DNA of 64,000 nucleotides, taken from assembly GCA_902768125.1 (NCBI GenBank), contig CACXKA010000009.1:1-64000 (forward strand). Direction: 5' to 3'. Shown in pieces: positions 1-64,000 of the stretch. The position numbers were made by a program, and so were the translations under genes. Numbering within the stretch: position 1 is the stretch's first letter; each line of letters begins with the position of its first letter. This DNA comes from an uncultured Bacteroidales bacterium (GTDB lineage: Bacteria > Bacteroidota > Bacteroidia > Bacteroidales > Bacteroidaceae). The notes beneath the pieces are model-generated. The model searched no databases and had not been told where the DNA came from. It worked only from the letters and a program-made list of their open reading frames with translations.

Positions 1-63
1 CTTGTCATTCAAGTGGAAACTGGAAAGTTCCGCAAGATTGAGAGTTCAGTGTTGAAGACTTAG
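1..63 (+). CDS. C-terminal tail of an unidentified gene cut by the window edge
   Basis: Frame 1 is open from the first base and ends at a TAG at 61-63, giving 20 residues that end in KIESSVLKT. The tail is basic and could belong to a small DNA-binding protein, since HU-like genes often precede P5-like genes in Bacteroidales, but the sequence alone cannot identify it. It may also be a chance open frame. Confidence 0.3.
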   Translation, partial: LVIQVETGKFRKIESSVLKT

Positions 64-152
64 AATGTCATGATTGTCAAAGTCATTATTGTCAAAATCG
101 ATTCTAAAGTGAATAGTGAAAAATGAAAGAATTAAAGAATGAGAAAATGAAA

Positions 153-584
153 ATGAGTAGAGGGATTAGAAATTGCAATCCGTTGAACATCCGCAGAAGC
201 AAGGATCAGTGGAAGGGTCTGCTCCCAGTGCAGAACGACAAGAGCTTTTATCAGTTCAAGGCAATGGAATGGGGCTATCGTGCCTCATTCCGACTGCTGA
301 GAACTTACCGAGTGAAGTACAAACGAACCACCGTTCGCACCATCATCGAACGGTGGGCACCACCCAACGAAAACAACACGCAAGTGTACATCGACAAGGT
401 GTGTCAAGAAATGGAGGTACCACCACATTTCATCCTGAACATCGGCAGCCTCCAAGATGATGATGCCTACTGGGCTTGCGAACTCGTCCGAGCAATGGCG
501 TTAGTGGAAAATGGGGTAGGGTGTGCTGACTTGATTAGGAGGGAGGAAATACGAAAAGGGTACGCTTTAGCGTTTGAGATTTGA
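153..584 (+). CDS. P5-like phage-type structural/muramidase-like protein
   Basis: The protein begins MSRGIRNCNPLNIRRS and continues with WGYRASFRLL and IIERWAPPNENNTQVYI. This is the pattern of the small Bacteroidales proteins annotated as structural protein P5, named after a phage membrane-associated lytic protein; these look like one-domain lysozyme-like proteins. An upstream in-frame ATG at 123 would add MKELKNEKMK, but that stretch is a run of degenerate ATGAAA-type units, so the ATG at 153 next to the conserved motif is preferred. The last residues (LAFEI) and the stop codon come from a 7-bp repeat array at 573-600, so the natural C-terminus may have been altered. No other phage gene is nearby, so this is not evidence of a prophage. 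Function in this genome is unknown. Confidence 0.6.
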   Translation: MSRGIRNCNPLNIRRSKDQWKGLLPVQNDKSFYQFKAMEWGYRASFRLLRTYRVKYKRTTVRTIIERWAPPNENNTQVYIDKVCQEMEVPPHFILNIGSLQDDDAYWACELVRAMALVENGVGCADLIRREEIRKGYALAFEI

Positions 585-600
585 GGTTTGAGATTTGAGG
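573..600 (+). repeat. Heptamer array, four units of TTTGAG(A/G)
   Basis: Four 7-bp units run without interruption and overlap the stop codon of the P5-like gene. A 20-bp part (580-599) occurs exactly, in inverted orientation, at 33947-33966 inside the cbiG-cbiF gene. Confidence 0.85.
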
Positions 601-660
601 TTTGGCTCCGCCGTGCTGAAGGTTCTTGGCGAGCCAAGCGTGCTAAAGATACGATAAGAG

Positions 661-695
661 GTTTAAGTCAAGAGTTCAAGGTTCAAGAAGTTCAA
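661..695 (+). repeat. Degenerate heptamer array (TTCAAGR-like)
   Basis: Units GTTTAAG, TCAAGAG, TTCAAGG and TTCAAGA follow one another in the gap between the P5-like gene and the terminator of the protease gene. It belongs to the same period-7 class as the array at 573. Confidence 0.6.
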
Positions 696-704
696 AGTTG
701 GGGG

Positions 705-736
705 AATCTGCTCACACTCGAAAGTGTGGGCAGATT
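705..736 (-). terminator. Hairpin terminator of the M6 protease gene
   Basis: Two 14-bp arms (705-718 and 723-736) pair completely apart from one wobble pair. Read on the minus strand the loop is UUCG, a stable tetraloop. It lies 4 bp beyond the protease stop codon. There is no strong T tract, so it may act as a 3' stabiliser as much as a terminator. Confidence 0.6.
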
Positions 737-740
737 CTGT

Positions 741-2261
741 TTAATTCTTGTGAATGACCTTTCGGATATTGCCGTTGGCATCACGCACGATGTCAATCAT
801 GCCAAAGCGGTAGAGCAACTGGTCTGTTCCCGTGGTCACCTCGTTCACATCCGATGTGATGGGAAGTACGGTGAAATCGAACGATGCATAGCCACCATTG
901 ATGGCTATGTTCGTAATCGGTTTGGACATCAGCGTCGTGCCATCGATATTGTCATGATACAGGGTGGCAGCCGGATCCGACGTGTTGGTCAGCGAGTTAT
1001 TCTCCTGAAAAGGATATGCCCATCCATTTGTTCCCTGCTCCAAATTATTGTTGCCATAGAAGATAGTATAACGCTTGATGAGGTAAGTGTTGGGAGTTTC
1101 TTTCGTACTCGTCCAGACAGAGGGGTCAAAGTCAATATGGAAGATCAGGATGCCTTTGCCTGGAAGTGATTCATCCCAACCCAACGGTTGGCGGTTCTCC
1201 ACGAAGTAATACTCGTTCTCATATCCTTCGTTGCGGATAAGATAGGCACGGTCTTCGTCTTCCAATGCAGGCATATCGACGATGGATGTCGTCTCTTTCA
1301 GTTCGATGGGTGTGAGCCATCCCATCAACCAACGTTCGTGGGCAGAGTAAGCGGCTGGTTGGAAACCACCACCATTGTAGTTGCCAGAATCCATGAGGTC
1401 CCAGTGGTCTAACAGCTTAAGACCCTGATAGTAAAAATCGGGGAATCCGAAACAATGGGTGTATTCGTGACAGATGGTGCCAAAGGTGGAGTAGGTGTCT
1501 TCTTTGCTTAGTTCCGCCAAGGCACAGTAGCAGTCGACCAGATAGTCATTGTCGTCATAAGAAACAGGGATGGGGTCACAATAGACTCCCTGTTGGCGAT
1601 CCTTTAAGTGTTCACTCATCCACCACTGGTGAGGCCATATCAATTGGGAATACTCTCCAGGATTATAGTCGTTCATGCCCTGACCTGCATAGATGATAAG
1701 CACCTGGTTGACGTAGCCGTCACCATTCCAGTCGTACTTGCCCCAGTCTATTTGAGAATCCCGATTGAGTATATCCATGATGTCCTCAACCAGATACTGC
1801 GAGTTCTCATCATCCGTATGAGTGCTGGCGTACTTCTCGGCATTGCCAATGACCTGTACATATACCAAATCGAAGATGACGTTGAATTCACCATAGCTCT
1901 GATCAAGGAAATAGTCATGGACTGAACCCTTGAATGGCTCCTCGTACAATTCCTTGCCATTGAAAATCTTGTTCCATTGCTCCAATGTGGCATCTTCGTC
2001 GCCTGCGAACTGACGATCGTTGAAAGCCGCCATGACAACCAGCTGGTGACGCTCCCCATGATAGAAGTTGCCACCCGGTGATCTGCTCACACTGCCTCCA
2101 CGGCGAAGCTGCATGCTCTCAGGACGTGGCGTACCACGCCGACAACCCTGCGGCGATATGATTTCTTGCGCATTGGCTGTGGGCGTAAGCAGCGACAGCA
2201 GCATCAGGAGTGTTGCGATGGCAACGATGATGGGCTTGTGGTAAGAAAAGTTTCCTTGCAT
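741..2261 (-). CDS. Secreted M6-family zinc metalloprotease
   Basis: A 506-residue exported protease. The start at 2261 gives MQGNFSYHKPIIVAIATLLM, a signal peptide cleaved after NAQ; the longer frame would run into the promoter. The zinc site HEYTHCFGFPDFY is near residue 262, with the HExxH..GFPD arrangement of M6 (immune inhibitor A-like) peptidases, and is preceded by the usual Asp/Asn/Gly-rich segment (DWNGDGYVNQVLIIYAG). The C-terminus (YRFGMIDIVRDANGNIRKV) may be a variant sorting tail. A -7 element lies about 20 bp upstream of the start, and a UUCG hairpin follows the stop. Substrate is not predictable; host or dietary protein is possible. Confidence 0.85.
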   Translation of the reverse strand: MQGNFSYHKPIIVAIATLLMLLSLLTPTANAQEIISPQGCRRGTPRPESMQLRRGGSVSRSPGGNFYHGERHQLVVMAAFNDRQFAGDEDATLEQWNKIFNGKELYEEPFKGSVHDYFLDQSYGEFNVIFDLVYVQVIGNAEKYASTHTDDENSQYLVEDIMDILNRDSQIDWGKYDWNGDGYVNQVLIIYAGQGMNDYNPGEYSQLIWPHQWWMSEHLKDRQQGVYCDPIPVSYDDNDYLVDCYCALAELSKEDTYSTFGTICHEYTHCFGFPDFYYQGLKLLDHWDLMDSGNYNGGGFQPAAYSAHERWLMGWLTPIELKETTSIVDMPALEDEDRAYLIRNEGYENEYYFVENRQPLGWDESLPGKGILIFHIDFDPSVWTSTKETPNTYLIKRYTIFYGNNNLEQGTNGWAYPFQENNSLTNTSDPAATLYHDNIDGTTLMSKPITNIAINGGYASFDFTVLPITSDVNEVTTGTDQLLYRFGMIDIVRDANGNIRKVIHKN

Positions 2262-2287
2262 AGTAGTTGTTATTATTAAATCTGCTG

Positions 2288-2295
2288 CAAAGGTA
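2288..2295 (-). promoter_or_regulatory. -7 promoter element TACCTTTG of the M6 protease gene
   Basis: Exact match to the Bacteroidetes consensus TAnnTTTG on the minus strand, 27 bp before the start codon. Confidence 0.75.
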
Positions 2296-2394
2296 CGAAA
2301 AATCCTCCACATCGTGGCGAAACGGAGGATTCTTTTGTGTCTTTTTAGGAGATTAGGTATTCATACCTTGTTCCCCCAAAAAGTTAGGGTTATG

Positions 2395-3870
2395 TCATTC
2401 TTCCAACAACTGCTCCAGCGTCACACCTTTACGCTGCCGGCCCTGCTTGTCGAAAACTACACTGAAGGGGGGAGCATAGAACTGGAACTTGGCGTCAAGG
2501 AACTTCCATTCTTCGTGCGTCACGTAGATGTGCTCGCCCTTGATGTTGTTCTTCTGCAGCCACTGTTCGGTAGATTCACGCGGACTGTCTTTCTCGTCGC
2601 AGATATAAAGGAAACGTACTGGAAGGTCTTTCATCTGCTCCACCCGCTCGCGCTCTTTCAGCATGTCAGCCCGGCAGGGACCGCAGTACATCCCCCAGAA
2701 ATGGACCTGAAGGACATTCCCCTTATAGGGTGCAATGATGCGTTCGAAGATGGCGTCGCCCTCAGGAGAATTGGAGACTTCCTGTAGGGGCTGTCCCTCA
2801 CGACTGATAACGTACTGGCGGTAGCGCTCAACAGCGTATTTTGCCACGATGGGATTGTTGAGGAAGGGAATGATGGCGGAGAAGGTGGCTGCCACGTCGT
2901 CAGGCGATGAATTCTCGTCAATCCGATCCTCGCGAAACGCATAATGAGAGAACACAATCTGATGCATCAAGTCAACATGGTTCAGGTTGTATTGCGTATT
3001 GACCTTTTGCAAGACCCGTTGGAAGTCTTGTGTGTCAGGATGGTCAGTCTTCAAGCTGCGTAAGTAGACGAGTTCTATCAGGGCGTAATACTCAATACGG
3101 TTAATCAGGTTATCGGAGTTCTGGACTCTGAACAGCATGGCAGGGTTGTCGAGCAGCCATTTCTCGCGAGCAGCGAGGAAATCGTAATATTCATCCAACC
3201 TGGCTGTATCAGGGTTGAGAATGTACAACGTTCCTTCTGGTGTCATGTTATAGCGATAATTCTCCATCGTAGCCCAAAAAGGCTCTGCCAGCAGACTGGC
3301 GCCCAACACCTCCTTGACGAAGTCACTCGTGCCGACAGGCAAAGGCAGATGGTCAGCCTCGATGTCGGCTATGATGGTATCCATCAGCCTAACCATTTCT
3401 TGTTTCCATGCAGGAACCTCAGCCTTTGGCATACCTAGGACAAACAGTTTCCTGTCGCCAAAATACTGTCTTCTCAGCTTAGGCCACAGCTGATTGATAG
3501 TCGCGCTTGTGCTGTGTCCAACGTAGACAAGGCCTTCATCATCAACCTTTGTCGCATCCTTTGTTATCTCAAGCGTGTCGCCCACAGCCAGGAACATAAA
3601 GTCCATATCTATCACCCTAATGCTTTGAGAATGAAGCAAGGGAATGGTACCCTCAAAGCTACCGTCTGCTGCCACGGGAATGGAGAGGGTTTGTTCTTCA
3701 TCGGAAAACAGGTTGAAGGTATTGACGGACAGGGTGTTCCACTCTCCTGCGGGCTTGTTCAGTATGCGTCCTTTTAATACTGCTGTTCCGCTTTGGAACA
3801 GCTTTGCATCAATGGCCTGCACTGTCAATGCAACGATTGCAAGCACTATGGTTATGATGGTTTTCTTCAT
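2395..3870 (-). CDS. Exported thioredoxin-fold (TlpA/AhpC-TSA-like) protein
   Basis: A 491-residue protein with an N-terminal signal peptide (MKKTIITIVLAIVALTVQA), a beta-rich region (residues 30-130) like the DUF4369-type domain found in many Bacteroidales thiol proteins, a helical middle, and a C-terminal thioredoxin fold. The redox motif WGMYCGPCRADM lies near residues 390-400, followed by a cis-Pro-like APPFSVVFD. It is expected to work in the periplasm as a thiol-disulfide oxidoreductase or reductase. A putative -7 element overlaps the stop codon of the gene upstream. The partner protein is unknown. Confidence 0.8.
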   Translation of the reverse strand: MKKTIITIVLAIVALTVQAIDAKLFQSGTAVLKGRILNKPAGEWNTLSVNTFNLFSDEEQTLSIPVAADGSFEGTIPLLHSQSIRVIDMDFMFLAVGDTLEITKDATKVDDEGLVYVGHSTSATINQLWPKLRRQYFGDRKLFVLGMPKAEVPAWKQEMVRLMDTIIADIEADHLPLPVGTSDFVKEVLGASLLAEPFWATMENYRYNMTPEGTLYILNPDTARLDEYYDFLAAREKWLLDNPAMLFRVQNSDNLINRIEYYALIELVYLRSLKTDHPDTQDFQRVLQKVNTQYNLNHVDLMHQIVFSHYAFREDRIDENSSPDDVAATFSAIIPFLNNPIVAKYAVERYRQYVISREGQPLQEVSNSPEGDAIFERIIAPYKGNVLQVHFWGMYCGPCRADMLKERERVEQMKDLPVRFLYICDEKDSPRESTEQWLQKNNIKGEHIYVTHEEWKFLDAKFQFYAPPFSVVFDKQGRQRKGVTLEQLLEE

Positions 3871-3914
3871 ATTTTATTTTAAAGAAGTGCAATCGTGACT
3901 ATCATTAAGGAGAA

Positions 3915-3922
3915 CAAAGTTA
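3915..3922 (-). promoter_or_regulatory. Putative -7 element TAACTTTG
   Basis: Matches TAnnTTTG on the minus strand about 45 bp before the thioredoxin-fold gene and overlaps the stop codon of the preceding reductase gene. Confidence 0.5.
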
Positions 3923-4510
3923 CAGACGACTTGCTAATTCCTGAATCTTCTGCTTGGTCTCGTCAGTCTTCTGCTCGTCAATCTTGGCAGTGACGGCACC
4001 CATGTTCTCTACTTTCCAGTAGTTGCAGATATCGCGGAATTCAGCGGTGGCACCATCATAGACATTAGGTGAGTAGGAGGACATCAGCAGCGCCATCTTC
4101 TTGACCTTGGCAGGGGTGTTCACGCAATACATTCGCTGGATGGGAGCCTGAATCTGGGCGCAGAGGGTGAAGTAGTAGATGGGTGCAGCCAGCACCAGTG
4201 CCTCTGCCTCGTTCATCAGCGGAAAAAGCTCTTGCATGTCATCCTTCTGGATGCAAGCACCATTCCCCTTGTTGCGACAGTACCCACAGGCCATACAACC
4301 TGCAATCTTCTTCTTCGACACATTCACCAGTGTCACTTCATGACCTGCTGCCTCAGCAGCCTTTTTGTACTCTTCCGCCATCCAAGCGGTGTTGCCGTTT
4401 GCTCGTGGAGAGCCTTGTAGAATCAGAACTTTGCACTTCGTGCGAACATTCTCACACTCGGCAGAATCGGAGCAAGCTCCATTCTGTTCTCGTTTAATCG
4501 AATCTTTCAT
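3920..4510 (-). CDS. NADPH-dependent FMN reductase / flavodoxin-fold protein
   Basis: A 196-residue protein. The FMN phosphate loop ILQGSPRANGNTAWMAEEY is followed by a Cys-rich segment (GCMACGYCRNKG..C), LVLAAPIYYF and the YSPNVYDGATA loop, as in the NADPH-dependent FMN reductase/iron-sulfur flavoprotein group. The start at 4510 (MKDSIKREQNG) is chosen because a -7 element lies 39 bp upstream. The frame stays open for another 70 codons to 4720, but that part crosses a promoter and a terminator-like hairpin and is described separately. The electron acceptor is unknown. Cytoplasmic. Confidence 0.8.
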   Translation of the reverse strand: MKDSIKREQNGACSDSAECENVRTKCKVLILQGSPRANGNTAWMAEEYKKAAEAAGHEVTLVNVSKKKIAGCMACGYCRNKGNGACIQKDDMQELFPLMNEAEALVLAAPIYYFTLCAQIQAPIQRMYCVNTPAKVKKMALLMSSYSPNVYDGATAEFRDICNYWKVENMGAVTAKIDEQKTDETKQKIQELASRL

Positions 4511-4548
4511 AATCGTATGTGTTTTAGTGTGATTGCAATATTGCAGTG

Positions 4549-4556
4549 CAAAGATA
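4549..4556 (-). promoter_or_regulatory. -7 element TATCTTTG of the FMN reductase gene
   Basis: Matches TAnnTTTG on the minus strand, 39 bp before the start codon, directly after a hairpin with a T tract. Confidence 0.7.
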
Positions 4557-4563
4557 CAAAAAT

Positions 4564-4600
4564 TCCCCCGTACCACCAACGGTACGGAGGAAATTTTTTT
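4564..4600. terminator. Hairpin with T tracts on both strands
   Basis: Arms CCGTACC (4568-4574) and GGTACGG (4581-4587) are followed by a T run on the plus strand (4594-4600), and the opposite strand also gives T5 after the stem. It stands between two minus-strand -7 elements, so it may terminate a short leader transcript started at 4747. Confidence 0.55.
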
Positions 4601-4754
4601 ATGATTATTTAGGAAAAAAGTTTCTTTTTCAGCCAGTTCGAAGCAACCGTGGTTCTTCACCTCCGTCGATAAATGTAGCGGTTCACCACCGATTTCTCCC
4701 GTTTCACTCACATTCTTCATATTTTTGTTTTTGCTGAAATTTGCTGCAAAATTA
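4601..4754 (-). other. Leader region with its own -7 element and open frame
   Basis: The minus strand has a TAATTTTG element at 4747-4754 and an ATG at 4720. It starts MKNVSETGEIGGEPLHLSTE and stays open in the same frame as the FMN reductase gene. It passes through the hairpin at 4564. It could be a peptide-coding attenuator leader or the remains of a gene. The 4511-5040 gap otherwise holds the two direct repeats at 4893 and the promoter at 4979. Confidence 0.4.
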
Positions 4755-4892
4755 CAGCCTTATCGCGCGAAATGAAAGAAGAAAGTGGGTGAAACGGGAA
4801 AAATTAAAGGTGAACTGTTTGTAAAGATGGTCATTCCATCCCTATAAGTAGTTTGTAATTTTCTCTTTTTTTGCCCTTTTTCACCACTTGAC

Positions 4893-4930
4893 TTTCAAAA
4901 TATGCAAAAATTGTTTCAAAATATGCAAAA
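4893..4930 (+). repeat. Two 17-bp direct repeats at 21-bp spacing
   Basis: TTTCAAAATATGCAAAA occurs exactly at 4893-4909 and 4914-4930. The 21-bp period is two helical turns, and the pair lies 49-86 bp upstream of the -7 element at 4979, a position suited to an activator or repressor binding cooperatively. Confidence 0.7.
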
Positions 4931-4978
4931 TTTTGAGGGTGGAAGGCTTTTGATGTGTTATTGTTGTAAAAGTTTTAT

Positions 4979-4986
4979 TAACTTTG
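4979..4986 (+). promoter_or_regulatory. -7 element TAACTTTG before the membrane protein / giant protein unit
   Basis: Exact TAnnTTTG match. The ATG at 5041 follows after about 50 bp. No comparable element was found before the 3927-residue protein gene, so this promoter may serve the whole unit. Confidence 0.65.
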
Positions 4987-5040
4987 CGACTCAAGACCGT
5001 GAAAAAAATTAATACCAATAACCCAATACCTGAATCACTA

Positions 5041-5595
5041 ATGCTAAGATTTAAGAAAAAGGCCAAAGTTTTTGACATCGTGATCACTGCTATCGGTGGC
5101 ACGCTGTCTGTGGGTGTGATGCTATATGCCGTTTTCCATTTCGGACTGAGTGAAGTATGGCCAGAACTGGTGCTCAACTTGTTTTACATAGCTTGCTTGG
5201 TGATGATCTGGATGTACTTTTTCAATTACCGCATCTCCACTTATCAGTTCAACTACTGGTGTTCGGTCTTTGTGGGCATGACGGTGCTGTTGCGCGACAT
5301 CCTCTTTCCGCCACCCTTGTCTTTTTTCTCTCTACACTTGATCTGTCTTGTCCTCTCGGTATTGCTGCTCTGCACGCTTACATTCTTTTATGCTCGAAAG
5401 AGCTGGCAGTCCTACACCAAGCGCAACCTGTGGGCAATCTTCATCATCGACATGCTTATTGCTGCATTCTATAATTACGACCTCTACATTCAGCCCATCA
5501 ACGAATACACCGATTATCTGTTGACTGAAATCTGGATACGACCCACCATCACTTACAGTCTGGTGGCTTGCTTCGTGACGGAAAGCGATGGTTGA
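5041..5595 (+). CDS. Small polytopic membrane protein of unknown function
   Basis: A 184-residue protein with five or six hydrophobic segments (for example IVITAIGGTLSVGVMLYAVF, LVLNLFYIACLVMIWMYFF and SLHLICLVLSVLLLCTLTFF) and basic loops (RFKKKAK, YARKSWQSYTKRN). The ATG at 5041 is chosen because the alternative upstream start overlaps the -7 element. No domain was recognised. The stop codon lies inside a GTTGAAA repeat, and the giant secreted protein gene starts 46 bp later in the same direction, with no clear promoter between them. A role in regulating or exporting its neighbour is possible but not shown. Confidence 0.65.
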   Translation: MLRFKKKAKVFDIVITAIGGTLSVGVMLYAVFHFGLSEVWPELVLNLFYIACLVMIWMYFFNYRISTYQFNYWCSVFVGMTVLLRDILFPPPLSFFSLHLICLVLSVLLLCTLTFFYARKSWQSYTKRNLWAIFIIDMLIAAFYNYDLYIQPINEYTDYLLTEIWIRPTITYSLVACFVTESDG

Positions 5596-5604
5596 AAGTT
5601 GAAA
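5591..5604 (+). repeat. Two heptamers GTTGAAA
   Basis: Two exact 7-bp units overlap the stop codon of the preceding gene. Same period-7 class as the other arrays in the window, but short. Confidence 0.5.
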
Positions 5605-5641
5605 CAATAACAATATTAATCATAATCTAAATCTATTTTGT

Positions 5642-8600
5642 ATGAAAAAATCTACTCACATCTTGCGAACGCGGCCGTGGCTCGTGCTACTGGCGCTCTT
5701 CGCTTGGCTGCTGCCTCAGAGAGCGCATGCAGTAGCCTATTTGCATGACCCCGACAACTACTCAGTGTCGCTGGGCGGAACGAACATCGTGTATTTCGAA
5801 GCTCCGGTCTATGACTGCAATGGCTTGGACCAGTGGATTACCGATGGTAACCTGAAGGTCTCTGTAGATGGCGGTACGGAATACACCGTCTTCTCATGGC
5901 ATTCTGCAGAGACGGACATCAACAACTCCAACACGTCGCTGTCGTGCTACTTCAGCACCCCTACCGACGGATTCTTCGACATCACGCTGGGCAACACACA
6001 CAGCACATCCAGATTGACGAAGAGTAACGCAGGCAACCGCACCCTGCAGCGCAACAGCGACGGACTGCGCTTCAGCTTCAGCGCCGAGTGGGTGGTGCCC
6101 TACAACCTGTTGGGCAAGACGCTGAAGTTCACTTGGGAAGTGAAGCGCGATGGTAACGGCTATGATAACATATCGGTGACCGGTCTGAAGTCGGCGACCA
6201 TCAAGATTCCGGAGGCCAGTGCCAAGATGACGCCCTTTGTCTCGCCAGCCATGCTGAACAACAACAACCCGGGCAAGCTGGAAGTGCCTTGGTACATTCC
6301 CGCTGACGACCTCGTCAAGGCTTCCTACGAGTATGACGACGGCTATGGCAAGCACCACAGCGTGGAAATCAAGGACATGAAGAACGGTACCATCATGCTC
6401 GATGCCAACGAGCCACACCGCAACTTCTGCCTGATGGTCAGCTACAACGAGAAAGGTGAAAAGGGAACCTACCTCATCGAGAACCAGAAGTCTGACGTGC
6501 AGAACATTGCGATGATTCACGCCCCCACGGGTCTGACGCTTACCCCCAGCTATGGCAACAATGCCAAGGTGGAACTGAAGTGGAGCGTACCTTATATGAA
6601 TGACGAAGACCTGACGCCCACCGACTTCTTCGAGATTCAGCGCTCGCTGACGGGCAAGGAGGAGGACTTCGTCACCATCTTCGAGCAGTTCTATGCCAAG
6701 ACCGACAAGAAATCTGTCTATACCTACACCGACAGCACGCTGGTGGAGGCGATCACCGAACGTATGCTGAAGAACGGCGGCACGTTGGACAATGTGACTT
6801 ATCGCGTACGCCGCGTCATCACCAAGGAATGGGGCTGGAGTTCACAGAACAACTGCGCCACCACCGCCTCATGCGCGCTCGACAAGATGCACCTGCTGCG
6901 CATTGCCGACTACACGTCGCGGTGGGAAGACCAGCGGGCCTACACCGTACGCGTGTCGTGGGACTATGCTGCCGACCGCAGTGCCGTGTGGGACGAACGG
7001 GCAGAGATGAAGGTGCTCGTGCTCTCGCGCAACCGCGACGGTGAGCAGGTCGATAGCACCGTCATCACCCTCAACCCCACCGAGCGCCAGCAGCGCTACA
7101 CGGTGGTGAACCTCTCGCGCTCGTGCGTGTACTATGATATAAAGGTATATGTGGAGCGAGGCGAGTCGCCACTCCAGCTGTTCGACGGCGTGGAGGAAAA
7201 CTTCTTCCCCATCCGCAATGCCGATGACTGGAAGGAGTTCAAAAACAGGGTTCAGGTGGCTGAAGGCAAGTACGACGTGAACGCCCGCCTCTATGCCGAC
7301 ATCACCACCGACCAACTCATCAGTTGGGAGTCACGTTATGCCTATCGTGGTGTTTTTGACGGTAACGGCCACACCATTACCTTCAACTTAGCGGACACCA
7401 AGCAGGAAATTATGGCGCCCTTCCGCTATGTAGGCAATGCCACTATCAAGGACCTGCGTACGGCAGGCACCGTCAATACTAGCGAAAGATATGCAGCAGG
7501 TCTTATCGGCAAGACCATGGAAGGGACCACGGTCAGCATTGAGAACTGCCGCTCGTCGGTTACGCTCAAGAGTTCTGTATCTGGAAATGTCACGGGACGT
7601 CTCGCCGGCTTCATAGCACGCCAGAGTGGTTCCAATGCCCTCATCCGCAACAGTAAGTTCGACGGCGGTTTCGAGGGTGCCAATGCCACCCACAACTGCG
7701 GCTTTGTTGCATGGGTTGCCCGTGGCAGCAGTCTGGCCATAGACAACTGCGTTTTCGCCCCCGACCATATTACCACCAAATTCGAAGGCTGTCAGACGTG
7801 GGCAGACTTGGACACTGAGGATGTCAAATACTCGAACATCAACAGTTATACAACCCGTGAATATTCAGCATTTATAGTCATTAGAAGTGCTGCAGACTGG
7901 CATCAGTTCGCAGTCATGGTAAATGATGCCACAAACCGCTATTGGGTGGATGCTGTCCTCGATGCCGACATCACCGTCAGCGAGCATGTGGGAGTATCTG
8001 ATGGCGCTTACTACCGTGGTACCTTCAACGGCAACGGACATACCATTACCTTCAACAAGTCGGGCTGGTCGGAAAGGTATATTGCTCCCTTCCGATACGT
8101 AGGCAATGCTACTATCAAGAACCTGCATACAGCGGGAACCATCTCGAGCAGCAATATGTATGCTACCGGTCTCGTGGCTTATGTCGTCAGTGGTGGTAAT
8201 CTGACCATAGAGAACTGCCATTCGTCGATGACCATCAACAACAGCGGAAGCAGCGACATGACCAGTGCCGGTTTCGTGGGACGCGTCAGTGGCGGCAACG
8301 TCACCATCCGCAACAGCAAGTTCGACGGCAGCTTCGAGGGTGCCAACAGCTACGGTCACGGCGGCTTCGTGTCGTGGGTAGCCCCCAACAGCAACGTCAC
8401 CATCGAGAACTGCCTCTTCGCTCCCGACCACCTCAGCGTCAAGTTTGACCTATGCGATACCTGGGCACGCAAGGATGCCGATGCATCGGCTAAGGTGACG
8501 GTAACGAACAGCCATGCCACCAAGCATATGCCATGTGAATTCATAGAGATCGGCGGCCAGTGGTTTATGGTGCTGAAGAGCACCACTGACTGGGGATATT

Positions 8601-11600
8601 TCGTGGAAGCATTAAAAACGAATCCCGCCACCAACGCTATCATGGATGCTGATTTCGGAATTGTCACCTCTGCGGACAACTTCAACGGTATTTTTGATGG
8701 TAACGGTCATATACTGAATATTAATATCGATGGTGGATTAACTGAAGCAATCGCCATTTTTAAGAATGCCCCAGGCTGCACTATCAAGAACCTGCATGTC
8801 ACCGGCTATATCAAAGGCGGTAACCACTTGGCAGCTCTCGTTGGCGTGGCAGGTGTGGCGAACAACAAGTGGACTGACATCTTTAACTGCCGCATATCTG
8901 CCAATATAGTGAGTTCAGATTGGTTAGTTGGCGGCTTCGTCGGCCGCGGAACCCATGCAAACATACAAAATTGTCTGTTCGACGGCCGCCTTGAGTGTCA
9001 AAAAGCACAGGTTGATGGCAGTCAGAACTGGGCTGGTGTGTTTTTTGGTTTCAAAGATGGCGAACGAGGTGCCAAGGTTACCGATGCAGCCGTAAGCAAT
9101 TGCGTGGAGAACACAACATGGAGAAACATTATTCACATGTACACAAACGTCTCACCATGGCGCAGATGGGGTAATGACGAGAACGAATGGACTAAAAACA
9201 ACTATACATATAACGATCTTTGGGTTGCCACCGACTGCAGTAAAATGGCAGCCAATGACTTGGCTAACAAATTGGGTAGCAGCGAATGGGAAGCCAAACA
9301 GGGTGCCAGCAATTGGATAGAACCAGGCGTATATGTCTATCCCATAATGCATAAAACCGCTATTCCTGAGAATCCTTGGTTAGCACTAAGCGCAGCCCAG
9401 CAGGTAGAGGCCTTAGGCAATGGCAACTGGACGGTATCCGGCGGCAAGGTGGTTCCCATCATGCCTACTAACACGATAGCAACAGTAACCAACGAGGAAA
9501 GTTTCTTAAACAAACTCGGCAACGGCTGGACGTTAGAAGGCGGCGTGCTCGTGCCCGTTGCAACGGCAACGACGGTGGAGACCAACCCCACCATCACCAC
9601 GCACACGGCAGCCGACTTCACGCAGTACTACCACTCCAGCAACGGTAAGATTGACCCGGAACTGCTGACGGAGACCCGCCAGAGCAGTGTGCTGCTGACC
9701 TGGAACACAGACGGCAACCCCATCGACTTCTACACCGTTCTGCGCCGCAACAAGGGACAGGGTGATGACAAGTGGGAGGAGATTGCCACCAACCTCGACC
9801 AGATGAGTTACGAGGACGTGACCACGTCACCGCTGTTAGAGTATGAATATAAGGTGCGCGCCACTAACCAGTGCGAAGGCATCACCACGACAGAGACGCA
9901 GGTGAAGGCTGGACGCTGTAAGGGCACGGGCCGCGTGGAAGGCTATGTGCGCTTCAACGACGGCACAGGTGTGGCAGGCATCCAGGTGGAGATAGAATAC
10001 AACGGCACGAAGGTGAACGCCACCACCGACGAGAGCGGATACTACGTGGCAGACGAATTGTCGTATCAGGGTAAGACGGACATCACCTACAACGTGACTC
10101 CAGTGGCCAAGGGTGGCGTCGAGATTAAGCCGACCTCATCTACCGTGAACTTCAACGCCCACAGCAACAACGAGACGATGGGCGAGTTCACCGTCAACAA
10201 CGGCAAGCGCTTCTCGGGCTTCGTGATGTACGAAGGCACCAGCATCCCGCTGAAGGGTGCCAACTTCAAGGTGAACGGAGAGTTGGTACACAGCGCCAAT
10301 GGCAAACTGGTGGAGACCGACTACGACGGCTCGTTCTCGTTCCGCGTGCTGCCTGGTGTGAACACCATCCAGGTGGTGAAGGACGGTCACAAGTTCATTG
10401 ATGACGGCTACTACAAGAGCCCGGATGGCCACAACTTCACTGCCGACGTAGCCAACACCTACCTGTATGACGATACGAAGGTGAAGCTGACTGGTCGCGT
10501 GGTGGGTGGTAACGATCAGGGCAAGATGCCGCTGATGAACAACCTGTCGAAGAACAACCTGGGCGACTCGCTCCAGATTGTGCTCACGCTGGAGGGCGAC
10601 AACACCTCATGGCTGGTCTATGAGAACACGAACCCCAACAAGACAGAGCGCGACACCATCTATCAGCATCGTCTGGCAAAGGGCGGCGAGGTGCACAAGA
10701 CCGAGGTGAATACCACACGCAAGCGCATGGTGATATGGCCCGACGTGAAGACGGGTGAGTATGAGGTGCTGCTGCCTCCTGTGCGCTGGAAGGTGATGCA
10801 GGTATATTGCAAGGGCTATCCCACACTGTTCCAGGAGGGACAGGTGAACGACATCATCGACCTGACCGACTGCCTCACGGAGAAGGACACCACCTACGTG
10901 GGCTCCTTCAAGGATGTGGACCAGAAGGTGGTCACTGACCCTAAGGCCAGCTACAATGCCATCTACAACCGCATCTACCACTCACCAGTGGAGGTGACCT
11001 ACAAGCAGATGGGCTACGACAACTTCGACTACTTCGGCGACAAGAACTACATGGCCAGCTCCCTGGACGGCAAACAGCACGAAGTGCCGCTGGCGTACCA
11101 GAACCCTGCCGACACCACGCAGGCGCTCTACACTTTCAACTATCCCGTGTTCAGCATGGAGCGCAAGTACCGCATCCAGCTGCAGGTGGCTGAGAGTTAT
11201 CTGTATAACAACGATCCCAAGTATAAGCCAGACCTCGTCCGTCTGGACGGTGGCATTGCCTACATGCAGAACGGCATGAAGGGCGACTCCTACAAGGTGC
11301 CACAGGAACTGGACAGCCTGGGACAGACTATCTTCACCGTGCTCGCTGACCAGACGGTGACGCTGCGCACGAACACGCCAGAAATGATGACGGGTGAGAA
11401 TGCCCTGAAGACGGTGACCTTCACCGTGCTGCGTGACGGCACTTACTACGAGGCAAAGCCGCTGCAGGGATTCGTGCTCAACATGTTCCCATTGGGTGCC
11501 AGCCAGGACATTCTGACCGAGGGTGTGCCCCTCCTCTACGACATCCTGCGCGACCCACCGGGCGGCTACAGTACGAACACGCTCGCCAAGGGCGCTACGC

Positions 11601-14600
11601 TCAACTACACCTACATGATGAACCTGTCGGCAACAGCCGGTATCTACATGAACTTTAAGGGAGGTACGAAATTGGAGACCTTTACAGGCACCGTGGCAGC
11701 GCCACAGGGTGTCGGTACTGCAGCGGGTCCGATCAGCATCTCCGACACATGGAATGCCGACGTTGACATGCTGATGTATAATGCGCAAGGCAGCAAGGCT
11801 TTCTCGCACACGATGGTTATCGGCAACAACATCAGCACCAGCGGTGACCCATCGATGGTGGGTGCAGATGCCGACCTCTACATCGGTACCGTGCAGAACG
11901 TAGTGGTGACACCGATGTCCACCATCCGCGCCGTGCCCGACAGCATGTATAAAGTCATGAGTGCCCGTACAGGCGCAATGGCAGGTATGACTTCCGATGT
12001 GGGCAAGTACGACCAGTATGGTACGGTGATTAAGCTTGCCGAGGGCGAAACCATAGATAAGGACGGAAAGAAAAAGAAGTTCCACCTGATTCGCGATGTA
12101 TCGTTAGGCTATGGTCCGAAGGTCAATTCGCAGTTCGTCTATTCGCAGAAGCAACTGCTGAATCAGATTATCCCTGCCAAGGCGAAGGAGATTGTCGATA
12201 TGATGTACTGTGGCACCAAGGACGAGGCACAGGCGATAGCCAACAACACGCAGAAGCCAGTCTATCTGTCGCTGCGCGAGCCTACCGACCCGAAGTTCGC
12301 CATGGTGAACAGTAAGGATAAGCTCAAAAACCATGCCTACAACGACTCCATCGACAAGGCTGAGGATGGCATCAACTACCTTGTGGTGATACCTAAAGAC
12401 AGGAAGGCAAGCGAATTCAGTGACGAGGTGGCAGAGAAGTATCAGGTGATCAAAGCATGGGTGGATATGATTGCCCTGAACGAGAACGAGAAACTGCATG
12501 CCCGCGACCTGCTGGCCAACTACGACATCGCCGGTGCTGCAGGTGTGAACTACAGCGAGACCTTCGATGCCAGCTACTCGAACTCGTTCACACAGCATTT
12601 CCCCATCGCCACGGAGGTTGACTATTTCGAGCTGGGCAAGGGTGCCAGCAATGCCTTCTCGGCAGTAGGACTGGCTGGTACGATAGTCGGTGGCCTTGTT
12701 GCCTCTCTCGCAGAAATGAAGTCATGGAAGGTTCCCGATTCTCAGGTGCATGTGGGTACAGACGAAAACGGATTGAAAGCAGAGGTTTTATTCGGGGGAA
12801 AATTCTCGCAGTTTACGATTGTCCCTGTCATCTCTTACACAACGATTGGCACCGACAGTGAGACGAAGTCGTACAACCGCACGGAGTCGTTCACCATTGC
12901 CTGCGACCCGAACAGCCATCTGAACGTGGATGTTTACCGAGTGGGCGGTGAATACACCGGCAAGAAAAAGATAAATATCAGCAACGTCTTTGTCAACGAC
13001 AACTTCAACCAGTATTATGACATGGTGAAGGGACATATGGAGAAAACACTGAGAGGTGACAGCATCCTCGGCCCTCGCAGTTTCGTCTTCCGCACTCGTG
13101 GCGGCGCGACGCAGAACCCGTGGGAGGACAAGCGCGTGACGAAGATTACCGACCCAGGCGCCCAGTTAGATGCTCGCACACTGAAGATTGTCAACCCAGT
13201 GATTCGCCTTGACAAGCAGAGCGTGAGCGGTGTGGCTATCGACGATGCTGCCAAGTTCACCATCTATGTGAGCAACGAGAGTGAGAAGCCCGAGGCCACC
13301 GACGGCTTGACGGCGCTCCAGTTGTTCGCTCCCGACCAAGCGAATTGGCAGGGTGCCAAAATCAGCGTCAACGGACAACAGCTGACTACTGGCGGTATGA
13401 CCATCTCCGTCATTCCGGGCCAAGAGACGGCACTGCAAATGGAGGTACGCGCTGGCCAGGGCTTCGACTACGAGGGTCTGACTGTGGGTGTGATGTCGCC
13501 CTCCGATATGGAGAACGCATTGGCACTCACCACCTTCGACGTACACTTCCTGCATGAGGCGGGAGGCGTGAGCATCGCAACGCCGGGCGACAAGTGGGTG
13601 ATGAACACCGAGGCGCAGCAGGATCCTGAGCGCGGATGGTACATACCTGTCATCATCAACGGCTTCGACCGCTATCAACATAACTTCGACCATGTGGAAC
13701 TCCAGTATAAGGAGTCGCAGCGCGGCGACGACGCTTGGACGAACCTCAGCTCATTCTATTGCGACTCAACACTGATGGCGAATGCCAACGGTGTGAAGAA
13801 GATGATGCCGACGAACGGCAACATCGTGACTGAGTTCTTTGGCGATGGCTGGGTGACCGAGAAGAATTACGACCTGAGAGCCGTGCTCTTCTGCCGCAAC
13901 GGCAGCGACTTCTTGACTACACCATCGAAGATTATCAGCGGTGTGAAGGACACGCGCCGTCCGCAACTGTTCGGCACACCTGAACCCAAGAATGGTCTGC
14001 TGACCAGCGGTGACAACATCATCTTCAACTTCTCTGAGGACATTGAAAAGAACAACCTCTCTGCCATTACCAACTTCGAGGTGAGGGGCGAGGTGAACAA
14101 TGCCGACCTCCAAGAGACCGTAAGCGTGCAGTTCACCGGCAAAGGCAGCATAGAGACCGAGGCTAAGCGCAACTTCAGCGGTAAGGATTTGACCATCGAC
14201 CTGATGGTGAAGCCCGACACGCTGGCAGGACGTGACATGCCGCTGTTCTCACACGGCACCAACGGCCAGAAGCTGCAATTGTGGCTGACCAAGGACTTCA
14301 AGCTGAAGGCTGTGGTCAACAACGAGGAATTTGTCAGTGACTCTGTCATCAACAAGATGGGCTTCTCGCAGGTGGCTCTCGTCATCCGACAGGAGGACGA
14401 CTCGCTTACATTCTTCAATGGAGGTGTACAAGCCGGCAAGAAGTACAAACTCAGCGAGAAATACACCGGCACGGGTACGCTCATCTTCGGTCGCACCAAC
14501 GACCTCGACCGCAGCAAGAGCCAGTACTACCAGGGTCGCATGATGGAAGCCCGCCTGTGGTATAACGCCATGAGCGGCGGACTCATCGGCACGACCTACG

Positions 14601-17425
14601 GCAGCCGCCGACTGACGGGCTACGAGAAGGATCTTGTGGATTACTACCCAATGAACGAAGGCTCGGGCGACTACGTGACCGACCATACTCAGGGCGCCAA
14701 CGCCAAGCTGATCAATGCCTCATGGGCGATCCCACGCGGCATGTCGCTGCACGTGGAGAAGGCGGACAAGGGTGTGCTGCTCAACCAGAAGGCGCTGAAC
14801 CGCACCAGCGAGCATGACTACACGCTGATGTTCTGGTTCAAGACCGACGCAGAGGGTCGCGGCACACTGCTCTCCAACGGTCGCGGACTGAAGGAGGACA
14901 ACGGCGCCAAGAACCAATTCCACATCGGATTTGAGGGCGACAAGCTGATGTACCGCTCGAACGGCTTCTCTGTAGAGGTGCCGGGCGACTGGAGCGATGG
15001 TCAGTGGCACAACTTCGCCATGACCGTGAACCGCGGACGCAACGTGGCCAACATCTATATGGATAAGGAACAGGTGACGACCTTCGAGGCCGACAATCTC
15101 GGCGGCATCAGCGGTGGCTATCCGCTCATCGGTGCAACCCGCTATGATGTGATCAAGGAAAATGGCGATGTAGAGGTGGTTGATGGTACCGACGCCCTGA
15201 AGGGTAACGTGGACGAACTGCTGTTCTTTGCTCAGGCACTGCCGCAACAGCTCATCAACACCTATGCGACGAAGAGTCCTAACGGAGACGAATCTGGACT
15301 GCTGACCTATCTTGCTTTCGACCGTATTGAGCGTCAGAAGGACAATGACCTCGAACTGGTGCCTTACGCTTACAGCAAGAAACTCTATTTGGACGACAAG
15401 GGCAACCCACGCTATCAACTCGATCCGTTGACGAAGGAGCCGACCGACACGCTGGTGCGCGACTATCTGTTCGTCGATGAGATGGATGCTGTCATGAAGC
15501 ACTTCGACAAGACACAGGCAGCCCCCGTGGTGCCTTACGAGGAAGTGAAGAACCTGAAGTTCTCGTTCATCGGCAAGGGCAACCAGTTGCTGGTAGAACT
15601 TGACGAACCAGCTGCCCGACTGAACCACCGTAATGTCTATGTGACGGTGCGCGACATCGAGGATTTGAATGGCAACACGATGGCTTCGCCACAGACGGCT
15701 TGCTACTATGTGACTAACAGCAGCTTGCAGTGGCTGGTGAACAAACTGGACGTCACCATCAAATATGGTAGCGATGAGCAATGTGAACTGCCGTTCTACA
15801 ACAACGGTGCTTCGAGCCACAATTACACGATCGAGAACTGCCCGAAGTGGCTCACGCTCGACAAATACACTGATGTGGTGGCACCGCAGTTCTTAGAGTC
15901 TGTCACAGCTAAGGTCAACAAGGACCTGAACATCGGTACGTATAACGAAATCATCTATCTGACCGACGAGGAGGGTATCACCGAACCGTTGTACCTCAAC
16001 CTGACGGTGGAGGGTGAGCAGCCTGAATGGGTTAACAACGTGGACGGTGATCTCTTGGAGAACTCGATGAGCATCTCTGGTCAGGTATATCTCTACGATG
16101 AATTGGACACCGATTCACGCGATATCGTGGGTGTCTTTGACAACGAGAATGTATGTCACGGCTATGCAAACATCAGCCACGATGTACAAACGGGCGAGAC
16201 GGCTCTGTTCCTGACTGTTTACGATAATCAGGCAAGCGGACGTGAATTGAACTTCCGTCTGTGGCAGTACAGCACCGGACGCGAAATTATGCTGACTCCT
16301 AATACTGAGGACAATGTAATTACGTTCGAGAAGTCGGCAGTCCTGGGTACTGGCACTCCTGTGCGCTTCGACGGCGGTGAGGCCTTTGTACAGTACTTCA
16401 ACTTGAAGAAGGGCTGGAACTGGGTATCGTTCAACGTGGAGAGCAAGGATCTGTCCGACATCAACAAGCTGCTCGGCAACATGACTTGGAGCGATGGAGA
16501 CGTCCTGACAGAATTGTGCAGCAACTTGACGCTGACTTATGAAAAGGAACAAAAGCAATGGTTGGCATCAGGCAGCACGAACGACATCGTCATCTCTCCG
16601 AAGAAGTCGTATGCCATCATGGTTCATAAGGATTGCACCTTCCCAATCGGTGGCACCGTCATCAAGCAGGAGGAAGCCCGCACCATCGATGTGAAGAAGG
16701 GTTGGAACGCAGTGGGTTACACGCCAATGACGAACTTGGCTATGGAGACTGCCCTGAGCGACTACTACGATCAGGCAGAGGAGGGTGACGTGATCAAGAG
16801 CCACACGGAGTTTGCTTACTTCACCAAGTCGGGTAACACTGGACGCTGGCGCGGTAACCTGCAGTACATGAAGCCTGGCGAAGGTTACATGTTGCTCCGC
16901 AAGGCTGATGGAGAAGCTTCGTTCACCTATCCGTTCTATGAGATGGGTAGCAACATCTATGATGTATCGTCAACATCTCAAAGACGCGTGGCGCTCAAGG
17001 CAAGCAGCACGATGAGTGTTTCTGCTATCGTGGAGGGCTTCGATGTGGAAGAGGGTGACAAGCTCGTGGCTTATGCTGATGGCGAAATCGTCGGAAGTGA
17101 AGTGTTAAGCGTGAAGCGTGAAGAATTGGCTGCTGACGACCAGCCGCTCTTCTTCCTCAGTATCACCGGTGACGCTCAGCAGCCTATCTGGTTCGCTATC
17201 GAGCGTGACGGTGAGATCGTCGCTTCCACCGACGAGGTGATGACTTTCGAAAGGAATGCTGTCATCGGCAGTCCTGACGAGCCTACAGCCATCAACTTCG
17301 AACACCCCACTGACACTGCTTACGAGAATGGCAAGTGGTACACGCTCTCAGGTGTCCAGCTGCCACAGAAGCCGACGGAGAAGGGTCTGTATATCTTCAA
17401 CGGCAAGAAGGTGTTTGTGAAATAA
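5642..17425 (+). CDS. Giant secreted modular adhesin-like protein (3927 aa)
   Basis: Starts with a signal peptide (RPWLVLLALFAWLLPQRAHA). Modules in order, with rough residues: fibronectin III-like segments (290-520); three beta-helix-type repeats with GNGHTITF and FRYVGNATIKNL motifs (about 570-1170, exact period 223 residues); a second fibronectin-like domain (1320-1425); three carboxypeptidase-regulatory-like domains (GRVEGYVRFNDGTGVAGI, from 1430); a long unassigned middle (1620-2760); an SbsA-like Ig domain (about 2770); two LamG/concanavalin-like domains (2836-3010, 3035-3205); an Ig-like domain (about 3360); two copies of a VGVF/LVAY module; KKGWNWVSF-type repeats (3585-3700); and a sorting tail (YTLSGVQLPQKP..GLYIFNGKKVFVK). 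It probably leaves the cell by type IX-like secretion and stays at the surface. The next gene, a lipoprotein, shares its VGxF module. Ligand unknown; carbohydrate or host-matrix binding is plausible. Confidence 0.85.
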   Translation: MKKSTHILRTRPWLVLLALFAWLLPQRAHAVAYLHDPDNYSVSLGGTNIVYFEAPVYDCNGLDQWITDGNLKVSVDGGTEYTVFSWHSAETDINNSNTSLSCYFSTPTDGFFDITLGNTHSTSRLTKSNAGNRTLQRNSDGLRFSFSAEWVVPYNLLGKTLKFTWEVKRDGNGYDNISVTGLKSATIKIPEASAKMTPFVSPAMLNNNNPGKLEVPWYIPADDLVKASYEYDDGYGKHHSVEIKDMKNGTIMLDANEPHRNFCLMVSYNEKGEKGTYLIENQKSDVQNIAMIHAPTGLTLTPSYGNNAKVELKWSVPYMNDEDLTPTDFFEIQRSLTGKEEDFVTIFEQFYAKTDKKSVYTYTDSTLVEAITERMLKNGGTLDNVTYRVRRVITKEWGWSSQNNCATTASCALDKMHLLRIADYTSRWEDQRAYTVRVSWDYAADRSAVWDERAEMKVLVLSRNRDGEQVDSTVITLNPTERQQRYTVVNLSRSCVYYDIKVYVERGESPLQLFDGVEENFFPIRNADDWKEFKNRVQVAEGKYDVNARLYADITTDQLISWESRYAYRGVFDGNGHTITFNLADTKQEIMAPFRYVGNATIKDLRTAGTVNTSERYAAGLIGKTMEGTTVSIENCRSSVTLKSSVSGNVTGRLAGFIARQSGSNALIRNSKFDGGFEGANATHNCGFVAWVARGSSLAIDNCVFAPDHITTKFEGCQTWADLDTEDVKYSNINSYTTREYSAFIVIRSAADWHQFAVMVNDATNRYWVDAVLDADITVSEHVGVSDGAYYRGTFNGNGHTITFNKSGWSERYIAPFRYVGNATIKNLHTAGTISSSNMYATGLVAYVVSGGNLTIENCHSSMTINNSGSSDMTSAGFVGRVSGGNVTIRNSKFDGSFEGANSYGHGGFVSWVAPNSNVTIENCLFAPDHLSVKFDLCDTWARKDADASAKVTVTNSHATKHMPCEFIEIGGQWFMVLKSTTDWGYFVEALKTNPATNAIMDADFGIVTSADNFNGIFDGNGHILNINIDGGLTEAIAIFKNAPGCTIKNLHVTGYIKGGNHLAALVGVAGVANNKWTDIFNCRISANIVSSDWLVGGFVGRGTHANIQNCLFDGRLECQKAQVDGSQNWAGVFFGFKDGERGAKVTDAAVSNCVENTTWRNIIHMYTNVSPWRRWGNDENEWTKNNYTYNDLWVATDCSKMAANDLANKLGSSEWEAKQGASNWIEPGVYVYPIMHKTAIPENPWLALSAAQQVEALGNGNWTVSGGKVVPIMPTNTIATVTNEESFLNKLGNGWTLEGGVLVPVATATTVETNPTITTHTAADFTQYYHSSNGKIDPELLTETRQSSVLLTWNTDGNPIDFYTVLRRNKGQGDDKWEEIATNLDQMSYEDVTTSPLLEYEYKVRATNQCEGITTTETQVKAGRCKGTGRVEGYVRFNDGTGVAGIQVEIEYNGTKVNATTDESGYYVADELSYQGKTDITYNVTPVAKGGVEIKPTSSTVNFNAHSNNETMGEFTVNNGKRFSGFVMYEGTSIPLKGANFKVNGELVHSANGKLVETDYDGSFSFRVLPGVNTIQVVKDGHKFIDDGYYKSPDGHNFTADVANTYLYDDTKVKLTGRVVGGNDQGKMPLMNNLSKNNLGDSLQIVLTLEGDNTSWLVYENTNPNKTERDTIYQHRLAKGGEVHKTEVNTTRKRMVIWPDVKTGEYEVLLPPVRWKVMQVYCKGYPTLFQEGQVNDIIDLTDCLTEKDTTYVGSFKDVDQKVVTDPKASYNAIYNRIYHSPVEVTYKQMGYDNFDYFGDKNYMASSLDGKQHEVPLAYQNPADTTQALYTFNYPVFSMERKYRIQLQVAESYLYNNDPKYKPDLVRLDGGIAYMQNGMKGDSYKVPQELDSLGQTIFTVLADQTVTLRTNTPEMMTGENALKTVTFTVLRDGTYYEAKPLQGFVLNMFPLGASQDILTEGVPLLYDILRDPPGGYSTNTLAKGATLNYTYMMNLSATAGIYMNFKGGTKLETFTGTVAAPQGVGTAAGPISISDTWNADVDMLMYNAQGSKAFSHTMVIGNNISTSGDPSMVGADADLYIGTVQNVVVTPMSTIRAVPDSMYKVMSARTGAMAGMTSDVGKYDQYGTVIKLAEGETIDKDGKKKKFHLIRDVSLGYGPKVNSQFVYSQKQLLNQIIPAKAKEIVDMMYCGTKDEAQAIANNTQKPVYLSLREPTDPKFAMVNSKDKLKNHAYNDSIDKAEDGINYLVVIPKDRKASEFSDEVAEKYQVIKAWVDMIALNENEKLHARDLLANYDIAGAAGVNYSETFDASYSNSFTQHFPIATEVDYFELGKGASNAFSAVGLAGTIVGGLVASLAEMKSWKVPDSQVHVGTDENGLKAEVLFGGKFSQFTIVPVISYTTIGTDSETKSYNRTESFTIACDPNSHLNVDVYRVGGEYTGKKKINISNVFVNDNFNQYYDMVKGHMEKTLRGDSILGPRSFVFRTRGGATQNPWEDKRVTKITDPGAQLDARTLKIVNPVIRLDKQSVSGVAIDDAAKFTIYVSNESEKPEATDGLTALQLFAPDQANWQGAKISVNGQQLTTGGMTISVIPGQETALQMEVRAGQGFDYEGLTVGVMSPSDMENALALTTFDVHFLHEAGGVSIATPGDKWVMNTEAQQDPERGWYIPVIINGFDRYQHNFDHVELQYKESQRGDDAWTNLSSFYCDSTLMANANGVKKMMPTNGNIVTEFFGDGWVTEKNYDLRAVLFCRNGSDFLTTPSKIISGVKDTRRPQLFGTPEPKNGLLTSGDNIIFNFSEDIEKNNLSAITNFEVRGEVNNADLQETVSVQFTGKGSIETEAKRNFSGKDLTIDLMVKPDTLAGRDMPLFSHGTNGQKLQLWLTKDFKLKAVVNNEEFVSDSVINKMGFSQVALVIRQEDDSLTFFNGGVQAGKKYKLSEKYTGTGTLIFGRTNDLDRSKSQYYQGRMMEARLWYNAMSGGLIGTTYGSRRLTGYEKDLVDYYPMNEGSGDYVTDHTQGANAKLINASWAIPRGMSLHVEKADKGVLLNQKALNRTSEHDYTLMFWFKTDAEGRGTLLSNGRGLKEDNGAKNQFHIGFEGDKLMYRSNGFSVEVPGDWSDGQWHNFAMTVNRGRNVANIYMDKEQVTTFEADNLGGISGGYPLIGATRYDVIKENGDVEVVDGTDALKGNVDELLFFAQALPQQLINTYATKSPNGDESGLLTYLAFDRIERQKDNDLELVPYAYSKKLYLDDKGNPRYQLDPLTKEPTDTLVRDYLFVDEMDAVMKHFDKTQAAPVVPYEEVKNLKFSFIGKGNQLLVELDEPAARLNHRNVYVTVRDIEDLNGNTMASPQTACYYVTNSSLQWLVNKLDVTIKYGSDEQCELPFYNNGASSHNYTIENCPKWLTLDKYTDVVAPQFLESVTAKVNKDLNIGTYNEIIYLTDEEGITEPLYLNLTVEGEQPEWVNNVDGDLLENSMSISGQVYLYDELDTDSRDIVGVFDNENVCHGYANISHDVQTGETALFLTVYDNQASGRELNFRLWQYSTGREIMLTPNTEDNVITFEKSAVLGTGTPVRFDGGEAFVQYFNLKKGWNWVSFNVESKDLSDINKLLGNMTWSDGDVLTELCSNLTLTYEKEQKQWLASGSTNDIVISPKKSYAIMVHKDCTFPIGGTVIKQEEARTIDVKKGWNAVGYTPMTNLAMETALSDYYDQAEEGDVIKSHTEFAYFTKSGNTGRWRGNLQYMKPGEGYMLLRKADGEASFTYPFYEMGSNIYDVSSTSQRRVALKASSTMSVSAIVEGFDVEEGDKLVAYADGEIVGSEVLSVKREELAADDQPLFFLSITGDAQQPIWFAIERDGEIVASTDEVMTFERNAVIGSPDEPTAINFEHPTDTAYENGKWYTLSGVQLPQKPTEKGLYIFNGKKVFVK
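7363..9150 (+). repeat. Three 669-bp repeats inside the giant gene
   Basis: The motif GNGH begins at 7363, 8032 and 8701, exactly 669 bp apart each time. Copies 1 and 2 are close (FRYVGNATIK in both); copy 3 is diverged. Each copy contains shorter VTIENC/ATIRNS rungs of a right-handed beta-helix type. Confidence 0.8.
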
Positions 17426-17459
17426 CCTGTAATGTCGAATCATGAAATATCGAAAGATT

Positions 17460-18218
17460 ATGAAGAAAATCAATTTAATGCTCGTTCTGCTGACAAGCCT
17501 CTTTTTGGGGGCTTGCAGCGACAATGACAGCTCGAATGCTGGCTACACTACGACCAACATCAGTGAGGCTCCCGTGTGGCAGATGGACTGGAGCAACGAT
17601 CAGGAGCGTCCAGCATGGACGGACCCAGACGGAACCCTTTACGAAAACTGGACCATCCTGAAGGTACAAATAGAGGAGAAGCTGCAGCCGTACGTTTCCG
17701 AGGGTGACATGATGGCGCTCTTCGTGAACGGTGAACTGCGTGGACTGGCAAATCCTGCCGTCATTGTGGGCAGCGACCAATCGAGCAATACCAAGTATTT
17801 GATCAAAGCCTACGGTAACGAGACGGAATCGGAAACGGTGAACATTTCACTGCAATATTACAACCAGCAGTTGAAGCACATCTTCACGCTGTCTGACAAC
17901 ATCAGCCTGGACTCGGATGTAAGCATCGGCATTGACGAGGATTACATCCCTGAGTTCACACTGGGTCCAGCCAAGTATCCCGTTGTAAAGTCGGTGGAAG
18001 CAGAGACAGTCCTGTCAAAGGTTGGCATCACTCCTGTTGCGGGCAATAGGGTAGGTGCTTTCGTTGGCACAGAGTGTCGTGGCATGGTAACGCTCTCACC
18101 GTTTGGCAGCACGCCGCTCATCCTCTATGGCCGTACCGAAGGGGAGTCGGTGACATTGAAGTATTATGATGCTGCAAGTGGAGTTTTGTACACCCTTGCA
18201 GATGCAGTGAAAATGTGA
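17460..18218 (+). CDS. Lipoprotein partner of the giant secreted protein
   Basis: A 252-residue lipoprotein. MKKINLMLVLLTSLFLGAC ends in a lipobox with Cys19, followed by SDND, an acidic stretch consistent with surface export in Bacteroidetes. The mature part holds two copies of a module with the pattern GDMMALFVNGELRG / GNRVGAFVGTECRG, which also occurs twice near the C-terminus of the giant protein. An upstream ATG at 17442 is possible but would put charged residues ahead of the signal peptide. The gene begins about 35 bp after the giant gene and ends at a strong terminator, so the two are probably co-transcribed. It may anchor or chaperone the giant protein; this is inference. Confidence 0.75.
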   Translation: MKKINLMLVLLTSLFLGACSDNDSSNAGYTTTNISEAPVWQMDWSNDQERPAWTDPDGTLYENWTILKVQIEEKLQPYVSEGDMMALFVNGELRGLANPAVIVGSDQSSNTKYLIKAYGNETESETVNISLQYYNQQLKHIFTLSDNISLDSDVSIGIDEDYIPEFTLGPAKYPVVKSVEAETVLSKVGITPVAGNRVGAFVGTECRGMVTLSPFGSTPLILYGRTEGESVTLKYYDAASGVLYTLADAVKM

Positions 18219-18239
18219 AAACCATTCAACGAAAAAAGA

Positions 18240-18273
18240 AGAGGCTTCCGATTTTCTCGGAGCCTCTTTTTTT
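18240..18273. terminator. Bidirectional rho-independent terminator
   Basis: AGAGGCTTCCGA pairs with TCGGAGCCTCT with one bulged base and a TTTTC loop, followed by T8 on the plus strand and a T run on the minus strand. It serves the convergent lipoprotein and AraC-type genes. Confidence 0.85.
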
Positions 18274-18298
18274 ATCACCCAATCTCGCTGACTGTTCA

Positions 18299-19429
18299 TC
18301 ACTTTTCTGTATTGCGCATCCAAGCAGTGACGGTCTGTCCTATGCGCTGCTTGAAAGCAAGGCTGAAAGTGCTGTAACTCCGGTAGCCGCTGTCGCTGGC
18401 AAGGTGCTGGGCAATGACGGGTTGCTGGGCAGTGATTGCTTCGCGATAGAGGTTCATGAAGTGGTTGATGCGGAGGTTGTTGATGTATGCGTTGTAAGTG
18501 ATGCCTTGACGGGAAAAGTACTGGCTGAGATAGTAGCGGTTGGTGCCGATGGCCTGTGCCAGCTGGAGAAGGGTCAGGTCGTGCTGCAAGTAAAGCTGAC
18601 TGTCCACACAGCGCTCAGCCAATAGTTGTTCAATGTTGGTGGGAATGCCCAATGTCTGCTGTGCCTGTGTCGAGATTTCTGATTCCTGTGCTGTCTCAGG
18701 AACTGTTTTGTTGCATGTCGGTTCCATGGACGTGTCCTCCAACTGAGGCAGTGTCTCTACTCGCCACAACAAGATGCCGGCAAGCAAAAAACCGATGAAC
18801 TGCACCAGATAGCTGAGGATGATGTCGCCGGAATCAAACCCATAGGTGATCATTAACAGCAAAAGCCCGATAATCAGCGTATGGCTCAGCCAGACCTCCT
18901 TGTGTTCCAAATCGGCATAATTGTCGCGTAGCCACCGTTCATATTTCCTGACGGCAAACACCATGTATATGGTCAAGATCAAGTAGAGTGAAAGGAAGTA
19001 TGCGATTGCGATGTCCATGAAATGACTGTCGGGATTGACGAGGTGCAGGATGCCCAGTACGACGAAAGGTATCATGGCGATGGCGATGGGCCAGATGGGT
19101 CGCTTGCGGTCTTGGAGCATGGCAAACAGCGTGCCGGCGATTGTGGTGAGCATCCCCACGCAGTCGAGTATGATAACCACCAGATAACTGATAGAACTGG
19201 TGTCACCGGAAAAGATGTAGAAAAGATACCACCAGATATGACTAAGAAATCCGACGGCATAGAATGCCGCAGCCCAATGGCGCAACCTCACAGGCGGTGT
19301 GATGTCTGGGGCAAAGGCATTGCTTTTGCGCAGACAGAGGTAGATGCAACTGATGAGCGCCACCGCTGCCACTCCGCCGTAGAGCATGAGAAATAAGATA
19401 ACATCAGTAGGTGTTTGTTCGAGTAACAT
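18299..19429 (-). CDS. Membrane-anchored AraC-family transcriptional regulator
   Basis: 376 residues. The N-terminal 215 hold about seven hydrophobic segments (ILFLMLYGGVAAVALISCIY, ISYLVVIILDCVGMLTTIAG and others). A linker with many Glu/Gln follows. The C-terminal 110 residues form an AraC-type helix-turn-helix (LTLLQLAQAIGTNRYYLSQY and a second helix pair SGYRSYSTFSLAFKQRIGQT). Such proteins are taken to sense a signal in the membrane and bind DNA in the cytoplasm. A -7 element and an inverted repeat TGGAACA..TGTTCCA lie upstream, so autoregulation is possible. Targets are unknown; the giant-protein operon converges on it from the other side. Confidence 0.8.
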   Translation of the reverse strand: MLLEQTPTDVILFLMLYGGVAAVALISCIYLCLRKSNAFAPDITPPVRLRHWAAAFYAVGFLSHIWWYLFYIFSGDTSSISYLVVIILDCVGMLTTIAGTLFAMLQDRKRPIWPIAIAMIPFVVLGILHLVNPDSHFMDIAIAYFLSLYLILTIYMVFAVRKYERWLRDNYADLEHKEVWLSHTLIIGLLLLMITYGFDSGDIILSYLVQFIGFLLAGILLWRVETLPQLEDTSMEPTCNKTVPETAQESEISTQAQQTLGIPTNIEQLLAERCVDSQLYLQHDLTLLQLAQAIGTNRYYLSQYFSRQGITYNAYINNLRINHFMNLYREAITAQQPVIAQHLASDSGYRSYSTFSLAFKQRIGQTVTAWMRNTEK

Positions 19430-19467
19430 TGATTCCCCAGAATTTTAGTCGTATCATTAAACGGCGG

Positions 19468-19475
19468 CAAAAGTA
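19468..19475 (-). promoter_or_regulatory. -7 element TACTTTTG of the AraC-type gene
   Basis: Exact TAnnTTTG match on the minus strand, 39 bp before the start codon. Confidence 0.65.
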
Positions 19476-19486
19476 CAAAGAATTAT

Positions 19487-19521
19487 TGGAACATCAAAGC
19501 ATTTTTCTTTTTTTTGTTCCA
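19487..19521. promoter_or_regulatory. Inverted repeat, candidate operator
   Basis: TGGAACA (19487-19493) and TGTTCCA (19515-19521) form exact inverted half-sites 28 bp apart centre to centre, straddling the presumed -33 region of the AraC-type gene. Confidence 0.4.
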
Positions 19522-19643
19522 TGATAAATCTTTTGTTGTAAAGATAGTGATCATTATGGACTGATGACAATCTTTACACCAAGTTTTATGGAGGTTTGGC
19601 ATGGAAAAACTAAAAAGTCCTTGTTCTTTTGCTCGTTTTGTAT

Positions 19644-19651
19644 TAACTTTG
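19644..19651 (+). promoter_or_regulatory. -7 element TAACTTTG of the DUF4491 gene
   Basis: Exact TAnnTTTG match 36 bp before the start codon at 19687. Confidence 0.7.
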
Positions 19652-19686
19652 CACAAGAAAAAAAGGTATCAATCATAACAAACACA

Positions 19687-19974
19687 ATGTATTTCACTGG
19701 AATTATTATTGCGGTATGCACATTCCTGACCATCGGAATCTGGCATCCTATCGTTATCAAGACTGAATATTATTGGGGCACACGTCCCTGGGTCGTTTAT
19801 CTGTTGGTAGGTGTGGCATCTATTGTCTCTGCTCTGTTCATCGAGAACACCGTCATTTCAGCCATCGTGGGTGTGTTCGGAGCCTCAGCTCTTTGGGGTA
19901 TCGGCGAACTCTTTGAACAGAAGAAACGAGTTGAGAAAGGATGGTTTCCCAAGAATCCTAAACGTACCTACTGA
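19687..19974 (+). CDS. DUF4491 family small membrane protein
   Basis: 95 residues, three hydrophobic segments (YFTGIIIAVCTFLTIGIW, VVYLLVGVASIVSALFI, VISAIVGVFGASALWGIGEL) and the conserved end RVEKGWFPKNPKR. This matches the DUF4491 family, which is common in anaerobes and has no known role. The frame is open further upstream to 19564, but that would cross the -7 element at 19644. The 3' end overlaps by a few bases a flavodoxin remnant on the other strand. Confidence 0.8.
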   Translation: MYFTGIIIAVCTFLTIGIWHPIVIKTEYYWGTRPWVVYLLVGVASIVSALFIENTVISAIVGVFGASALWGIGELFEQKKRVEKGWFPKNPKRTY

Positions 19975-20068
19975 TATAGTCATGACATGTTTTGGTGAGC
20001 TCGCCGACAATGTTTGCCATCTTTTCAGTATGGCCAAACTTGCTGTAATACCGGATAGCTGTTTTCAT
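19958..20068 (-). pseudogene. Remnant of a flavodoxin gene (N-terminal part only)
   Basis: The minus strand reads MKTAIRYYSKFGHTEKMANI and then VGELT before losing similarity and stopping after 36 codons. The start is that of a flavodoxin: a short beta strand then the phosphate-binding loop YSKFGHT and KMA. Flavodoxins need about 140-170 residues, so most of the gene is missing. It lies 16 bp after the radical SAM gene in the same direction, so it was probably the last gene of that operon. The break is near 19990, against the 3' end of the DUF4491 gene. Confidence 0.6.
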
Positions 20069-20084
20069 TATTTTGATTCTTATT

Positions 20085-21188
20085 TTATACAATCATTTTC
20101 TCAATTTCTTCCCTATGTTCGAAGAGCGTGCAACCACCAGTATGTTCCCAGCCCAGCGCCTCGGCTGCACGAATCTTGCGGAACAGTGGAGATTGTAGTG
20201 CCTTCCGAATGCCCATCGTGGCAACATTACTGTCACTGAAAGGCGAGAATGGACAGGGTTCAGCCGAACCGTCAGGACCGATGTGGAAGAAGCCACGACC
20301 TGAAGCAAGACAACCACCGAGTGCTTTCTCATCACCAGGGAACGAAAGGACGATGATGTCGGCATAGGTATTACGAAGCTCCTCCAACAGGGTTTCCATC
20401 TCTGCCACGTGTTCGTCACCGAATGCCAAGTGCTCTGTCCCTTCTTCCGTTGGTACATATTCAACATAGAAGACGATTTTGCAACCGTATTCCCGCAAGG
20501 TGTCAATGAATTGGGGCGATGTGACAAGGTGGTAGTTCTCAGTGGTCACCGTGATGCTGGCGCCAAAGAAGAGGTTTTCCTCTTTCAGCATCTCCATCGA
20601 CTGCATGGCACGCTTATATACACCCAGACCTCGACGTTCGTCAGTCCTCAAGGCTGTGCCTTCAATGCTGATGATGGGCACCATATTGAGATGATCCTTC
20701 AGGAACTTGATGTAAGAAGGACCGATGAGCGTACCATTGGTGAAAATGGGGAAAATCATGTCCTTCACTTCAGCGATTTTTTCCAGAATGTCTTTCCTCA
20801 TGAATGGCTCGCCCCCTGCTATCAGCGAGAAGTTAATGCCCATGTCGGCAGCTTCAGTGAAGATGACTTTCCATTGTTCAGGAACCAGTGTCTCTTTCTG
20901 CTTGGCAGTTTCATCTTCGGCAATACCGTTGCTGCGTGCGTAACATCCTTTGCAATGTAGGTTGCAGGTAGTAGAGATGCTGCTGATGAGAAATGGCGGT
21001 ACCTCCAATCCTTCCTGTTCCAGCATTTTCCTGCGCCTTTTCTCCGACTTCTGAAAAAGCGTCTGCATGCGGTAGGCAAACTTTGCTTCACGAGGATTGG
21101 ACAGCACACTCTTATAGGCTTTCGCCATGATGGTCCGGATGCTGTCGCTCATGTAAGTCCCAAGGTCAAGTGTTGCACTTGTTGCCAT
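20085..21188 (-). CDS. Radical SAM protein with C-terminal Cys cluster
   Basis: 367 residues. The radical SAM cluster motif CNLHCKGC lies near residues 74-81 (CxxxCxxC), followed by the GGEP motif (LIAGGEPFMRKDIL). The C-terminal part has further cysteines (GGCLASGRG, AEPCPFSPFSD, GGCTLFEHRE) like a shortened SPASM-type domain, which often holds an auxiliary cluster. It is the third gene of an operon behind glutathione peroxidase and a MarR-type regulator, 28 bp after the regulator. Substrate unknown; a peptide or protein modification role is typical of SPASM members. The context suggests a link to oxidative stress. Confidence 0.8.
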   Translation of the reverse strand: MATSATLDLGTYMSDSIRTIMAKAYKSVLSNPREAKFAYRMQTLFQKSEKRRRKMLEQEGLEVPPFLISSISTTCNLHCKGCYARSNGIAEDETAKQKETLVPEQWKVIFTEAADMGINFSLIAGGEPFMRKDILEKIAEVKDMIFPIFTNGTLIGPSYIKFLKDHLNMVPIISIEGTALRTDERRGLGVYKRAMQSMEMLKEENLFFGASITVTTENYHLVTSPQFIDTLREYGCKIVFYVEYVPTEEGTEHLAFGDEHVAEMETLLEELRNTYADIIVLSFPGDEKALGGCLASGRGFFHIGPDGSAEPCPFSPFSDSNVATMGIRKALQSPLFRKIRAAEALGWEHTGGCTLFEHREEIEKMIV

Positions 21189-21216
21189 GTGTTGATTGCA
21201 ATTGCTAAAGTGAATA

Positions 21217-21657
21217 CTATTTCTTTAAAGTCTCAATAATAGCGTCAAGGTCCTGTGCCAGATGCTGGTAGTCCTCCATTTTCAGCGGACAGACTGAGAG
21301 TCGGTCGTTCATGCCGGCAGGAATCTGGGCGAAAGCTTCTTCTTCCAATGCCTTGCCTTTCGATGTCAGGCTGACAATTTGCTGACGCTTATCCTGTTCA
21401 CCTTTTTTGCGGCTGACGATGCCCAGTTTCTCCATGCGCTGGAGTAGGGGAGTGACGGTGTTTGTCTCCAACACAAGACGGCGGGCTATGTCGTTCACAG
21501 GCTGGTTGTCCTTTTCCCATAACACCATCAACACAAGATACTGCGGATAGGTGATGCCCAGCTTGTTGAGCAACGGTGTGTACGCCTGTGTCACCAGTCG
21601 TGCTGCCGTATAGAGGCGGAAACAAATCTGATTGTCAAGCTGTAACTCTGCGTGCAT
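21217..21657 (-). CDS. MarR-family regulator, OhrR-like
   Basis: 146 residues with the winged-helix fold: YPQYLVLMVLWE, the recognition region ARRLVLETNTVTPLLQRMEK, and the wing VSRKKGEQDKRQQIVSLT. Cys12 in NQICFRLYTAAR matches the reactive Cys of OhrR organic-peroxide sensors. It lies between glutathione peroxidase and a radical SAM gene. Two matching palindromes surround the operon promoter, as expected for a self-regulated peroxide repressor. Sure of MarR; the OhrR type is likely but not certain. Confidence 0.85.
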   Translation of the reverse strand: MHAELQLDNQICFRLYTAARLVTQAYTPLLNKLGITYPQYLVLMVLWEKDNQPVNDIARRLVLETNTVTPLLQRMEKLGIVSRKKGEQDKRQQIVSLTSKGKALEEEAFAQIPAGMNDRLSVCPLKMEDYQHLAQDLDAIIETLKK

Positions 21658-21664
21658 CTTTTTA

Positions 21665-21704
21665 ATTCTTCAATTCTTCAATTTTTCAATTTTTCAATTC
21701 TTCA
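21665..21704. repeat. Octamer array, five units ATTYTTCA
   Basis: Units ATTCTTCA, ATTCTTCA, ATTTTTCA, ATTTTTCA and ATTCTTCA fill the gap between the glutathione peroxidase and MarR genes. The last unit contains the glutathione peroxidase stop codon. The same 8-bp unit, inverted, recurs at 24513. Confidence 0.8.
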
Positions 21705-22247
21705 AGCAAGCATTGCTTCAATGTCTTTCTCAAAGTCCTTCGGCTCAGTGGTGGGAGCGTAACGCTTGATGGTCTTTCCGTCCTTCGAGATGAGGAATTT
21801 GGTGAAGTTCCACTTGATGTCGCTGTCTTTCTCCACGCTTTTGCTGATAGCCTTGAAGAGCGTCTTGGCAGCCTTTGCCTTCAGACCGTTATACTCTTCG
21901 GTGGGAGCTTGTGTTTTCAGATACTCAAAGATGGGTTCTGCAGCAGGACCATTCACGTCGGTCTTCTTCATGATCTGGAAGGTCACGCCGTAGTTCAACT
22001 GGCAGAACTCCTCAATCTGTCCGTCAGAGCCAGGATCCTGTTCCTTGAACTGGTTGCAGGGGAAACCGATGATGACCAGACCCTTGTCCTTGAACTTCTG
22101 GTTCAATTCCTCCAGTCCTGCGAATTGAGGGGTGAATCCACACTTGCTGGCTGTGTTGACAATCAGCAATACCTTACCTTCGAACTGAGCGAAATCCAGT
22201 TCCTTACCTTTGCTCGTCTGAGCCTTGAAATCATAAATCTTTTCCAT
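21702..22247 (-). CDS. Glutathione peroxidase-family thiol peroxidase
   Basis: 181 residues. The peroxidatic site NTASKCGFTPQF, the GFPCNQF motif and the WNFTKFL motif are all present, so the Cys, Gln, Trp and Asn of the active site can be placed. It has Cys, not selenocysteine. Proteins of this type in bacteria usually reduce peroxides with thioredoxin. The start at 22247 (MEKIYDFKAQ) is chosen over one five codons upstream because the family begins there. First gene of an operon with the MarR regulator and radical SAM gene; the promoter is flanked by two palindromes. Confidence 0.9.
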   Translation of the reverse strand: MEKIYDFKAQTSKGKELDFAQFEGKVLLIVNTASKCGFTPQFAGLEELNQKFKDKGLVIIGFPCNQFKEQDPGSDGQIEEFCQLNYGVTFQIMKKTDVNGPAAEPIFEYLKTQAPTEEYNGLKAKAAKTLFKAISKSVEKDSDIKWNFTKFLISKDGKTIKRYAPTTEPKDFEKDIEAMLA

Positions 22248-22276
22248 AAGTAGATTAATCATTAATTGGTTATTTT

Positions 22277-22335
22277 TATCGTTTGCGATATTTCTGGTGC
22301 AAAGGTAAGAACTTTTATTTATATCGCAAGCGATT
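22277..22335 (-). promoter_or_regulatory. Promoter with two matching palindromic operators
   Basis: The -7 element TACCTTTG is at 22300-22307 (minus strand). Palindrome 1, TATCGTTTGCGATA, is at 22277-22290, in the presumed leader. Palindrome 2, ATCGCAAGCGAT, is at 22323-22334, over the -33 region. The half-sites differ at one position. This is the expected layout for repression by the OhrR-like regulator encoded in the operon. Confidence 0.7.
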
Positions 22336-22391
22336 TATCTATAAATTTTTGTTAATTCTCAAGAAAGAGGTCATAAATAAGATTTTTTCAC

Positions 22392-22399
22392 TAAATTTG
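22392..22399 (+). promoter_or_regulatory. -7 element TAAATTTG of the esterase gene
   Basis: Exact TAnnTTTG match 40 bp before the start at 22439. Confidence 0.65.
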
Positions 22400-22438
22400 C
22401 ACAAATTATAATATCACTTGATGAATTTGGAAGTCTTT

Positions 22439-23278
22439 ATGAAACGATTTGCATTTTTCTGCTTGTTGCTCGTGCCCATGACGCTGATGGCACAGAAACA
22501 GTATTTCCTTCCAACGGGCGACAGTTCGATGGGAGAGAATGAGAAACCCATGATTGAAGTGTATTTGCCGAAAGAGGATGTGGCTAATGGTTGTGCCATC
22601 GTGCTCTGTCCTGGTGGGGCCATGAGATGGCTGTCGTGGGAGAGCGACGTTGTTAAGATGGCGCAGTTCCTGAATGAGCGTGGTATTGCTGCTATTGGTT
22701 TGCGTTATCATTTAAATAAAGGTGGAGGTCAGGCACCGCAGGGTGGTCAGATGCCAGCAATGGTGGACGTGACGCACCCAGAACGATTCCCTCAAGCGGA
22801 TGCCAATCCGATGCACTTTGCCTATGGTGACTCCATCATCCGTTTGGCGGCACAAGATGCGAATGCAGCGATCCGTATGGTGAGAGAACATGCAGATGAG
22901 TGGCATATCAGCAAGGATAAGATTGGCTATCTAGGCTTCTCGGCTGGTGGTGGTGTGGCTGTTGCAGCCACGATGTCGGCTAAGGCAATGGAGCGTCCTG
23001 ACTTCCTCTGCACCAATTTCGGTCCCTCGTTGATGCCTGTCACGGTGCCTGCCGATGCTCCTCCCTTGTTGATCATGACTCGTGTTGACCATCCGAATGT
23101 GGCAGCAGGTCTTGTGGCACTCTTCATGGAGTGGAAGAAGGCGGGTGCCAATGCCGAACTGCACATGTATGGTGATGGCAAGGGCCCTTACGAACTGATG
23201 GCACAAACGGGTGAGACCACCACGGAGTCGTGGAGCTCCCAGCTGATTCAATGGTTGAAAGCCAAGAGATTTCTTTAA
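22439..23278 (+). CDS. Secreted alpha/beta hydrolase (esterase-like)
   Basis: 279 residues with signal peptide MKRFAFFCLLLVPMTLMAQ. The nucleophile elbow GFSAGGG is near residue 162. CPGGA around residue 60 is the oxyanion-hole region, and H/D partners would be in the C-terminal part (GDGKGPYELM). This matches the hormone-sensitive lipase / acetyl-xylan esterase-like (BD-FAE) group common in polysaccharide-degrading Bacteroidales. An ATG at 22421 would add six residues. Alone between divergent and convergent neighbours. Substrate not predictable. Confidence 0.8.
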   Translation: MKRFAFFCLLLVPMTLMAQKQYFLPTGDSSMGENEKPMIEVYLPKEDVANGCAIVLCPGGAMRWLSWESDVVKMAQFLNERGIAAIGLRYHLNKGGGQAPQGGQMPAMVDVTHPERFPQADANPMHFAYGDSIIRLAAQDANAAIRMVREHADEWHISKDKIGYLGFSAGGGVAVAATMSAKAMERPDFLCTNFGPSLMPVTVPADAPPLLIMTRVDHPNVAAGLVALFMEWKKAGANAELHMYGDGKGPYELMAQTGETTTESWSSQLIQWLKAKRFL

Positions 23279-23290
23279 CCTATCACCTTT

Positions 23291-23863
23291 TCAATTTAAT
23301 GTATAGAGGTGGGTGTAGCTTGCCAACACATTTTTATATTTGAAGACAGGGGTTGGCACAGGGTTCTCTTTGGCATCATAGACTTGGACGATGGAGTGGG
23401 GAAGAGTTCCGAGAAATTGGGTGTAGTGGAATTCGTGTCCACGATATTCCTTGCCATCGAGAATAAAACGACGATAACCCAGGGAAAGCTTGCGATCTGC
23501 CTTTCGAGCCGTGATGCTATAGGGTAACACACCACACATAGAGTGTTCGCCTTCATCGGTCACAATGCTTTGGCACAGGTACATCATGCCCCCACATTCA
23601 GCGATGATCCGACCACCCCGTTCCGCATAGTCACGGATGCATTGCCGCGTCAGGTCCATCGCCACCAAAGCCTCCAGATGCTTCTCAGGATAGCCGCCTG
23701 GCAGGTAGAGCAGGTCGCAGTCGGTGAGGTCGGGCACGTCTTTCTCTGGGTCGAAAAATAGAATGTTTTTCTCCTCGCTTGCCCATCGGTCAATGTTCTC
23801 CTGATAATAGAAAGAGAACGATTCGGTGTTTTGTGCCATCACAATGTTAACAGTCTTTTCCAT
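23291..23863 (-). CDS. cbiA: Cobyrinate a,c-diamide synthase, C-terminal glutaminase part
   Basis: 190 residues from the ATG at 23863 (MEKTVNIVMAQ). It contains FSFYYQENI, LYLPGGYPEKH and the class I glutaminase nucleophile in AECGGMMYL, then GHEFHYT, all typical of the second half of CbiA/CobB. The N-terminal ATPase half is encoded just upstream in another frame and overlaps it by 25 bp. In relatives one chain of about 430 residues does both jobs: glutamine hydrolysis here, ATP-dependent amidation of side chains a and c there. A GGAG sequence precedes this ATG, so separate translation of two subunits is possible; a frameshift mutation or sequence error is equally possible. Confidence 0.75.
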   Translation of the reverse strand: MEKTVNIVMAQNTESFSFYYQENIDRWASEEKNILFFDPEKDVPDLTDCDLLYLPGGYPEKHLEALVAMDLTRQCIRDYAERGGRIIAECGGMMYLCQSIVTDEGEHSMCGVLPYSITARKADRKLSLGYRRFILDGKEYRGHEFHYTQFLGTLPHSIVQVYDAKENPVPTPVFKYKNVLASYTHLYTLN

Positions 23864-24492
23864 TGTACGTTCTCCTCTAATAATTGTACTAATGTCTCGT
23901 TTTGGACTTCCTCTGAGAAATCCAATCCCAGATAGCGTGAACCCTGTTCCAAGTCTGTGTGTTTCGGCAAACATCCGAAACATTCCACTTGCAGGTCTTC
24001 GCACACTTCCTTCAGCATTTTCTGATGACGTTCAGAACCCACTTTGTTGAAGATGACACCTACAATGCGCACATCCTCACGAAAATGGAGAAAGCCCGAC
24101 AGTAGGGCTGCCATGGAATATGCTGCAGAGTTGGCATCGACCACCAGCACCACGGGTATGTCCAGTACGCTGGCAATCTCGGCAGACGAACCTTTGTCGC
24201 GGTCGTAGCCATCGAACAAGCCCATCATGCCTTCTACGATGCATACATCGGCATCTGCGCCATAGCGGTCAAAGAGTTCCCTCACATGTTCCTTTGACGC
24301 CATGAAGGTGTCGAGGTTAATGCTCGGACGACCACACACTGCCGCATGAAACTTTGTGTCGATGTAATCGGGTCCGCACTTGAACGGCTGCACCACCTTT
24401 CCTTTCTGGGTCAGCAACGCCATCAGCCCTCGGGCAATGGTGGTCTTGCCTGAGCCGCTCGTGGGTGCTGATATGAGGAAAGAATGTGTCAT
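23839..24492 (-). CDS. cbiA: Cobyrinate a,c-diamide synthase, N-terminal ATPase part
   Basis: 217 residues. The P-loop SAPTSGSGKTTIARGL, the KCGPDYID motif and VEGMMGLFDGYD are diagnostic of CbiA. It stops at a TGA (23839-23841) just where the glutaminase half starts in the -1 frame. The sum of both parts (about 407 residues) is near the usual length, so little is missing. It is transcribed away from the riboswitch and btuB, and its ATG lies only 7 bp after the -7 element, which suggests a leaderless mRNA. No clear slippery heptamer is visible at the overlap. Confidence 0.8.
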   Translation of the reverse strand: MTHSFLISAPTSGSGKTTIARGLMALLTQKGKVVQPFKCGPDYIDTKFHAAVCGRPSINLDTFMASKEHVRELFDRYGADADVCIVEGMMGLFDGYDRDKGSSAEIASVLDIPVVLVVDANSAAYSMAALLSGFLHFREDVRIVGVIFNKVGSERHQKMLKEVCEDLQVECFGCLPKHTDLEQGSRYLGLDFSEEVQNETLVQLLEENVQWKRLLTL

Positions 24493-24499
24493 CGGAGTG

Positions 24500-24507
24500 C
24501 AAAGGTA
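24500..24507 (-). promoter_or_regulatory. -7 element TACCTTTG of cbiA
   Basis: Exact match on the minus strand. Only seven bases separate it from the ATG, so transcription should begin at or within about two bases of the start codon. Confidence 0.75.
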
Positions 24508-24512
24508 GGAAA

Positions 24513-24638
24513 AATTGAAGAATTGAAAAATTGAAGAATTGAAAAATACAATAAAGAATCTAAAAAATGAAATAATGAATAAAAAAATATGGAAGAAAAC
24601 AACTTTAATCCTTCAATTCTTCATTTTTTCAATTCTTT
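24513..24638. repeat. Octamer array with inverted counterpart between divergent promoters
   Basis: Four units AATTGAAR run at 24513-24544, and a partly matching inverted arm (CTTCAATTCTTCATTTTTTC) lies at about 24609-24638. The A+T-rich middle separates the cbiA promoter from the riboswitch promoter. The same unit is at 21665. The 24493-24841 gap holds only this, two -7 elements and the riboswitch. Confidence 0.7.
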
Positions 24639-24643
24639 ATTAT

Positions 24644-24651
24644 TACCTTTG
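24644..24651 (+). promoter_or_regulatory. -7 element TACCTTTG of the riboswitch-btuB transcript
   Basis: Exact match on the plus strand, directly upstream of the cobalamin riboswitch. Confidence 0.75.
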
Positions 24652-24657
24652 CCACCG

Positions 24658-24816
24658 AAATTGGTAATCGAGCACATCGATGCAAGGGAATCCGGTGCGA
24701 ATCCGGGGCTGTACCTGCAGCTGTAATCCCCTCATATCAACGTCTGTTCATCATAAGCCACTGAGGAATCGGGAAGGCGAACGGGCTGGGGGAGAGCCAG
24801 AAGACCTGCCAAAACC
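24658..24816 (+). ncRNA. Cobalamin (B12) riboswitch
   Basis: The conserved core is plain: GCAAGGGAA (24682-24690), CCGGTGCGAATCCGGGGCTG, CCTGCAGCTGTAA (B12-box region, about 24714-24726), AGCCACTG (24756-24763), GGGAAGG and finally GAGCCAGAAGACCTGCC (24794-24810). It sits between the -7 element and btuB, about 25 bases before the start codon, so it probably controls translation or early termination of btuB-cbiK and perhaps the second receptor in response to adenosylcobalamin. Confidence 0.95.
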
Positions 24817-24841
24817 TAAAGATGTACACACGCACAGGACT

Positions 24842-27004
24842 ATGCGTACACATAAACAGAGAGATATCAGAAAATGGATGATGGGATTGGCATTGACGTG
24901 CCTCACCCAGACATTATCAGCGCAAGACATCGTGCAAGGGGATTCCCTGCAAGAGGTGGTCGTGACGGGTACTGGCACTCAGCACCTGCTGAAGGATGCG
25001 CCTGTTCAGACGGAAGTTATCGGCAGACAAATGCTGAAGAACTTCTCGGGTGGTTCTGTGGCAGACATCCTCTCTGGACTGACCTCTTCGTTTGCTTTCA
25101 ACGAGGGCGACATGGGCAGTCAGATGCAGATGAATGGTCTGGGCAACAACTACATCCTCATCCTCATTGACGGTAAGCGCATTCATGGTGACAATGGTGG
25201 TGAGAACGACCTTGGGCTCATTGATCCACACAATATCGAGAAGATTGAAATTGTGAAGGGAGCCTCGTCGGCACTCTACGGAAGTGATGCCATCGCTGGT
25301 GTGGTGAACATCATCACGAAGAAGCACACCACCGAAGGATTCCTCTTCGAGAACACCACACGAGGCGGTTCCTATGGCGAGCTTCGCCAGCATAACGGCA
25401 TCGCCTTGAATTTTGGCAGACTGAGCAGCTACACTAATTTCCAGCTTCAGCATAGCGACGGATGGCAGAACACATCGAGGGAAGACCCCCATCAGACCGA
25501 GTTTGTCATCACCGACTCCCGTAACAAGACCGTGAACCGTTACACCAACTGGCAAGTGGCAGAACACCTCACCTACACACTCAATAAAAACATAGAACTC
25601 TATGCAGATGGTACCCTCTACCGCAAGCGCATCTATCGTCCCAGTGGCAAGCACCCTGGTGTGGACATCAAGACCTACGACCTGCGCTACAACAATGCTT
25701 CGGCTGCTGTAGGTGGCAAATGGAAACTGAATGACACCGACCTCCTCACTTTGGATGTGGATTGGAACCGTCATGCCTACTACTATGACTTCACAGCCGT
25801 CACGCTGACCGACGGCTATGTGAACGGACAGCACACTTCCTACTTCCCCTACTACCCTGGACAACATCAGTTGCAGAGCGACCAGCAACGAACAATGGCG
25901 CATCTGAAGGGGGTGTTCACCCTGCCATACCAGCATCGTCTGAGTTCGGGTTTGGAGTGGCGATACGACTGGTTGAAAGCCCCGAACCGAGTAGAAGGTG
26001 GCAAGGTGAGCGACAATACAGGTGCTCTTTATGTGCAAGATGAATATGATCCCGTCGATTGGTTCAATGTGACGGCAGGATTGCGCCTGAACAAGAATCA
26101 GCAATTTGGTTGGCACCTCACTCCCAAAGTGTCCACGATGGTCAAGTGGGGCGATTTGCGTATCCGTGCCACGTGGAGTCAAGGGTTCAAGACCCCCACA
26201 CCGAAGGAACTTTACTACCAGTATGTGCGCAACATGAACGGCAGTTACCTTTATCTTGGCAACACCAACTTGAAGCCTCAGGCAAGTAACTATTTTTCGT
26301 TAAGTCTTGAGTATAATAAAGGTGGATTATCATTCACAGCTACAGGGTATTATAATAAGGTGAATGACATGATAGCGTTAGTCACTATTCCCAATAACGA
26401 GGCGCCCATTGACCTCTACACCAAGTATCTGCCCCTGAAGACACGACGCTATCAGAATCTGGAATCTGCGAAGACCTATGGAGCAGACGTGACGCTTCGT
26501 TACCGTTTCAACAGGGAGTGGACAGCAGGAGTCGGTTACAGCTATCTTGACACCGATGCCAAGTTATATGACACAGAGGATGACGTACTGCGGAATGTGG
26601 TCATTGATGGCATGGCACACCACAAGGGAAACTGCTATGTGACTTGGAACCACACCCAGAAGAATGAGAGCACATGGGGTGCAGGAGTCTATGGACGTGC
26701 ATCAACCAAACGATATTATCAACTCAACGGAAACGGCAAGGGCTATCAAGTGTGGCGATTGACGGGCAACTATGCATTCAGTGCCAAGCAGGGTAAGCAA
26801 AGACCACTCAGCTTCAACGTGGAGGCAGGCGTGGACAACCTTTTCAACTATGTCGATAAAACCGACCACGGACTGCACCTCGGCACCACCACCCCTGGCA
26901 TCACTGTGTACGCCGCATTTACCGTCCGATTCAATTATGGCAAAAAACTATTCAATAATTATAAGTCTAACTCTTTAAATCAATCGAATTATGAAGAAGA
27001 TTAA
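24842..27004 (+). CDS. btuB: TonB-dependent outer-membrane receptor, BtuB-like
   Basis: 720 residues. The start at 24842 (MRTHKQRD) is used because the longer frame lies inside the riboswitch. A signal peptide ending LSAQ is followed by a TonB-box-like LQEVVVTGTG. The plug domain has MQMNGLGNNYILILIDGKRI and SALYGSDAIAGVVNIITKK. The C-terminal barrel ends in a strand close to AFTVRFNYGKK, with an atypical tail. The riboswitch and the neighbouring cbiK make cobalamin, a corrinoid or cobalt the likely substrate. cbiK starts 14 bp before its end, so the two are translationally coupled. Confidence 0.9.
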   Translation: MRTHKQRDIRKWMMGLALTCLTQTLSAQDIVQGDSLQEVVVTGTGTQHLLKDAPVQTEVIGRQMLKNFSGGSVADILSGLTSSFAFNEGDMGSQMQMNGLGNNYILILIDGKRIHGDNGGENDLGLIDPHNIEKIEIVKGASSALYGSDAIAGVVNIITKKHTTEGFLFENTTRGGSYGELRQHNGIALNFGRLSSYTNFQLQHSDGWQNTSREDPHQTEFVITDSRNKTVNRYTNWQVAEHLTYTLNKNIELYADGTLYRKRIYRPSGKHPGVDIKTYDLRYNNASAAVGGKWKLNDTDLLTLDVDWNRHAYYYDFTAVTLTDGYVNGQHTSYFPYYPGQHQLQSDQQRTMAHLKGVFTLPYQHRLSSGLEWRYDWLKAPNRVEGGKVSDNTGALYVQDEYDPVDWFNVTAGLRLNKNQQFGWHLTPKVSTMVKWGDLRIRATWSQGFKTPTPKELYYQYVRNMNGSYLYLGNTNLKPQASNYFSLSLEYNKGGLSFTATGYYNKVNDMIALVTIPNNEAPIDLYTKYLPLKTRRYQNLESAKTYGADVTLRYRFNREWTAGVGYSYLDTDAKLYDTEDDVLRNVVIDGMAHHKGNCYVTWNHTQKNESTWGAGVYGRASTKRYYQLNGNGKGYQVWRLTGNYAFSAKQGKQRPLSFNVEAGVDNLFNYVDKTDHGLHLGTTTPGITVYAAFTVRFNYGKKLFNNYKSNSLNQSNYEED

Positions 27005-28148
27005 GTTCCTCATGATGGCTGCAGTAGCCCTCGTGACAGCTATGAGCTTCACCGCTTGTAGCGACGATGATGACAACTCATCAAACTATCAGAAGTATCA
27101 ACAGGAAGTGACCAACACGGTCAACAAGCAAAAGAAGAACGACAAGGTGATCTTGATCGTGGCTTTCGGCTCCACTTGGCAGCAGGCTTACGACACCTTC
27201 GAGAAAGTGGTGGACGACTACAAGGCTAACTTCTCAGGTTGGGATGTTTTCCTCTCCTTCTCTTCCATCGAGTGCATCAACCATGCCCGTGAAGGTGAGA
27301 ATGTAGCTCCAAAGGACTATTACGACCCAGAGCACTGGCTCAATGCCATCGGTCAGGCAGGTTACAAGAAGATTGTAGTGCAGTCTTTGCAGGTGATTCC
27401 TGGTGAGGAATATCGCAACGTGCGTGACTCTTATGTGAAGAACTTCATGAACAACAAGAATGGCATCTTCACCACTGAGTATCTGAAGAGCCTCGACCGC
27501 AACGTGGTGATCGGTACGCCACTGATGGCTGAGGAGAGCGATGCTGAGGCATTGGCAGAAGTACTGAACAAAGAATCAGACATCAAGGCAGCTGTTGCTG
27601 AAGGTATTGTGGCATTCATGGGTCATGGTAACCCAGAAGGCTACGACTACTTTGGTGGCAATATCCGTTATGTGCAGTTGGAGAATGCACTCCGTGCCAT
27701 TAACGAGAACTACTATGTGGGCACTGTAGATATGGATCAAACATTGGTGGACGACGTGTTGGAGAACATTGCTGGCCGTACCGTCACATACGAAGTGGGT
27801 GCTATCAGCATGGACGTCACTTACGCTGCAAATAATGCAAAAAAGGCACAACTCTACCCATTGATGTCTATTGCCGGCGACCACGCTCACAACGACATGG
27901 CTGACCCAGATGATGAGGGAAGCTGGTTCTCGATGTTCAACGACGCAGACATTAAGACTATGGCTTACGAGACCACTTTCAAGGAGGCTTGTCTGAAGGG
28001 TTACACTGACGGAACGGGTTACATCCCTGCACTCGCAGAGCGTTCTGCAGTACGCAAATTGTGGATGAACCACACTCGTGAGGCCATTGATAAGTTGGGC
28101 ACAGAGGATGCACTCTCTACACCAACAACGGCTCCTGACGAGGAATAA
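26991..28148 (+). CDS. cbiK: Lipoprotein cobaltochelatase, CbiK type
   Basis: 385 residues. MKKIKFLMMAAVALVTAMSFTAC is a lipoprotein signal with Cys23, followed by SDDDDN. The rest is the CbiK sirohydrochlorin cobaltochelatase fold: LIVAFGSTWQQAYDTF, VVQSLQVIPGEEY, FMGHGNPEG (His near 210) and GDHAHNDM (His near 298), the latter two matching the metal-binding histidines. CbiK inserts cobalt in the anaerobic B12 pathway, which is cytoplasmic, so an exported form is unexpected; a periplasmic CbiK is known from Desulfovibrio. It overlaps btuB and precedes a second TonB receptor, so a role in metal or tetrapyrrole capture outside the inner membrane is plausible. Confidence 0.9.
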   Translation: MKKIKFLMMAAVALVTAMSFTACSDDDDNSSNYQKYQQEVTNTVNKQKKNDKVILIVAFGSTWQQAYDTFEKVVDDYKANFSGWDVFLSFSSIECINHAREGENVAPKDYYDPEHWLNAIGQAGYKKIVVQSLQVIPGEEYRNVRDSYVKNFMNNKNGIFTTEYLKSLDRNVVIGTPLMAEESDAEALAEVLNKESDIKAAVAEGIVAFMGHGNPEGYDYFGGNIRYVQLENALRAINENYYVGTVDMDQTLVDDVLENIAGRTVTYEVGAISMDVTYAANNAKKAQLYPLMSIAGDHAHNDMADPDDEGSWFSMFNDADIKTMAYETTFKEACLKGYTDGTGYIPALAERSAVRKLWMNHTREAIDKLGTEDALSTPTTAPDEE

Positions 28149-28154
28149 AAGCGA

Positions 28155-28203
28155 GAGAATCTCCATCAAACAAGCATAAAGGAGAATCTCTATCAAACAA
28201 GCA
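28155..28203 (+). repeat. 22-bp direct repeat after cbiK
   Basis: GAGAATCTCYATCAAACAAG plus CA occurs at 28155-28176 and 28182-28203 with one mismatch, 27 bp apart. It fills most of the gap between cbiK and the next receptor gene. Confidence 0.75.
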
Positions 28204-28224
28204 AAGTATCTCCATTTAATATCA

Positions 28225-30294
28225 ATGATTAAAAAAGTGTTTTTCGTGGCGGCGCTCTCATGCGGGAGCGTCGCTTTTGCCCAAGTACACAAGATGGAGC
28301 ATCGTGACTCCACTGTGACGGAGCGCACCTATAACCTCAACCCTGTCGTCGTGACTGGATCTGGGCATCATCAGCGGTTGAAATCCACTGCCACTCCCGT
28401 ACGAGTGTTGTCGGCTCAAGAGATTCATGAGCAAGGCATCAGCACCTTCGACGGTGCCTTGACGCGTATGATGCCACAGGTGTCGATGGCACCCAACTCG
28501 ATGGGAACTTTCCTCAGGCTGAATGGTCTGGGGAACAAATATATCCTCATCCTCGTCAACGGACAGAAACTGACGGGAGATATATCTAATAATGTGGATT
28601 TGAACCGCATCAACATGGCGCGAGTGAAACGTATCGAGGTGTTGGACGGTGCGGCTTCCTCATTGTATGGTAGCGATGCCATCGCTGGTGTCATCAATAT
28701 CATCACCGACCAACCCACACAGAACCTCGTCTCTGTGACCAGCGACACGCGGATCTCTGGCAAGGGACAATTGACGGAGGCTGTTACACTCGACATCTTC
28801 ACGCATGGCTTTGGTTCGTACACATCGTTCACACACGACCGTGCGGACAATTACCAGAATAACGGACTGGAATATGTAAAGGGGTCGGACACTGAAACAC
28901 AGCCGACCATTGCACCGCTATATACAGGTTATCGTTCCAATCTTGTGGGACAGAAATTCACTTATGCGCCCAACGACAAACTCGCTTTCAACGCAGGGCT
29001 GGACTATACTTATAAGATTACCGACCGTCCTGACACGCGGGCGGACATCACGGGCGGTACAGACTATGAGATGCAGTACAAAGGTTTCCGTTGGAACGCA
29101 GGTGGTATCTACAAGTTCACTTCCAAGAACTCGCTGCAAGCAACGTTCACAGCCGACAGATTCCGCTATGGCAAAGAATACGATGTGGAGACCAAGAGCA
29201 ACAAGGTGGGTGATTTCATTCTCTCCAAGAAGCAACATGCCTACGAAGCTGACCTCAAATCCATTCTCGGACTGGTCAGGGAAGGTACGACCATCTTGGG
29301 AGCAAACTGGCGCAGGGACGAACTCGAAGCCACTTCCGGCAGCATTGACAAAGGAGTATATACCCTCGCCTTTTACGGACAGCATGAGCAGAAGTTCCTG
29401 CAATATATGACGGCGACTGTCGGTGCGCACTACACCCATCACGAGACCTTTGGCGACCGCTTCACACCCAAGGCAACACTGATGTATTCTCCTGGTGCGT
29501 TTAATTTCCGCGCCACCTACTCGGCTGGTTTCCGAGCACCAGGTTTGGATGAGCTTTACTACCACTACTATGCCGTCAATCGTGGTAAGCCGCAGATCAG
29601 TTTCGGCAACCAGAGCTTGAAGCCTGAGAAGAGCAACTACTTTGCCCTCAATGCAGAATACCACACCGACAAACTGCTGATGAGCGTCACAGGCTATATC
29701 AACCTCATCAATGATATGGTCGTGAAGCAGAACATTGATGTGGATGACGCCTCACTCGCCATGCTGCAAGGAGAATTCCCTGAAATGACTGCAGAGGAGG
29801 CTACCAAGTTGGAGCGCTACACCCTCTACCAGAACAGCGACAAGGGCGATGTGAAGGGAGTGCAGGTGAACGTGTCGGCTAATCTGTTCCAAGGATTCAA
29901 TCTCTCTGCCAACTGGGCTTACACCTATGCACGAACCAAGAGCGAGAATGAATGGAGTGTGCTGGAGCGCAGCATTAGGAATACGGCAACTCTTGCCGCC
30001 AATTATCATCACACTTGGGGACGATATGCCCTCAATGTCAATTTGAACGGCCGACTGCAATCAAAGACCTATTACACTGGCTCGTATGAGAATGCGCCAG
30101 GCTATGGTGTGTGGAATCTCAACACGACACATACGTTCGACTGCACGACATGGGCACTTCTCGAACCCAGTATCGGTATCGACAACCTCTTCGACAAAAC
30201 TGATCATCGCATTGATTCCTCAGCACGCAAATACGCCCTCTATCATCCAGGCAGAATGCTCACCGTCGGACTCAAAGTGAAGTTCAAGCAATAA
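28225..30294 (+). CDS. Second TonB-dependent receptor of the cobalamin locus
   Basis: 689 residues with signal peptide ending VAFAQ. The plug carries LNPVVVTGSG, LRLNGLGNKYILILVNGQKL and SLYGSDAIAGVINIIT, close to the first receptor. The barrel has FRAPGLDELYY and the FGNQSLKPEKS segment, and the final strand is MLTVGLKVKFKQ. It follows cbiK by 76 bp with no evident promoter, so it is probably in the riboswitch operon. The two receptors differ enough to have different corrinoid or metal-porphyrin ligands; which is which cannot be read from the sequence. Confidence 0.85.
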   Translation: MIKKVFFVAALSCGSVAFAQVHKMEHRDSTVTERTYNLNPVVVTGSGHHQRLKSTATPVRVLSAQEIHEQGISTFDGALTRMMPQVSMAPNSMGTFLRLNGLGNKYILILVNGQKLTGDISNNVDLNRINMARVKRIEVLDGAASSLYGSDAIAGVINIITDQPTQNLVSVTSDTRISGKGQLTEAVTLDIFTHGFGSYTSFTHDRADNYQNNGLEYVKGSDTETQPTIAPLYTGYRSNLVGQKFTYAPNDKLAFNAGLDYTYKITDRPDTRADITGGTDYEMQYKGFRWNAGGIYKFTSKNSLQATFTADRFRYGKEYDVETKSNKVGDFILSKKQHAYEADLKSILGLVREGTTILGANWRRDELEATSGSIDKGVYTLAFYGQHEQKFLQYMTATVGAHYTHHETFGDRFTPKATLMYSPGAFNFRATYSAGFRAPGLDELYYHYYAVNRGKPQISFGNQSLKPEKSNYFALNAEYHTDKLLMSVTGYINLINDMVVKQNIDVDDASLAMLQGEFPEMTAEEATKLERYTLYQNSDKGDVKGVQVNVSANLFQGFNLSANWAYTYARTKSENEWSVLERSIRNTATLAANYHHTWGRYALNVNLNGRLQSKTYYTGSYENAPGYGVWNLNTTHTFDCTTWALLEPSIGIDNLFDKTDHRIDSSARKYALYHPGRMLTVGLKVKFKQ

Positions 30295-30330
30295 CCTCTT
30301 CAATCGCTTGGAGCGTATTGAAATAATCAC

Positions 30331-30338
30331 TATCTTTG
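30331..30338 (+). promoter_or_regulatory. -7 element TATCTTTG of the cbiHC operon
   Basis: Exact match with TTG at 30308-30310 about 20 bp upstream. The ATG begins 7 bp after it, which predicts an mRNA with almost no leader. Confidence 0.75.
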
Positions 30339-30345
30339 CCGCCGT

Positions 30346-31746
30346 ATGAAAAAGATTATCGTTGCAGGCATTGGGCCAGGTAGCCCTGAAGACATCACGC
30401 CGGCAGTCATCAAGGCTGTGGGTGAGGCAGATGTGGTCGTTGGCTACAAATACTATTTTCAATTTATCACACCTTATTTGAAAGTGGGGTGCGAATGCAT
30501 CGACACGGGCATGAAGCATGAACGCGAACGTGCGGAACAAGCCTTCCAACTGGCAGAACAAGACAAGACCGTCGTGGTCATCTCTTCTGGCGATGCTGGC
30601 ATATATGGGATGACGCCACTCATCTATGAGATGAAGAAGCTGCGAGATACTGACATCATTGTGGAGGCTTTGCCAGGCATCTCAGCTTTCCAAAAGGCGG
30701 CATCTTTGCTGGGTGCTCCTGTAGGGCATGACTTCTGCGTCATTTCCTTGAGCGACTTGATGACTCCTTGGGACGTCATCGAACGGAGAATCAAAGCGGC
30801 AGCTATGGGCGACTTTGTGACGGCAGTATATAATCCCAAGTCAAACGGCAGATATTGGCAACTTTATCGACTGCAAGAAATTTTCTTGCAAGAGCGTTCA
30901 GCTGACACACCTGTCGGCTATGTTCGACAGGCAGGACGTCCCAAACAAGAAGTGACCATCACCACCCTCGCCGAGTTCGACCCCGAGGATGTCGATATGT
31001 TCACGGTGATTCTGATTGGTAATTCGCAATCCTACCAATGGAGTGGAAAGATGATTACCCCACGTGGCTACTATCGAGAGGGAACACAAGGTGAAGAAAA
31101 GAAGGGACAGCAGATTATGATGGAGTCGTTTAGTACCATTGAGAAGGAATTAAAACACCAAGATTATCCACTCGACCACAAATGGGCACTTCTCCATGCT
31201 ATTCATACCACCGCCGACTTCGAGATGGAGAACATCCTGAAGATGGATGCGGGTGCTGTAGAGACTATATATAATAATGTGAAGTCGGGGAAGCTCAAGA
31301 CCATCATCACGGATGTCACGATGGTGACCAGCGGTATTAGAAAAGGGGCACTACAACGACTTGGCATCGAAGCCAAATGTTATCTCTCCGACCCACGTGT
31401 GGCAGAAATGGCTGTGGAGAAAGGCATCACCCGCACACAAGCAGGCATCCGTCTCGCTGTCGAGGAACATCCCGATGCCCTCTTCGCTTTCGGCAACGCT
31501 CCCACCGCACTGATGGAACTCTGCGACCTGATCCGCAAGGGGAAAGCACATCCTGCTGGCATCATCGCCGCACCTGTGGGATTCGTCCATGTGAAAGAGT
31601 CGAAGCACATGGTCAAACCCTTCAAGAACATTCCCAAAATCATTGTTGAAGGACGCAAAGGGGGTAGTAACCTCGCCGCCACCCTGTGCAACGCTATCCT
31701 CACTTTCAATGACGCAGCACAACTCAAACCCGGACGCGACCTATGA
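30346..31746 (+). CDS. cbiHC: Fused precorrin-3B C17-methyltransferase and precorrin-8X methylmutase
   Basis: 466 residues. Residues 1-245 are a tetrapyrrole methylase (IIVAGIGPGSPEDIT, SSGDAGIYGM, LPGISAFQKAASLLG, GRPKQEVTITTL) of the CbiH/CobJ type, which contracts the corrin ring. Residues about 260-466 are CbiC/CobH (HAIHTTADFEMENILKMDAG, ITDVTMVTSGI, GNAPTALMELCDLI, PVGFVHVKESK), which moves the C11 methyl group to C12. The histidine of HAIHTTAD is the expected catalytic residue. Fusion of these is common in Bacteroidetes. Its stop overlaps the next start (ATGA). It may be a leaderless first gene of the operon. Confidence 0.92.
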   Translation: MKKIIVAGIGPGSPEDITPAVIKAVGEADVVVGYKYYFQFITPYLKVGCECIDTGMKHERERAEQAFQLAEQDKTVVVISSGDAGIYGMTPLIYEMKKLRDTDIIVEALPGISAFQKAASLLGAPVGHDFCVISLSDLMTPWDVIERRIKAAAMGDFVTAVYNPKSNGRYWQLYRLQEIFLQERSADTPVGYVRQAGRPKQEVTITTLAEFDPEDVDMFTVILIGNSQSYQWSGKMITPRGYYREGTQGEEKKGQQIMMESFSTIEKELKHQDYPLDHKWALLHAIHTTADFEMENILKMDAGAVETIYNNVKSGKLKTIITDVTMVTSGIRKGALQRLGIEAKCYLSDPRVAEMAVEKGITRTQAGIRLAVEEHPDALFAFGNAPTALMELCDLIRKGKAHPAGIIAAPVGFVHVKESKHMVKPFKNIPKIIVEGRKGGSNLAATLCNAILTFNDAAQLKPGRDL

Positions 31747-32951
31747 AGTTCTATGTAATCGGCATCACCGACAAACCACACCCGTTCTTTCCTCCCGATG
31801 TACTGAACGTGATTCAGAGTGGACACACTTTCTCTGGTGGCAAGCGTCACCATGAGATTGTCACCCCATACCTTCCCGATGGGGCTGAGTGGATTGACAT
31901 CACAGCTCCCCTCACAGCAGTCTATGAGCAGTATCAACACTCAACCCTCCATACTCCACAGTCAACCATCATCGTCTTTGCCTCGGGCGACCCTCTCTTC
32001 TTCGGCTTTGCCAACACGCTCAAACGTGTATTTCCCGATGCAGAGATGAAGGTCTTTCCCACCTTCAACTCCCTACAGATGCTGGCACATCGCCTACTGA
32101 TGCCCTACCATGACATGCATGTCGTCTCCCTCACAGGTCGCTCATGGCAGGAGTTCGACCGTGCCCTTATCGAAGGGGCTTCTCCTATAGGCATCCTGAC
32201 CGACAAGGAACATACTCCTGCCGCCATTGCCCAGCGTATGCTCGAATTTGGCTATACCGATTACACCATGCATATTGGGGAACATCTGGGTAATCCCCAA
32301 CACGAAAAGCTTTCTATCCTCCCATTGGAACAGGCATCCCAGCAGGACTTTTCCATGCCCAACTGCCTTATCCTCATAGGTGCTCACCCACGAAGATGGG
32401 GTATTCCCGACCACGAATTCGCTCTTCTCGACCATCGAGAGAAGATGATCACCAAGATGCCTATCCGAATCCTTTCCCTACAGGCACTCGATTTGCCTCG
32501 CCGTCATACGCTATGGGACATTGGCTTCTGTACGGGCAGCATCAGTATAGAAGCCCGTTTGCAGTTTCCACACCTTCACATCGAGGCTTTCGATATCCGA
32601 CCTGATTGCGAAGCTCTTCTTCGGGAGAATGCGCGCCGTTTTGGAGCACCTGGCATCAATATGCACATCGGCAACTTCTTGGAAGCTGACATCACATCTT
32701 TGCCCCGTCCTGATGCTGTTTTCATCGGTGGTCATGGCGGGCAGCTCAAAGACATCCTCAAGAAGGTGCTGACCGTATTGACCGATGACGGATGTATCGT
32801 GATGAATAGCGTGAAAGCCCCCAAGGTCTTGACCGACAGTCACCAGCTTTGGGACGAGGCTTGCGAAGAACTTGGTTTGATACAAGATGCACCTTCCAAA
32901 ATCATATTGAACGAAAACCATCCAATCGAGATACTAAAATGCAGCAAATAG
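31743..32951 (+). CDS. cbiET: Precorrin-6Y C5,15-methyltransferase (decarboxylating), CbiE-CbiT fusion
   Basis: 402 residues. The first half is CbiE (KFYVIGITDKP, VFASGDPLFFGF, VVSLTGRSWQEF); the second is CbiT (LWDIGFCTGSISIEA for SAM binding, AVFIGGHGG, IVMNSVKAP). Together they methylate C5 and C15 and remove the acetate carboxyl at ring C. Residues 66-75 (STLHTPQST) come from a 28-bp heptamer array at 31939. The array is just before the conserved IIVFASGDP strand. It starts by ATGA overlap with cbiHC and its 3' end overlaps the next gene by 13 bp. Confidence 0.9.
   Translation: MKFYVIGITDKPHPFFPPDVLNVIQSGHTFSGGKRHHEIVTPYLPDGAEWIDITAPLTAVYEQYQHSTLHTPQSTIIVFASGDPLFFGFANTLKRVFPDAEMKVFPTFNSLQMLAHRLLMPYHDMHVVSLTGRSWQEFDRALIEGASPIGILTDKEHTPAAIAQRMLEFGYTDYTMHIGEHLGNPQHEKLSILPLEQASQQDFSMPNCLILIGAHPRRWGIPDHEFALLDHREKMITKMPIRILSLQALDLPRRHTLWDIGFCTGSISIEARLQFPHLHIEAFDIRPDCEALLRENARRFGAPGINMHIGNFLEADITSLPRPDAVFIGGHGGQLKDILKKVLTVLTDDGCIVMNSVKAPKVLTDSHQLWDEACEELGLIQDAPSKIILNENHPIEILKCSK
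31939..31966 (+). repeat. Heptamer array inside cbiE
   Basis: Units ACTCAAC, CCTCCAT, ACTCCAC and AGTCAAC are read in frame within the CbiE domain. Loss or gain of one unit would shift the frame. Confidence 0.7.
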
Positions 32952-34435
32952 CAGTCATACAAATCAATGAGGCTGGCAAAGATATCGCATTCTTGCTTCA
33001 GCGTCAGTTTAGTGCCCAAATCATACAACGAACAGATGTAGGTGAGTATTGGAACGACTTTGATGCTTTCATCTTCATCGGAGCGATGGGTATTTGTGTT
33101 CGCACTATTGCTCCCTATATCAAAGACAAGCATGAAGATCCTGCGATTGTATGTATCGACAGTCTGGGGAAGAACGTCGTCTCCGTTCTCTCTGGACATA
33201 TCGGAGGTGCCAACGACCTGACCCGTCAAGTAGCCACCCTCCTCGAAGCCAATCCCGTCATCACTACCCAAAGCGACAACGCTGGTTTGTGGGCGCTCGA
33301 CACGTTGGAGAAGCGCTTCGATTGGTCTATTGCCAGTGGCATAGAAGATATGAACGACTGCATTTTTGCTTTTGTCAATCGTCAACCCACCGCTTTGCTT
33401 TTAGAGGTAAAAGATGAGGGCACCGACTATCTGGAGAAGACGCTTCCAACCCATGTGACCCTCATCAATGACATCAAAGAAGCCACGTCTGACAAGTACA
33501 AGTTACTCATTATCGTGTCACCTTTCAATCTGCCATATCCTGCCAATATGCTGGTTCTGCATTTTGTGCCGATGGTGGGAACGATAGGCTTTGGATTAGC
33601 ACATCATCCACAGGATTACAAACAGATATATGACGAGATCAACCAGGCATTTGCCGAGCGAGGTATCTTGCCATGTTCCCACCGTTATTGTACCATTGAC
33701 GTGAAGGCTGAAGAACCCTTTGTGGACGAGTTGAGGAATGTGTATCACGAAGATGTGGTGTTCTTCACCGCGGATGAACTGGCGAAAGTTGAAGTGCCCA
33801 ATCCCAGCACTACTGTTGAGAAGCATGTGGGCACGCCCAGTGTATGTGAGGCAGCCGCTATCATAGGGTCTAATTATGGTGAACTCATCATTCCTAAGGT
33901 GAAAGGCAAGAACTGGACAGCAGCCCTCGCCATCGACAAGCAACATCTCAAATCTCAAACCTCAAACTCCCAATCTCACATTGAGATTGTGGGTGCTGGT
34001 CCTGGCGACCCCGACCTCGTGAGTGTTCGTGGACGAAAAATGTTGGAGAAGGCAGACCTGATTCTCTATGCAGGTTCTCTGGTGCCCAAGGCATTGACTG
34101 AATGTCACAAGCCCGGTGCAGTAGTGCGTTCGTCTGCCGACATGAACCTCGAAGAGCAATGTGCCCTCATGAAGGATCATTACGACCAAGGTCATTTCAT
34201 CGTTCGTTTACACACGGGAGATCCTTGCATCTTCGGTGCTATTCAGGAGCAGATGGCATTCTTCGATCGGCATCAGATGTCCTATCACATCACCCCAGGC
34301 ATTTCTTCCTTCCTTGCTGCTGCTGCTGAGTTGAGAAGTCAGTTCACCATTCCAGAACGTACACAGACCATCATCCTTACACGAGGCGAGGGGCGTACTC
34401 CTATGCCGGAAAAGGAGTGCAGCCATCGTGGATGA
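32939..34435 (+). CDS. cbiG: CbiG hydrolase fused to a truncated precorrin-4 C11-methyltransferase (CbiF/CobM)
   Basis: 498 residues. Start at 32939 (MQQIAVIQINEAGKD) by overlap with cbiET. Residues 1-335 are CbiG (IFIGAMGICVRTIAPYI, SVLSGHIGGANDLTR, then CEAAAIIGSNYGELIIPKVK), which opens the delta-lactone and releases acetaldehyde. Residues from about 347 are CbiF (IEIVGAGPGDPDLVSVRGRK, LHTGDPCIFGAIQEQM, TRGEGRTPMPEKE). After PEKE the frame leaves the family and stops five codons later; the rest of CbiF continues in another frame at 34419. About 18-20 family residues are missing at the junction. CbiG is probably intact; CbiF is not. A heptamer array codes the linker between the domains. Confidence 0.88.
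   Translation: MQQIAVIQINEAGKDIAFLLQRQFSAQIIQRTDVGEYWNDFDAFIFIGAMGICVRTIAPYIKDKHEDPAIVCIDSLGKNVVSVLSGHIGGANDLTRQVATLLEANPVITTQSDNAGLWALDTLEKRFDWSIASGIEDMNDCIFAFVNRQPTALLLEVKDEGTDYLEKTLPTHVTLINDIKEATSDKYKLLIIVSPFNLPYPANMLVLHFVPMVGTIGFGLAHHPQDYKQIYDEINQAFAERGILPCSHRYCTIDVKAEEPFVDELRNVYHEDVVFFTADELAKVEVPNPSTTVEKHVGTPSVCEAAAIIGSNYGELIIPKVKGKNWTAALAIDKQHLKSQTSNSQSHIEIVGAGPGDPDLVSVRGRKMLEKADLILYAGSLVPKALTECHKPGAVVRSSADMNLEEQCALMKDHYDQGHFIVRLHTGDPCIFGAIQEQMAFFDRHQMSYHITPGISSFLAAAAELRSQFTIPERTQTIILTRGEGRTPMPEKECSHRG
33946..33973 (+). repeat. Heptamer array at the CbiG-CbiF junction
   Basis: Units TCTCAAA, TCTCAAA, CCTCAAA and CTCCCAA encode the linker LKSQTSNSQ. It shares 20 exact bases, inverted, with the array at 580-599. 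Confidence 0.85.
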
Positions 34436-34694
34436 TGTCCAGAAGGAACTGTTGCAGGAATATCCAGCCGACACACCTGTCGCTGCTTGCTATCACCTCA
34501 CATGGCCTGACCAGAAGATTTATCGTGGGCAATTGAAGGACTTGGCAAAGATTGTACATGACAATCACCTGACCCTGACCACCATGCTCGTCGTAGGCGA
34601 AGCCATCGACAACCGTCACGGCTTTTCAGAACTATACAACAAAAACTTCACCCATCTTTTCCGGACGGGTGAAGATACTATTCAAATCGGGTGA
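34419..34694 (+). pseudogene. cbiF: Displaced C-terminal part of CbiF/CobM
   Basis: In the frame one base off from the gene upstream, the sequence reads AAIVDDVQKELLQEYPADTP, then VAACYHLTWPDQKIYRGQL and LVVGEAIDN, the unmistakable C-terminal third of precorrin-4 C11-methyltransferase, to the natural region FTHLFR. The last residues TGEDTIQIG and the stop come from the 22-bp tandem repeat. There is no convincing start codon, so it is the displaced end of a broken gene unless the sequence is in error. Confidence 0.8.
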
Positions 34695-34730
34695 AGATAC
34701 TATTCAAATCGGGTGAAGATAGTATTCGCT
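34666..34730 (+). repeat. 22-bp tandem repeat, about 2.9 copies
   Basis: The unit CGGGTGAAGATACTATTCAA plus AT is exact at 34666-34687 and 34688-34709 and partial at 34710-34730. It covers the end of the cbiF remnant and abuts the stop codon of the GH30 gene on the other strand. Confidence 0.9.
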
Positions 34731-34731
34731 A

Positions 34732-37173
34732 TCATGGCATCACAACTTTGCGTCCACCGATGATATAGACTCCCTTCTGCATGTTTGCTTTGTCGATGCG
34801 ACGGCCCGAGAGGTCATAGACGGACTCGTCTTTAGTAATGTCAGAAGTCTGCTGAACATCTTCGATGGCGTCGGTCTCTGCAGACGCAGTGAGCGGAACA
34901 AGCATCCACTGCCGATGGATGGGTGTAGGATTGCTGTCCTGATACTGCCAGATAGTGACGGAGGTGCCTGCTGCCGTCGATTCGTTGCTCAGGTCAAAGC
35001 CATGACTGCGGCCGTTGCTTGCCAAAATCTTGTAGAATGGATAGTCAACAGCGTCAATATAGAAATCTTGTTCGCTGGCTTGTCCCTTCTGAGCCGTCAG
35101 CGAGGAACTGTTGCTGTTGCGATGAGCCGTAAGTCGCAATCCGAGAGCATTCTGCAACCCATACTTCCCATTGCCCTTATCTGCCAATGTCCAACGCTGG
35201 GCATCGCTGTATTCCAGATCCTCTATCGTCACTTTACTGCCTGTCGCCGTGATGGCGCGTGTAGTCTCATGACGAGGGATGATGATGTACTCGCCTCCAT
35301 CACGCAGCAGTTCTTCAGGTTGGATGGCTGCACTGCGGGCAGGGATGACGAGTGTGACAATGGACTGTGCAGGCATTGCTACACTGAGTGTGTTGCCATT
35401 GAGACTGATACCGTTTTTAGTGCTGAGCAGATTCTCACTGGCCGATGTGCGATATGCTTTGATATTGCTGAGCACAGGCAGTTCGGTAAAGAGCGAGAGG
35501 TCGATGTTGTGCATGGCCTTGGCTCCTTCGTTCAGCAGCACCACCACTAACGTGTCCCTGTTGGCATTGACGGCACAGAGCGATTGGGGGCAGGGCGAAG
35601 TAATGATGTCGTAACCGCGACGGATGAAGCGTGTACAATGCTGACGCACATAGTAGTTCTTCACCTTCTTATACGTCTGGTTGGCAAAACTGCCCTGAAT
35701 CGTACACCACTGGTCGTTGGCCTCCTCCATATACTGCCAATCAATCCAGGCTTCGGGTTGGATGTATCGCATATCGTCGAAGAGGCGCTGAGCCAATGCG
35801 AGGTTTCCGCCAATATCGTTGCCACCCGAACCTGTCTCGCTCATCCACAGTGGCATCTTAGACTGATGAGCCAACAGTGCCAGACGGGCACGGTCGGCAT
35901 TATTGCCTGAATAGGTATGCGTGTTCCATTGTCCCACTTTCGACAGCACACCAGCATTCTTGAATTGCTTAAAGCCCTCGACGCTGAGTCCGATGTTGGT
36001 TTCGTCTGATGCTGAGATGACCGTGTTGAGACCCGATGCACGCAGGATGGGTTCCAAGACACGGACAAACTTAATCTGAGACTGATAGTCGAAGTGGCAA
36101 CCCTCCTGCGGGCCATTGGCATACCAGAAGTTGGTGACCGACTCGTTGAAAGGTTCGAGTGTCTTAAATTCTATACCGTATTCTTCCTTATAGTGCTTGC
36201 ACACATCGACGAGATAGTGGGCGAACTCCTCGTAATACTCAGGCTTCAGATTGTCCTTGCCCCCATCCGTATTCCCGCTCACGCAGCCACTATAGGTCAT
36301 ATAGTAAGGACATGAATTGCTGAAGGCCTCGAAGACGGCATCAGGACGTTTCTCCTTAATCTTCAACATAATCTTGCGCTGGGCTGCATCGCGGTCCCAA
36401 TGATAGTCATCGCCGCTGAAGTCCTTGAATCCCTCCATCTCGGCACGCAATCCCTTGCCGCGTCCCATGTGATGCTGGTCGCAATGTGCATTTGCAGGAT
36501 CGTCGCCGCCACCGATGTTATAACGGAAATGGGAGTAGTTCAGACCTGTCGGGCTGACCATCCAATCCACTATCTCATCAATATGCTGGTCTGACCACTT
36601 GCCGCACTGACCTGCCCACCAGCAGAGCGACACGCCCCAACCGTCAAAGTGTTGGCGGACCACCTGCGGACTGACCATATAGTCGAAAGTGGCCACAGGC
36701 GGTGCTTGCATCACATCTTCGCTGAAGTACCACAGGTGCTTAATATCCGCACCATCCTTGTCGGTGTAAACCTTCTGATGAGGGTCGTTGCTGTCGGTGC
36801 CCAAATATCTGTTGTTCGCCTTGCAGCGCAGTTTGACGTATTGGCCCGAACCTGGCTCGATGCTCCATTTTGCCTCGTCAGCCGATGCGCTGGTCCCGAA
36901 GGTGGAGTTCCACGAACCCGTTTTCGACAGATATTGTGTTTTCCCTGCCACCTGGATGGTGTAGTAGCCATTGCCCACGGGCGTGATGGTCATCTGCTGA
37001 GGATTCGCCTTCGTGGAGGCCTCAATCCATCCGCCATTGTCACTGCCCATCTCAAGGTGCTTTCCACTGCTATGCATCACATACAGCGTGGTGGCCTTGC
37101 TGAAACTGGTTTGAGCCGAAGCCGTCATAACGATAGCCACGGCCACAATCAATGATAGAAGTCTTTTGTTCAT
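34732..37173 (-). CDS. Secreted GH30-family glycosidase with ricin-type lectin regions
   Basis: 813 residues with a signal peptide (MNKRLLSLIVAVAIVMTASAQ). A first beta-trefoil-like region (LYVMHSSGKHLEMGSDNGGW) covers about 25-150. The catalytic barrel has HFDGWGVSLCWWAG, the acid/base LEPFNES near 339 and the nucleophile MSETGSGGN near 445, as in GH30 endo-beta-1,6-galactanase-like enzymes. A beta-sandwich follows (MPAQSIVTLVIP), then a second RicinB-like region (YGLQNALGLRLTAH) and the sorting tail VYDLSGRRIDK..GVYIIGGRKVVMP. The start at 37173 is 24 bp after the -7 element. It points against the B12 genes and separates cbiF from cobK-cbiD, so it may be inserted there. Likely role: arabinogalactan side-chain breakdown. 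Confidence 0.85.
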   Translation of the reverse strand: MNKRLLSLIVAVAIVMTASAQTSFSKATTLYVMHSSGKHLEMGSDNGGWIEASTKANPQQMTITPVGNGYYTIQVAGKTQYLSKTGSWNSTFGTSASADEAKWSIEPGSGQYVKLRCKANNRYLGTDSNDPHQKVYTDKDGADIKHLWYFSEDVMQAPPVATFDYMVSPQVVRQHFDGWGVSLCWWAGQCGKWSDQHIDEIVDWMVSPTGLNYSHFRYNIGGGDDPANAHCDQHHMGRGKGLRAEMEGFKDFSGDDYHWDRDAAQRKIMLKIKEKRPDAVFEAFSNSCPYYMTYSGCVSGNTDGGKDNLKPEYYEEFAHYLVDVCKHYKEEYGIEFKTLEPFNESVTNFWYANGPQEGCHFDYQSQIKFVRVLEPILRASGLNTVISASDETNIGLSVEGFKQFKNAGVLSKVGQWNTHTYSGNNADRARLALLAHQSKMPLWMSETGSGGNDIGGNLALAQRLFDDMRYIQPEAWIDWQYMEEANDQWCTIQGSFANQTYKKVKNYYVRQHCTRFIRRGYDIITSPCPQSLCAVNANRDTLVVVLLNEGAKAMHNIDLSLFTELPVLSNIKAYRTSASENLLSTKNGISLNGNTLSVAMPAQSIVTLVIPARSAAIQPEELLRDGGEYIIIPRHETTRAITATGSKVTIEDLEYSDAQRWTLADKGNGKYGLQNALGLRLTAHRNSNSSSLTAQKGQASEQDFYIDAVDYPFYKILASNGRSHGFDLSNESTAAGTSVTIWQYQDSNPTPIHRQWMLVPLTASAETDAIEDVQQTSDITKDESVYDLSGRRIDKANMQKGVYIIGGRKVVMP

Positions 37174-37196
37174 AGTCTCTGATAGATTTGTCGGCA

Positions 37197-37204
37197 CAAA
37201 GGTA
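37197..37204 (-). promoter_or_regulatory. -7 element TACCTTTG of the GH30 gene
   Basis: Exact match on the minus strand, 24 bp before the start codon. Confidence 0.75.
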
Positions 37205-37247
37205 CAAATTTTTTATCACACAGAGGGCATGTTCGGTAAAAAATCCG

Positions 37248-37255
37248 TACCTTTG
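37248..37255 (+). promoter_or_regulatory. -7 element TACCTTTG of cobK-cbiD
   Basis: Exact match on the plus strand, 53 bp before the start codon; the leader contains a (TA)n run. Confidence 0.75.
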
Positions 37256-37308
37256 CCTTCGGACAACCAATCCGTCCATTCACATTCCTTCATATATATA
37301 TATATAAT

Positions 37309-39093
37309 ATGGTATTAGTTTTTGGTGGCACGACCGAGGGGCGCAAGGCGATAGAGGCGCTTGAGGAGGCTGGCAACACGTTCTACTACAGCACGAAGAC
37401 GGGCGAGCAGGACGTGCCGCTCCATCACGGTGTTGCCATCAGCGGAGCCATGGACGCAACCGCCATGACCGTTTTCTGCCAGAAGCATGGCATCAGACTC
37501 TTGGTCGATGCTGCCCATCCTTTTGCCGAGGTGCTGCACCAGACCGTGGCGAACGTGGCAGAGAGATTGAACATCCCAGCCATACGTTTCGAGCGCATCT
37601 TCCCCGCCAGAGACCCTGACATCACATGGATTGATTCCTACGCCTCCCTCATCTCACACCTCTCCCCCCAAAACTGTCAACTGTCAACTGTCAACTGTCA
37701 ACTTTCCACCCTCCTTGCCACCACCGGTGTGCAGAGCATCGCCCAACTAAAACCTTTGGAAGAACAAGGCGTGAAGGTGTATTATCGCATTCTTCCAAGA
37801 GAATCATCCATTGCTTTGGCAAAGAAACAGGGTGCTGTTGATGAACAACTCTGCTACTATGAAGACCCTAGGGAGATTCCTGTGAATGCGGATGCCATCC
37901 TGCTGAAAGAGAGTGGGTCAACTGGCGGTTTTCAGGAGAAGGTGAAGGCGGCAAAGGCATTGGGTATGCAGATCTATGCCATCAAGCGTCCTGAAACACC
38001 CACTATTTTTCATTGTGTGAATGGGGAACATGGTCTCAGGCGGATGGTGGAAAAACTGCTTCCCGAATTCTATCCTCTCCACAGCGGACTGACTACAGGC
38101 ACTTGTGCTACAGCGGCAGCCATTGCAGCAACTACCCGTTTGCTCAAAGGGGAAACACCACAAGAAGTGCCCGTCATCCTCCCCAACGGCGAAACCATCA
38201 TGGTCCCCGTCGGATATGGAGAAGACTACGCCTACTGCATCAAGGAAGCAGGCGACGACCCCGACGTGACGGATGGCATCGAAGTGAGGGCAGAGGTGAG
38301 GCAAGTCGACCAATTTGAAATATGTGGTGGCGAAGGCGTGGGCAGATTCACTTTGCCAGGTTTCGACTATCCTCCAGGCGAGCCTGCCATCAACAAAGCA
38401 CCTCGTCAAATGATTCGCCAGAATCTGGAGAAACTGTCAACTGTTAATTGTCAATTGTCAATTACCCTCTCTGTTCCTCAAGGTGAAGAAATTGCCCGTC
38501 ACACCTTCAATCCCCGTCTTGGCATTGAAGGTGGCATCAGCATCATCGGTGTGTCAGGCATCGTCAAACCCTTCTCGGAGGAAGCCTTCATCGAGAGCAT
38601 CCGCAAGTGTATGGAGGTGGCGAAGGCAAGTGCTTCGGAACGAATCGTGTTGCATAGTGGCATGAAGAGTGAAGGATTCTTACAGGACCACTATCCCCAT
38701 CTCCCTCAACAGGCGTTTGTGGAGTATGGCAATGCCATTGGTGCCGCCTTGCAAATTGCTGACGAACTCCACATTCCCCGCATCACCCTCGGCATCATGT
38801 TGGGCAAAGCTGTGAAACTGGCAGAGGGACACCTCGACACCCACAGCAAAAAACAGACGATGAACAAAGCGTTCATCATCCAGATGTTAGAAGAGTCAGG
38901 CTGTGACACCAAGGTCATCGAACAAATAACAAGCATCACCTTGGCACGCGAACTCTGGGGCATCATCCCCTCCGAACAGATAGAAACCTTTTGCCGCACC
39001 GTCATCCGCCATTGCCTGACGCATTGCGCCCCCCTCCTGCCACACGGCGACCTCACCATCCTTCTGATAGACGACGCTGGCGGCATCCATTAA
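37309..39093 (+). CDS. cobK-cbiD: Fused precorrin-6A reductase (CobK/CbiJ) and C1-methyltransferase CbiD
   Basis: 594 residues. Residues 1-250 are CobK/CbiJ (VLVFGGTTEGRKAIEAL, VDAAHPFAEVLHQTV, IPAIRFER, LLKESGSTGGFQEKV), the NADPH-dependent reductase. From residue 255 it is CbiD (LHSGLTTGTCATAAAIAATT, DDPDVTDGIEVRAEV, INKAPRQMI, LGIEGGISIIGVSGIVKPFS, ITLGIMLGKAVKLAEGHLDTH), which methylates C1. Two heptamer arrays are read in frame: residues 121-132 (NCQLSTVNCQLS) in CobK, and residues 376-386 (LSTVNCQLSIT) in CbiD. It has its own promoter, separated from the other B12 genes by the GH30 gene, and ends at a hairpin. Confidence 0.92.
   Translation: MVLVFGGTTEGRKAIEALEEAGNTFYYSTKTGEQDVPLHHGVAISGAMDATAMTVFCQKHGIRLLVDAAHPFAEVLHQTVANVAERLNIPAIRFERIFPARDPDITWIDSYASLISHLSPQNCQLSTVNCQLSTLLATTGVQSIAQLKPLEEQGVKVYYRILPRESSIALAKKQGAVDEQLCYYEDPREIPVNADAILLKESGSTGGFQEKVKAAKALGMQIYAIKRPETPTIFHCVNGEHGLRRMVEKLLPEFYPLHSGLTTGTCATAAAIAATTRLLKGETPQEVPVILPNGETIMVPVGYGEDYAYCIKEAGDDPDVTDGIEVRAEVRQVDQFEICGGEGVGRFTLPGFDYPPGEPAINKAPRQMIRQNLEKLSTVNCQLSITLSVPQGEEIARHTFNPRLGIEGGISIIGVSGIVKPFSEEAFIESIRKCMEVAKASASERIVLHSGMKSEGFLQDHYPHLPQQAFVEYGNAIGAALQIADELHIPRITLGIMLGKAVKLAEGHLDTHSKKQTMNKAFIIQMLEESGCDTKVIEQITSITLARELWGIIPSEQIETFCRTVIRHCLTHCAPLLPHGDLTILLIDDAGGIH
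37674..37701 (+). repeat. Heptamer array in cobK, four exact units CTGTCAA
   Basis: Four perfect 7-bp units give 28 bp read in frame in CobK, between two conserved strands. Confidence 0.9.
38434..38461 (+). repeat. Heptamer array in cbiD, four units YTGTYAA
   Basis: Units CTGTCAA, CTGTTAA, TTGTCAA and TTGTCAA lie in the CbiD domain of the same gene that holds the array at 37674. Unit 1 is identical to the cobK unit. Confidence 0.9.
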
Positions 39094-39111
39094 CACAAGA
39101 AACCCTACACC

Positions 39112-39146
39112 AAGGGGCACCCGACCCACTCGGATGCCCCTTCTTC
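39112..39146 (+). terminator. Terminator of cobK-cbiD
   Basis: AAGGGGCACCCG pairs with CGGATGCCCCTT with one mismatch and a seven-base loop. The T tract after it is weak. Confidence 0.65.
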
Positions 39147-39165
39147 ATCTATCATTTATCATTTA
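39145..39165 (+). repeat. Short heptamer array, three units TCATTTA-like
   Basis: Units TCATCTA, TCATTTA and TCATTTA follow the terminator of cobK-cbiD. Confidence 0.55.
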
Positions 39166-39174
39166 GCGCAGCGC

Positions 39175-39633
39175 CTAATCCCCATCAGGATCGTCCACCG
39201 GCGTTCCGCCGCCACCTGATGGAGGTAGAGGCTCGTCATCGCCCGTTTCGCCACCACCTGATGGAGGCTGACCGCCACCACCGCCTTGGTCATCACCGCC
39301 ACCTGATGGAGGTAGAGGCTCGTCATCGCCCGTTTCACCACCACCATTGTTGGGCTTGTCGATGTTGCCGCCCGATGCACTGCTGATGTAGTAGAGTTTT
39401 GCACGTTCCTCGATGCTGAGCAGCACGGTGATGAGGGCGTTGAGCGATTCGCTGGGCTGAAGAACGGCGAGTGCGTTCAAAATTTCGTAAGCACTGCGGA
39501 TGGCTGCATCGACCGTCTTGCGTGCAGCGGCCAGTTCGCCCTTCACCTTGGCACTCTCGTTGTCCACGCGCACTGTGATGAGCTGCAGCACCTTGTTAGC
39601 TTGAATGACTGCCTTGCTCACCCACTCGGCCAA
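39175..39633 (-). pseudogene. N-terminally truncated DUF6261-like protein with Gly/Pro/Asp tail
   Basis: 152 residues remain. The first 90 (VSKAVIQANKVLQLITVRVD, RKTVDAAIRSAYEILNALAV, SESLNALITVLLSIEERAKL) are helical and resemble the C-terminal half of DUF6261 proteins, which are usually over 200 residues. The remaining 60 are a repeated low-complexity tail of GGGETGDDEPLPPSGGG units. The coding similarity appears to begin abruptly at the left side of a junction near 39640, where another gene on the opposite strand also begins abruptly. No -7 element precedes it. Family call is from memory of its shape and is tentative. Confidence 0.5.
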
Positions 39634-39937
39634 GAGATTCGCTAACGCTACTAAAGAAATATATTTCTATTCCTCCGACTACTTGGGAGAGGGCAAAGAA
39701 ATTTTCCATGTGGAATATAACATGGAATATAATAATGGCGACATCCAAGACGGCAACTGCAGCATAGACACAGACGATGTGCTTACCGCTTTCGGTTTTA
39801 AAGATTATAAAGAATTGAAATCATACTTTCTCAACAAATACACTGACGACAATAATGCATGGAGGAATATTATCAATGAAATGCAAGAAAAAGGATTGTC
39901 GCCAATGGTTGATGAAAACGAAGGAGGCTATAATTAA
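39605..39937 (+). pseudogene. Probable N-terminally truncated gene of unknown family
   Basis: The open frame gives 110 residues, but the first 14 or so are antisense to the DUF6261-like gene. The likely genuine part starts near 39645 (EIYFYSSDYLGEGKEIFHVE) and runs through DVLTAFGFKDYKELKSYF and NAWRNIINEMQEKGLSPM to an acidic end. It is small, acidic and lower in G+C than its neighbours, like many immunity-type or accessory proteins. No family was recognised. Its 5' end and that of the divergent neighbour seem to have been lost in one deletion. Confidence 0.45.
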
Positions 39938-39958
39938 TGACAAATCTATAATATAGAA

Positions 39959-40020
39959 AAAACAAACAGGCGGGAAACCACACCGACATCATCGGCATAT
40001 GGTTCCCCGCCCTGTTGTTT
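39959..40020. terminator. Strong bidirectional terminator hairpin
   Basis: AACAGGCGGGAAACCA (39965-39980) pairs with TGGTTCCCCGCCCTGTT (40000-40016) with one bulge, and the loop has a second small stem CCGA..TCGG. On the minus strand it is followed by T6. It lies between the truncated plus-strand gene and the SGNH gene. Confidence 0.8.
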
Positions 40021-40098
40021 CCACATTTATATTATCATTGCGCTATCCATCCGTATTACTTATTCTATTGATGGATGACGTCGGAACAAAACACATCA

Positions 40099-40755
40099 TC
40101 ACAGCCCCGCAGCCAGCAGTTGCTCACAGATGCTCTTCATGCCGTTGATGGACGGATGGCCGTTCTGTTTCTCGATGTCATGCAGTTCGATGAGTTGCAC
40201 ATTGTAGTGTTTGCACACCTCACGCATCGACTCGTTGATAGGCTCCCTCAGTTCCGAGTTCAGAATGGAACAGAGTTTTGCTTTCGGATAGCGCTTCTGT
40301 AACATGTCGAGCAGACAAGCCAACGCAGGACGGAAATTCTTGCAGTCCTCTTTCGTCCAGTCTGCATACTGATACTCGCCGATGGGCGAATTGGCCCATG
40401 CGTCGTTCGTGCCGCCAAACACAAAGATGATGTCCGGATTTCCCAAACTGTCCACGCGGGAGATGAAATTGCTGTGCGACGAGTCCATGCGTCCGTAGCC
40501 CGTGCCGCAGATGGTCGTGCCGCCCCACGAGTCGTTCTTCTCCAACGTGTAGCCCTTTGCCTTGAGGTAGAGGCTCCACCATGTCTGCTCCACCTCCTTC
40601 ACGTCGTTCTGGTTGTTGGGGTAGAATGTTGAATAATTGGCAGGAATGATGCCCTGAAACGTAGAATAGGAATCGCCCAATACGGACACCTTCTTCTGAG
40701 CCGACGCTGTCACAGTCACGACCACCATCAGTGTAAGTAAAAAAAGTTTCTTCAT
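40099..40755 (-). CDS. Secreted SGNH/GDSL-family hydrolase
   Basis: 218 residues, signal peptide MKKLFLLTLMVVVTVTASAQ. The four SGNH blocks are visible: VLGDSYSTF (Ser29), the Gly of SWGGTTICGTGYG, FVFGGTNDAW (Asn), and NGHPSINGM (His near 200). Such proteins are usually esterases or deacetylases acting on glycans. The start at 40755 is preferred over one three codons upstream. The leader of about 60 bases contains a 17-bp direct repeat, and a -7 element precedes it. A strong terminator follows. Monocistronic. Confidence 0.85.
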   Translation of the reverse strand: MKKLFLLTLMVVVTVTASAQKKVSVLGDSYSTFQGIIPANYSTFYPNNQNDVKEVEQTWWSLYLKAKGYTLEKNDSWGGTTICGTGYGRMDSSHSNFISRVDSLGNPDIIFVFGGTNDAWANSPIGEYQYADWTKEDCKNFRPALACLLDMLQKRYPKAKLCSILNSELREPINESMREVCKHYNVQLIELHDIEKQNGHPSINGMKSICEQLLAAGL

Positions 40756-40772
40756 GTTGTACATTTAATTAG

Positions 40773-40807
40773 GTTGTAAATTAAGTTTTGGTTGTAAATT
40801 AAGTTTT
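40773..40807 (-). repeat. 17-bp direct repeat in the SGNH leader
   Basis: GTTGTAAATTAAGTTTT is present at 40773-40789 and again at 40791-40807, between the -7 element and the start codon. Confidence 0.8.
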
Positions 40808-40818
40808 AGTTGCGGCTG

Positions 40819-40826
40819 CAAAGATA
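40819..40826 (-). promoter_or_regulatory. -7 element TATCTTTG of the SGNH hydrolase gene
   Basis: Exact TAnnTTTG match on the minus strand. Confidence 0.7.
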
Positions 40827-40960
40827 GGAAAAATCCACGACCCCTCCCAAACATTTCCCGACTTTTCTTTTTTCTTTCCCGTCATCTTCATCAACTCAAA
40901 CAGAAAATACCAGTTCGATTCCGACACATACGGGGACTCATCGTCACGAAGCGGAGGGTG

Positions 40961-41986
40961 TCACTCGATGGACTGATGGCGACGGAAGATGACGCTGGCG
41001 ATGACGGGGGCACCAATCAGCGCCGTGACACTGTTGACCGGCAGCGCTCCCTCAAATCCAGGCATACGTGCCACAAGATTGCACGCCAATGCGAGGCAAG
41101 CGCCCGTCAGCATACAGGCAGGCATCAGGATGCGGTGGTCGCTCGTCTGGAAAAGGGCACGGCACAGATGCGGCACTGCCAAACCGATGAACATGATGGG
41201 ACCACAATAAGCGGTGACTATCGCCACAAGAATGCCCGAACTACTGATGACGAGCAAACGGGCACGACGCAGATTCAGACCGAGATTGCTGGCATAATAA
41301 TCGCCGAGCAGGAGCAGGTTCATGGTCTTGGACAGAAGCATGCTCAGCGGTAACAGACCTGTCATCAGCAGGACAAACAGCATCATCTGATCGCCCGACA
41401 CACGAGCAAACGAACCCAATCCCCACACCACGTAGGCCTTCACGTCTTCCTCGGCGGAGAAGAATTTCAGCACGCCGATGATGGCTGTGGCGAGATAACC
41501 TATCATCACGCCGATGATGAGCAGGGTCACACTCCCCTTCACCTTCTGCGACACATAGAGAATCAGCGCCATCACCGCCAATGCGCCCACGATGGCAGCC
41601 ACCGACATGGCGGCATCGCCCAGATAGCCCAATCGGCTCAATGCCACACCGCCCAACGAACCTGACATCAGCACCACGAACGCCACACCCAAAGAAGCGC
41701 CATTCGAAATGCCCAACACCGACGGACCCGCCAACGGATTGCGAAACACCGTCTGCATCTGCAAACCACTCACAGCCAATCCAGCCCCTGCCACCGTAGC
41801 GGTCAAGGCTTGTGGCACTCGTGAACTGAGGATGATGTTGCGCCAAATCTCCTGCTGGCTTTCATCGCCAAATAAGATGCACAGGATGGCATCGACGGGT
41901 ATCTTCACCGTGCCCAACAACAGGTTGAGCACGAAAAAGAGGAGCAGACCCACCAACAATAATATGAACTTCGAGGCCAACTTCAT
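40961..41986 (-). CDS. btuC: FecCD/BtuC-type ABC transporter permease
   Basis: 341 residues with about ten hydrophobic segments. Typical motifs are SRVPQALTATVAGAGLAVSG, QTVFRNPLAGPSVLGISNGA, MFIGLAVPHLCRALF and ALPVNSVTALIGAPV. It imports cobalamin or ferric siderophores across the inner membrane. The ATG at 41986 overlaps the stop of the binding-protein gene (TGATG). Its position in a B12 region favours a cobalamin substrate. No ATPase gene follows: the next gene downstream is an SGNH hydrolase with its own promoter. Confidence 0.88.
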   Translation of the reverse strand: MKLASKFILLLVGLLLFFVLNLLLGTVKIPVDAILCILFGDESQQEIWRNIILSSRVPQALTATVAGAGLAVSGLQMQTVFRNPLAGPSVLGISNGASLGVAFVVLMSGSLGGVALSRLGYLGDAAMSVAAIVGALAVMALILYVSQKVKGSVTLLIIGVMIGYLATAIIGVLKFFSAEEDVKAYVVWGLGSFARVSGDQMMLFVLLMTGLLPLSMLLSKTMNLLLLGDYYASNLGLNLRRARLLVISSSGILVAIVTAYCGPIMFIGLAVPHLCRALFQTSDHRILMPACMLTGACLALACNLVARMPGFEGALPVNSVTALIGAPVIASVIFRRHQSIE

Positions 41987-43140
41987 CACTTCAATAATTG
42001 ATAGTATCGCGGTTGATATCCTTCGCCCATCACCTCCGGATGGAAAATGGCTATCAAGTCTGCCAAGAGCACGTTAGGCCACACTGGCGAAGACTCATAG
42101 TAAGGTGTTTTCTTCATGTTGCAGTAAATCACGTGCTTCTCCTTGAAGGCCTTGAAGAGTTCGTTACGAGGTTCCGACGAACGCAATGCCTCGTAGGAGA
42201 AATCACCAGGATAACTGTTCAAGATGCGCCAATAGTCAGCATTCGCCGCAAGGGCATACATCTGTTCATACTCGATGGGCACTCCACCCGTGTTGTCATC
42301 CTTCAGGATATATTCGGCTCCAGCATCGCGGAATAGTTGTGCCAAATGATTCTTGCCTCCCACAGCAAACCAGTTGCCACCATGCATCTCACCGCTGAAC
42401 ACGGTAGGACGCTCTTTCAGGTCCAAACTCTCAACCTTTGCCTTCAACTCATTATAACGTGTCCGTATCTCCTCAAACAAAACATCAGCCTCTTTCTCCT
42501 TGCCAATGAACAGCCCCACATACTTCACCCATTCCGCCTGACCCAGAGGATGCGGCTCCTTGTAGCCCAAATGCGGCACGAGCGTCACACCCGTCTCCTT
42601 GATGGCATCGTAACCACCACGTTTGAACGGCGAAATGAAGATGACCTCAGGATTGGCTGCCAAAATCAGCTCCGTGTCGAAATTTCCCTCCATACCAATC
42701 TTCACAATTCTCCCATCCTCCACCCGCTGTCGAATGTCCTTGTCGAAAAGATTCTTCGTGCCTGTGATACCTTTCACCACATCGAGTGCATTGAGTACGG
42801 TGAAATTCGACAGTTGCAGCATTGTCATCACCAATGTCCGCTCCACAGGTACCTCCACCTTCGTGTAACCTTCAGGTACCTCCGCCTTCGTGCCCTTCTG
42901 CACCAAGGCAAAATGGTAGCTCACGGGCATCCTGTCCTCGTCTGTTTGTGGGTCTGCCACATCAACGAGTTTCACACCATTCTCCAAAGTCTTCACCTGA
43001 AAGCCCTTGGCATACTCCAAAGGCATCACTCCAGCAGAGTTGGTGTCGTTCACTCCTGCCTGTCCAGAAGGTGTTTGTTTGCAAGCTGTCATCAAGAAAA
43101 GACCGATGATCCCAAGCACAAAAAAATGAAAATGTTTCAT
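41986..43140 (-). CDS. btuF: Lipoprotein substrate-binding component, BtuF/FecB type
   Basis: 384 residues. MKHFHFFVLGIIGLFLMTAC is a lipoprotein signal with Cys20. The body has the two-lobe periplasmic binding pattern: VPVERTLVMTMLQLSNFTVL, LILAANPEVIFISPF, GVTLVPHLGYKEPHPLGQAE, GGNWFAVGGKNHLAQLFRDA. It would bind a corrinoid or siderophore and pass it to the permease encoded immediately downstream. Substrate choice rests on context. The possible -7 element upstream ends TTTA rather than TTTG, and a heptamer array lies beyond it. Confidence 0.85.
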   Translation of the reverse strand: MKHFHFFVLGIIGLFLMTACKQTPSGQAGVNDTNSAGVMPLEYAKGFQVKTLENGVKLVDVADPQTDEDRMPVSYHFALVQKGTKAEVPEGYTKVEVPVERTLVMTMLQLSNFTVLNALDVVKGITGTKNLFDKDIRQRVEDGRIVKIGMEGNFDTELILAANPEVIFISPFKRGGYDAIKETGVTLVPHLGYKEPHPLGQAEWVKYVGLFIGKEKEADVLFEEIRTRYNELKAKVESLDLKERPTVFSGEMHGGNWFAVGGKNHLAQLFRDAGAEYILKDDNTGGVPIEYEQMYALAANADYWRILNSYPGDFSYEALRSSEPRNELFKAFKEKHVIYCNMKKTPYYESSPVWPNVLLADLIAIFHPEVMGEGYQPRYYQLLK

Positions 43141-43158
43141 AACCATCTAATTTGGCGG

Positions 43159-43166
43159 TAAAGTTA
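43159..43166 (-). promoter_or_regulatory. Weak -7 element TAACTTTA of btuF-btuC
   Basis: One mismatch to TAnnTTTG on the minus strand, 19 bp before the start codon. Confidence 0.45.
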
Positions 43167-43173
43167 CAAAAAA

Positions 43174-43201
43174 GTGACGAGTTAGAAGTGATGAGTCAAC
43201 A
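43174..43201 (+). repeat. Heptamer array of four units before btuF
   Basis: Units GTGACGA, GTTAGAA, GTGATGA and GTCAACA fill exactly 28 bp immediately upstream of the btuF -7 element. Confidence 0.7.
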
Positions 43202-43555
43202 GTTTTTTTCCTCAACGTGAGATATTTTCTTCATCTCTCTTCTGTTTTGTGTAACATTGTGTATGTGACGGTGCTCGAGCGTCCAACAATTACGATTGTT
43301 GAGATTGAAAATAGACTTCTTTTCTTTTAATGTCAAATTGAATCGCTTTATTATTTATAGCTTTCATTTTGAAATCTATATAATTGTATCATGTTACATA
43401 TTTTATATAAATAATGTTAAAATCAATACAAGTTGATATATATTGTTTTGTTTCTACTTCAAAATGATGTACCTTTGCATCGTGGTTTGAGAAAAATGTA
43501 TCAGCCACGTAGTATTCATCACAAAATATCATTATGACAAACAAGCAGTAACATT
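43202..43555. other. A+T-rich intergenic region upstream of amt
   Basis: The 43141-43555 gap contains the btuF promoter region and heptamer array at its left end and the amt promoter at its right end. The part from 43310 to 43440 is very A+T-rich and could be an upstream activating region. No open frame or stable hairpin was seen. Confidence 0.5.
43447..43477 (+). promoter_or_regulatory. Consensus promoter of amt
   Basis: TTTG (43447-43450), a 19-bp spacer and TACCTTTG (43470-43477) are a full match to the Bacteroidetes housekeeping promoter. The leader is about 75 bases. Confidence 0.85.
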
Positions 43556-44944
43556 ATGAAAGTAAAGAAACGTTGGGTGATCTTGATGACGGCAATGACG
43601 TTGATCGCCCTGACAGGAGTATTTGTAGGGGAGCCTACTTTTGATTGTGATTGGTCTGTAATTTCATCTGCCGATGTGGCTTGGCTGATTACAGCCACTA
43701 TTTTTGTATTGATGATGACACCAGGTCTGTCCTTTTTCTATGGCGGCATGGTGGGTGCGAAGAACGTCATCAGCACGATGTTGCAGTCGTTCATCGCCAT
43801 GGGACTCATCTCTGTGTTGTGGGTGGTCATCGGTTTTTCCTTGTGCTTTGGCGACGACATCGGTGGCATTATCGGCAACCCGCTCACTTTCCCGATGTTC
43901 CACAATGTGGGTGGTGCCGTCTATACCACACCTGCTGGTAATGTATTGGGCGGTGCTTCCATTCCGTTGGCGCTGTTCGCTTTGTTCCAGATGAAGTTCG
44001 CCATCATCACGCCGTCGCTGATTACAGGCTCGTTTGCTGAACGTGTACGTTTCTCTGCCTACATGTTCTTCATGATGTTCTTCTTCTTCATTATTTATTG
44101 TCCACTGGCTCACATGACTTGGCACCCAGAGGGATTGTTTATGCGCTGGGGCGTGGTTGACTTCGCTGGTGGTATCGTGGTGCACGCCTCATCGGGTGTG
44201 GCAGCCCTCGCTGGAGCCATCTATTTGGGTAGGCGTAAGACGGACACCCACAACAGCGAACCTGCCAACATCCCGTTTGTGCTGCTCGGAGCCGCCATGT
44301 TGTGGCTGGGTTGGTTTGGTTTCAATGCAGGTTCTTCGCTGCATTCTGACGGTCAGGCCATCAAGGCGTTCCTGAACACGAATACGGCTGCGGCTACGGC
44401 GATGATGACTTGGATTTTCTTCGACTGTCTGCGTGGTCGCAAACCTTCTGCGATGGGTGCTGCCGTAGGATGTGTGGTGGGTCTGGTTGCCATCACTCCT
44501 TCGGCTGGTTATGTGACGGTGGGACAGAGCATCTTCATCGCTTTCGTGATTACACTCATCTGTAACATCGCTGTCTATTGGCGTTCACACTCGAAGATTG
44601 ACGATGCCCTCGATGTGTTTCCAACTCACGGAACGGGCGGTATCTTCGGAACGGTGCTCACGGGTATCTTCATTCAGGAGGGACTGATTGCTGGCTCATG
44701 GGACGGATTCGTGGTGTTCCTGCTCCACTTGCTCGCCATCGTTATTGTCATCGTCTATACGTTTGCCATGAGTTGGGCGGGCTATGCCCTCATTGACAAG
44801 CTCATTCCGATGCGTGTTTCTGTTTACAGCGAGAAAGTGGGCTTGGATTACAGCCAGCACGACGAACACTATGGTTTGGCACAAGTGGGCGAACGTGAGT
44901 TGGCTGAATACGAGGAGCACATCCGACGGAAGGAGTCGAAGTGA
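43556..44944 (+). CDS. amt: Ammonium transporter, Amt family
   Basis: 462 residues. A signal-like first helix is followed by the Amt core: FFYGGMVGAKNVISTMLQSF, DFAGGIVVHASSGVAAL with the first channel His near 209, WLGWFGFNAGS, and DVFPTHGTGGIFGTVLTGIF with the second channel His near 358. It conducts ammonium through the inner membrane. The C-terminus (GLDYSQHDEHYGLAQVG) is the usual cytoplasmic region that contacts a PII protein, but no glnK gene is next to it. It has a consensus promoter with a long leader and ends at a terminator. Confidence 0.95.
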   Translation: MKVKKRWVILMTAMTLIALTGVFVGEPTFDCDWSVISSADVAWLITATIFVLMMTPGLSFFYGGMVGAKNVISTMLQSFIAMGLISVLWVVIGFSLCFGDDIGGIIGNPLTFPMFHNVGGAVYTTPAGNVLGGASIPLALFALFQMKFAIITPSLITGSFAERVRFSAYMFFMMFFFFIIYCPLAHMTWHPEGLFMRWGVVDFAGGIVVHASSGVAALAGAIYLGRRKTDTHNSEPANIPFVLLGAAMLWLGWFGFNAGSSLHSDGQAIKAFLNTNTAAATAMMTWIFFDCLRGRKPSAMGAAVGCVVGLVAITPSAGYVTVGQSIFIAFVITLICNIAVYWRSHSKIDDALDVFPTHGTGGIFGTVLTGIFIQEGLIAGSWDGFVVFLLHLLAIVIVIVYTFAMSWAGYALIDKLIPMRVSVYSEKVGLDYSQHDEHYGLAQVGERELAEYEEHIRRKESK

Positions 44945-44962
44945 TAGGTTTATCATTGATAG

Positions 44963-44990
44963 AAAAAGGGAGCCAATCGGCTCCTTTTTT
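44963..44990 (+). terminator. Terminator of amt
   Basis: GGAGCC, loop AATC, GGCTCC, then T6, with flanking A/T pairs. Confidence 0.85.
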
Positions 44991-45022
44991 GTATATAATT
45001 GAAATTAAAGACTCCCGAGGAT

Positions 45023-45076
45023 ACACTTGCAACCTCCTCGTTGTAACAAGTGCAGGCTCGGGGAGGGTGCAAGTGT
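45023..45076. other. Large imperfect hairpin, candidate structured RNA
   Basis: Arms at 45023-45040 and 45059-45076 pair at 16 of 18 positions, and the loop contains TTGTAACAA, itself an inverted repeat. The element also has a direct repeat (AAGTGCAGGCTCG / AAGTGTAGGTTCG). It lies between the amt terminator and the ppiD promoter. The rest of the 44945-45261 gap holds nothing else recognisable. Confidence 0.55.
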
Positions 45077-45171
45077 AGGTTCGAATGGGAAAACCAAGGG
45101 TGTTTCTTGAAAAAAAGAATCATATTTGAAAAAAACTTGGTGAACGTGATGGTCGGGTGAGAAAATTTTCG

Positions 45172-45179
45172 TACTTTTG
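45172..45179 (+). promoter_or_regulatory. -7 element TACTTTTG of ppiD
   Basis: Exact TAnnTTTG match about 83 bp before the start codon. Confidence 0.65.
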
Positions 45180-45261
45180 CATGATTTTTGCGATTCTGTG
45201 AGGAAAAATCCTCTTGGGGTCGCACATAACGACAGATACAAATCAATAAAAATAATAAGAA

Positions 45262-47412
45262 ATGGCAGCATTACAAAAAATCAGAAGCAAGGGCGTGCTC
45301 CTTGTGTCCATCATTGCGGTGGCGTTGTTCCTCTTCGTCGCCGGCGACTTATTCAGAGGCCTTGAGAGCCTCTTTATGAAATCAAGCCAGCAGGTGGGAG
45401 AAGTGGAAGGAAAGTCTATCTCCATCCAGGAATACCAGAAGCTGGTGGACGACATGCAGACTTACTATGAGGTTGCTCAGCAGAAGAGTTCTTTCTCTGA
45501 GGATGAGCTGAACCGCATCAAGGATGAAGCATGGCAGACTTATGTGCAGCAGCAGCTCATCCAGACTCAGTGTGAGAAATTGGGTCTTGCTGTGAGCGAC
45601 GCTGAAATTTCAGACATCGTGAAGACTGGTTACAGCCAGATGCTTCAGGTGCCTGTGTTCATGAACCAGCAGACAGGTCGTTATGACTATGCTACTGTGA
45701 ACCAGTTCCTCACTGAGTATAAGAAACTGAAGGAGTCTGGCACTCAGATTCCTGAGGAATACGAGAAGGTGTACAAGTACTATCTGTTTGCACAGCGTCA
45801 GATTCGTGACCAGTTGCTCACTCAGAAGTATCAGGTGTTGCTCTCTCAGTGCTTCCTCTCCAACCCAGTGGAGGCTAAGCAGGCGTTTGAAAGCCGCGCT
45901 GAGGAGTCTGATCTTTTGATTGCCGCTATCCCAGCCGCTTCGGTGAAGGATGACGACGTGAAGGTGACTGACGAGGAACTGACTGCTAAGTACAATGAAG
46001 ACAAAGAGCAGTATAAGCAGTTCATTGAGACTCGCGACGTGAAGATTATCGACGTGCCTGTTGTGGCAAGCGAGGCTGACAAGCAGGCTGCTGAGAAAGA
46101 AATCGGCGAGGCTGCTTCGAAGTTGGCTGCAGCCACCAGCAATGCAACGGCTGGCAATGTGACTCGTCAGGCTACTTCCTTGTTGCCTTACTCTGATGTG
46201 TACAAGATGAAGGAAGCATTCCCAAGCATGGTTTCTTCCACACTCGATTCTACAGCTGTGGGTTCTGTGAAGGCTCCTGCATTTGATGCAATGACCAATA
46301 CTTATTACACATATAAGGTGCTGGGCAAGACCACTCAGCCCGACTCTGTGCTCTTCCGCCAGTTGGGCGTGATTGGCAAGGACGAGGCTGACATTGCCAA
46401 GAAGGCTGACAGCATCATGACTGCCCTTGGTGCTGGTGCAAACTTCAAGGAAATCGCCAAGAAGTACAACCAAGTTGGTGACTCTTCTTGGGTTGCTACT
46501 GCTCAGTATCAGAATGCCACACTTGGCGCAGACGATGCGCTCTACATCAACACCATCTTCGGTATGAATGCTGGTGAGACCAAGAAACTGAAGTTGGAGA
46601 ATGGTTCCACCATCATCCTGCAGGTGATGAAGACTACCAACCCTGTGACGAAGTACAATGTGGCTGCTGTGGTGAAGGAACTGAAGTTCTCCGACGAAAC
46701 ATACAGCAAGGAATACAACAAGTTCTCTTCGTTTGTGGCTGCAAACACCACACTGGAGAGTATGGAGGCAAACGCTGCCAAGAGCGGCTACGTGGTTCGT
46801 CCTCTCAACGACGTGACGACTTCTGCTCACGGCATTTCAGGCATCCGCGCCACTCGCGATGCATTGAAGTGGGTGTTTGACGATGCTAAGGTGGGTGACA
46901 TCTCTCCGCTTTACGAATGTGGAAGCAATGACCACTTGCTCGTGGTTGCCTTGACAGGCATCAACAAGGAAGGTTATCGTTCACAGGAGAAACTGAAGGA
47001 CGAGTTGACTGAGATTGTTAAGAACGAGAAGAAGGTTGCCAAGATCTATGAGTCAGCCAAGAACGTGAAGAGCATGGCTGAGGCACAGAAACTGAAGGAT
47101 GTGGTGGTTGACACTCTCAAGCACGTATCATTCAGCGCACCAGCATTCATCGCTTCAACAGGCGCTTCTGAGCCACTCGTGAGTGCTGTGGCTGCCAAGA
47201 CTGCCAAGGGTGCATTTGCTGGTCCTATAAAGGGTAACAACGGCGTGTATATGATGCAGGTGATTGACAAGACCAAGACTGCTGAGAAGTTCGATGCAAA
47301 GAACGAGGAAGCATCTATCGGCATGAACCACTTCCGCAATGCTTCAAGCACGATCATCAACTCACTCTACATGAAGGCGAAGGTAAAGGACAACCGTTAC
47401 AAGTTCTTCTAA
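45262..47412 (+). CDS. ppiD: PpiD-like periplasmic foldase (SurA_N / parvulin)
   Basis: 716 residues. A single N-terminal membrane anchor (GVLLVSIIAVALFLFVAGDL) is followed by the SurA-type N-terminal region (VGEVEGKSISIQEYQKLVDD). A parvulin-like peptidyl-prolyl isomerase region is centred near residues 350-460 (VLFRQLGVIGKDEADIAKKA, FKEIAKKYNQ), and a second helical half follows. It should sit on the outer face of the inner membrane and help newly exported proteins fold. Length fits Bacteroidetes PpiD. Codon use is strongly biased, suggesting high expression. It ends at a good terminator. Confidence 0.9.
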   Translation: MAALQKIRSKGVLLVSIIAVALFLFVAGDLFRGLESLFMKSSQQVGEVEGKSISIQEYQKLVDDMQTYYEVAQQKSSFSEDELNRIKDEAWQTYVQQQLIQTQCEKLGLAVSDAEISDIVKTGYSQMLQVPVFMNQQTGRYDYATVNQFLTEYKKLKESGTQIPEEYEKVYKYYLFAQRQIRDQLLTQKYQVLLSQCFLSNPVEAKQAFESRAEESDLLIAAIPAASVKDDDVKVTDEELTAKYNEDKEQYKQFIETRDVKIIDVPVVASEADKQAAEKEIGEAASKLAAATSNATAGNVTRQATSLLPYSDVYKMKEAFPSMVSSTLDSTAVGSVKAPAFDAMTNTYYTYKVLGKTTQPDSVLFRQLGVIGKDEADIAKKADSIMTALGAGANFKEIAKKYNQVGDSSWVATAQYQNATLGADDALYINTIFGMNAGETKKLKLENGSTIILQVMKTTNPVTKYNVAAVVKELKFSDETYSKEYNKFSSFVAANTTLESMEANAAKSGYVVRPLNDVTTSAHGISGIRATRDALKWVFDDAKVGDISPLYECGSNDHLLVVALTGINKEGYRSQEKLKDELTEIVKNEKKVAKIYESAKNVKSMAEAQKLKDVVVDTLKHVSFSAPAFIASTGASEPLVSAVAAKTAKGAFAGPIKGNNGVYMMQVIDKTKTAEKFDAKNEEASIGMNHFRNASSTIINSLYMKAKVKDNRYKFF

Positions 47413-47443
47413 AAAGAAGTTTACACATTATTATATATATTAG

Positions 47444-47474
47444 AATGGCTGGCGTTTGTGTCAGCCATTTTTTT
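47444..47474 (+). terminator. Terminator of ppiD
   Basis: AATGGCTG and CAGCCATT form an 8-bp stem with a ten-base loop and are followed by T6. Confidence 0.85.
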
Positions 47475-47512
47475 ATTTTATTGTGTAAAAGTGCATTTTT
47501 TTTGAAGAAAAA

Positions 47513-47544
47513 TTTGGAGATAATAAAAAAAGGCACTACATTTG
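47513..47544 (+). promoter_or_regulatory. Promoter of the small sorting-domain protein gene
   Basis: TTTG (47513-47516), a 20-bp spacer and TACATTTG (47537-47544); the ATG is at 47565. Confidence 0.8.
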
Positions 47545-47564
47545 CATCATAAAACGTATTGTGT

Positions 47565-47894
47565 ATGATAAAATCTGTACTCAAAATATCAAAAGTCCTT
47601 CTATTGATGGTGTGTTTGTCGTCAGTTCCAGCCACCATGATGGCAGAGGTGGAAGAGGCGGTGAATAACCAGATAGAGCAGGAGTTGAACCAGGTCAGCA
47701 TCTCGGTGAGCGGTTCGACACTTCGTGTGAAGAATGCAGAGGGACTGACGCTGGAGGTGTATGGCATCACGGGCGAGAAGGTTTATACACAGAACATTGA
47801 CAGTTCATCAAAGGCCTTTGAACTCAGCCAGTTGCAACGCGGATACTATATTGTCAAGATTGGCAAGTTCACCCGCAAAATCTACCTGCACTAA
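47565..47894 (+). CDS. Tiny secreted protein consisting mainly of a type IX-like sorting domain
   Basis: 109 residues. A signal peptide (IKSVLKISKVLLLMVCLSSV .. MMA) is followed by about 25 acidic/Gln residues and then ISVSGSTLRVKNAEGLTLEV, YGITGEKVYTQNI and GYYIVKIGKFTRKIYLH. The last 60 residues match the beta-sandwich of type IX secretion C-terminal sorting domains, which normally end large cargo proteins. Here there is practically no cargo. It has a full consensus promoter and a terminator of its own, so it is expressed as such and is not a fragment. Role unknown; it could occupy or report on the secretion machinery. Confidence 0.75.
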   Translation: MIKSVLKISKVLLLMVCLSSVPATMMAEVEEAVNNQIEQELNQVSISVSGSTLRVKNAEGLTLEVYGITGEKVYTQNIDSSSKAFELSQLQRGYYIVKIGKFTRKIYLH

Positions 47895-47949
47895 AAAATA
47901 AACTCTCTTCATTGAGAAAGAGTTAAAAACCGATTATAGACACAAAAAT

Positions 47950-47997
47950 GTGAAAGTTTGTCTTTTCCGTGTGGATTGAAGGACTTTCACTTTTTTT
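47950..47997 (+). terminator. Terminator after the small sorting-domain gene
   Basis: GTGAAAGT (47950-47957) pairs with ACTTTCAC (47983-47990), followed by T7. Confidence 0.75.
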
Positions 47998-48052
47998 ATG
48001 TCAAACCATACCTAAAACCAAGTTGCCCTAACGACATGGTCGTGCACGAGAG

Positions 48053-48598
48053 ATGGCAAAGATAGACGAACAAGACATACTGAAAAGGATTCAAGACCCG
48101 CAGAGCAAGCGTAAGGCCTTCGAGGAGATTGTCAATGTCTATTCGCGTCAGCTCTATTGGAAGATCCATTATGTGGTGCAGAATCACGACGATACGGATG
48201 ACGTGCTGCAAAACACGTTTATCAAGGCTTGGAGGGGCTTGGACAATTTCAAGGGAGATTCAGCCATTTTCACGTGGCTCTACAGGATAGCATACAACGA
48301 ATCCATCACTTTCCTCAAGCAGAAGAAGCAGATGAGTTCCATCGACGATGAAGATTTCGTAGAACAAGCAAGCTTTGTGGCTGACGAATATTTCGACGGC
48401 GACAACACGCAGCAGCTGCTCATGCAGGCTGTGTCCACCTTGCCCGCCAAGCAGCGGCAGGTGTTCTGTATGAAGTACTTTGAGGACAAGAAATACGAGG
48501 AGATTTCTGACCTTGTAGGCACCAGTGTGGGAGCGTTGAAAGCTTCCTACCACATCGCTGTGGAGAAGATTACAACCTTCATTAAGTCAAAAGAATAA
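48053..48598 (+). CDS. ECF-type RNA polymerase sigma factor
   Basis: 181 residues. Region 2 is visible as FEEIVNVYSRQLYWKIHYVV, DDVLQNTFIKAWRGLDNFKG and FTWLYRIAYNESITFLK. Region 4 is STLPAKQRQVFCMKYFEDKK, YEEISDLVGTSVGALKASYH. It lacks region 3, as ECF sigma factors do. The next gene encodes a single-span membrane protein of the right size for its anti-sigma factor, then comes a Spy/CpxP-like periplasmic protein. No consensus -7 element was found upstream, which would fit autoregulation by an alternative promoter. Confidence 0.9.
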   Translation: MAKIDEQDILKRIQDPQSKRKAFEEIVNVYSRQLYWKIHYVVQNHDDTDDVLQNTFIKAWRGLDNFKGDSAIFTWLYRIAYNESITFLKQKKQMSSIDDEDFVEQASFVADEYFDGDNTQQLLMQAVSTLPAKQRQVFCMKYFEDKKYEEISDLVGTSVGALKASYHIAVEKITTFIKSKE

Positions 48599-48674
48599 AA
48601 AAATCACTCATACGATTAAACCTTTTCATTAAAAATTAGTCACAAAAATAACGAAACTTAAAAATAGTGTGATT

Positions 48675-49100
48675 ATGAGTACAAAGAACAACCGAATATT
48701 AGCCCCAGAGGGCGGCAGATACCCATTCAAGGTGTCTGATGAATATTTCGACAATCTGACTGCTCGTATCATGGAGCAGATTGATTCTGTCGAGCAAGAG
48801 GTTCCTGCCAAGGTGGAAGAGGCTCCTGCACAAAGCGCGAAGCTCTTCAGCATTCACAAGAACCGCCGTCGTAACTTGTGGTTCAGCACGATCTCTATCG
48901 CTGCATCGCTCGTGCTCATTGTAACTGTGGCATTGAAATTCATCCCAACGCCTTCATCCACTCCGGTTGAACAGCAGAAGGCTGAAACCACTGTGCAATA
49001 CACCCCCGATAACTACAACGAAGACCTGATGAACTACACAATGGTGGACAACGTGGATGTTTACTATTATCTGGCTTCAGAAGGAGACTTCGAGGAATAA
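48675..49100 (+). CDS. Probable single-span membrane anti-sigma factor
   Basis: 141 residues: an N-terminal cytoplasmic part (PFKVSDEYFDNLTARIMEQI), one membrane helix (LWFSTISIAASLVLIVTVAL) near residue 70, and an acidic periplasmic part ending YYYLASEGDFEE. It has no zinc anti-sigma motif. Position directly after an ECF sigma gene, with 76 bp between, and topology support the call; sequence alone does not. The ATG at 48675 is used; one two codons upstream is possible. Confidence 0.65.
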   Translation: MSTKNNRILAPEGGRYPFKVSDEYFDNLTARIMEQIDSVEQEVPAKVEEAPAQSAKLFSIHKNRRRNLWFSTISIAASLVLIVTVALKFIPTPSSTPVEQQKAETTVQYTPDNYNEDLMNYTMVDNVDVYYYLASEGDFEE

Positions 49101-49141
49101 CCTCTCCGTAGTGTAGCAACAAACAACAAGCAACATCATCC

Positions 49142-49678
49142 ATGAAGAGATTTGTCTTAGTCATCACAACCTTGCTGGTTTGCTTCTGTGTGAACGCCCA
49201 GAACCAAGGTTTTGGAAGGATTCAGAACCCACGCGCGGAATTCAATCCTGAATTGTACACGAAACGTATGAACGAGTTCGTGGCACGTGAGGCGCACCTG
49301 ACCGAAGCCGAATCAGCAAAGTTCTTTCCTCTCCTCAATGAGATGCAGAACAAGCAGCGTCAGATTGGAAGACAGCAGAGGGAAATTATGATGAAGGCAT
49401 TCCGTAACACGAACATCAGTGAGGAGGACTATGAGCAAATGGTGATGCGTGTGACGGGTCTCGAGATAGAGAGCCGAAAAGTGGAGCAGACCTATTACAA
49501 GAAGTTCCACATGGTACTTTCTTGGAAGAAAATCTATGGGGTGAGAGTGGCGCTGGCACGTTTCCAAGTGGAAGCCCTGAACCAGTTCCAGCCGGGCAGA
49601 GGTGCTGCCAACAACAATCGAATCACGTTCCCACAATGGAACAGGCCTAACGGCAATAACAATAATAACAGGAAATAA
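49142..49678 (+). CDS. Spy/CpxP-like periplasmic protein
   Basis: 178 residues. A signal peptide (MKRFVLVITTLLVCFCVNAQ) is followed by long helices (FVAREAHLTEAESAKFFPLL, NKQRQIGRQQREIMMKAFRN, YYKKFHMVLSWKKIYGVRVA) with the LTEAE..F..L pattern of Spy/CpxP family proteins, then an Asn-rich tail. Such proteins act as periplasmic chaperones or sensors in envelope stress. It is third in the sigma operon, 41 bp after the anti-sigma gene, so it is likely to be a target and feedback element of the system. Confidence 0.7.
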   Translation: MKRFVLVITTLLVCFCVNAQNQGFGRIQNPRAEFNPELYTKRMNEFVAREAHLTEAESAKFFPLLNEMQNKQRQIGRQQREIMMKAFRNTNISEEDYEQMVMRVTGLEIESRKVEQTYYKKFHMVLSWKKIYGVRVALARFQVEALNQFQPGRGAANNNRITFPQWNRPNGNNNNNRK

Positions 49679-49722
49679 TTTGACTTGTGTGATACAAGAT
49701 ATAATAGAGTGAAACTAATGCG

Positions 49723-49747
49723 AGGAGATGCCTGACGGCGTCTCCTT
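49723..49747 (+). terminator. Terminator of the sigma operon
   Basis: AGGAGATGCC pairs with GGCGTCTCCT with one wobble pair and a short loop, followed by a short T run. Confidence 0.7.
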
Positions 49748-49811
49748 TCTGTTTCCTTTGGGTGGTCTTCTTTGATTTCTGGGACGTTTTTAGAATATTT
49801 AGAATTAATTA

Positions 49812-49843
49812 TTTGACCAAAAGATGTAAAAGCAGTAACTTTG
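49812..49843 (+). promoter_or_regulatory. Promoter of the DUF4468 gene
   Basis: TTTG (49812-49815), a 20-bp spacer and TAACTTTG (49836-49843); the ATG at 49873 follows after 29 bp. Confidence 0.8.
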
Positions 49844-49872
49844 CAAACAATATCAACAAAAATCATATCCAA

Positions 49873-50523
49873 ATGAAGAAGATTATCATTGCCATAATGG
49901 CTGTGGCACTCCCCTTGATGGTGCAAGCCCAAAGTGAAGGTCTTATCGCTCGTAAAGCCCAAAAGGGCAAATCAGATATGTCGGTCTATACGGCAAAGGG
50001 CGCTGTGCCTGAAGAAGCGGGTAGGGTGGTGTTCAAGGATGTCATCGCTGCTCCAGGCAAGGGAAAGGAGGACATTTTTAATAAGGTGGCTCAATGGGCA
50101 AACCTCCGATATGCGCCTAACACAATGATGGGCGACGACTACAGAGACGCTAATTTCTTCAAGAACATCGAGTATGCCAAGGTGAAGGAGGCCAACAAGC
50201 AAAGTGGCAAGATTGAATGTCAGGGTGCAGAGGAACTGATTTTCTCTGTGAAGCCGCTTGCCAAGAACTACACGCAGGCATTCTATCTGCTGGATCTGAA
50301 TGTCAGCGACGGCAAGGTGGAGTTCTCGCTGAATACGCTGTCTTTCAATGTGGATCAGGGTGAAGGTGAGTTTCTTCGCATGAATGCAGAGGAATGGATC
50401 ACGGATGCCAAATGCTTGAACAAGAAAGGTGCCTTGAAGCGTATGAATGGAAAATACCGCATCAAGACCATTGATCTGGTGAATGAACTGAAGAAGGAAA
50501 TCTCAGAAGCCATCAATAAATAA
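49873..50523 (+). CDS. DUF4468 domain exported protein
   Basis: 216 residues, signal peptide MKKIIIAIMAVALPLMVQAQ. The mature part (VFKDVIAAPGKGKEDIFNKV, AQWANLRYAPN) looks like the DUF4468 domain with a TBP-like fold seen in Bacteroidales envelope proteins. An earlier start in the same frame would place the promoter inside the gene. Its stop codon overlaps the start of a small membrane protein gene (TAATG), so the two are coupled. Role unknown. Confidence 0.7.
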   Translation: MKKIIIAIMAVALPLMVQAQSEGLIARKAQKGKSDMSVYTAKGAVPEEAGRVVFKDVIAAPGKGKEDIFNKVAQWANLRYAPNTMMGDDYRDANFFKNIEYAKVKEANKQSGKIECQGAEELIFSVKPLAKNYTQAFYLLDLNVSDGKVEFSLNTLSFNVDQGEGEFLRMNAEEWITDAKCLNKKGALKRMNGKYRIKTIDLVNELKKEISEAINK

Positions 50524-50789
50524 TGAATCAAGAGGACGTAGATAAAATCATTGCAGAAGCTGTTGCGGAGAGCAAGAAGGAAAGCCAGAAGAAGTGGCAC
50601 AAGGGCAAGTCATCCAGCCATAATGTGGACACTGCCCGTCGGGTGCTGAATTGGGTCTTCATGGTGGGTTTCGTTGCGGCTATCATTATCTACTTTTTAC
50701 TACCTGAACAAAGGGTGCTTTTCTTCAGCATCGGTTTTGGTGCCATAGCTGTGAAGTTGGTGGAGTTCTATCTGCGATTCATGTTTTGA
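50523..50789 (+). CDS. Small membrane protein of unknown function
   Basis: 88 residues: a charged first half (IIAEAVAESKKESQKKWHKG) and two hydrophobic segments (VFMVGFVAAIIIYFLLP, VLFFSIGFGAIAVKLVEFYL). It overlaps the stop of the DUF4468 gene by one base and precedes a porin gene by 60 bp. No family recognised; gene context suggests an envelope role. Confidence 0.6.
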   Translation: MNQEDVDKIIAEAVAESKKESQKKWHKGKSSSHNVDTARRVLNWVFMVGFVAAIIIYFLLPEQRVLFFSIGFGAIAVKLVEFYLRFMF

Positions 50790-50849
50790 TATCGGTGTCA
50801 AGAGAAATAGGAACTTCTTGTATTATTCTATATAGGAAAGATTAAAGTT

Positions 50850-52913
50850 TTGAATTATAGATATTTATTAACATTCTTTTTCTGTGTGTTGCTGGCTTCG
50901 TCAAGTTACGCACAACGTATCATTTCAGAGTTGGAAACGAACTCTGATTTGTCGATGGATGCCCGTCCCGACTCTGCTGAGACCAAGAAGAAAAAGAAGG
51001 TTGTTCCCACCGAAATAAGAGCTTGGACTGTTGATGAGAAATATGGCAACATGACCGACACGTATGTTGACACCTTGCATCACATGTTCATGAACACCGA
51101 CCTGCCTGAGGGAATAGAAGGACACTACAATTCATTGGGTAATGTGGGTTCCCCTCGCATGTCCCGCATCTTCATGGAGCGTCCCATCACCCCCGATTTC
51201 ATGTTCACCGCTCCTTTCGATATGTTCTTTGTTGATACAGAGCACTTCAGGTTCTACAACACGAAATCGCCCTTCATGAATGTCACCTACAACTGGAATG
51301 GTTCGAAGAACACGGGTTCCGATCATGTCAAGGCAACGTTCACCAACAATGCAGGCAAGAAATTTAACTTCGGTGGTATCTTTGATTATATCTATGGTCG
51401 TGGATACTATGACACCCAATCCACTTCCTACATGAATGCCTCCGCATGGGCTTCCTATCTTGCCGACCATTACAACTTCCACTTCTACTATCAGCACAAT
51501 TTCATGAAGACGGCGGAGAATGGTGGTATTGAGGATGAAGGTTATATCACTAACCCTGAGAATATGGCGAGGGAACTTACCTCGAACGACATCCCTACGA
51601 TGCTCTCACAGACTTGGAACCGTCAGGAACATGACTTGGTGTTTTTCAATCATCACTACAATATTGGTTTCTATCGTGAGGAAGAAGTGGATTCTGTCAC
51701 CACCAAGCAGGTATTTGTTCCTGTCAGCAAAATATTCCATTCCTTGAAACTCCAGAACATGATGCGCAACAATCGTGCTTACAAGGAGACAGAGAACTAT
51801 CATTCCTACACTTATCTGCCAGGTGACTCCACACAGGACTATACCAAGCATTTTTACGTGAAAAACCTGTTGGGTATCTCTCTCTGTGAAGGTTTCAACA
51901 AATGGGCGTTGTTTGGTCTGAATGCTTATGTGGGATATGAATTCAATCGGTTCATGTTGCCAGATTCCACTCGTTATGGAGGCCTATACACCAACACGAC
52001 AGGATTGGTGGACAAACGATACTACAAGGAGCACAATGTCCTTGCAGGAGGACAGATTATTCGCACACAAGGAACGACTGTTCACTACAATCTTGATGCT
52101 GAGTTTGTGGTGGCAGGGGAGGACATCGGACAGTTCGAGGTGAATGGTCATGCAGAGGTCAACATCCCCTTGCTGGGTGATACGGCACAAGTGGCATTGA
52201 ATGCCCACCTTATGAATGTGGGTCCCAGCTTCTATTTCGGCAATTATCACGGCAAGCATGCGTGGTGGGACAAAGATGTTGACAAAGAGTTCCGACAACG
52301 CATAGAGGGTATCATCGACATTCCCCACACTAACACCAAGATTACAATCGGTGTGGAAAACATCAAGAACTTCTGCTACTTCCAGAACACTGGTATTGCC
52401 ACAACCACTTCGACGGGCAATACTGTGATTAGCAATAACGTGTCTCCCATGCAGTGTGGTGACAACATTCAGGTGTTTAGTGCCAACCTGCGTCAATACT
52501 TCAAACTGGGCATTTTCCATTGGGAAAACGATATCACCTATCAGACTTGCAGCCATTCAGAAGTGTTGCCGCTCCCAACCGTTTCGCTTTATACCAACTT
52601 GTATCTTCGCTTCAAGATAGCCAAAGTGCTGAAGACCGAGTTTGGTGCAGACATGAAGTATTTCACAGAATACTATGCACCCGACTATTCCCCCGTCATC
52701 GGTATGTTCATGAATCAGAACACACTGAAAAAAGAAAAAGTGGGCAATTACCCACTTCTCTCTGTCTATGCTAATTTCGATTTGAAAAGGACACGTTTCT
52801 ACGTGATGTATCACCACTTCAATCAATCGGATGGTCGTTATTTCTGGTCACCTTGCTACCCAATGAATCCCGCCAGCATCCGCTTCGGATTGAGCTGGAA
52901 CTTCTACGATTAA
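50850..52913 (+). CDS. Putative outer-membrane porin (Porin_10-like)
   Basis: 687 residues. The start is a TTG at 50850 preceded by AGGAAAG; no ATG gives a signal peptide, while this start gives [20 protein letters not shown] and cleavage after YAQ. A charged stretch ([18 protein letters not shown]) is followed by a beta barrel rich in alternating aromatic strands ([45 protein letters not shown]), ending FGLSWNFYD. This agrees with the Bacteroidetes putative porin family. The 3' end overlaps that of ispE on the other strand by 4 bp. Confidence 0.8.
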
Positions 52914-53737
52914 AGTTCGCGTTGGCGGCAGAACATTCCGCTGAATTTCTCGTCGATATTCTCCACAGGATCCTCAAAGATACCGAATACACTCGAACCG
53001 CTGCCTGACATGCTGGCATAAACAGCTCCGAGGTCATATAGCTTGTCCTTGATGGCTGCGATCTCTGGGTATTTTGAGAAGACACTTGCTTCGAAATCAT
53101 TTACCACAGTATCCTTCCATGTTTCAATCGGCTGAGCCAACAGTTCAGGCAACTGCTGTTTGGGGTGCTGCACTTTCACCTTTGCATAAGCATCCTTGGT
53201 CGAAACAAAAATGTCGGGCTTCACCAGCACCAGTTGCTTGTACTTCAGGTTCAGTTCCACAGGGTGGAACACATTGCCGATACCAGTTGCAAAAACTGGC
53301 TTGTTCTGAATGAAGAAGGGACAGTCGGCGCCCAACTGAGAACAGTAATCCTCCATCTGCTGGATAGTCAATCCCAACTTGAAGCGTTCGTTCAGCGTCT
53401 TCACCGTGAAAGCAGCATCAGCAGAGCCTCCACCTAATCCCGCACCTGTGGGGATGTGCTTGTACAGCCCGATGCTCACGGGAGGTAAGTCAAAGTCTTT
53501 CTTCAGCAATTTCAACGCCCTCACCACAAGGTTGTCTTCGGGTGAACCATCCAACAACGTGCCAGTCACCTTCAGGCGATAGCCACAGGCTGGCGCATCC
53601 GTTTCTATCTCCTGAATCTCCAAGATGTCTTGCAGACCTATTGGATAAAACACTGTTTCCAGATTATGGTAACCATCTGGACGCTTCTCCACGACGTTCA
53701 GTCCGATGTTAATCTTCGCATTAGGATATACTATCAT
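52910..53737 (-). CDS. ispE: 4-diphosphocytidyl-2-C-methyl-D-erythritol kinase
   Basis: 275 residues. [20 protein letters not shown] at the start is the GHMP substrate loop. [20 protein letters not shown] near 97-115 is the ATP-binding motif. GADCPFF follows, and [12 protein letters not shown] near 242 is the third motif. It phosphorylates CDP-methylerythritol in the MEP isoprenoid pathway, in the cytoplasm. A -7 element lies 28 bp upstream. It is next to ftsZ but has its own promoter. Confidence 0.95.
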
Positions 53738-53764
53738 AATTCCTCATCTTTTAGTTAACGGGGA

Positions 53765-53772
53765 CAAAGGTA
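53765..53772 (-). promoter_or_regulatory. -7 element TACCTTTG of ispE
   Basis: Exact TAnnTTTG match on the minus strand. Confidence 0.75.
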
Positions 53773-53812
53773 CGATTAAGTGAACAAAAAACCAAATTAT
53801 TTTTGATTTTCA

Positions 53813-55075
53813 TCACTCTTCTTCCATCAAATCCTTCAGTTTTCTCACAAGTTTCTCCACAAATGTGGGTGTTTTAGGCTCTTCATCCCTTGTCTCCTCC
53901 TCCTCGTGCTCAGAAATATCTTCCTCTGTCTCTGTTGCTTGAGGAATCTCCACCGTTGTTGGCACTTGCTCTTCTACCTGAGGCTTCTCTTCTATCTTTG
54001 GCACCTCATGAGTGCATGAATAAAACTTCTCACGCAAGTCCTTCAGCCGCTTCATCTCATCTTGTTTGGCATGATCCTCGTCTGTTTCGTTCTCCTCCTC
54101 ATCTTGGTCGAAGCCTGTAGCCACTACAGCCACCTTGATTTCATCGCCCAAGGTGTCATCTGGATAGTGTCCCCACAGTACGTCCAGATTCTCGTCAAAG
54201 TTCTCCATGAACTCACTGATTTCCTCCAGTTCATCCATGCGGGCGGGATTCTCGTTGCCACTATACACGATATAGAGCAAGCGACGGATTTTCTGTTTTT
54301 CCACATTCGCCACAAGTGGGGAACTGATGGCCTCCGACAATGCCTTGAAAATGCGCTTCTCTCCACTTGCCTTAGCCACCGACACCAAAGCCGCACCTCC
54401 ATCCTTCATGACGGTACGCACGTCATTGTAGTCTCGGTTGATGCTTCCCTTGACGGTGATGATTTCGGCAATTGTCTTCGTGGCAATGGTCAGCACCTCG
54501 TCTGCCTTCTTCAGTCCTTCCTCAAGCGTCAGATTATTGTATCGCTCATTCTCCAGCAACTTTTGGTTGTTGATGACAATCAGCGAATCCACGCATTTCT
54601 TCAGCGCATCCATGCCCAGCAGCGCCTTGTCCATACGTTTGCGCATTTCCATCCTGAACGGAAGCGTCACCACGCCCACTGTCAGGATGCCCATTTCCTT
54701 TGCCACACGGGCAATCACTGGGGCTGCACCTGTTCCTGTGCCGCCGCCCATACCAGCTGTGACAAATACCATCTTCGTCTCCTCTCCAAACATCGTCTTG
54801 ATGTCCTCAATGCTCTCCTCTGCCATCTCACGTCCCAGTTCAGGAATTCCTCCTGTACCAAGACCTGGTCCAATCTGCATCTTGTTGGGCACCAAGTTTG
54901 CCTTCAGCACCTGACTGTCTGTGTTTGTTACCAGAAAAGACACGTTCTTCACGCCCTCTTCCCACATGTGTTGTACTGCATTTCCGCCACCGCCTCCTAC
55001 TCCGATGACCTTGATAATTCTCTCCGACTTGTCCTCAATGGGAAAGTTGAAAGGAGGTAACTCTTCCTCTTTCAT
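53813..55075 (-). CDS. ftsZ: Cell division protein FtsZ
   Basis: 420 residues. The N-terminal nucleotide loop IIKVIGVGGGGGNAVQHMW, the tubulin signature AGMGGGTGTGAAPVIARVAK (107-124) and the catalytic T7 loop NRDYNDVRTVM (213-223, with the N-x-D-x-x-D residues kept) are all present. The C-terminal linker from about 330 is acidic (EEEETRDEEPK), and the conserved end peptide is replaced by LVRKLKDLMEEE. The gene stands alone between ispE and a PD40 gene, not behind ftsQ-ftsA as in the usual division cluster. It could be the only FtsZ, moved, or a second paralog. Confidence 0.9.
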   Translation of the reverse strand: MKEEELPPFNFPIEDKSERIIKVIGVGGGGGNAVQHMWEEGVKNVSFLVTNTDSQVLKANLVPNKMQIGPGLGTGGIPELGREMAEESIEDIKTMFGEETKMVFVTAGMGGGTGTGAAPVIARVAKEMGILTVGVVTLPFRMEMRKRMDKALLGMDALKKCVDSLIVINNQKLLENERYNNLTLEEGLKKADEVLTIATKTIAEIITVKGSINRDYNDVRTVMKDGGAALVSVAKASGEKRIFKALSEAISSPLVANVEKQKIRRLLYIVYSGNENPARMDELEEISEFMENFDENLDVLWGHYPDDTLGDEIKVAVVATGFDQDEEENETDEDHAKQDEMKRLKDLREKFYSCTHEVPKIEEKPQVEEQVPTTVEIPQATETEEDISEHEEEETRDEEPKTPTFVEKLVRKLKDLMEEE

Positions 55076-55162
55076 TCAATTCTCAGATGTTAATAAGTTA
55101 TACAATCATTTTTAGCCAACCCTCATCGGTTGGCGTCTCACTTTATCATATATTCTCGGGCA

Positions 55163-55170
55163 CAAAGTTA
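55163..55170 (-). promoter_or_regulatory. -7 element TAACTTTG of ftsZ
   Basis: Exact TAnnTTTG match on the minus strand, 88 bp before the start; the leader is unusually long. Confidence 0.6.
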
Positions 55171-55287
55171 CAAAAAGAGAGAAAGAAATCCAAATATCTC
55201 TTTCTCTTTTTTTTGACAAAACTAAAAAAACGGGTTATTTTTCTCTGTTTTTTACAAATGTAAAGGCAGATTTGTAAAATTTACCCC

Positions 55288-56532
55288 TTATTTCACCATT
55301 TCGAGGGTACGAATTTGCTTCTCGAGGGTGTGAACTTCGACTTGCAATTCCCTAATGCGAGCTTCGAGGTTGATGATTTGCTGAGAGGAAGTAGGGGAGG
55401 TTTCCCTCATCTGCTGCAATTGCTCGTTGAGGGTGGTGAGGTTCTTGGACTTCTGGAGCCAATCGCTGCATTGCTTCTTTGCTTCGCTGGATTTGAAATC
55501 GTCCAGAGTGTAACAAGTTCTGCTGTCGTTGAGGATAAACTCAAAATCTCTCACACTATTGACTTTTGCCCTTTGCCCTCTTACTTTTGCCAGACGTTGG
55601 TTGGCTTCTGCTTTCTCCTTTTGCTGTTCATCGGTGATTGGAATGGAAATGATGGAGCGTAATGAAGCGATGGCGCGAAGCTCGTTCAGATCGGTGGTCT
55701 CGTAGTCAATGGTTTGACGTGATTCGTTGGGGACAAATGTGTAGATGCACACTTTCCCTTCAGGTTGGTAGCGGTCACTGGCAAACCATCCGAGGTTGGC
55801 TCCCTCGTCGATGACGAGCATATAGTCATTCGCATAGGAGTTGTAGGGGAGTCCCATGTTCTCTGCCTGATAGAATCGTTTGGATTCGGAGTCGTATCGG
55901 GTGGCGTATAGGTCATAGTTGCCGTAACCCTCTTCGCACCGTGCCGCAAAGTAGAAGGTTTGTCCGTCGGGCATGAGGAAAGGGTAGTTGATGTCACCCT
56001 CAATCCCGAGTCCTTCTATACTCGTACCCTCTGTGAGTCTTCCATTCTCCAGATAGTATCTCACGATATGCAGATGGGTTGTGTCGGAGGCATTGACAGG
56101 AAGAAGGACCATCCCGTTCAGTTGTGTCTGGTACTGAACGATGTCTCCTTTTTCAGAGAGGGTGAGGGTTCCCAAGTCTTCGGAAAGAGGGTAGGCCTTG
56201 AGAAAGTTTTTCTTGTCAACGACAACGCTGTCCACAATCAGCACTCTATCAACGCCCCGCAATCCGTTCTCTCCTTTGTGGCAGATATCGACCACCTTGT
56301 CGTATTCCGCTGTTGATTGGCGTTTGCGCTTGGCTGTCTGGATGAGTTTCTTGGCACTCGCGTCAGCCTTGCTGAATTGAAGCGACAGGATATCGGCATT
56401 CAGGTCTTCCACCGATGAGATAGGAACCAGATAAGGGTAGGTTGGGGCAGCCGCTGGTGCAATGCTGTCGTTTTGAGCGTGAGCCATCAGAGCCACGCAC
56501 GCGTAAATAATATATGTGACAATTCTTTTCAT
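55288..56532 (-). CDS. Exported PD40-like protein with C-terminal coiled coil
   Basis: 414 residues, signal peptide MKRIVTYIIYACVALMAHAQ. The middle carries PD40/WD40-like propeller strands (YPFLMPDGQTFYFAARCEEG, NYDLYATRYD, NLGWFASDRYQPEGKVCIYT). The last 70 residues are a coiled coil (LNEQLQQMRE, IINLEARIRELQVEVHTLEK). In between, LAKVRGQRAKVNS is encoded by a five-unit heptamer array. It follows mutS2 by 57 bp in the same direction with another array between. A peptidoglycan- or envelope-linked role is possible; no function is known. Confidence 0.65.
   Translation of the reverse strand: MKRIVTYIIYACVALMAHAQNDSIAPAAAPTYPYLVPISSVEDLNADILSLQFSKADASAKKLIQTAKRKRQSTAEYDKVVDICHKGENGLRGVDRVLIVDSVVVDKKNFLKAYPLSEDLGTLTLSEKGDIVQYQTQLNGMVLLPVNASDTTHLHIVRYYLENGRLTEGTSIEGLGIEGDINYPFLMPDGQTFYFAARCEEGYGNYDLYATRYDSESKRFYQAENMGLPYNSYANDYMLVIDEGANLGWFASDRYQPEGKVCIYTFVPNESRQTIDYETTDLNELRAIASLRSIISIPITDEQQKEKAEANQRLAKVRGQRAKVNSVRDFEFILNDSRTCYTLDDFKSSEAKKQCSDWLQKSKNLTTLNEQLQQMRETSPTSSQQIINLEARIRELQVEVHTLEKQIRTLEMVK
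55556..55590 (-). repeat. Heptamer array of five units inside the PD40-like gene
   Basis: On the plus strand the units are CTATTGA, CTTTTGC, CCTTTGC, CCTCTTA and CTTTTGC. They encode AKVRGQRAKVN on the minus strand, between the propeller and the coiled-coil part. Confidence 0.75.
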
Positions 56533-56551
56533 TCTGTCTATTCTATTTTTC

Positions 56552-56579
56552 TTTAACCTTTAACCTATAACCTTTAACC
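56552..56579. repeat. Heptamer array of four units TTTAACC
   Basis: TTTAACC, TTTAACC, TATAACC and TTTAACC run between mutS2 and the PD40-like gene. Confidence 0.85.
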
Positions 56580-56589
56580 TTATAACCGT

Positions 56590-59127
56590 TTACACCAATT
56601 CCACAATCGTGATGCCAGCTCCTCCAAATCGGATATCCTCATCGTAGAAGTCTGCCACGGGAGGCATGGTGTTGAGATATTGGCGGATAACGGTCTTGAG
56701 GGCACCTGTACCTGTTCCGTGCAGAATTTTCACACGAGAGGCTCTGGCTACACAAGCGTCATCAATAAAATATGTGACGGCTTGAATGGCTTCATCTCCT
56801 CGCATTCCTCTCACATCGAGCTGCTCCTTGAAATTGAGTGTGGTGTTGCGGATTTCGTTGCGTGTCTGCACACTCACAAACGTGGAAGCCACATTCTTTT
56901 CCTTCTTGGGTGCTTCTGCTGGCTCAAGGCGGTTCAGTTTCACATTGGTGGTGATGTGTCCGAAAACAATGGTTGCTTCGTTGCCGCTGATTTTCTGTAT
57001 CTGTCCGATAGTGGTCTGCCCAATCATCCTCACGTAATCGTTGGCTCTGAGTGGTTGCTTCTCCGTTTCCGTCGTTGTTTTCACACTCTGTACAGCCTCT
57101 CCCTTTGAATCTTGGGGAGCTTTCTTCTTCTCTTCCTTCCTTTTCCTCCTTGCCACCAGTTTCTCCATCTGCCTTCTGATTTTCTCATCAGCAATATCTG
57201 GGTCAATCTCGCGGATGTCGTGCTTGAAGTCCGCAAGGTCTTGGCGAATCATTCTTGTGCGTTCCTTCTCAGCTTGTGCCTCCTTGATGTCCTTGATGGT
57301 CTGCTCAATCTTGGCGTTCGACTCTTTCAACATCTGCTCCGCTTCTTCCTTGGCGCGTGAGATGATGACCTTGCGTTCATCGTGCAGTTTCTGGATATCC
57401 TCCTCGTAGCGTTGGATGGTTTGTTCCATCTGCTTTTCGTGTTGGTGGATGCTCTGGCGCTTTTGTTCCCAATAACGCTTGTCGCGCACGATGTCTTGCA
57501 AGTATTTGTCAGAGTTGATATAGTCCTTGCCCACAATCTCGCTGGCATCCTTGATCACCTCGTCAGGAATACCTGTCTTGCGGGCAATCTCAATGGCGAA
57601 CGAACTACCCGGATTGCCGATGGAAAGTCGGAAGAGCGGTTGCATCAGCTGGCGGTCATACAGCATCGCACCATTCACGACACCCTCTGTCTCTTGGGCA
57701 TAATGCTTCAGGTTCTGATAGTGGGTGGTGATGACACCAAAGGCACGTTTCTTGTTGAAGACCTTCAGCATTGCTTCCGCCATTGCCCCACCAATCTGGG
57801 GTTCTGTACCTCCACCAAACTCATCAATGAGGATGAGGCTCTTTCCGTCACAATGTTTCATCATATTTTTCATGTTGAGCAAATGGGAAGAATAGGTCGA
57901 CAGGTCGTTTTCCAGACTTTGTTCGTCGCCAATGTCGATGAAGATGCTGCGGAAGATGCCGAACACGCTGCTCTTGGCAACAGGGACTGGCATACCGCAT
58001 TGGAACATATATTGCAACAAACCTGTGGTCTTCAGGCAGACAGACTTGCCACCTGCATTAGGTCCAGAGATCAACAGGATGCGTTGTTTCTGTGTGAGGG
58101 TGATGTCCAAAGGAACCACCTTGCGAGGTTCTTCGTCTTGATGTTGGAAGTTGTAGTCGCGAAACTTCAAATCCAACAACGGATGGATAGCAATTGCCCA
58201 ATCCAGCACCTGCTTGTTCTCCATGCGTGGTTCCGTACTGTTGGTGATGATGGCGAACTTTGCCTTCGCACGAATAAAATCAATCTTGGCGAGGAAATCG
58301 TAGCCCAACAGCATCTCTTCCACTTCTGGACGAACTGTTTGTGTGAATTCCAGGAGAATGCGATGAATCTCCTTGCGCTCCTCACTTTCCAGTTCACGAA
58401 TCTTGTTGTTGGCTTCCACCACCTCTGCGGGTTCAATAAACACCGTTCGACCTGTATCCGATTCATCATGCACGATACCACGAATCTTTCTCTTCATGGC
58501 TGGAGCTACAGGAATGACCAAACGGCCATCGCGGAGAGTAGGAGAGATATCCTTGTCAATGAGTCCTTCCCCTTTCGCCGATTTCAGAATGTTCTGTAAA
58601 GCCCGTGACACACTGCCTGCTGTGGATGCCAGTTCCCTGCGAATCTCCATGAGAGTGGGGGAAGCAGTATCCTTCACATGCCCATACTTATCCAATATCT
58701 GGTCAATCCGCTTCACCATTTGCGGATAGGTCTTCACATCAGCCGTCAGCGCATAAAGGTGGGGATAAACGGGTATGCTATGTTCATCATCGGCATAGCG
58801 GTGGAGAAAAGTGTAAACGTTGTCGATGGCAGCCAACGACCGTTGCAAGTTAAAGAGTTCCTCCACTTCCAGACAGGTGTTCTGGATGCGGATGCGTTTC
58901 AGCGATGGGCGCACATCAAAGAAGTTCTGGTCAGGAAAGTCCTCTTCCTGCAGAATGCGCACAAACTCCATCGTCTGCTTCACTTGTCGGTGGATGTCGT
59001 CGAATTGTATGGAGAACGCCATCTCCCTCACCTGTTCCTCACCCAAAGGGCAGAGGCATAAAGCCGTGAGGCGTTGGCGTATCTGGTCAAAGCCTATCTT
59101 CTGTTCGTATGTGTTAGGATAAATCAT
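56590..59127 (-). CDS. mutS2: MutS2 family ATPase with Smr nuclease domain
   Basis: 845 residues. The N-terminal and core region (LEVEELFNLQRSLAAIDNVY, RDGRLVIPVAPAMKRKIRGI) leads to the ATPase: Walker A ISGPNAGGKSVCLKT near 355, FIDIGDEQSLENDLSTYSSH and LILIDEFGGGTEP. A long coiled coil (500-620) follows, then the C-terminal Smr domain (LDVRGMRGDEA near 769, HGTGTGALK). MutS2 opposes recombination or rescues collided ribosomes in other bacteria. The ATG at 59127 lies only 6 bp after the -7 element, so the mRNA is probably leaderless; an upstream TTG would lie inside the promoter. Confidence 0.95.
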   Translation of the reverse strand: MIYPNTYEQKIGFDQIRQRLTALCLCPLGEEQVREMAFSIQFDDIHRQVKQTMEFVRILQEEDFPDQNFFDVRPSLKRIRIQNTCLEVEELFNLQRSLAAIDNVYTFLHRYADDEHSIPVYPHLYALTADVKTYPQMVKRIDQILDKYGHVKDTASPTLMEIRRELASTAGSVSRALQNILKSAKGEGLIDKDISPTLRDGRLVIPVAPAMKRKIRGIVHDESDTGRTVFIEPAEVVEANNKIRELESEERKEIHRILLEFTQTVRPEVEEMLLGYDFLAKIDFIRAKAKFAIITNSTEPRMENKQVLDWAIAIHPLLDLKFRDYNFQHQDEEPRKVVPLDITLTQKQRILLISGPNAGGKSVCLKTTGLLQYMFQCGMPVPVAKSSVFGIFRSIFIDIGDEQSLENDLSTYSSHLLNMKNMMKHCDGKSLILIDEFGGGTEPQIGGAMAEAMLKVFNKKRAFGVITTHYQNLKHYAQETEGVVNGAMLYDRQLMQPLFRLSIGNPGSSFAIEIARKTGIPDEVIKDASEIVGKDYINSDKYLQDIVRDKRYWEQKRQSIHQHEKQMEQTIQRYEEDIQKLHDERKVIISRAKEEAEQMLKESNAKIEQTIKDIKEAQAEKERTRMIRQDLADFKHDIREIDPDIADEKIRRQMEKLVARRKRKEEKKKAPQDSKGEAVQSVKTTTETEKQPLRANDYVRMIGQTTIGQIQKISGNEATIVFGHITTNVKLNRLEPAEAPKKEKNVASTFVSVQTRNEIRNTTLNFKEQLDVRGMRGDEAIQAVTYFIDDACVARASRVKILHGTGTGALKTVIRQYLNTMPPVADFYDEDIRFGGAGITIVELV

Positions 59128-59133
59128 CGTGTG

Positions 59134-59141
59134 CAAAGGTA
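59134..59141 (-). promoter_or_regulatory. -7 element TACCTTTG of mutS2
   Basis: Exact TAnnTTTG match, six bases from the ATG. Confidence 0.75.
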
Positions 59142-59223
59142 CGATTTAGCGAGCGAAAAACCAAATAAATCCGAGTTTTTCCGAGCATGAGTACCTTCGT
59201 CGTGGGTTTAAGCGGAGAAAATC

Positions 59224-59254
59224 TTGCGGGTATGCACGGAATTGCTTAACTTTG
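59224..59254 (+). promoter_or_regulatory. Promoter of the 59293 gene
   Basis: TTG at 59224-59226, a 20-bp spacer and TAACTTTG at 59247-59254. Confidence 0.7.
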
Positions 59255-59292
59255 TCGCCAGAAAACTATTACTTAACCAAATTCCAACGATT

Positions 59293-59835
59293 ATGAAGAA
59301 AGTGTTTTTATCATTTGCCCTTGTGGCAGTAGCTGCCACAATGATGGCATCAGGTAACAATGTGTTCACGACTGGGGAAACGGCTGCGCCTGTGGCTGAT
59401 GAAGTGCCCATCGACGAACAGAAAGAACTTACTTGTGATGTTTATTCCGTCAAAGTCCCAGAGGGATGGACTGCCCGCAGCCGCGTGGTGAGCAGAACCT
59501 GCGTGATGGGACTGAACGATGAGCCTTTCACCTATGCTTCTTTCAGCGCAGTGTCCTACAATGATGTAAGCTACTATCAGAAATCCAAGCAAGAGGATGG
59601 CTTCAGTGTTAGAGAGGAAAAGATGAAAGTGGGTGACCATGAGTTTGTCATCATGGATATGGAGGATGAGGATGGACATTTCAACATCTTTGCCGTCACC
59701 TCCTGGGGTGAGGACGGTTCCATCTCCGTGAAGATGGCGACGGGCAATTGTACCCTGAGTCAGGATGAGAAGAAGACTGCCATTGAGGCCAACTTGCAGA
59801 CGATTCTTAAGAACCTCACCATCAAGACGAAATGA
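59293..59835 (+). CDS. Small exported protein of unknown function
   Basis: 180 residues. Signal peptide MKKVFLSFALVAVAATMMAS, then an acidic linker and a compact domain (TCDVYSVKVPEGWTARSRVV, CVMGLNDEPFTYASFSAVSY, VGDHEFVIMDMEDEDGHFNI, LQTILKNLTIK). The pattern VPEGW..ASF..Y..IL..L resembles small beta-alpha envelope domains that follow a signal peptide, but no family was recognised. It stands alone, with its own promoter, and converges on uvrA. Confidence 0.65.
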   Translation: MKKVFLSFALVAVAATMMASGNNVFTTGETAAPVADEVPIDEQKELTCDVYSVKVPEGWTARSRVVSRTCVMGLNDEPFTYASFSAVSYNDVSYYQKSKQEDGFSVREEKMKVGDHEFVIMDMEDEDGHFNIFAVTSWGEDGSISVKMATGNCTLSQDEKKTAIEANLQTILKNLTIKTK

Positions 59836-59844
59836 TGGATCGCG

Positions 59845-62424
59845 TCAAATGCCCAGTTCTTTTTTGAGGAACTCTGAGGTGATGCCCTTGCCGCTTTTGG
59901 CAACAGTTTCGGGGGTGCCGGTCACAACGACGGTACCCCCTTCTCGTCCTCCTTCGGGTCCCATATCGATGATGTGGTCAGCCAGTTTGATGACATCGAG
60001 GTTGTGCTCAATGACGATGACGGTGTTACCCTTGTCAACCAAACGGTTGAGCACGACCATCAAGGTGCGGATGTCCTCGAAGTGGAGTCCTGTAGTTGGC
60101 TCGTCGAGGATGTAGAGCGTCTTGCCAGTGTCTTTCTTTGCCAATTCTGTGGCGAGCTTCACACGCTGACTTTCACCACCAGAAAGGGTGGAGGAGGGTT
60201 GTCCCAGCTTGATATAGCCAAGTCCCACATCTTGCAACACCTTGATTTTTTGGAGAATCTTGGGTTGGTGCTCGAAGAATTCCACCGCCTGATTGATGGT
60301 CATGTCGAGCACATCAGAGATGCTCTTTCCCTTGAAACGCACCTCCAGCGTTTCGCGGTTATATCGTTTGCCGTGACATGCCTCACAAGGAACGAGCACA
60401 TCGGGCAGAAAGTTCATTTGGATAGTCTTGTAACCATTTCCGCCACACACTTCACAACGTCCTCCTGCCACATTGAAGGAGAAGCGTCCGGGCTTGTAGG
60501 CTCGCATCTTCGATTCGGGCATTTCGACGAAAAGTTTGCGGATGTCGGTGAACACTTCTGTGTAGGTGGCAGGGTTGCTGCGAGGGGTGCGTCCTAAGGG
60601 CGACTGATCCACACTCACCACCTTGTCGATAAATTCTGCTCCTTCGATTCTGTCAAATGCAAGTGGCTCTTGAAGAGAACGATAGAAATATTGGCTCAAG
60701 TAAGGCTGTAAGGTCTCGTTAATCAAGGTTGACTTGCCGCTACCACTCACACCTGTCACACAAACGAGCGTTCCAAGTGGAATGTCCACACTCACATCTT
60801 TCAGATTATTCCCCTTGGCGCCGATGATGCGAAGGCTCTTTCCGTTGCCTTTTCTTCGAGTTTCAGGAACCTCAATTTTCTCCTTTCCGTTGAGGAAACG
60901 AGAAGTGAGCGTGTCGGTCTTCAGCATCTCTTGGGGAGTTCCCTGAAAGACCACCTCGCCGCCTTTCCGACCAGCCAGCGGACCCATATCCACAATATAG
61001 TCGGCATTGAGCATCATGTCCTTGTCGTGTTCCACCACAATGACGGTATTACCCTCATCGCGCAACTCTTTCAACGAATGGATCAGTCTGACGTTATCTC
61101 GTTGGTGCAATCCGATACTGGGTTCATCCAAGATGTAGAGCACGTTCACCAATTTTGTGCCAATTTGTGTGGCAAGTCGGATGCGCTGACTCTCTCCACC
61201 GCTGAGGCTCACAGAACCTCGTGACAGACTCAGATAATGTAGTCCCACATCGAGCAGGAACTTCAATCGGGTGCTGATTTCCTTGATGATTTCGTGGGCG
61301 ATGGTGCGTTGCTTCGGGTCCATTCTCTCCTCCACAGAAATCACCCAGTCATAGAGTTGCTGCAATTCCATATCCGACACTTCGCTGATGTTCTTGCCAT
61401 CGATGCGGAAGTGCAACGCTTCCTTGTTCAGACGCTTTCCGCCACATTCGGGACACACCACCATCTTATCCACCGATTCACTCCATTTCTCCGCCCAAGC
61501 TCTTTGTTCTTCCACGTTGAGTCCCTGCACATAATTCGCCATTTCCTGATAATCCACATTGTCTATATCAATAGCAGGCACCACACCCAAACCCTTGCAA
61601 TGCGGACAGGCTCCTTGTGGAGAGTTGAACGAGAAGTTGTTGGGAGCAGGGTCGCGATAGCACAAACCTGTCGTGGGACACATCAATTTCTTGGAGAAAT
61701 GCTTGATGGTTGATTGTCCGCTGTCAACAATCATCACCTGTCCATCTCCCATTTTCATCGCTACTTCCAGACTTTTCTTCAGACGTTCCTCATCTTTGTC
61801 GTTGATGGCGAGTTTGTCAATCACCACTTCGATGTCGTGGTTCTTGTATCGGTCCACCTTCATGCCTTCCGTCACTTCCACAATTTCTCCATCCACTCGG
61901 GCATACAGATATCCCTTCTTCCGAATGCTCTCGAACAGTTCCCTGTAATGTCCCTTACGGCTTTGCACCACAGGTGCCAAAAGGTAGATTCTTTTACCGT
62001 TGTACTGCTCCAGCAACAGGCGCATCACATCTTCCTCCGTGTATTTCACCATCTTCTCGCCTGTCTCATAGCTGAATGCCTCACTGGCACGGGCATAGAG
62101 CAGTCGCAGATAGTCATAGATTTCAGTCACCGTTCCCACCGTCGAACGAGGGTTCTTGTTGGTGGTCTTTTGTTCGATGCTGATGACAGGGGAGAGTCCG
62201 CTGATTTTATCCACATCAGGGCGTTCCATTCCTCCCAGAAAGTTACGGATATAGGCGCTGAAGGTCTCGATGTAGCGTCGCTGACCTTCAGCAAAAATCG
62301 TGTCGAACGCCAACGACGACTTGCCGCTGCCGCTCAATCCTGTAATGACTGTCAAACTGTTGCGAGGAATCTCAACATCCACATTCTTCAGGTTGTGCAC
62401 CCTCGCCCCCTCAATTTTGATCAT
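59845..62424 (-). CDS. uvrA: Excinuclease ABC subunit A, second Bacteroidetes type
   Basis: 859 residues. It has both ATPase halves: Walker [16 protein letters not shown] with signature [12 protein letters not shown] near 406, and [14 protein letters not shown] with [12 protein letters not shown] near 745. The UvrB-binding region (100-245) is present, so it is not the short UvrA2 class. The second zinc module CEVCGG..CEACHG is complete. The first is changed: the usual CxxC appears as CPTTGLC before CPHC. The stretch after [10 protein letters not shown] (near 288) seems about 80 residues shorter than usual, which accounts for the length against about 940. Nucleotide excision repair or damage/drug binding is expected. 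Its start overlaps the preceding lipoprotein gene. Confidence 0.88.
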
Positions 62425-63287
62425 GAGCCTCCTCCTGTTGAGTGTTCTGTACCTTCGCGGAATCCCTTCAAGACATTGATGGATTTCTCGATTTTGTACT
62501 TGATGCCGTCACTTCCAAGTGCCTCAAGTCGAAGGAAATAGACACCATTATCCACCACCTTTCCGTTCTTCTTTCCGTCCCAGAGAATCAGTTTGTTGGG
62601 TTCACCTTCCACGTGCTTTGCCGTTTCAAGGTTGACGGAGTGGAGCTTCTCTCCCCATCGAGTGAAAAACTTGGCATCCAACTTCACGATGGATTGTGCC
62701 GTGATGCGGTAGGTGTCGTTGATACTGTCGTTGTTGGGCGTGAAACCATCAGGACATGTCAACTTCGATTCGCTGATGACGATGTTGATAGGCTCACTCT
62801 CATAGGCGATGGTGTCGTTCCCTTGAGTGAAAGTCAAGTACAGCTTGGCATTGTAACCTCCCGACTTGGTCAGCGTGTAGGTGGTGTTCTCCTCAAAACG
62901 GGACACGAGGGGAGAGTCCTCGTTTCCATTGTCCTTAGTACTCCAGATTCTCCACTCACAATGACACTTGTAGTTGTCGGGGTTGCCGATATTTCCAAAA
63001 AGGCGGATTTCCACAGGTGCTTGCGCCGTTTGTGATTCTCCAGGATTCACGATGACCGTGTCTTCGTCGTCTATCGAATAGAGCAGGATGTATGGAGCCG
63101 CACCTGTTTCGTCAGGAACGTCAGGTATCGTCACCGATTTGGTGCTGTCCTTGCCGACACTGTCAGCCCTATGGATTTTTTGGTTTGTCGGGGTGTTGAA
63201 GAGTTCTCTCTCTTCTAGGTCATTGCTACATGCCATCATCAGCAACACACAACCCACGACAAGTGCTATTTTTGTCTTGATGTTCAT
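62421..63287 (-). CDS. Lipoprotein with gliding-motility-type C-terminal domain
   Basis: 288 residues. [20 protein letters not shown] gives a lipobox with Cys20. The middle has Ig/PKD-like strands ([20 protein letters not shown]). The C-terminal part, [31 protein letters not shown] and [14 protein letters not shown], is the CHU_C gliding-motility-associated C-terminal domain, here ending with a short Gly/Ser tail. That domain usually ends type IX cargo; here it is on a lipoprotein. It overlaps uvrA by 4 bp (ATGA), so both are in one operon despite unrelated functions. Confidence 0.8.
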
Positions 63288-63322
63288 GCTTGAATTTCTG
63301 TATTTATCTGTTCATTTTGATG

Positions 63323-63330
63323 CAAATTTA
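63323..63330 (-). promoter_or_regulatory. -7 element TAAATTTG of the lipoprotein-uvrA operon
   Basis: Exact TAnnTTTG match on the minus strand, 36 bp before the start codon. Confidence 0.65.
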
Positions 63331-63391
63331 CTCAATCTCTTCCTGAAATCGTACGAATTTCATCGTAAAATCGCTCAACAAGCGGTTTTAA

Positions 63392-63424
63392 TTTGTTCTG
63401 AATGGCATTTTTTTACTAATTTTG
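63392..63424 (+). promoter_or_regulatory. Promoter of the LysM protein gene
   Basis: TTTG (63392-63395), a 21-bp spacer and TAATTTTG (63417-63424). Confidence 0.7.
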
Positions 63425-63457
63425 TGCCCTGAAATCATTCGAACTACTTTAATAACG

Positions 63458-64000
63458 ATGAAGAAAGTACTTTTATTGTTGATGACTTTTGTGGTAGCCA
63501 CCATCATGTTGGCTCAATCGACGACACAAAAGCATGAAGTTCAGTCAGGGGAGACACTCTATAGTATTGCACGACAGTACAACGTCACCGTAGCGTCGTT
63601 GCTTCAGGTCAATCCAGGGTTAGATGCCGACCACATCATGGCAGGACAGAGTATCAATGTGCCTGCTGGTGCTCAGAGAAGTGTTGCCACTCCTGTCAAT
63701 CAGCAACCCGTTCAACCTGTTCAACCCACTCAGCCAGCCACTCAGTCTATCCAGCAGCAGGTTTTGCAGCAAGTGCGCCAGCAAGTGCAGGCTCAGCAAG
63801 GGGTTGAAGTGCCTTCCACACCCAATCGTCCTCGTTACAAGACTTTGCACGAGGTGAAGAAGAAGGAGACACTCTATTCCATTTCTCGTCTGTATGGCAT
63901 TACGGTGGACCAACTCGTGGATGCCAATCCCGACCTGAAGAAGACCAAACTGAAGAAGGGCGTGGTGCTCAACATTCCTTATACGACAGCAGAAGACACC
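63458..64000 (+). CDS. LysM-repeat exported protein, 3' end beyond the window
   Basis: 181 codons are present and the frame is still open at the window edge. MKKVLLLLMTFVVATIMLAQ is a signal peptide. Two LysM domains follow: HEVQSGETLYSIARQYNVTV (from residue 26) and HEVKKKETLYSISRLYGITV (from about 132), each ending in a NVPAG/NIPYT-type strand. A Gln/Pro-rich linker joins them. LysM binds peptidoglycan, so it is a periplasmic or outer-membrane cell-wall protein. In Bacteroidetes such N-termini often lead to an amino-acid-binding-like or peptidase domain, which would lie outside the window. Confidence 0.9.
   Translation, partial: MKKVLLLLMTFVVATIMLAQSTTQKHEVQSGETLYSIARQYNVTVASLLQVNPGLDADHIMAGQSINVPAGAQRSVATPVNQQPVQPVQPTQPATQSIQQQVLQQVRQQVQAQQGVEVPSTPNRPRYKTLHEVKKKETLYSISRLYGITVDQLVDANPDLKKTKLKKGVVLNIPYTTAEDT

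Follow-up and report, generated by a model that had tools for sequence, protein, structure and literature searches.

Short tracts of tandem heptamers or octamers, alone or arranged around hairpin modules, replace short stretches of other DNA at recurrent sites in a rumen Bacteroidales genome and its relatives. To judge from sequence comparison, these arrays are insertions that lie either between genes or in frame within conserved enzymes (CbiJ, CbiD, CbiG, TrpF and a DegT aminotransferase), and their words are lineage-specific across the genome. We infer that what is visible as arrays belongs to a mobile micro-element which spreads by copying tracts into such sites (copy-and-fill), followed by slippage, and we give this reading a probability of roughly 45%.

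The window analysed comprises 64,000 nt from an uncultured Bacteroidales bacterium (Bacteroidaceae; assembly GCA_902768125.1, contig CACXKA010000009.1, positions 1-64,000, forward strand). The host is a rumen bacterium, and its own genome is designated G000. Arrays in the window were called at a lag-7 score of at least 10 with 40 dinucleotide shuffles as null, and tandem arrays were also sought with TRF, indels allowed. Seven period-7 arrays were found compared to a shuffle mean of 0.03, and two period-8 arrays compared to 0.15; the other periods gave at most one array each (2-6, 9-11 and 13) or two (period 12). A 400-kb sample of G000 contained 60 period-7 arrays against 0.3 and 22 period-8 arrays against 0.7 in three shuffles. 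Multiples of three were raised as well in this sample, with 11, 18 and 8 arrays at periods 6, 9 and 12, and the remaining periods within 2-13 gave 0 to 6. Short samples of same-order genomes from other families contained two period-7 arrays in 196.6 kb. The excess over shuffled controls suggested by the sequence-only reading of the window was thus confirmed, and so was its clustering at four units: perfect arrays pile up at this number without a geometric fall-off, with 394, 33, 31, 2 and 1 perfect runs of 2, 3, 4, 5 and 7 whole units in the pooled sample. Four whole units were present in 119 of 223 arrays, the length mode was 32 bp, and these 223 arrays comprised 84 distinct canonical words.

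Arrays and hairpin modules of the window (positions 1-based; ~, approximate)
Feature	Position	Strand	Detail
TTTGAGR heptamer array, left arm of composite element	573-604	+	lag-7 score 16, 4.6 units
M1 mini-hairpin module TTTGGCTCCGCCGTGCTGAAGGTT	601-624	+	28 matches with at most 3 mismatches in G000; reversed control 0
M2 module CTTGGCGAGCCAAGCGTGCTAAAGATACGATAAGAGG	625-661	+	
Degenerate TTCAAGA/GTTCAAG array, right arm of composite	661-699	+	TRF 668-699, with indels
Octamer array AATTCTTC, between two minus-strand genes	21664-21705	+	
Octamer array, left arm of facing pair, promoter region	24509-24547	+	
Inverted partner of the 24509-24547 array	24603-24637	-	TRF
Decayed heptamer array in precorrin-methyltransferase-type gene (31743-32951)	31939-31969	+	ortholog comparison
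TTTGAGR array, stretch between CbiG_C and TP_methylase domains	33945-33978	-	
Perfect CTGTCAA array, in frame, CbiJ part of CbiJ-CbiD fusion	37672-37703	+	4.6 units; codons ~122-132
CTGTCAA/TTGTCAA array, in frame, CbiD part of CbiJ-CbiD fusion	38432-38463	+	codons ~375-386
Short TCATTTA array between genes	39145-39165	+	
CTTTAAC array, gap between two minus-strand genes	56551-56592	+	

Eight of the thirteen places proposed from the letters alone passed the strict test (573, 33946, 37674, 38434, 39145, 56552 and the octamers at 21665 and 24513) and five failed it. Two of these five remain as arrays: the one at 661 is found when indels are allowed, and the one at 31939 is regarded as decayed because orthologs carry clear four-unit arrays there, though the copy in G000 fails the test. 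The other three were dropped as not above chance, since 5591 (two copies) and 43174 stayed below the lag-7 threshold and 55556 reached just 2.1 copies in TRF. The 20 bases common to 580-599 and 33947-33966 proved to be TTTGAGR units lying on opposite strands. Two arrays had escaped the initial list, the facing partner at 24603-24637 and a weak one in coding sequence at 17100-17123. Nor did the sequence-only reading recognise the composites with hairpins, the in-frame insertions in several species or the lineage specificity of the words.

Comparison of orthologous sites revealed empty and filled alleles, the filled ones with different words, and inside genes the reading frame was kept in the cases examined. 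At 31939, the words seen in orthologs include (CTGTCAA)4 among others (12 orthologs shown, later 18 displayed of 60 found). The site between the CbiG_C and TP_methylase domains holds AACTCTA words in G016 and a short stretch in most displayed relatives, and the promoter site at 24509-24547 has other words in G016 and G023. Residues encoded by the 37672-37703 array fall into a low-confidence loop of the structure model, and those of the 38432-38463 array are predicted to lie in the coil that follows helix 363-374 and in the first part of strand 383-388. The CbiD site was occupied by an array in 24 of 81 loci, with 13 distinct words. Within 20-kb loci, words were only weakly coherent: when arrays at a distance of 1 kb or more were considered, the CbiD word matched one of them with at most one mismatch in 9 of 19 cases (null 5.0, P=0.017) and identically in 4 of 19 (null 1.9, P=0.11). 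One G016 array site had empty orthologs among 14 displayed.

One clear pair of alleles was observed in the DegT aminotransferase gene, which carries an insert in G000 and is empty in G006. Protein identity is 95% across the 75 residues that follow the site and 82% across the 65 that precede it. Here, approx. 15 nt (judged by eye) were replaced by approx. 84 nt, and no target duplication was found at the ends of the insert in this one clear pair. The empty allele contains no copy of the insert's word. Whole or partial matches to the insert stretch occur at 44 other places of G000, the best being 92-95% identical over 65-73 nt (40 of 99 candidates scored), and the tracts resembling the insert include a hairpin module. 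The empty-site alignment proposed in the sequence-only reading gave a similar picture over all aligned sites: roughly 10-24 nt were lost and tens of nt gained (lengths judged by eye), and a target duplication was not evident.

The distribution of words points to spread within genomes. Three consecutive TTTGAGR units occur at about 46 places in G000; matches to this pattern numbered 92 in G000, 53 in G006 and 16 in G001, and none was found in the 22 other congeners searched. Threefold TCAATGG was confined to G001, one of 41 genomes, and threefold TCAACTG gave 27 matches in G016 versus 4 in G000. No match to any of these three words was found in 13 of 24 same-genus relatives. For such words the reversed-pattern control is unclean, as reversed TCAACTG is its own rotation and TTTGAGR, when reversed, gives another of the words used. 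Several unrelated words coexist within a single genome.

Local polymerase slippage alone, in which chance duplications of 7 nt, the unit length that the polymerase would favour, expand where they arose and are evened out by additional slippage, would explain part of these data. Unit numbers differ by steps of 14, 21 and 28 bp between near-identical relatives (flanks 97-100% identical), and a 21-bp super-repeat as well as words that morph gradually were seen inside single arrays. Furthermore, the words at the CbiD and TrpF sites are related and in one register, which would also be expected from old single inserts homogenised in place. Heptamers were the commonest class in most genomes and have been linked to the polymerase footprint (Mrazek 2007, as quoted in the available text of PMC4679880). 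However, growth in place does not readily account for one word at so many places of G000 and in none of 22 congeners, for the absence of the word from the empty DegT allele, for the resemblance of the DegT insert to distant tracts with a hairpin module among them, or for the peak of perfect arrays at four units, and we consider slippage on its own rather unlikely. The initial proposal of a single class of micro-element, either mobile or born of slippage, came close and is partly supported. Mobility is backed by orthologous sites that are filled in some genomes and empty in others, by words that recur at tens of loci yet are specific to a lineage, and by an insert with similar tracts at many places of its own genome; slippage is backed by the whole-unit length changes between near-identical relatives.

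Many TTTGAGR arrays adjoin a dispersed mini-hairpin, and 573-699 of the window is such a composite, in which array tracts surround hairpin modules of 24-37 bp. M1, whose sequence reads (A/T)TTGGCTNCGCC... with a core starting TTGGC, occurs in 13 of 16 congeneric genomes, G000 included. Among 14 hand-chosen variants its 3-bp stem was paired in 95.2% of cells and one pair covaried, with a score reached by 25 of 500 shuffles. TTTGAGR lay to the left of M1 in 21 of the 24 copies read in G000 and G006, and M2, with a stem of about 6 bp as judged by eye, followed directly in 5 of 24 by a strict count. The composite is read in three frames in proteins of these two genomes. Synteny with G006, a 99% identical relative, breaks off inside the right arm at 661-699. 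The two may differ there by one heptamer, which was not counted as a heptamer step because BLAST aligns the arm with a 1-nt gap. A scan of 400-900 against Rfam gave two hits, both far below the gathering score.

Such modules could indicate a dedicated transposable micro-element moved by a trans-acting enzyme that recognises the hairpin or the array, similar to REP elements and their tyrosine transposases. Consistent with this, M1 is dispersed together with M2 and array arms (see the table for its matches in G000), and six of seven core-motif sites lie within 100 bp of an array, although only about 4.7% of the sample DNA is that near. In contrast, no Y1 transposase (Y1_Tnp, PF01797; RAYT) was matched in G000, an assembly of about 90% completeness, or in G016, and RAYT/IS200-type mobilisation was therefore rejected. 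Moreover, arrays of many words lack M1, the DegT pair is without target duplication, and a fixed phase of the array ends was sought and not found. We regard a dedicated transposable element as unlikely. Array flanks in general have little in common: they shared 70 11-mers at 64 merged places compared to 32.5 (sd 13.7) in controls, 3 of 200 of which reached 70, and the commonest shared 11-mers are promoter boxes.

A further explanation is that the arrays are selected binding sites, with a DNA- or RNA-binding protein reading about four heptamers and its shifting specificity driving the change of words. This would fit the conservation of about four units, or 32 bp, despite changing words, the facing pairs in a promoter region and the enrichment between genes, where a crude gene call placed 30 of 53 arrays in G000 (noncoding share 9.7%) and 38 of 170 in the named loci (7.3%). 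However, 112 of these 170 arrays lie within ORFs by the same call, several of them at the same enzyme sites. The promoter site at 24509 is empty in G005 and G001, and several unrelated words occur in one genome. We consider selected binding improbable. Repeat addition at breaks by a telomerase-like reverse transcriptase, whose built-in heptamer template would set the word of a lineage, would match the constant period, variable word, approximate four units, replacement without target duplication and the share of units with one strand free of G or C (56% of the 84 distinct units versus 46% expected), but it is very improbable given the different words in one genome and the hairpin modules and mixed words carried along.

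According to the copy-and-fill reading, a new strand at a broken or stalled site under repair or replication would switch briefly to an array or composite elsewhere, copy about 30 nt or more and return. Existing arrays would be favoured targets as well as donors, so that old words would be overwritten by new ones and each genome would drift towards its own vocabulary. Selection would mainly purge gene-breaking inserts, and we propose no cellular function. Against this reading, the comparisons identified no enzyme or pathway and captured no copying event. The weak coherence of words within 20-kb loci, the small overlap between array flanks, the single register of related words at CbiD and TrpF, the 13 relatives lacking all three tested words, the variable phase of array ends and the reading of replaced lengths by eye also count against it. 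A stronger version is doubtful: the genus might possess a self-copying heptamer vocabulary, in which repair or replication repeatedly rewrites stretches of about 30 nt with the current word of the lineage wherever DNA is prone to break, core enzymes included, the words spread, replace one another and diverge like dialects, and new species-specific protein loops arise without a transposase. The arrays bear on the question of why most bacterial genomes favour heptamers among their long microsatellites (2007 survey as quoted in the available text of PMC4679880). The copying process could be read directly in this genus, since it offers numerous words specific to one lineage, sites in both the empty and the filled state, and tracts that resemble each other within a genome. 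The genus also shows in-frame insertions arising steadily in conserved enzymes, and the arrays hint at a class of very small mobile DNA that has received little study.

Several known systems share individual properties with these elements. Rickettsia palindromic elements are long palindromes inserted in frame into conserved proteins in more than one reading frame. In-frame insertion in more than one frame is shared by the composite, but a long palindrome is absent here, the stems of M1 and M2 being short and the bulk consisting of tandem heptamers. REP, BIME and REPIN elements are short dispersed hairpins in mosaic arrangements associated with RAYT tyrosine transposases, and the dispersed hairpins and their mosaic arrangement are common to both. 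In the available text of PMC3733652, REP and REPIN palindromes are tagged by GTAG or CGTC, unlike the TTGGC start of the M1 core. Transposons and MITEs leave target duplications, in contrast to the DegT replacement (one clear pair, G000 versus G006). Contingency (phase-variable) repeats switch a reading frame or a promoter through their copy number; the in-gene arrays read here leave the frames open. Heptameric simple sequence repeats (long SSRs), defined by tandem 7-nt units longer than chance and by whole-unit copy-number variation between close relatives, agree with the arrays in both respects.

Heptamer arrays as such are already known elsewhere, so that the initial statement that no described family has these properties does not hold. 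In the open-licence literature searched, heptamer repeats in Prevotella were not found, nor was a description of same-site word replacement, in-frame invasion or hairpin composites. The available text of PMC4692102 describes GGGAATC and GGGGA(C/T)T arrays in Xanthomonas and Nostoc and cites three tandem heptanucleotides of Calothrix. Those of Xanthomonas and Nostoc resemble the arrays studied here in being heptameric, in lying mostly between genes and in differing in length and sequence among closely related genomes; they are G-rich and potentially quadruplex-forming, whereas most words here are not G-rich and many arrays are located inside genes. TAACTGA arrays occur in marine Beggiatoaceae, some cyanobacteria and Bacteroidetes; as far as the available text of PMC4679880 describes them, they consist of one fixed word, which in the main genome is found for the most part immediately before start codons, and related heptamers are rarely repeated. 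The elements described here differ in their many words (84 in 223 arrays, many of these inside ORFs), their lineage-specific vocabularies, their in-frame inserts in enzymes and their hairpin composites.

Arrays, i.e. tandem runs of a 7-nt or 8-nt word, were detected with a fixed-lag score (match +1, mismatch -2), with dinucleotide shuffles as control. The window (64 kb, 49.7% G+C, G000:C9:1-64000) contained 7 arrays of period 7 compared with 0.03 per shuffle, and 400 kb of its own genome (G000, a draft of 2.78 Mb in 41 contigs) contained 60 compared with 0.3. With a stricter score, 170 period-7 arrays were found in 80 named loci (1.46 Mb) and none in one shuffle; period 8 was likewise raised in these loci (30 arrays versus 1 shuffled). 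Codon structure does not by itself produce period 7. Four whole units, the copy number emphasized by the sequence-only reading, were present in 119 of 223 arrays, and the modal array length was 32 bp. Perfect runs of 2, 3, 4, 5 and 7 units numbered 394, 33, 31, 2 and 1, respectively. Extrapolating a simple decay from the first two counts (394 and 33) predicts no more than a few runs at four units, so the four-unit peak is no detection artefact. Most genomes compared were draft metagenome assemblies of species that are not independent, and genes were called by a simple longest-ORF scheme. Most named relatives of one window protein came from metagenome assemblies of rumen or other ruminant-gut Prevotellaceae/Bacteroidaceae, plus a few Prevotella or Xylanibacter isolates; arrays were also present in isolate DNA (L147, one of three isolate loci).

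The canonical units comprised 84 distinct words, half of which carried TCA/TGA compared with 27% of shuffled units, and individual words were lineage-specific. In the complete per-genome counts for TTTGAGR x3, TCAACTG x3 and the hairpin module M1, TTTGAGR x3 matched 92 times in G000 (about 46 places), 53 times in G006 and 16 times in G001; it was absent from the remaining 22 same-genus genomes searched and matched once across 16 genomes of other families. The triplet was missing from G016, a genome close to G000 in the cobalamin region (79-89% DNA identity). TCAACTG x3 was frequent in G017 (33), G010 (31), G016 (27), G003 (17), G005 (13) and G023 (12), less so in G011 (8), G006 (5), G000 (4), G008 (2) and G014 (2), and absent from the other 30 of 41 genomes. 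All 12 matches of TCAATGG x3 in 41 genomes belonged to G001. Inside the 80 loci, word coherence was weaker than this genome-wide specificity, with 7.8% exact-word pairs within loci (n=244) versus 2.5% between loci (n=14090).

Many TTTGAGR arrays of G000 and G006 adjoin M1, a 24-bp module (TTTGGCTYCGCCGAGCTGAAGGTT), and form composites. TTTGAGR stood left of M1 in 21 of 24 copies (at most 1 mismatch; both genomes, orthologous copies counted apart), and a second module, M2, directly followed M1 in 5 of 24. ATTGG variants of M1 in G000 (L011, L018) lacked TTTGAGR on the left, and some of the 26 M1 contexts read had other words, e.g. ATTCGTG or CTTCAATC (other genomes and one G000 copy, L177). Outside the modules, array flanks shared little sequence. 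M1 matched 28 times in G000 (at most 3 mismatches), and 13 of 16 same-genus genomes, G000 among them, contained it. It was absent from 9 genomes of other families and, at one mismatch, from a further 117 sampled across the phylum. Composites lie in frame in TrpF, DegT, a purple acid phosphatase N-terminal domain, a metallophosphoesterase domain and a CvfB-like protein of G000, the phosphatase and metallophosphoesterase composites being 800 bp apart and perhaps in one gene, and in a Kdo-type kinase of G006. Over this set of proteins, three reading frames are used. The ORF beside the window composite is multi-copy, with several 70-93% identical copies in G000 and further copies in G006, G041, G016, G052 and G013; it had no match in Pfam or NCBIfam.

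Repeats and neighbouring features of the window
Feature	Coordinates	Remarks
ORF beside composite	123-584 (112-590)	153 aa
Composite, array arms	573-604 and 661-699
Composite, M1	601-624
Composite, M2	625-661
Single open frame	5642-17425	3927 aa
Promoter site	24509-24637	octamer arrays
Tandem repeat	34666-34727	22 bp, 2.8 copies
Tandem repeat	39212-39345	42 bp, 3.1 copies

Different words occupied the same site in different relatives. The CbiJ-CbiD fusion gene contains two window arrays, both in frame. In an AlphaFold model of the fusion (mean pLDDT 85, 18 sequences), the array of the CbiJ part falls in a predicted coil at residues 124-133, with pLDDT below 50 for 125-129, and that of the CbiD part covers a predicted coil (375-382) plus the beginning of the next strand. 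The first array was present in G016 and missing from G005; the second was common to both. The CbiD site was read in 81 loci, namely the window and 80 others. Of these, 24 carried a period-7 array, with 13 words represented among them; 16 had the shortest form (39 nt), and others showed differing or decayed inserts, some hairpin-like and G-rich. The latter, e.g. CCCCTCC...GGAGGGG...GGGTGGG, represent a second in-frame insert type found in several species (L074, L077, L089, L113, L118, L121). In 9 of 19 loci, an array 1 kb or more away matched the CbiD word with at most one mismatch (null 5.0, P=0.017); in 4 of the 19 the match was exact (null 1.9, P=0.11).

At the TrpF site, 20 of 30 loci were readable, the search motif having no match in the other 10. 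Thirteen of the 20 were empty; G005, G017, G014 and G042 carried 28-32 bp arrays of similar, non-identical words, G000 and G006 the composite and G016 another insert. The DegT aminotransferase site was readable in 26 of 30 loci (4 dropped), 18 empty and 8 longer, with rows that are perhaps not all orthologs because DegT proteins have paralogs. A clear period-7 score was obtained for G000 (composite), G044 and G053 (ATTCTTC) and a weak one for G012. The inserts of G016 and G042 resemble degenerate TCAACTG-type sequence, yet gave no period-7 score, and those of G047 and G054 were different. The promoter site had arrays on both sides with words differing among G000, G016 and G023, and no arrays in G005 and G001. 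Several octamer arrays of the AATTGAAG type, here and in L013, L015 and L018, face each other as inverted pairs with about 35-105 bp between them; among all 50 array pairs within 400 bp, 18 resembled each other in inverted and 9 in direct orientation.

Alleles with 97-100% identical flanks differed by steps of 14, 21 and 28 bp, i.e. whole units, and array length was unchanged in 57 of 137 comparisons. Local slippage as the sole cause of the arrays does not explain gain without a seed, nor the presence of one word at tens of places. The DegT site is empty in G006, whose protein shares 95% identity with that of G000 in the 75 residues that follow the insert and 82% in the 65 that precede it, and no copy of the inserted word was found in this empty allele. 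Read by eye, about 84 nt in G000 replace about 15 nt in G006, and this one pair showed no target duplication; ordinary transposition does not fit, as such a duplication is missing. RAYT mobilisation was rejected, no match to its enzyme (Y1 transposase, PF01797) having been found in the draft genome G000. The DegT stretch of G000 resembles its own genome: it matched at least 44 other places in whole or part over 32-78 nt (40 of 99 candidates scored), the best among those scored with 92-95% identity over 65-73 nt. Replacement was also seen at a G016 site, where about 42 nt in L104 stand in place of about 18 nt in L084 and L116; 27 orthologs were found, and the array was absent in all 14 displayed.

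We favour a copy-and-fill reading, in which a short tract copied from elsewhere in the same genome would replace a local stretch. This may occur by brief ectopic template copying while DNA is repaired or replicated, with arrays serving both as putative targets and donors and probably no dedicated enzyme involved. In-place homogenisation must act as well, because related words stay in one register at CbiD and TrpF. Arrays may also be rearrangement points: the G006 match to window positions 670-2900 (99.0% identity) stops within the second composite arm (L307 around 1500), beyond which the neighbouring gene differs.

In a search of open-licence papers, we found no description of lineage-specific words supplanting one another at fixed enzyme sites, nor of array-hairpin composites. 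The sequence-only reading knew of no described family with the properties it listed; heptamer arrays themselves are a known kind and are described in passages of MacGregor 2015 (PMC4679880) and Rehm 2015 (PMC4692102). According to the former, Mrazek 2007 found that heptanucleotides outnumber the other classes in most genomes and suggested slippage of the polymerase.
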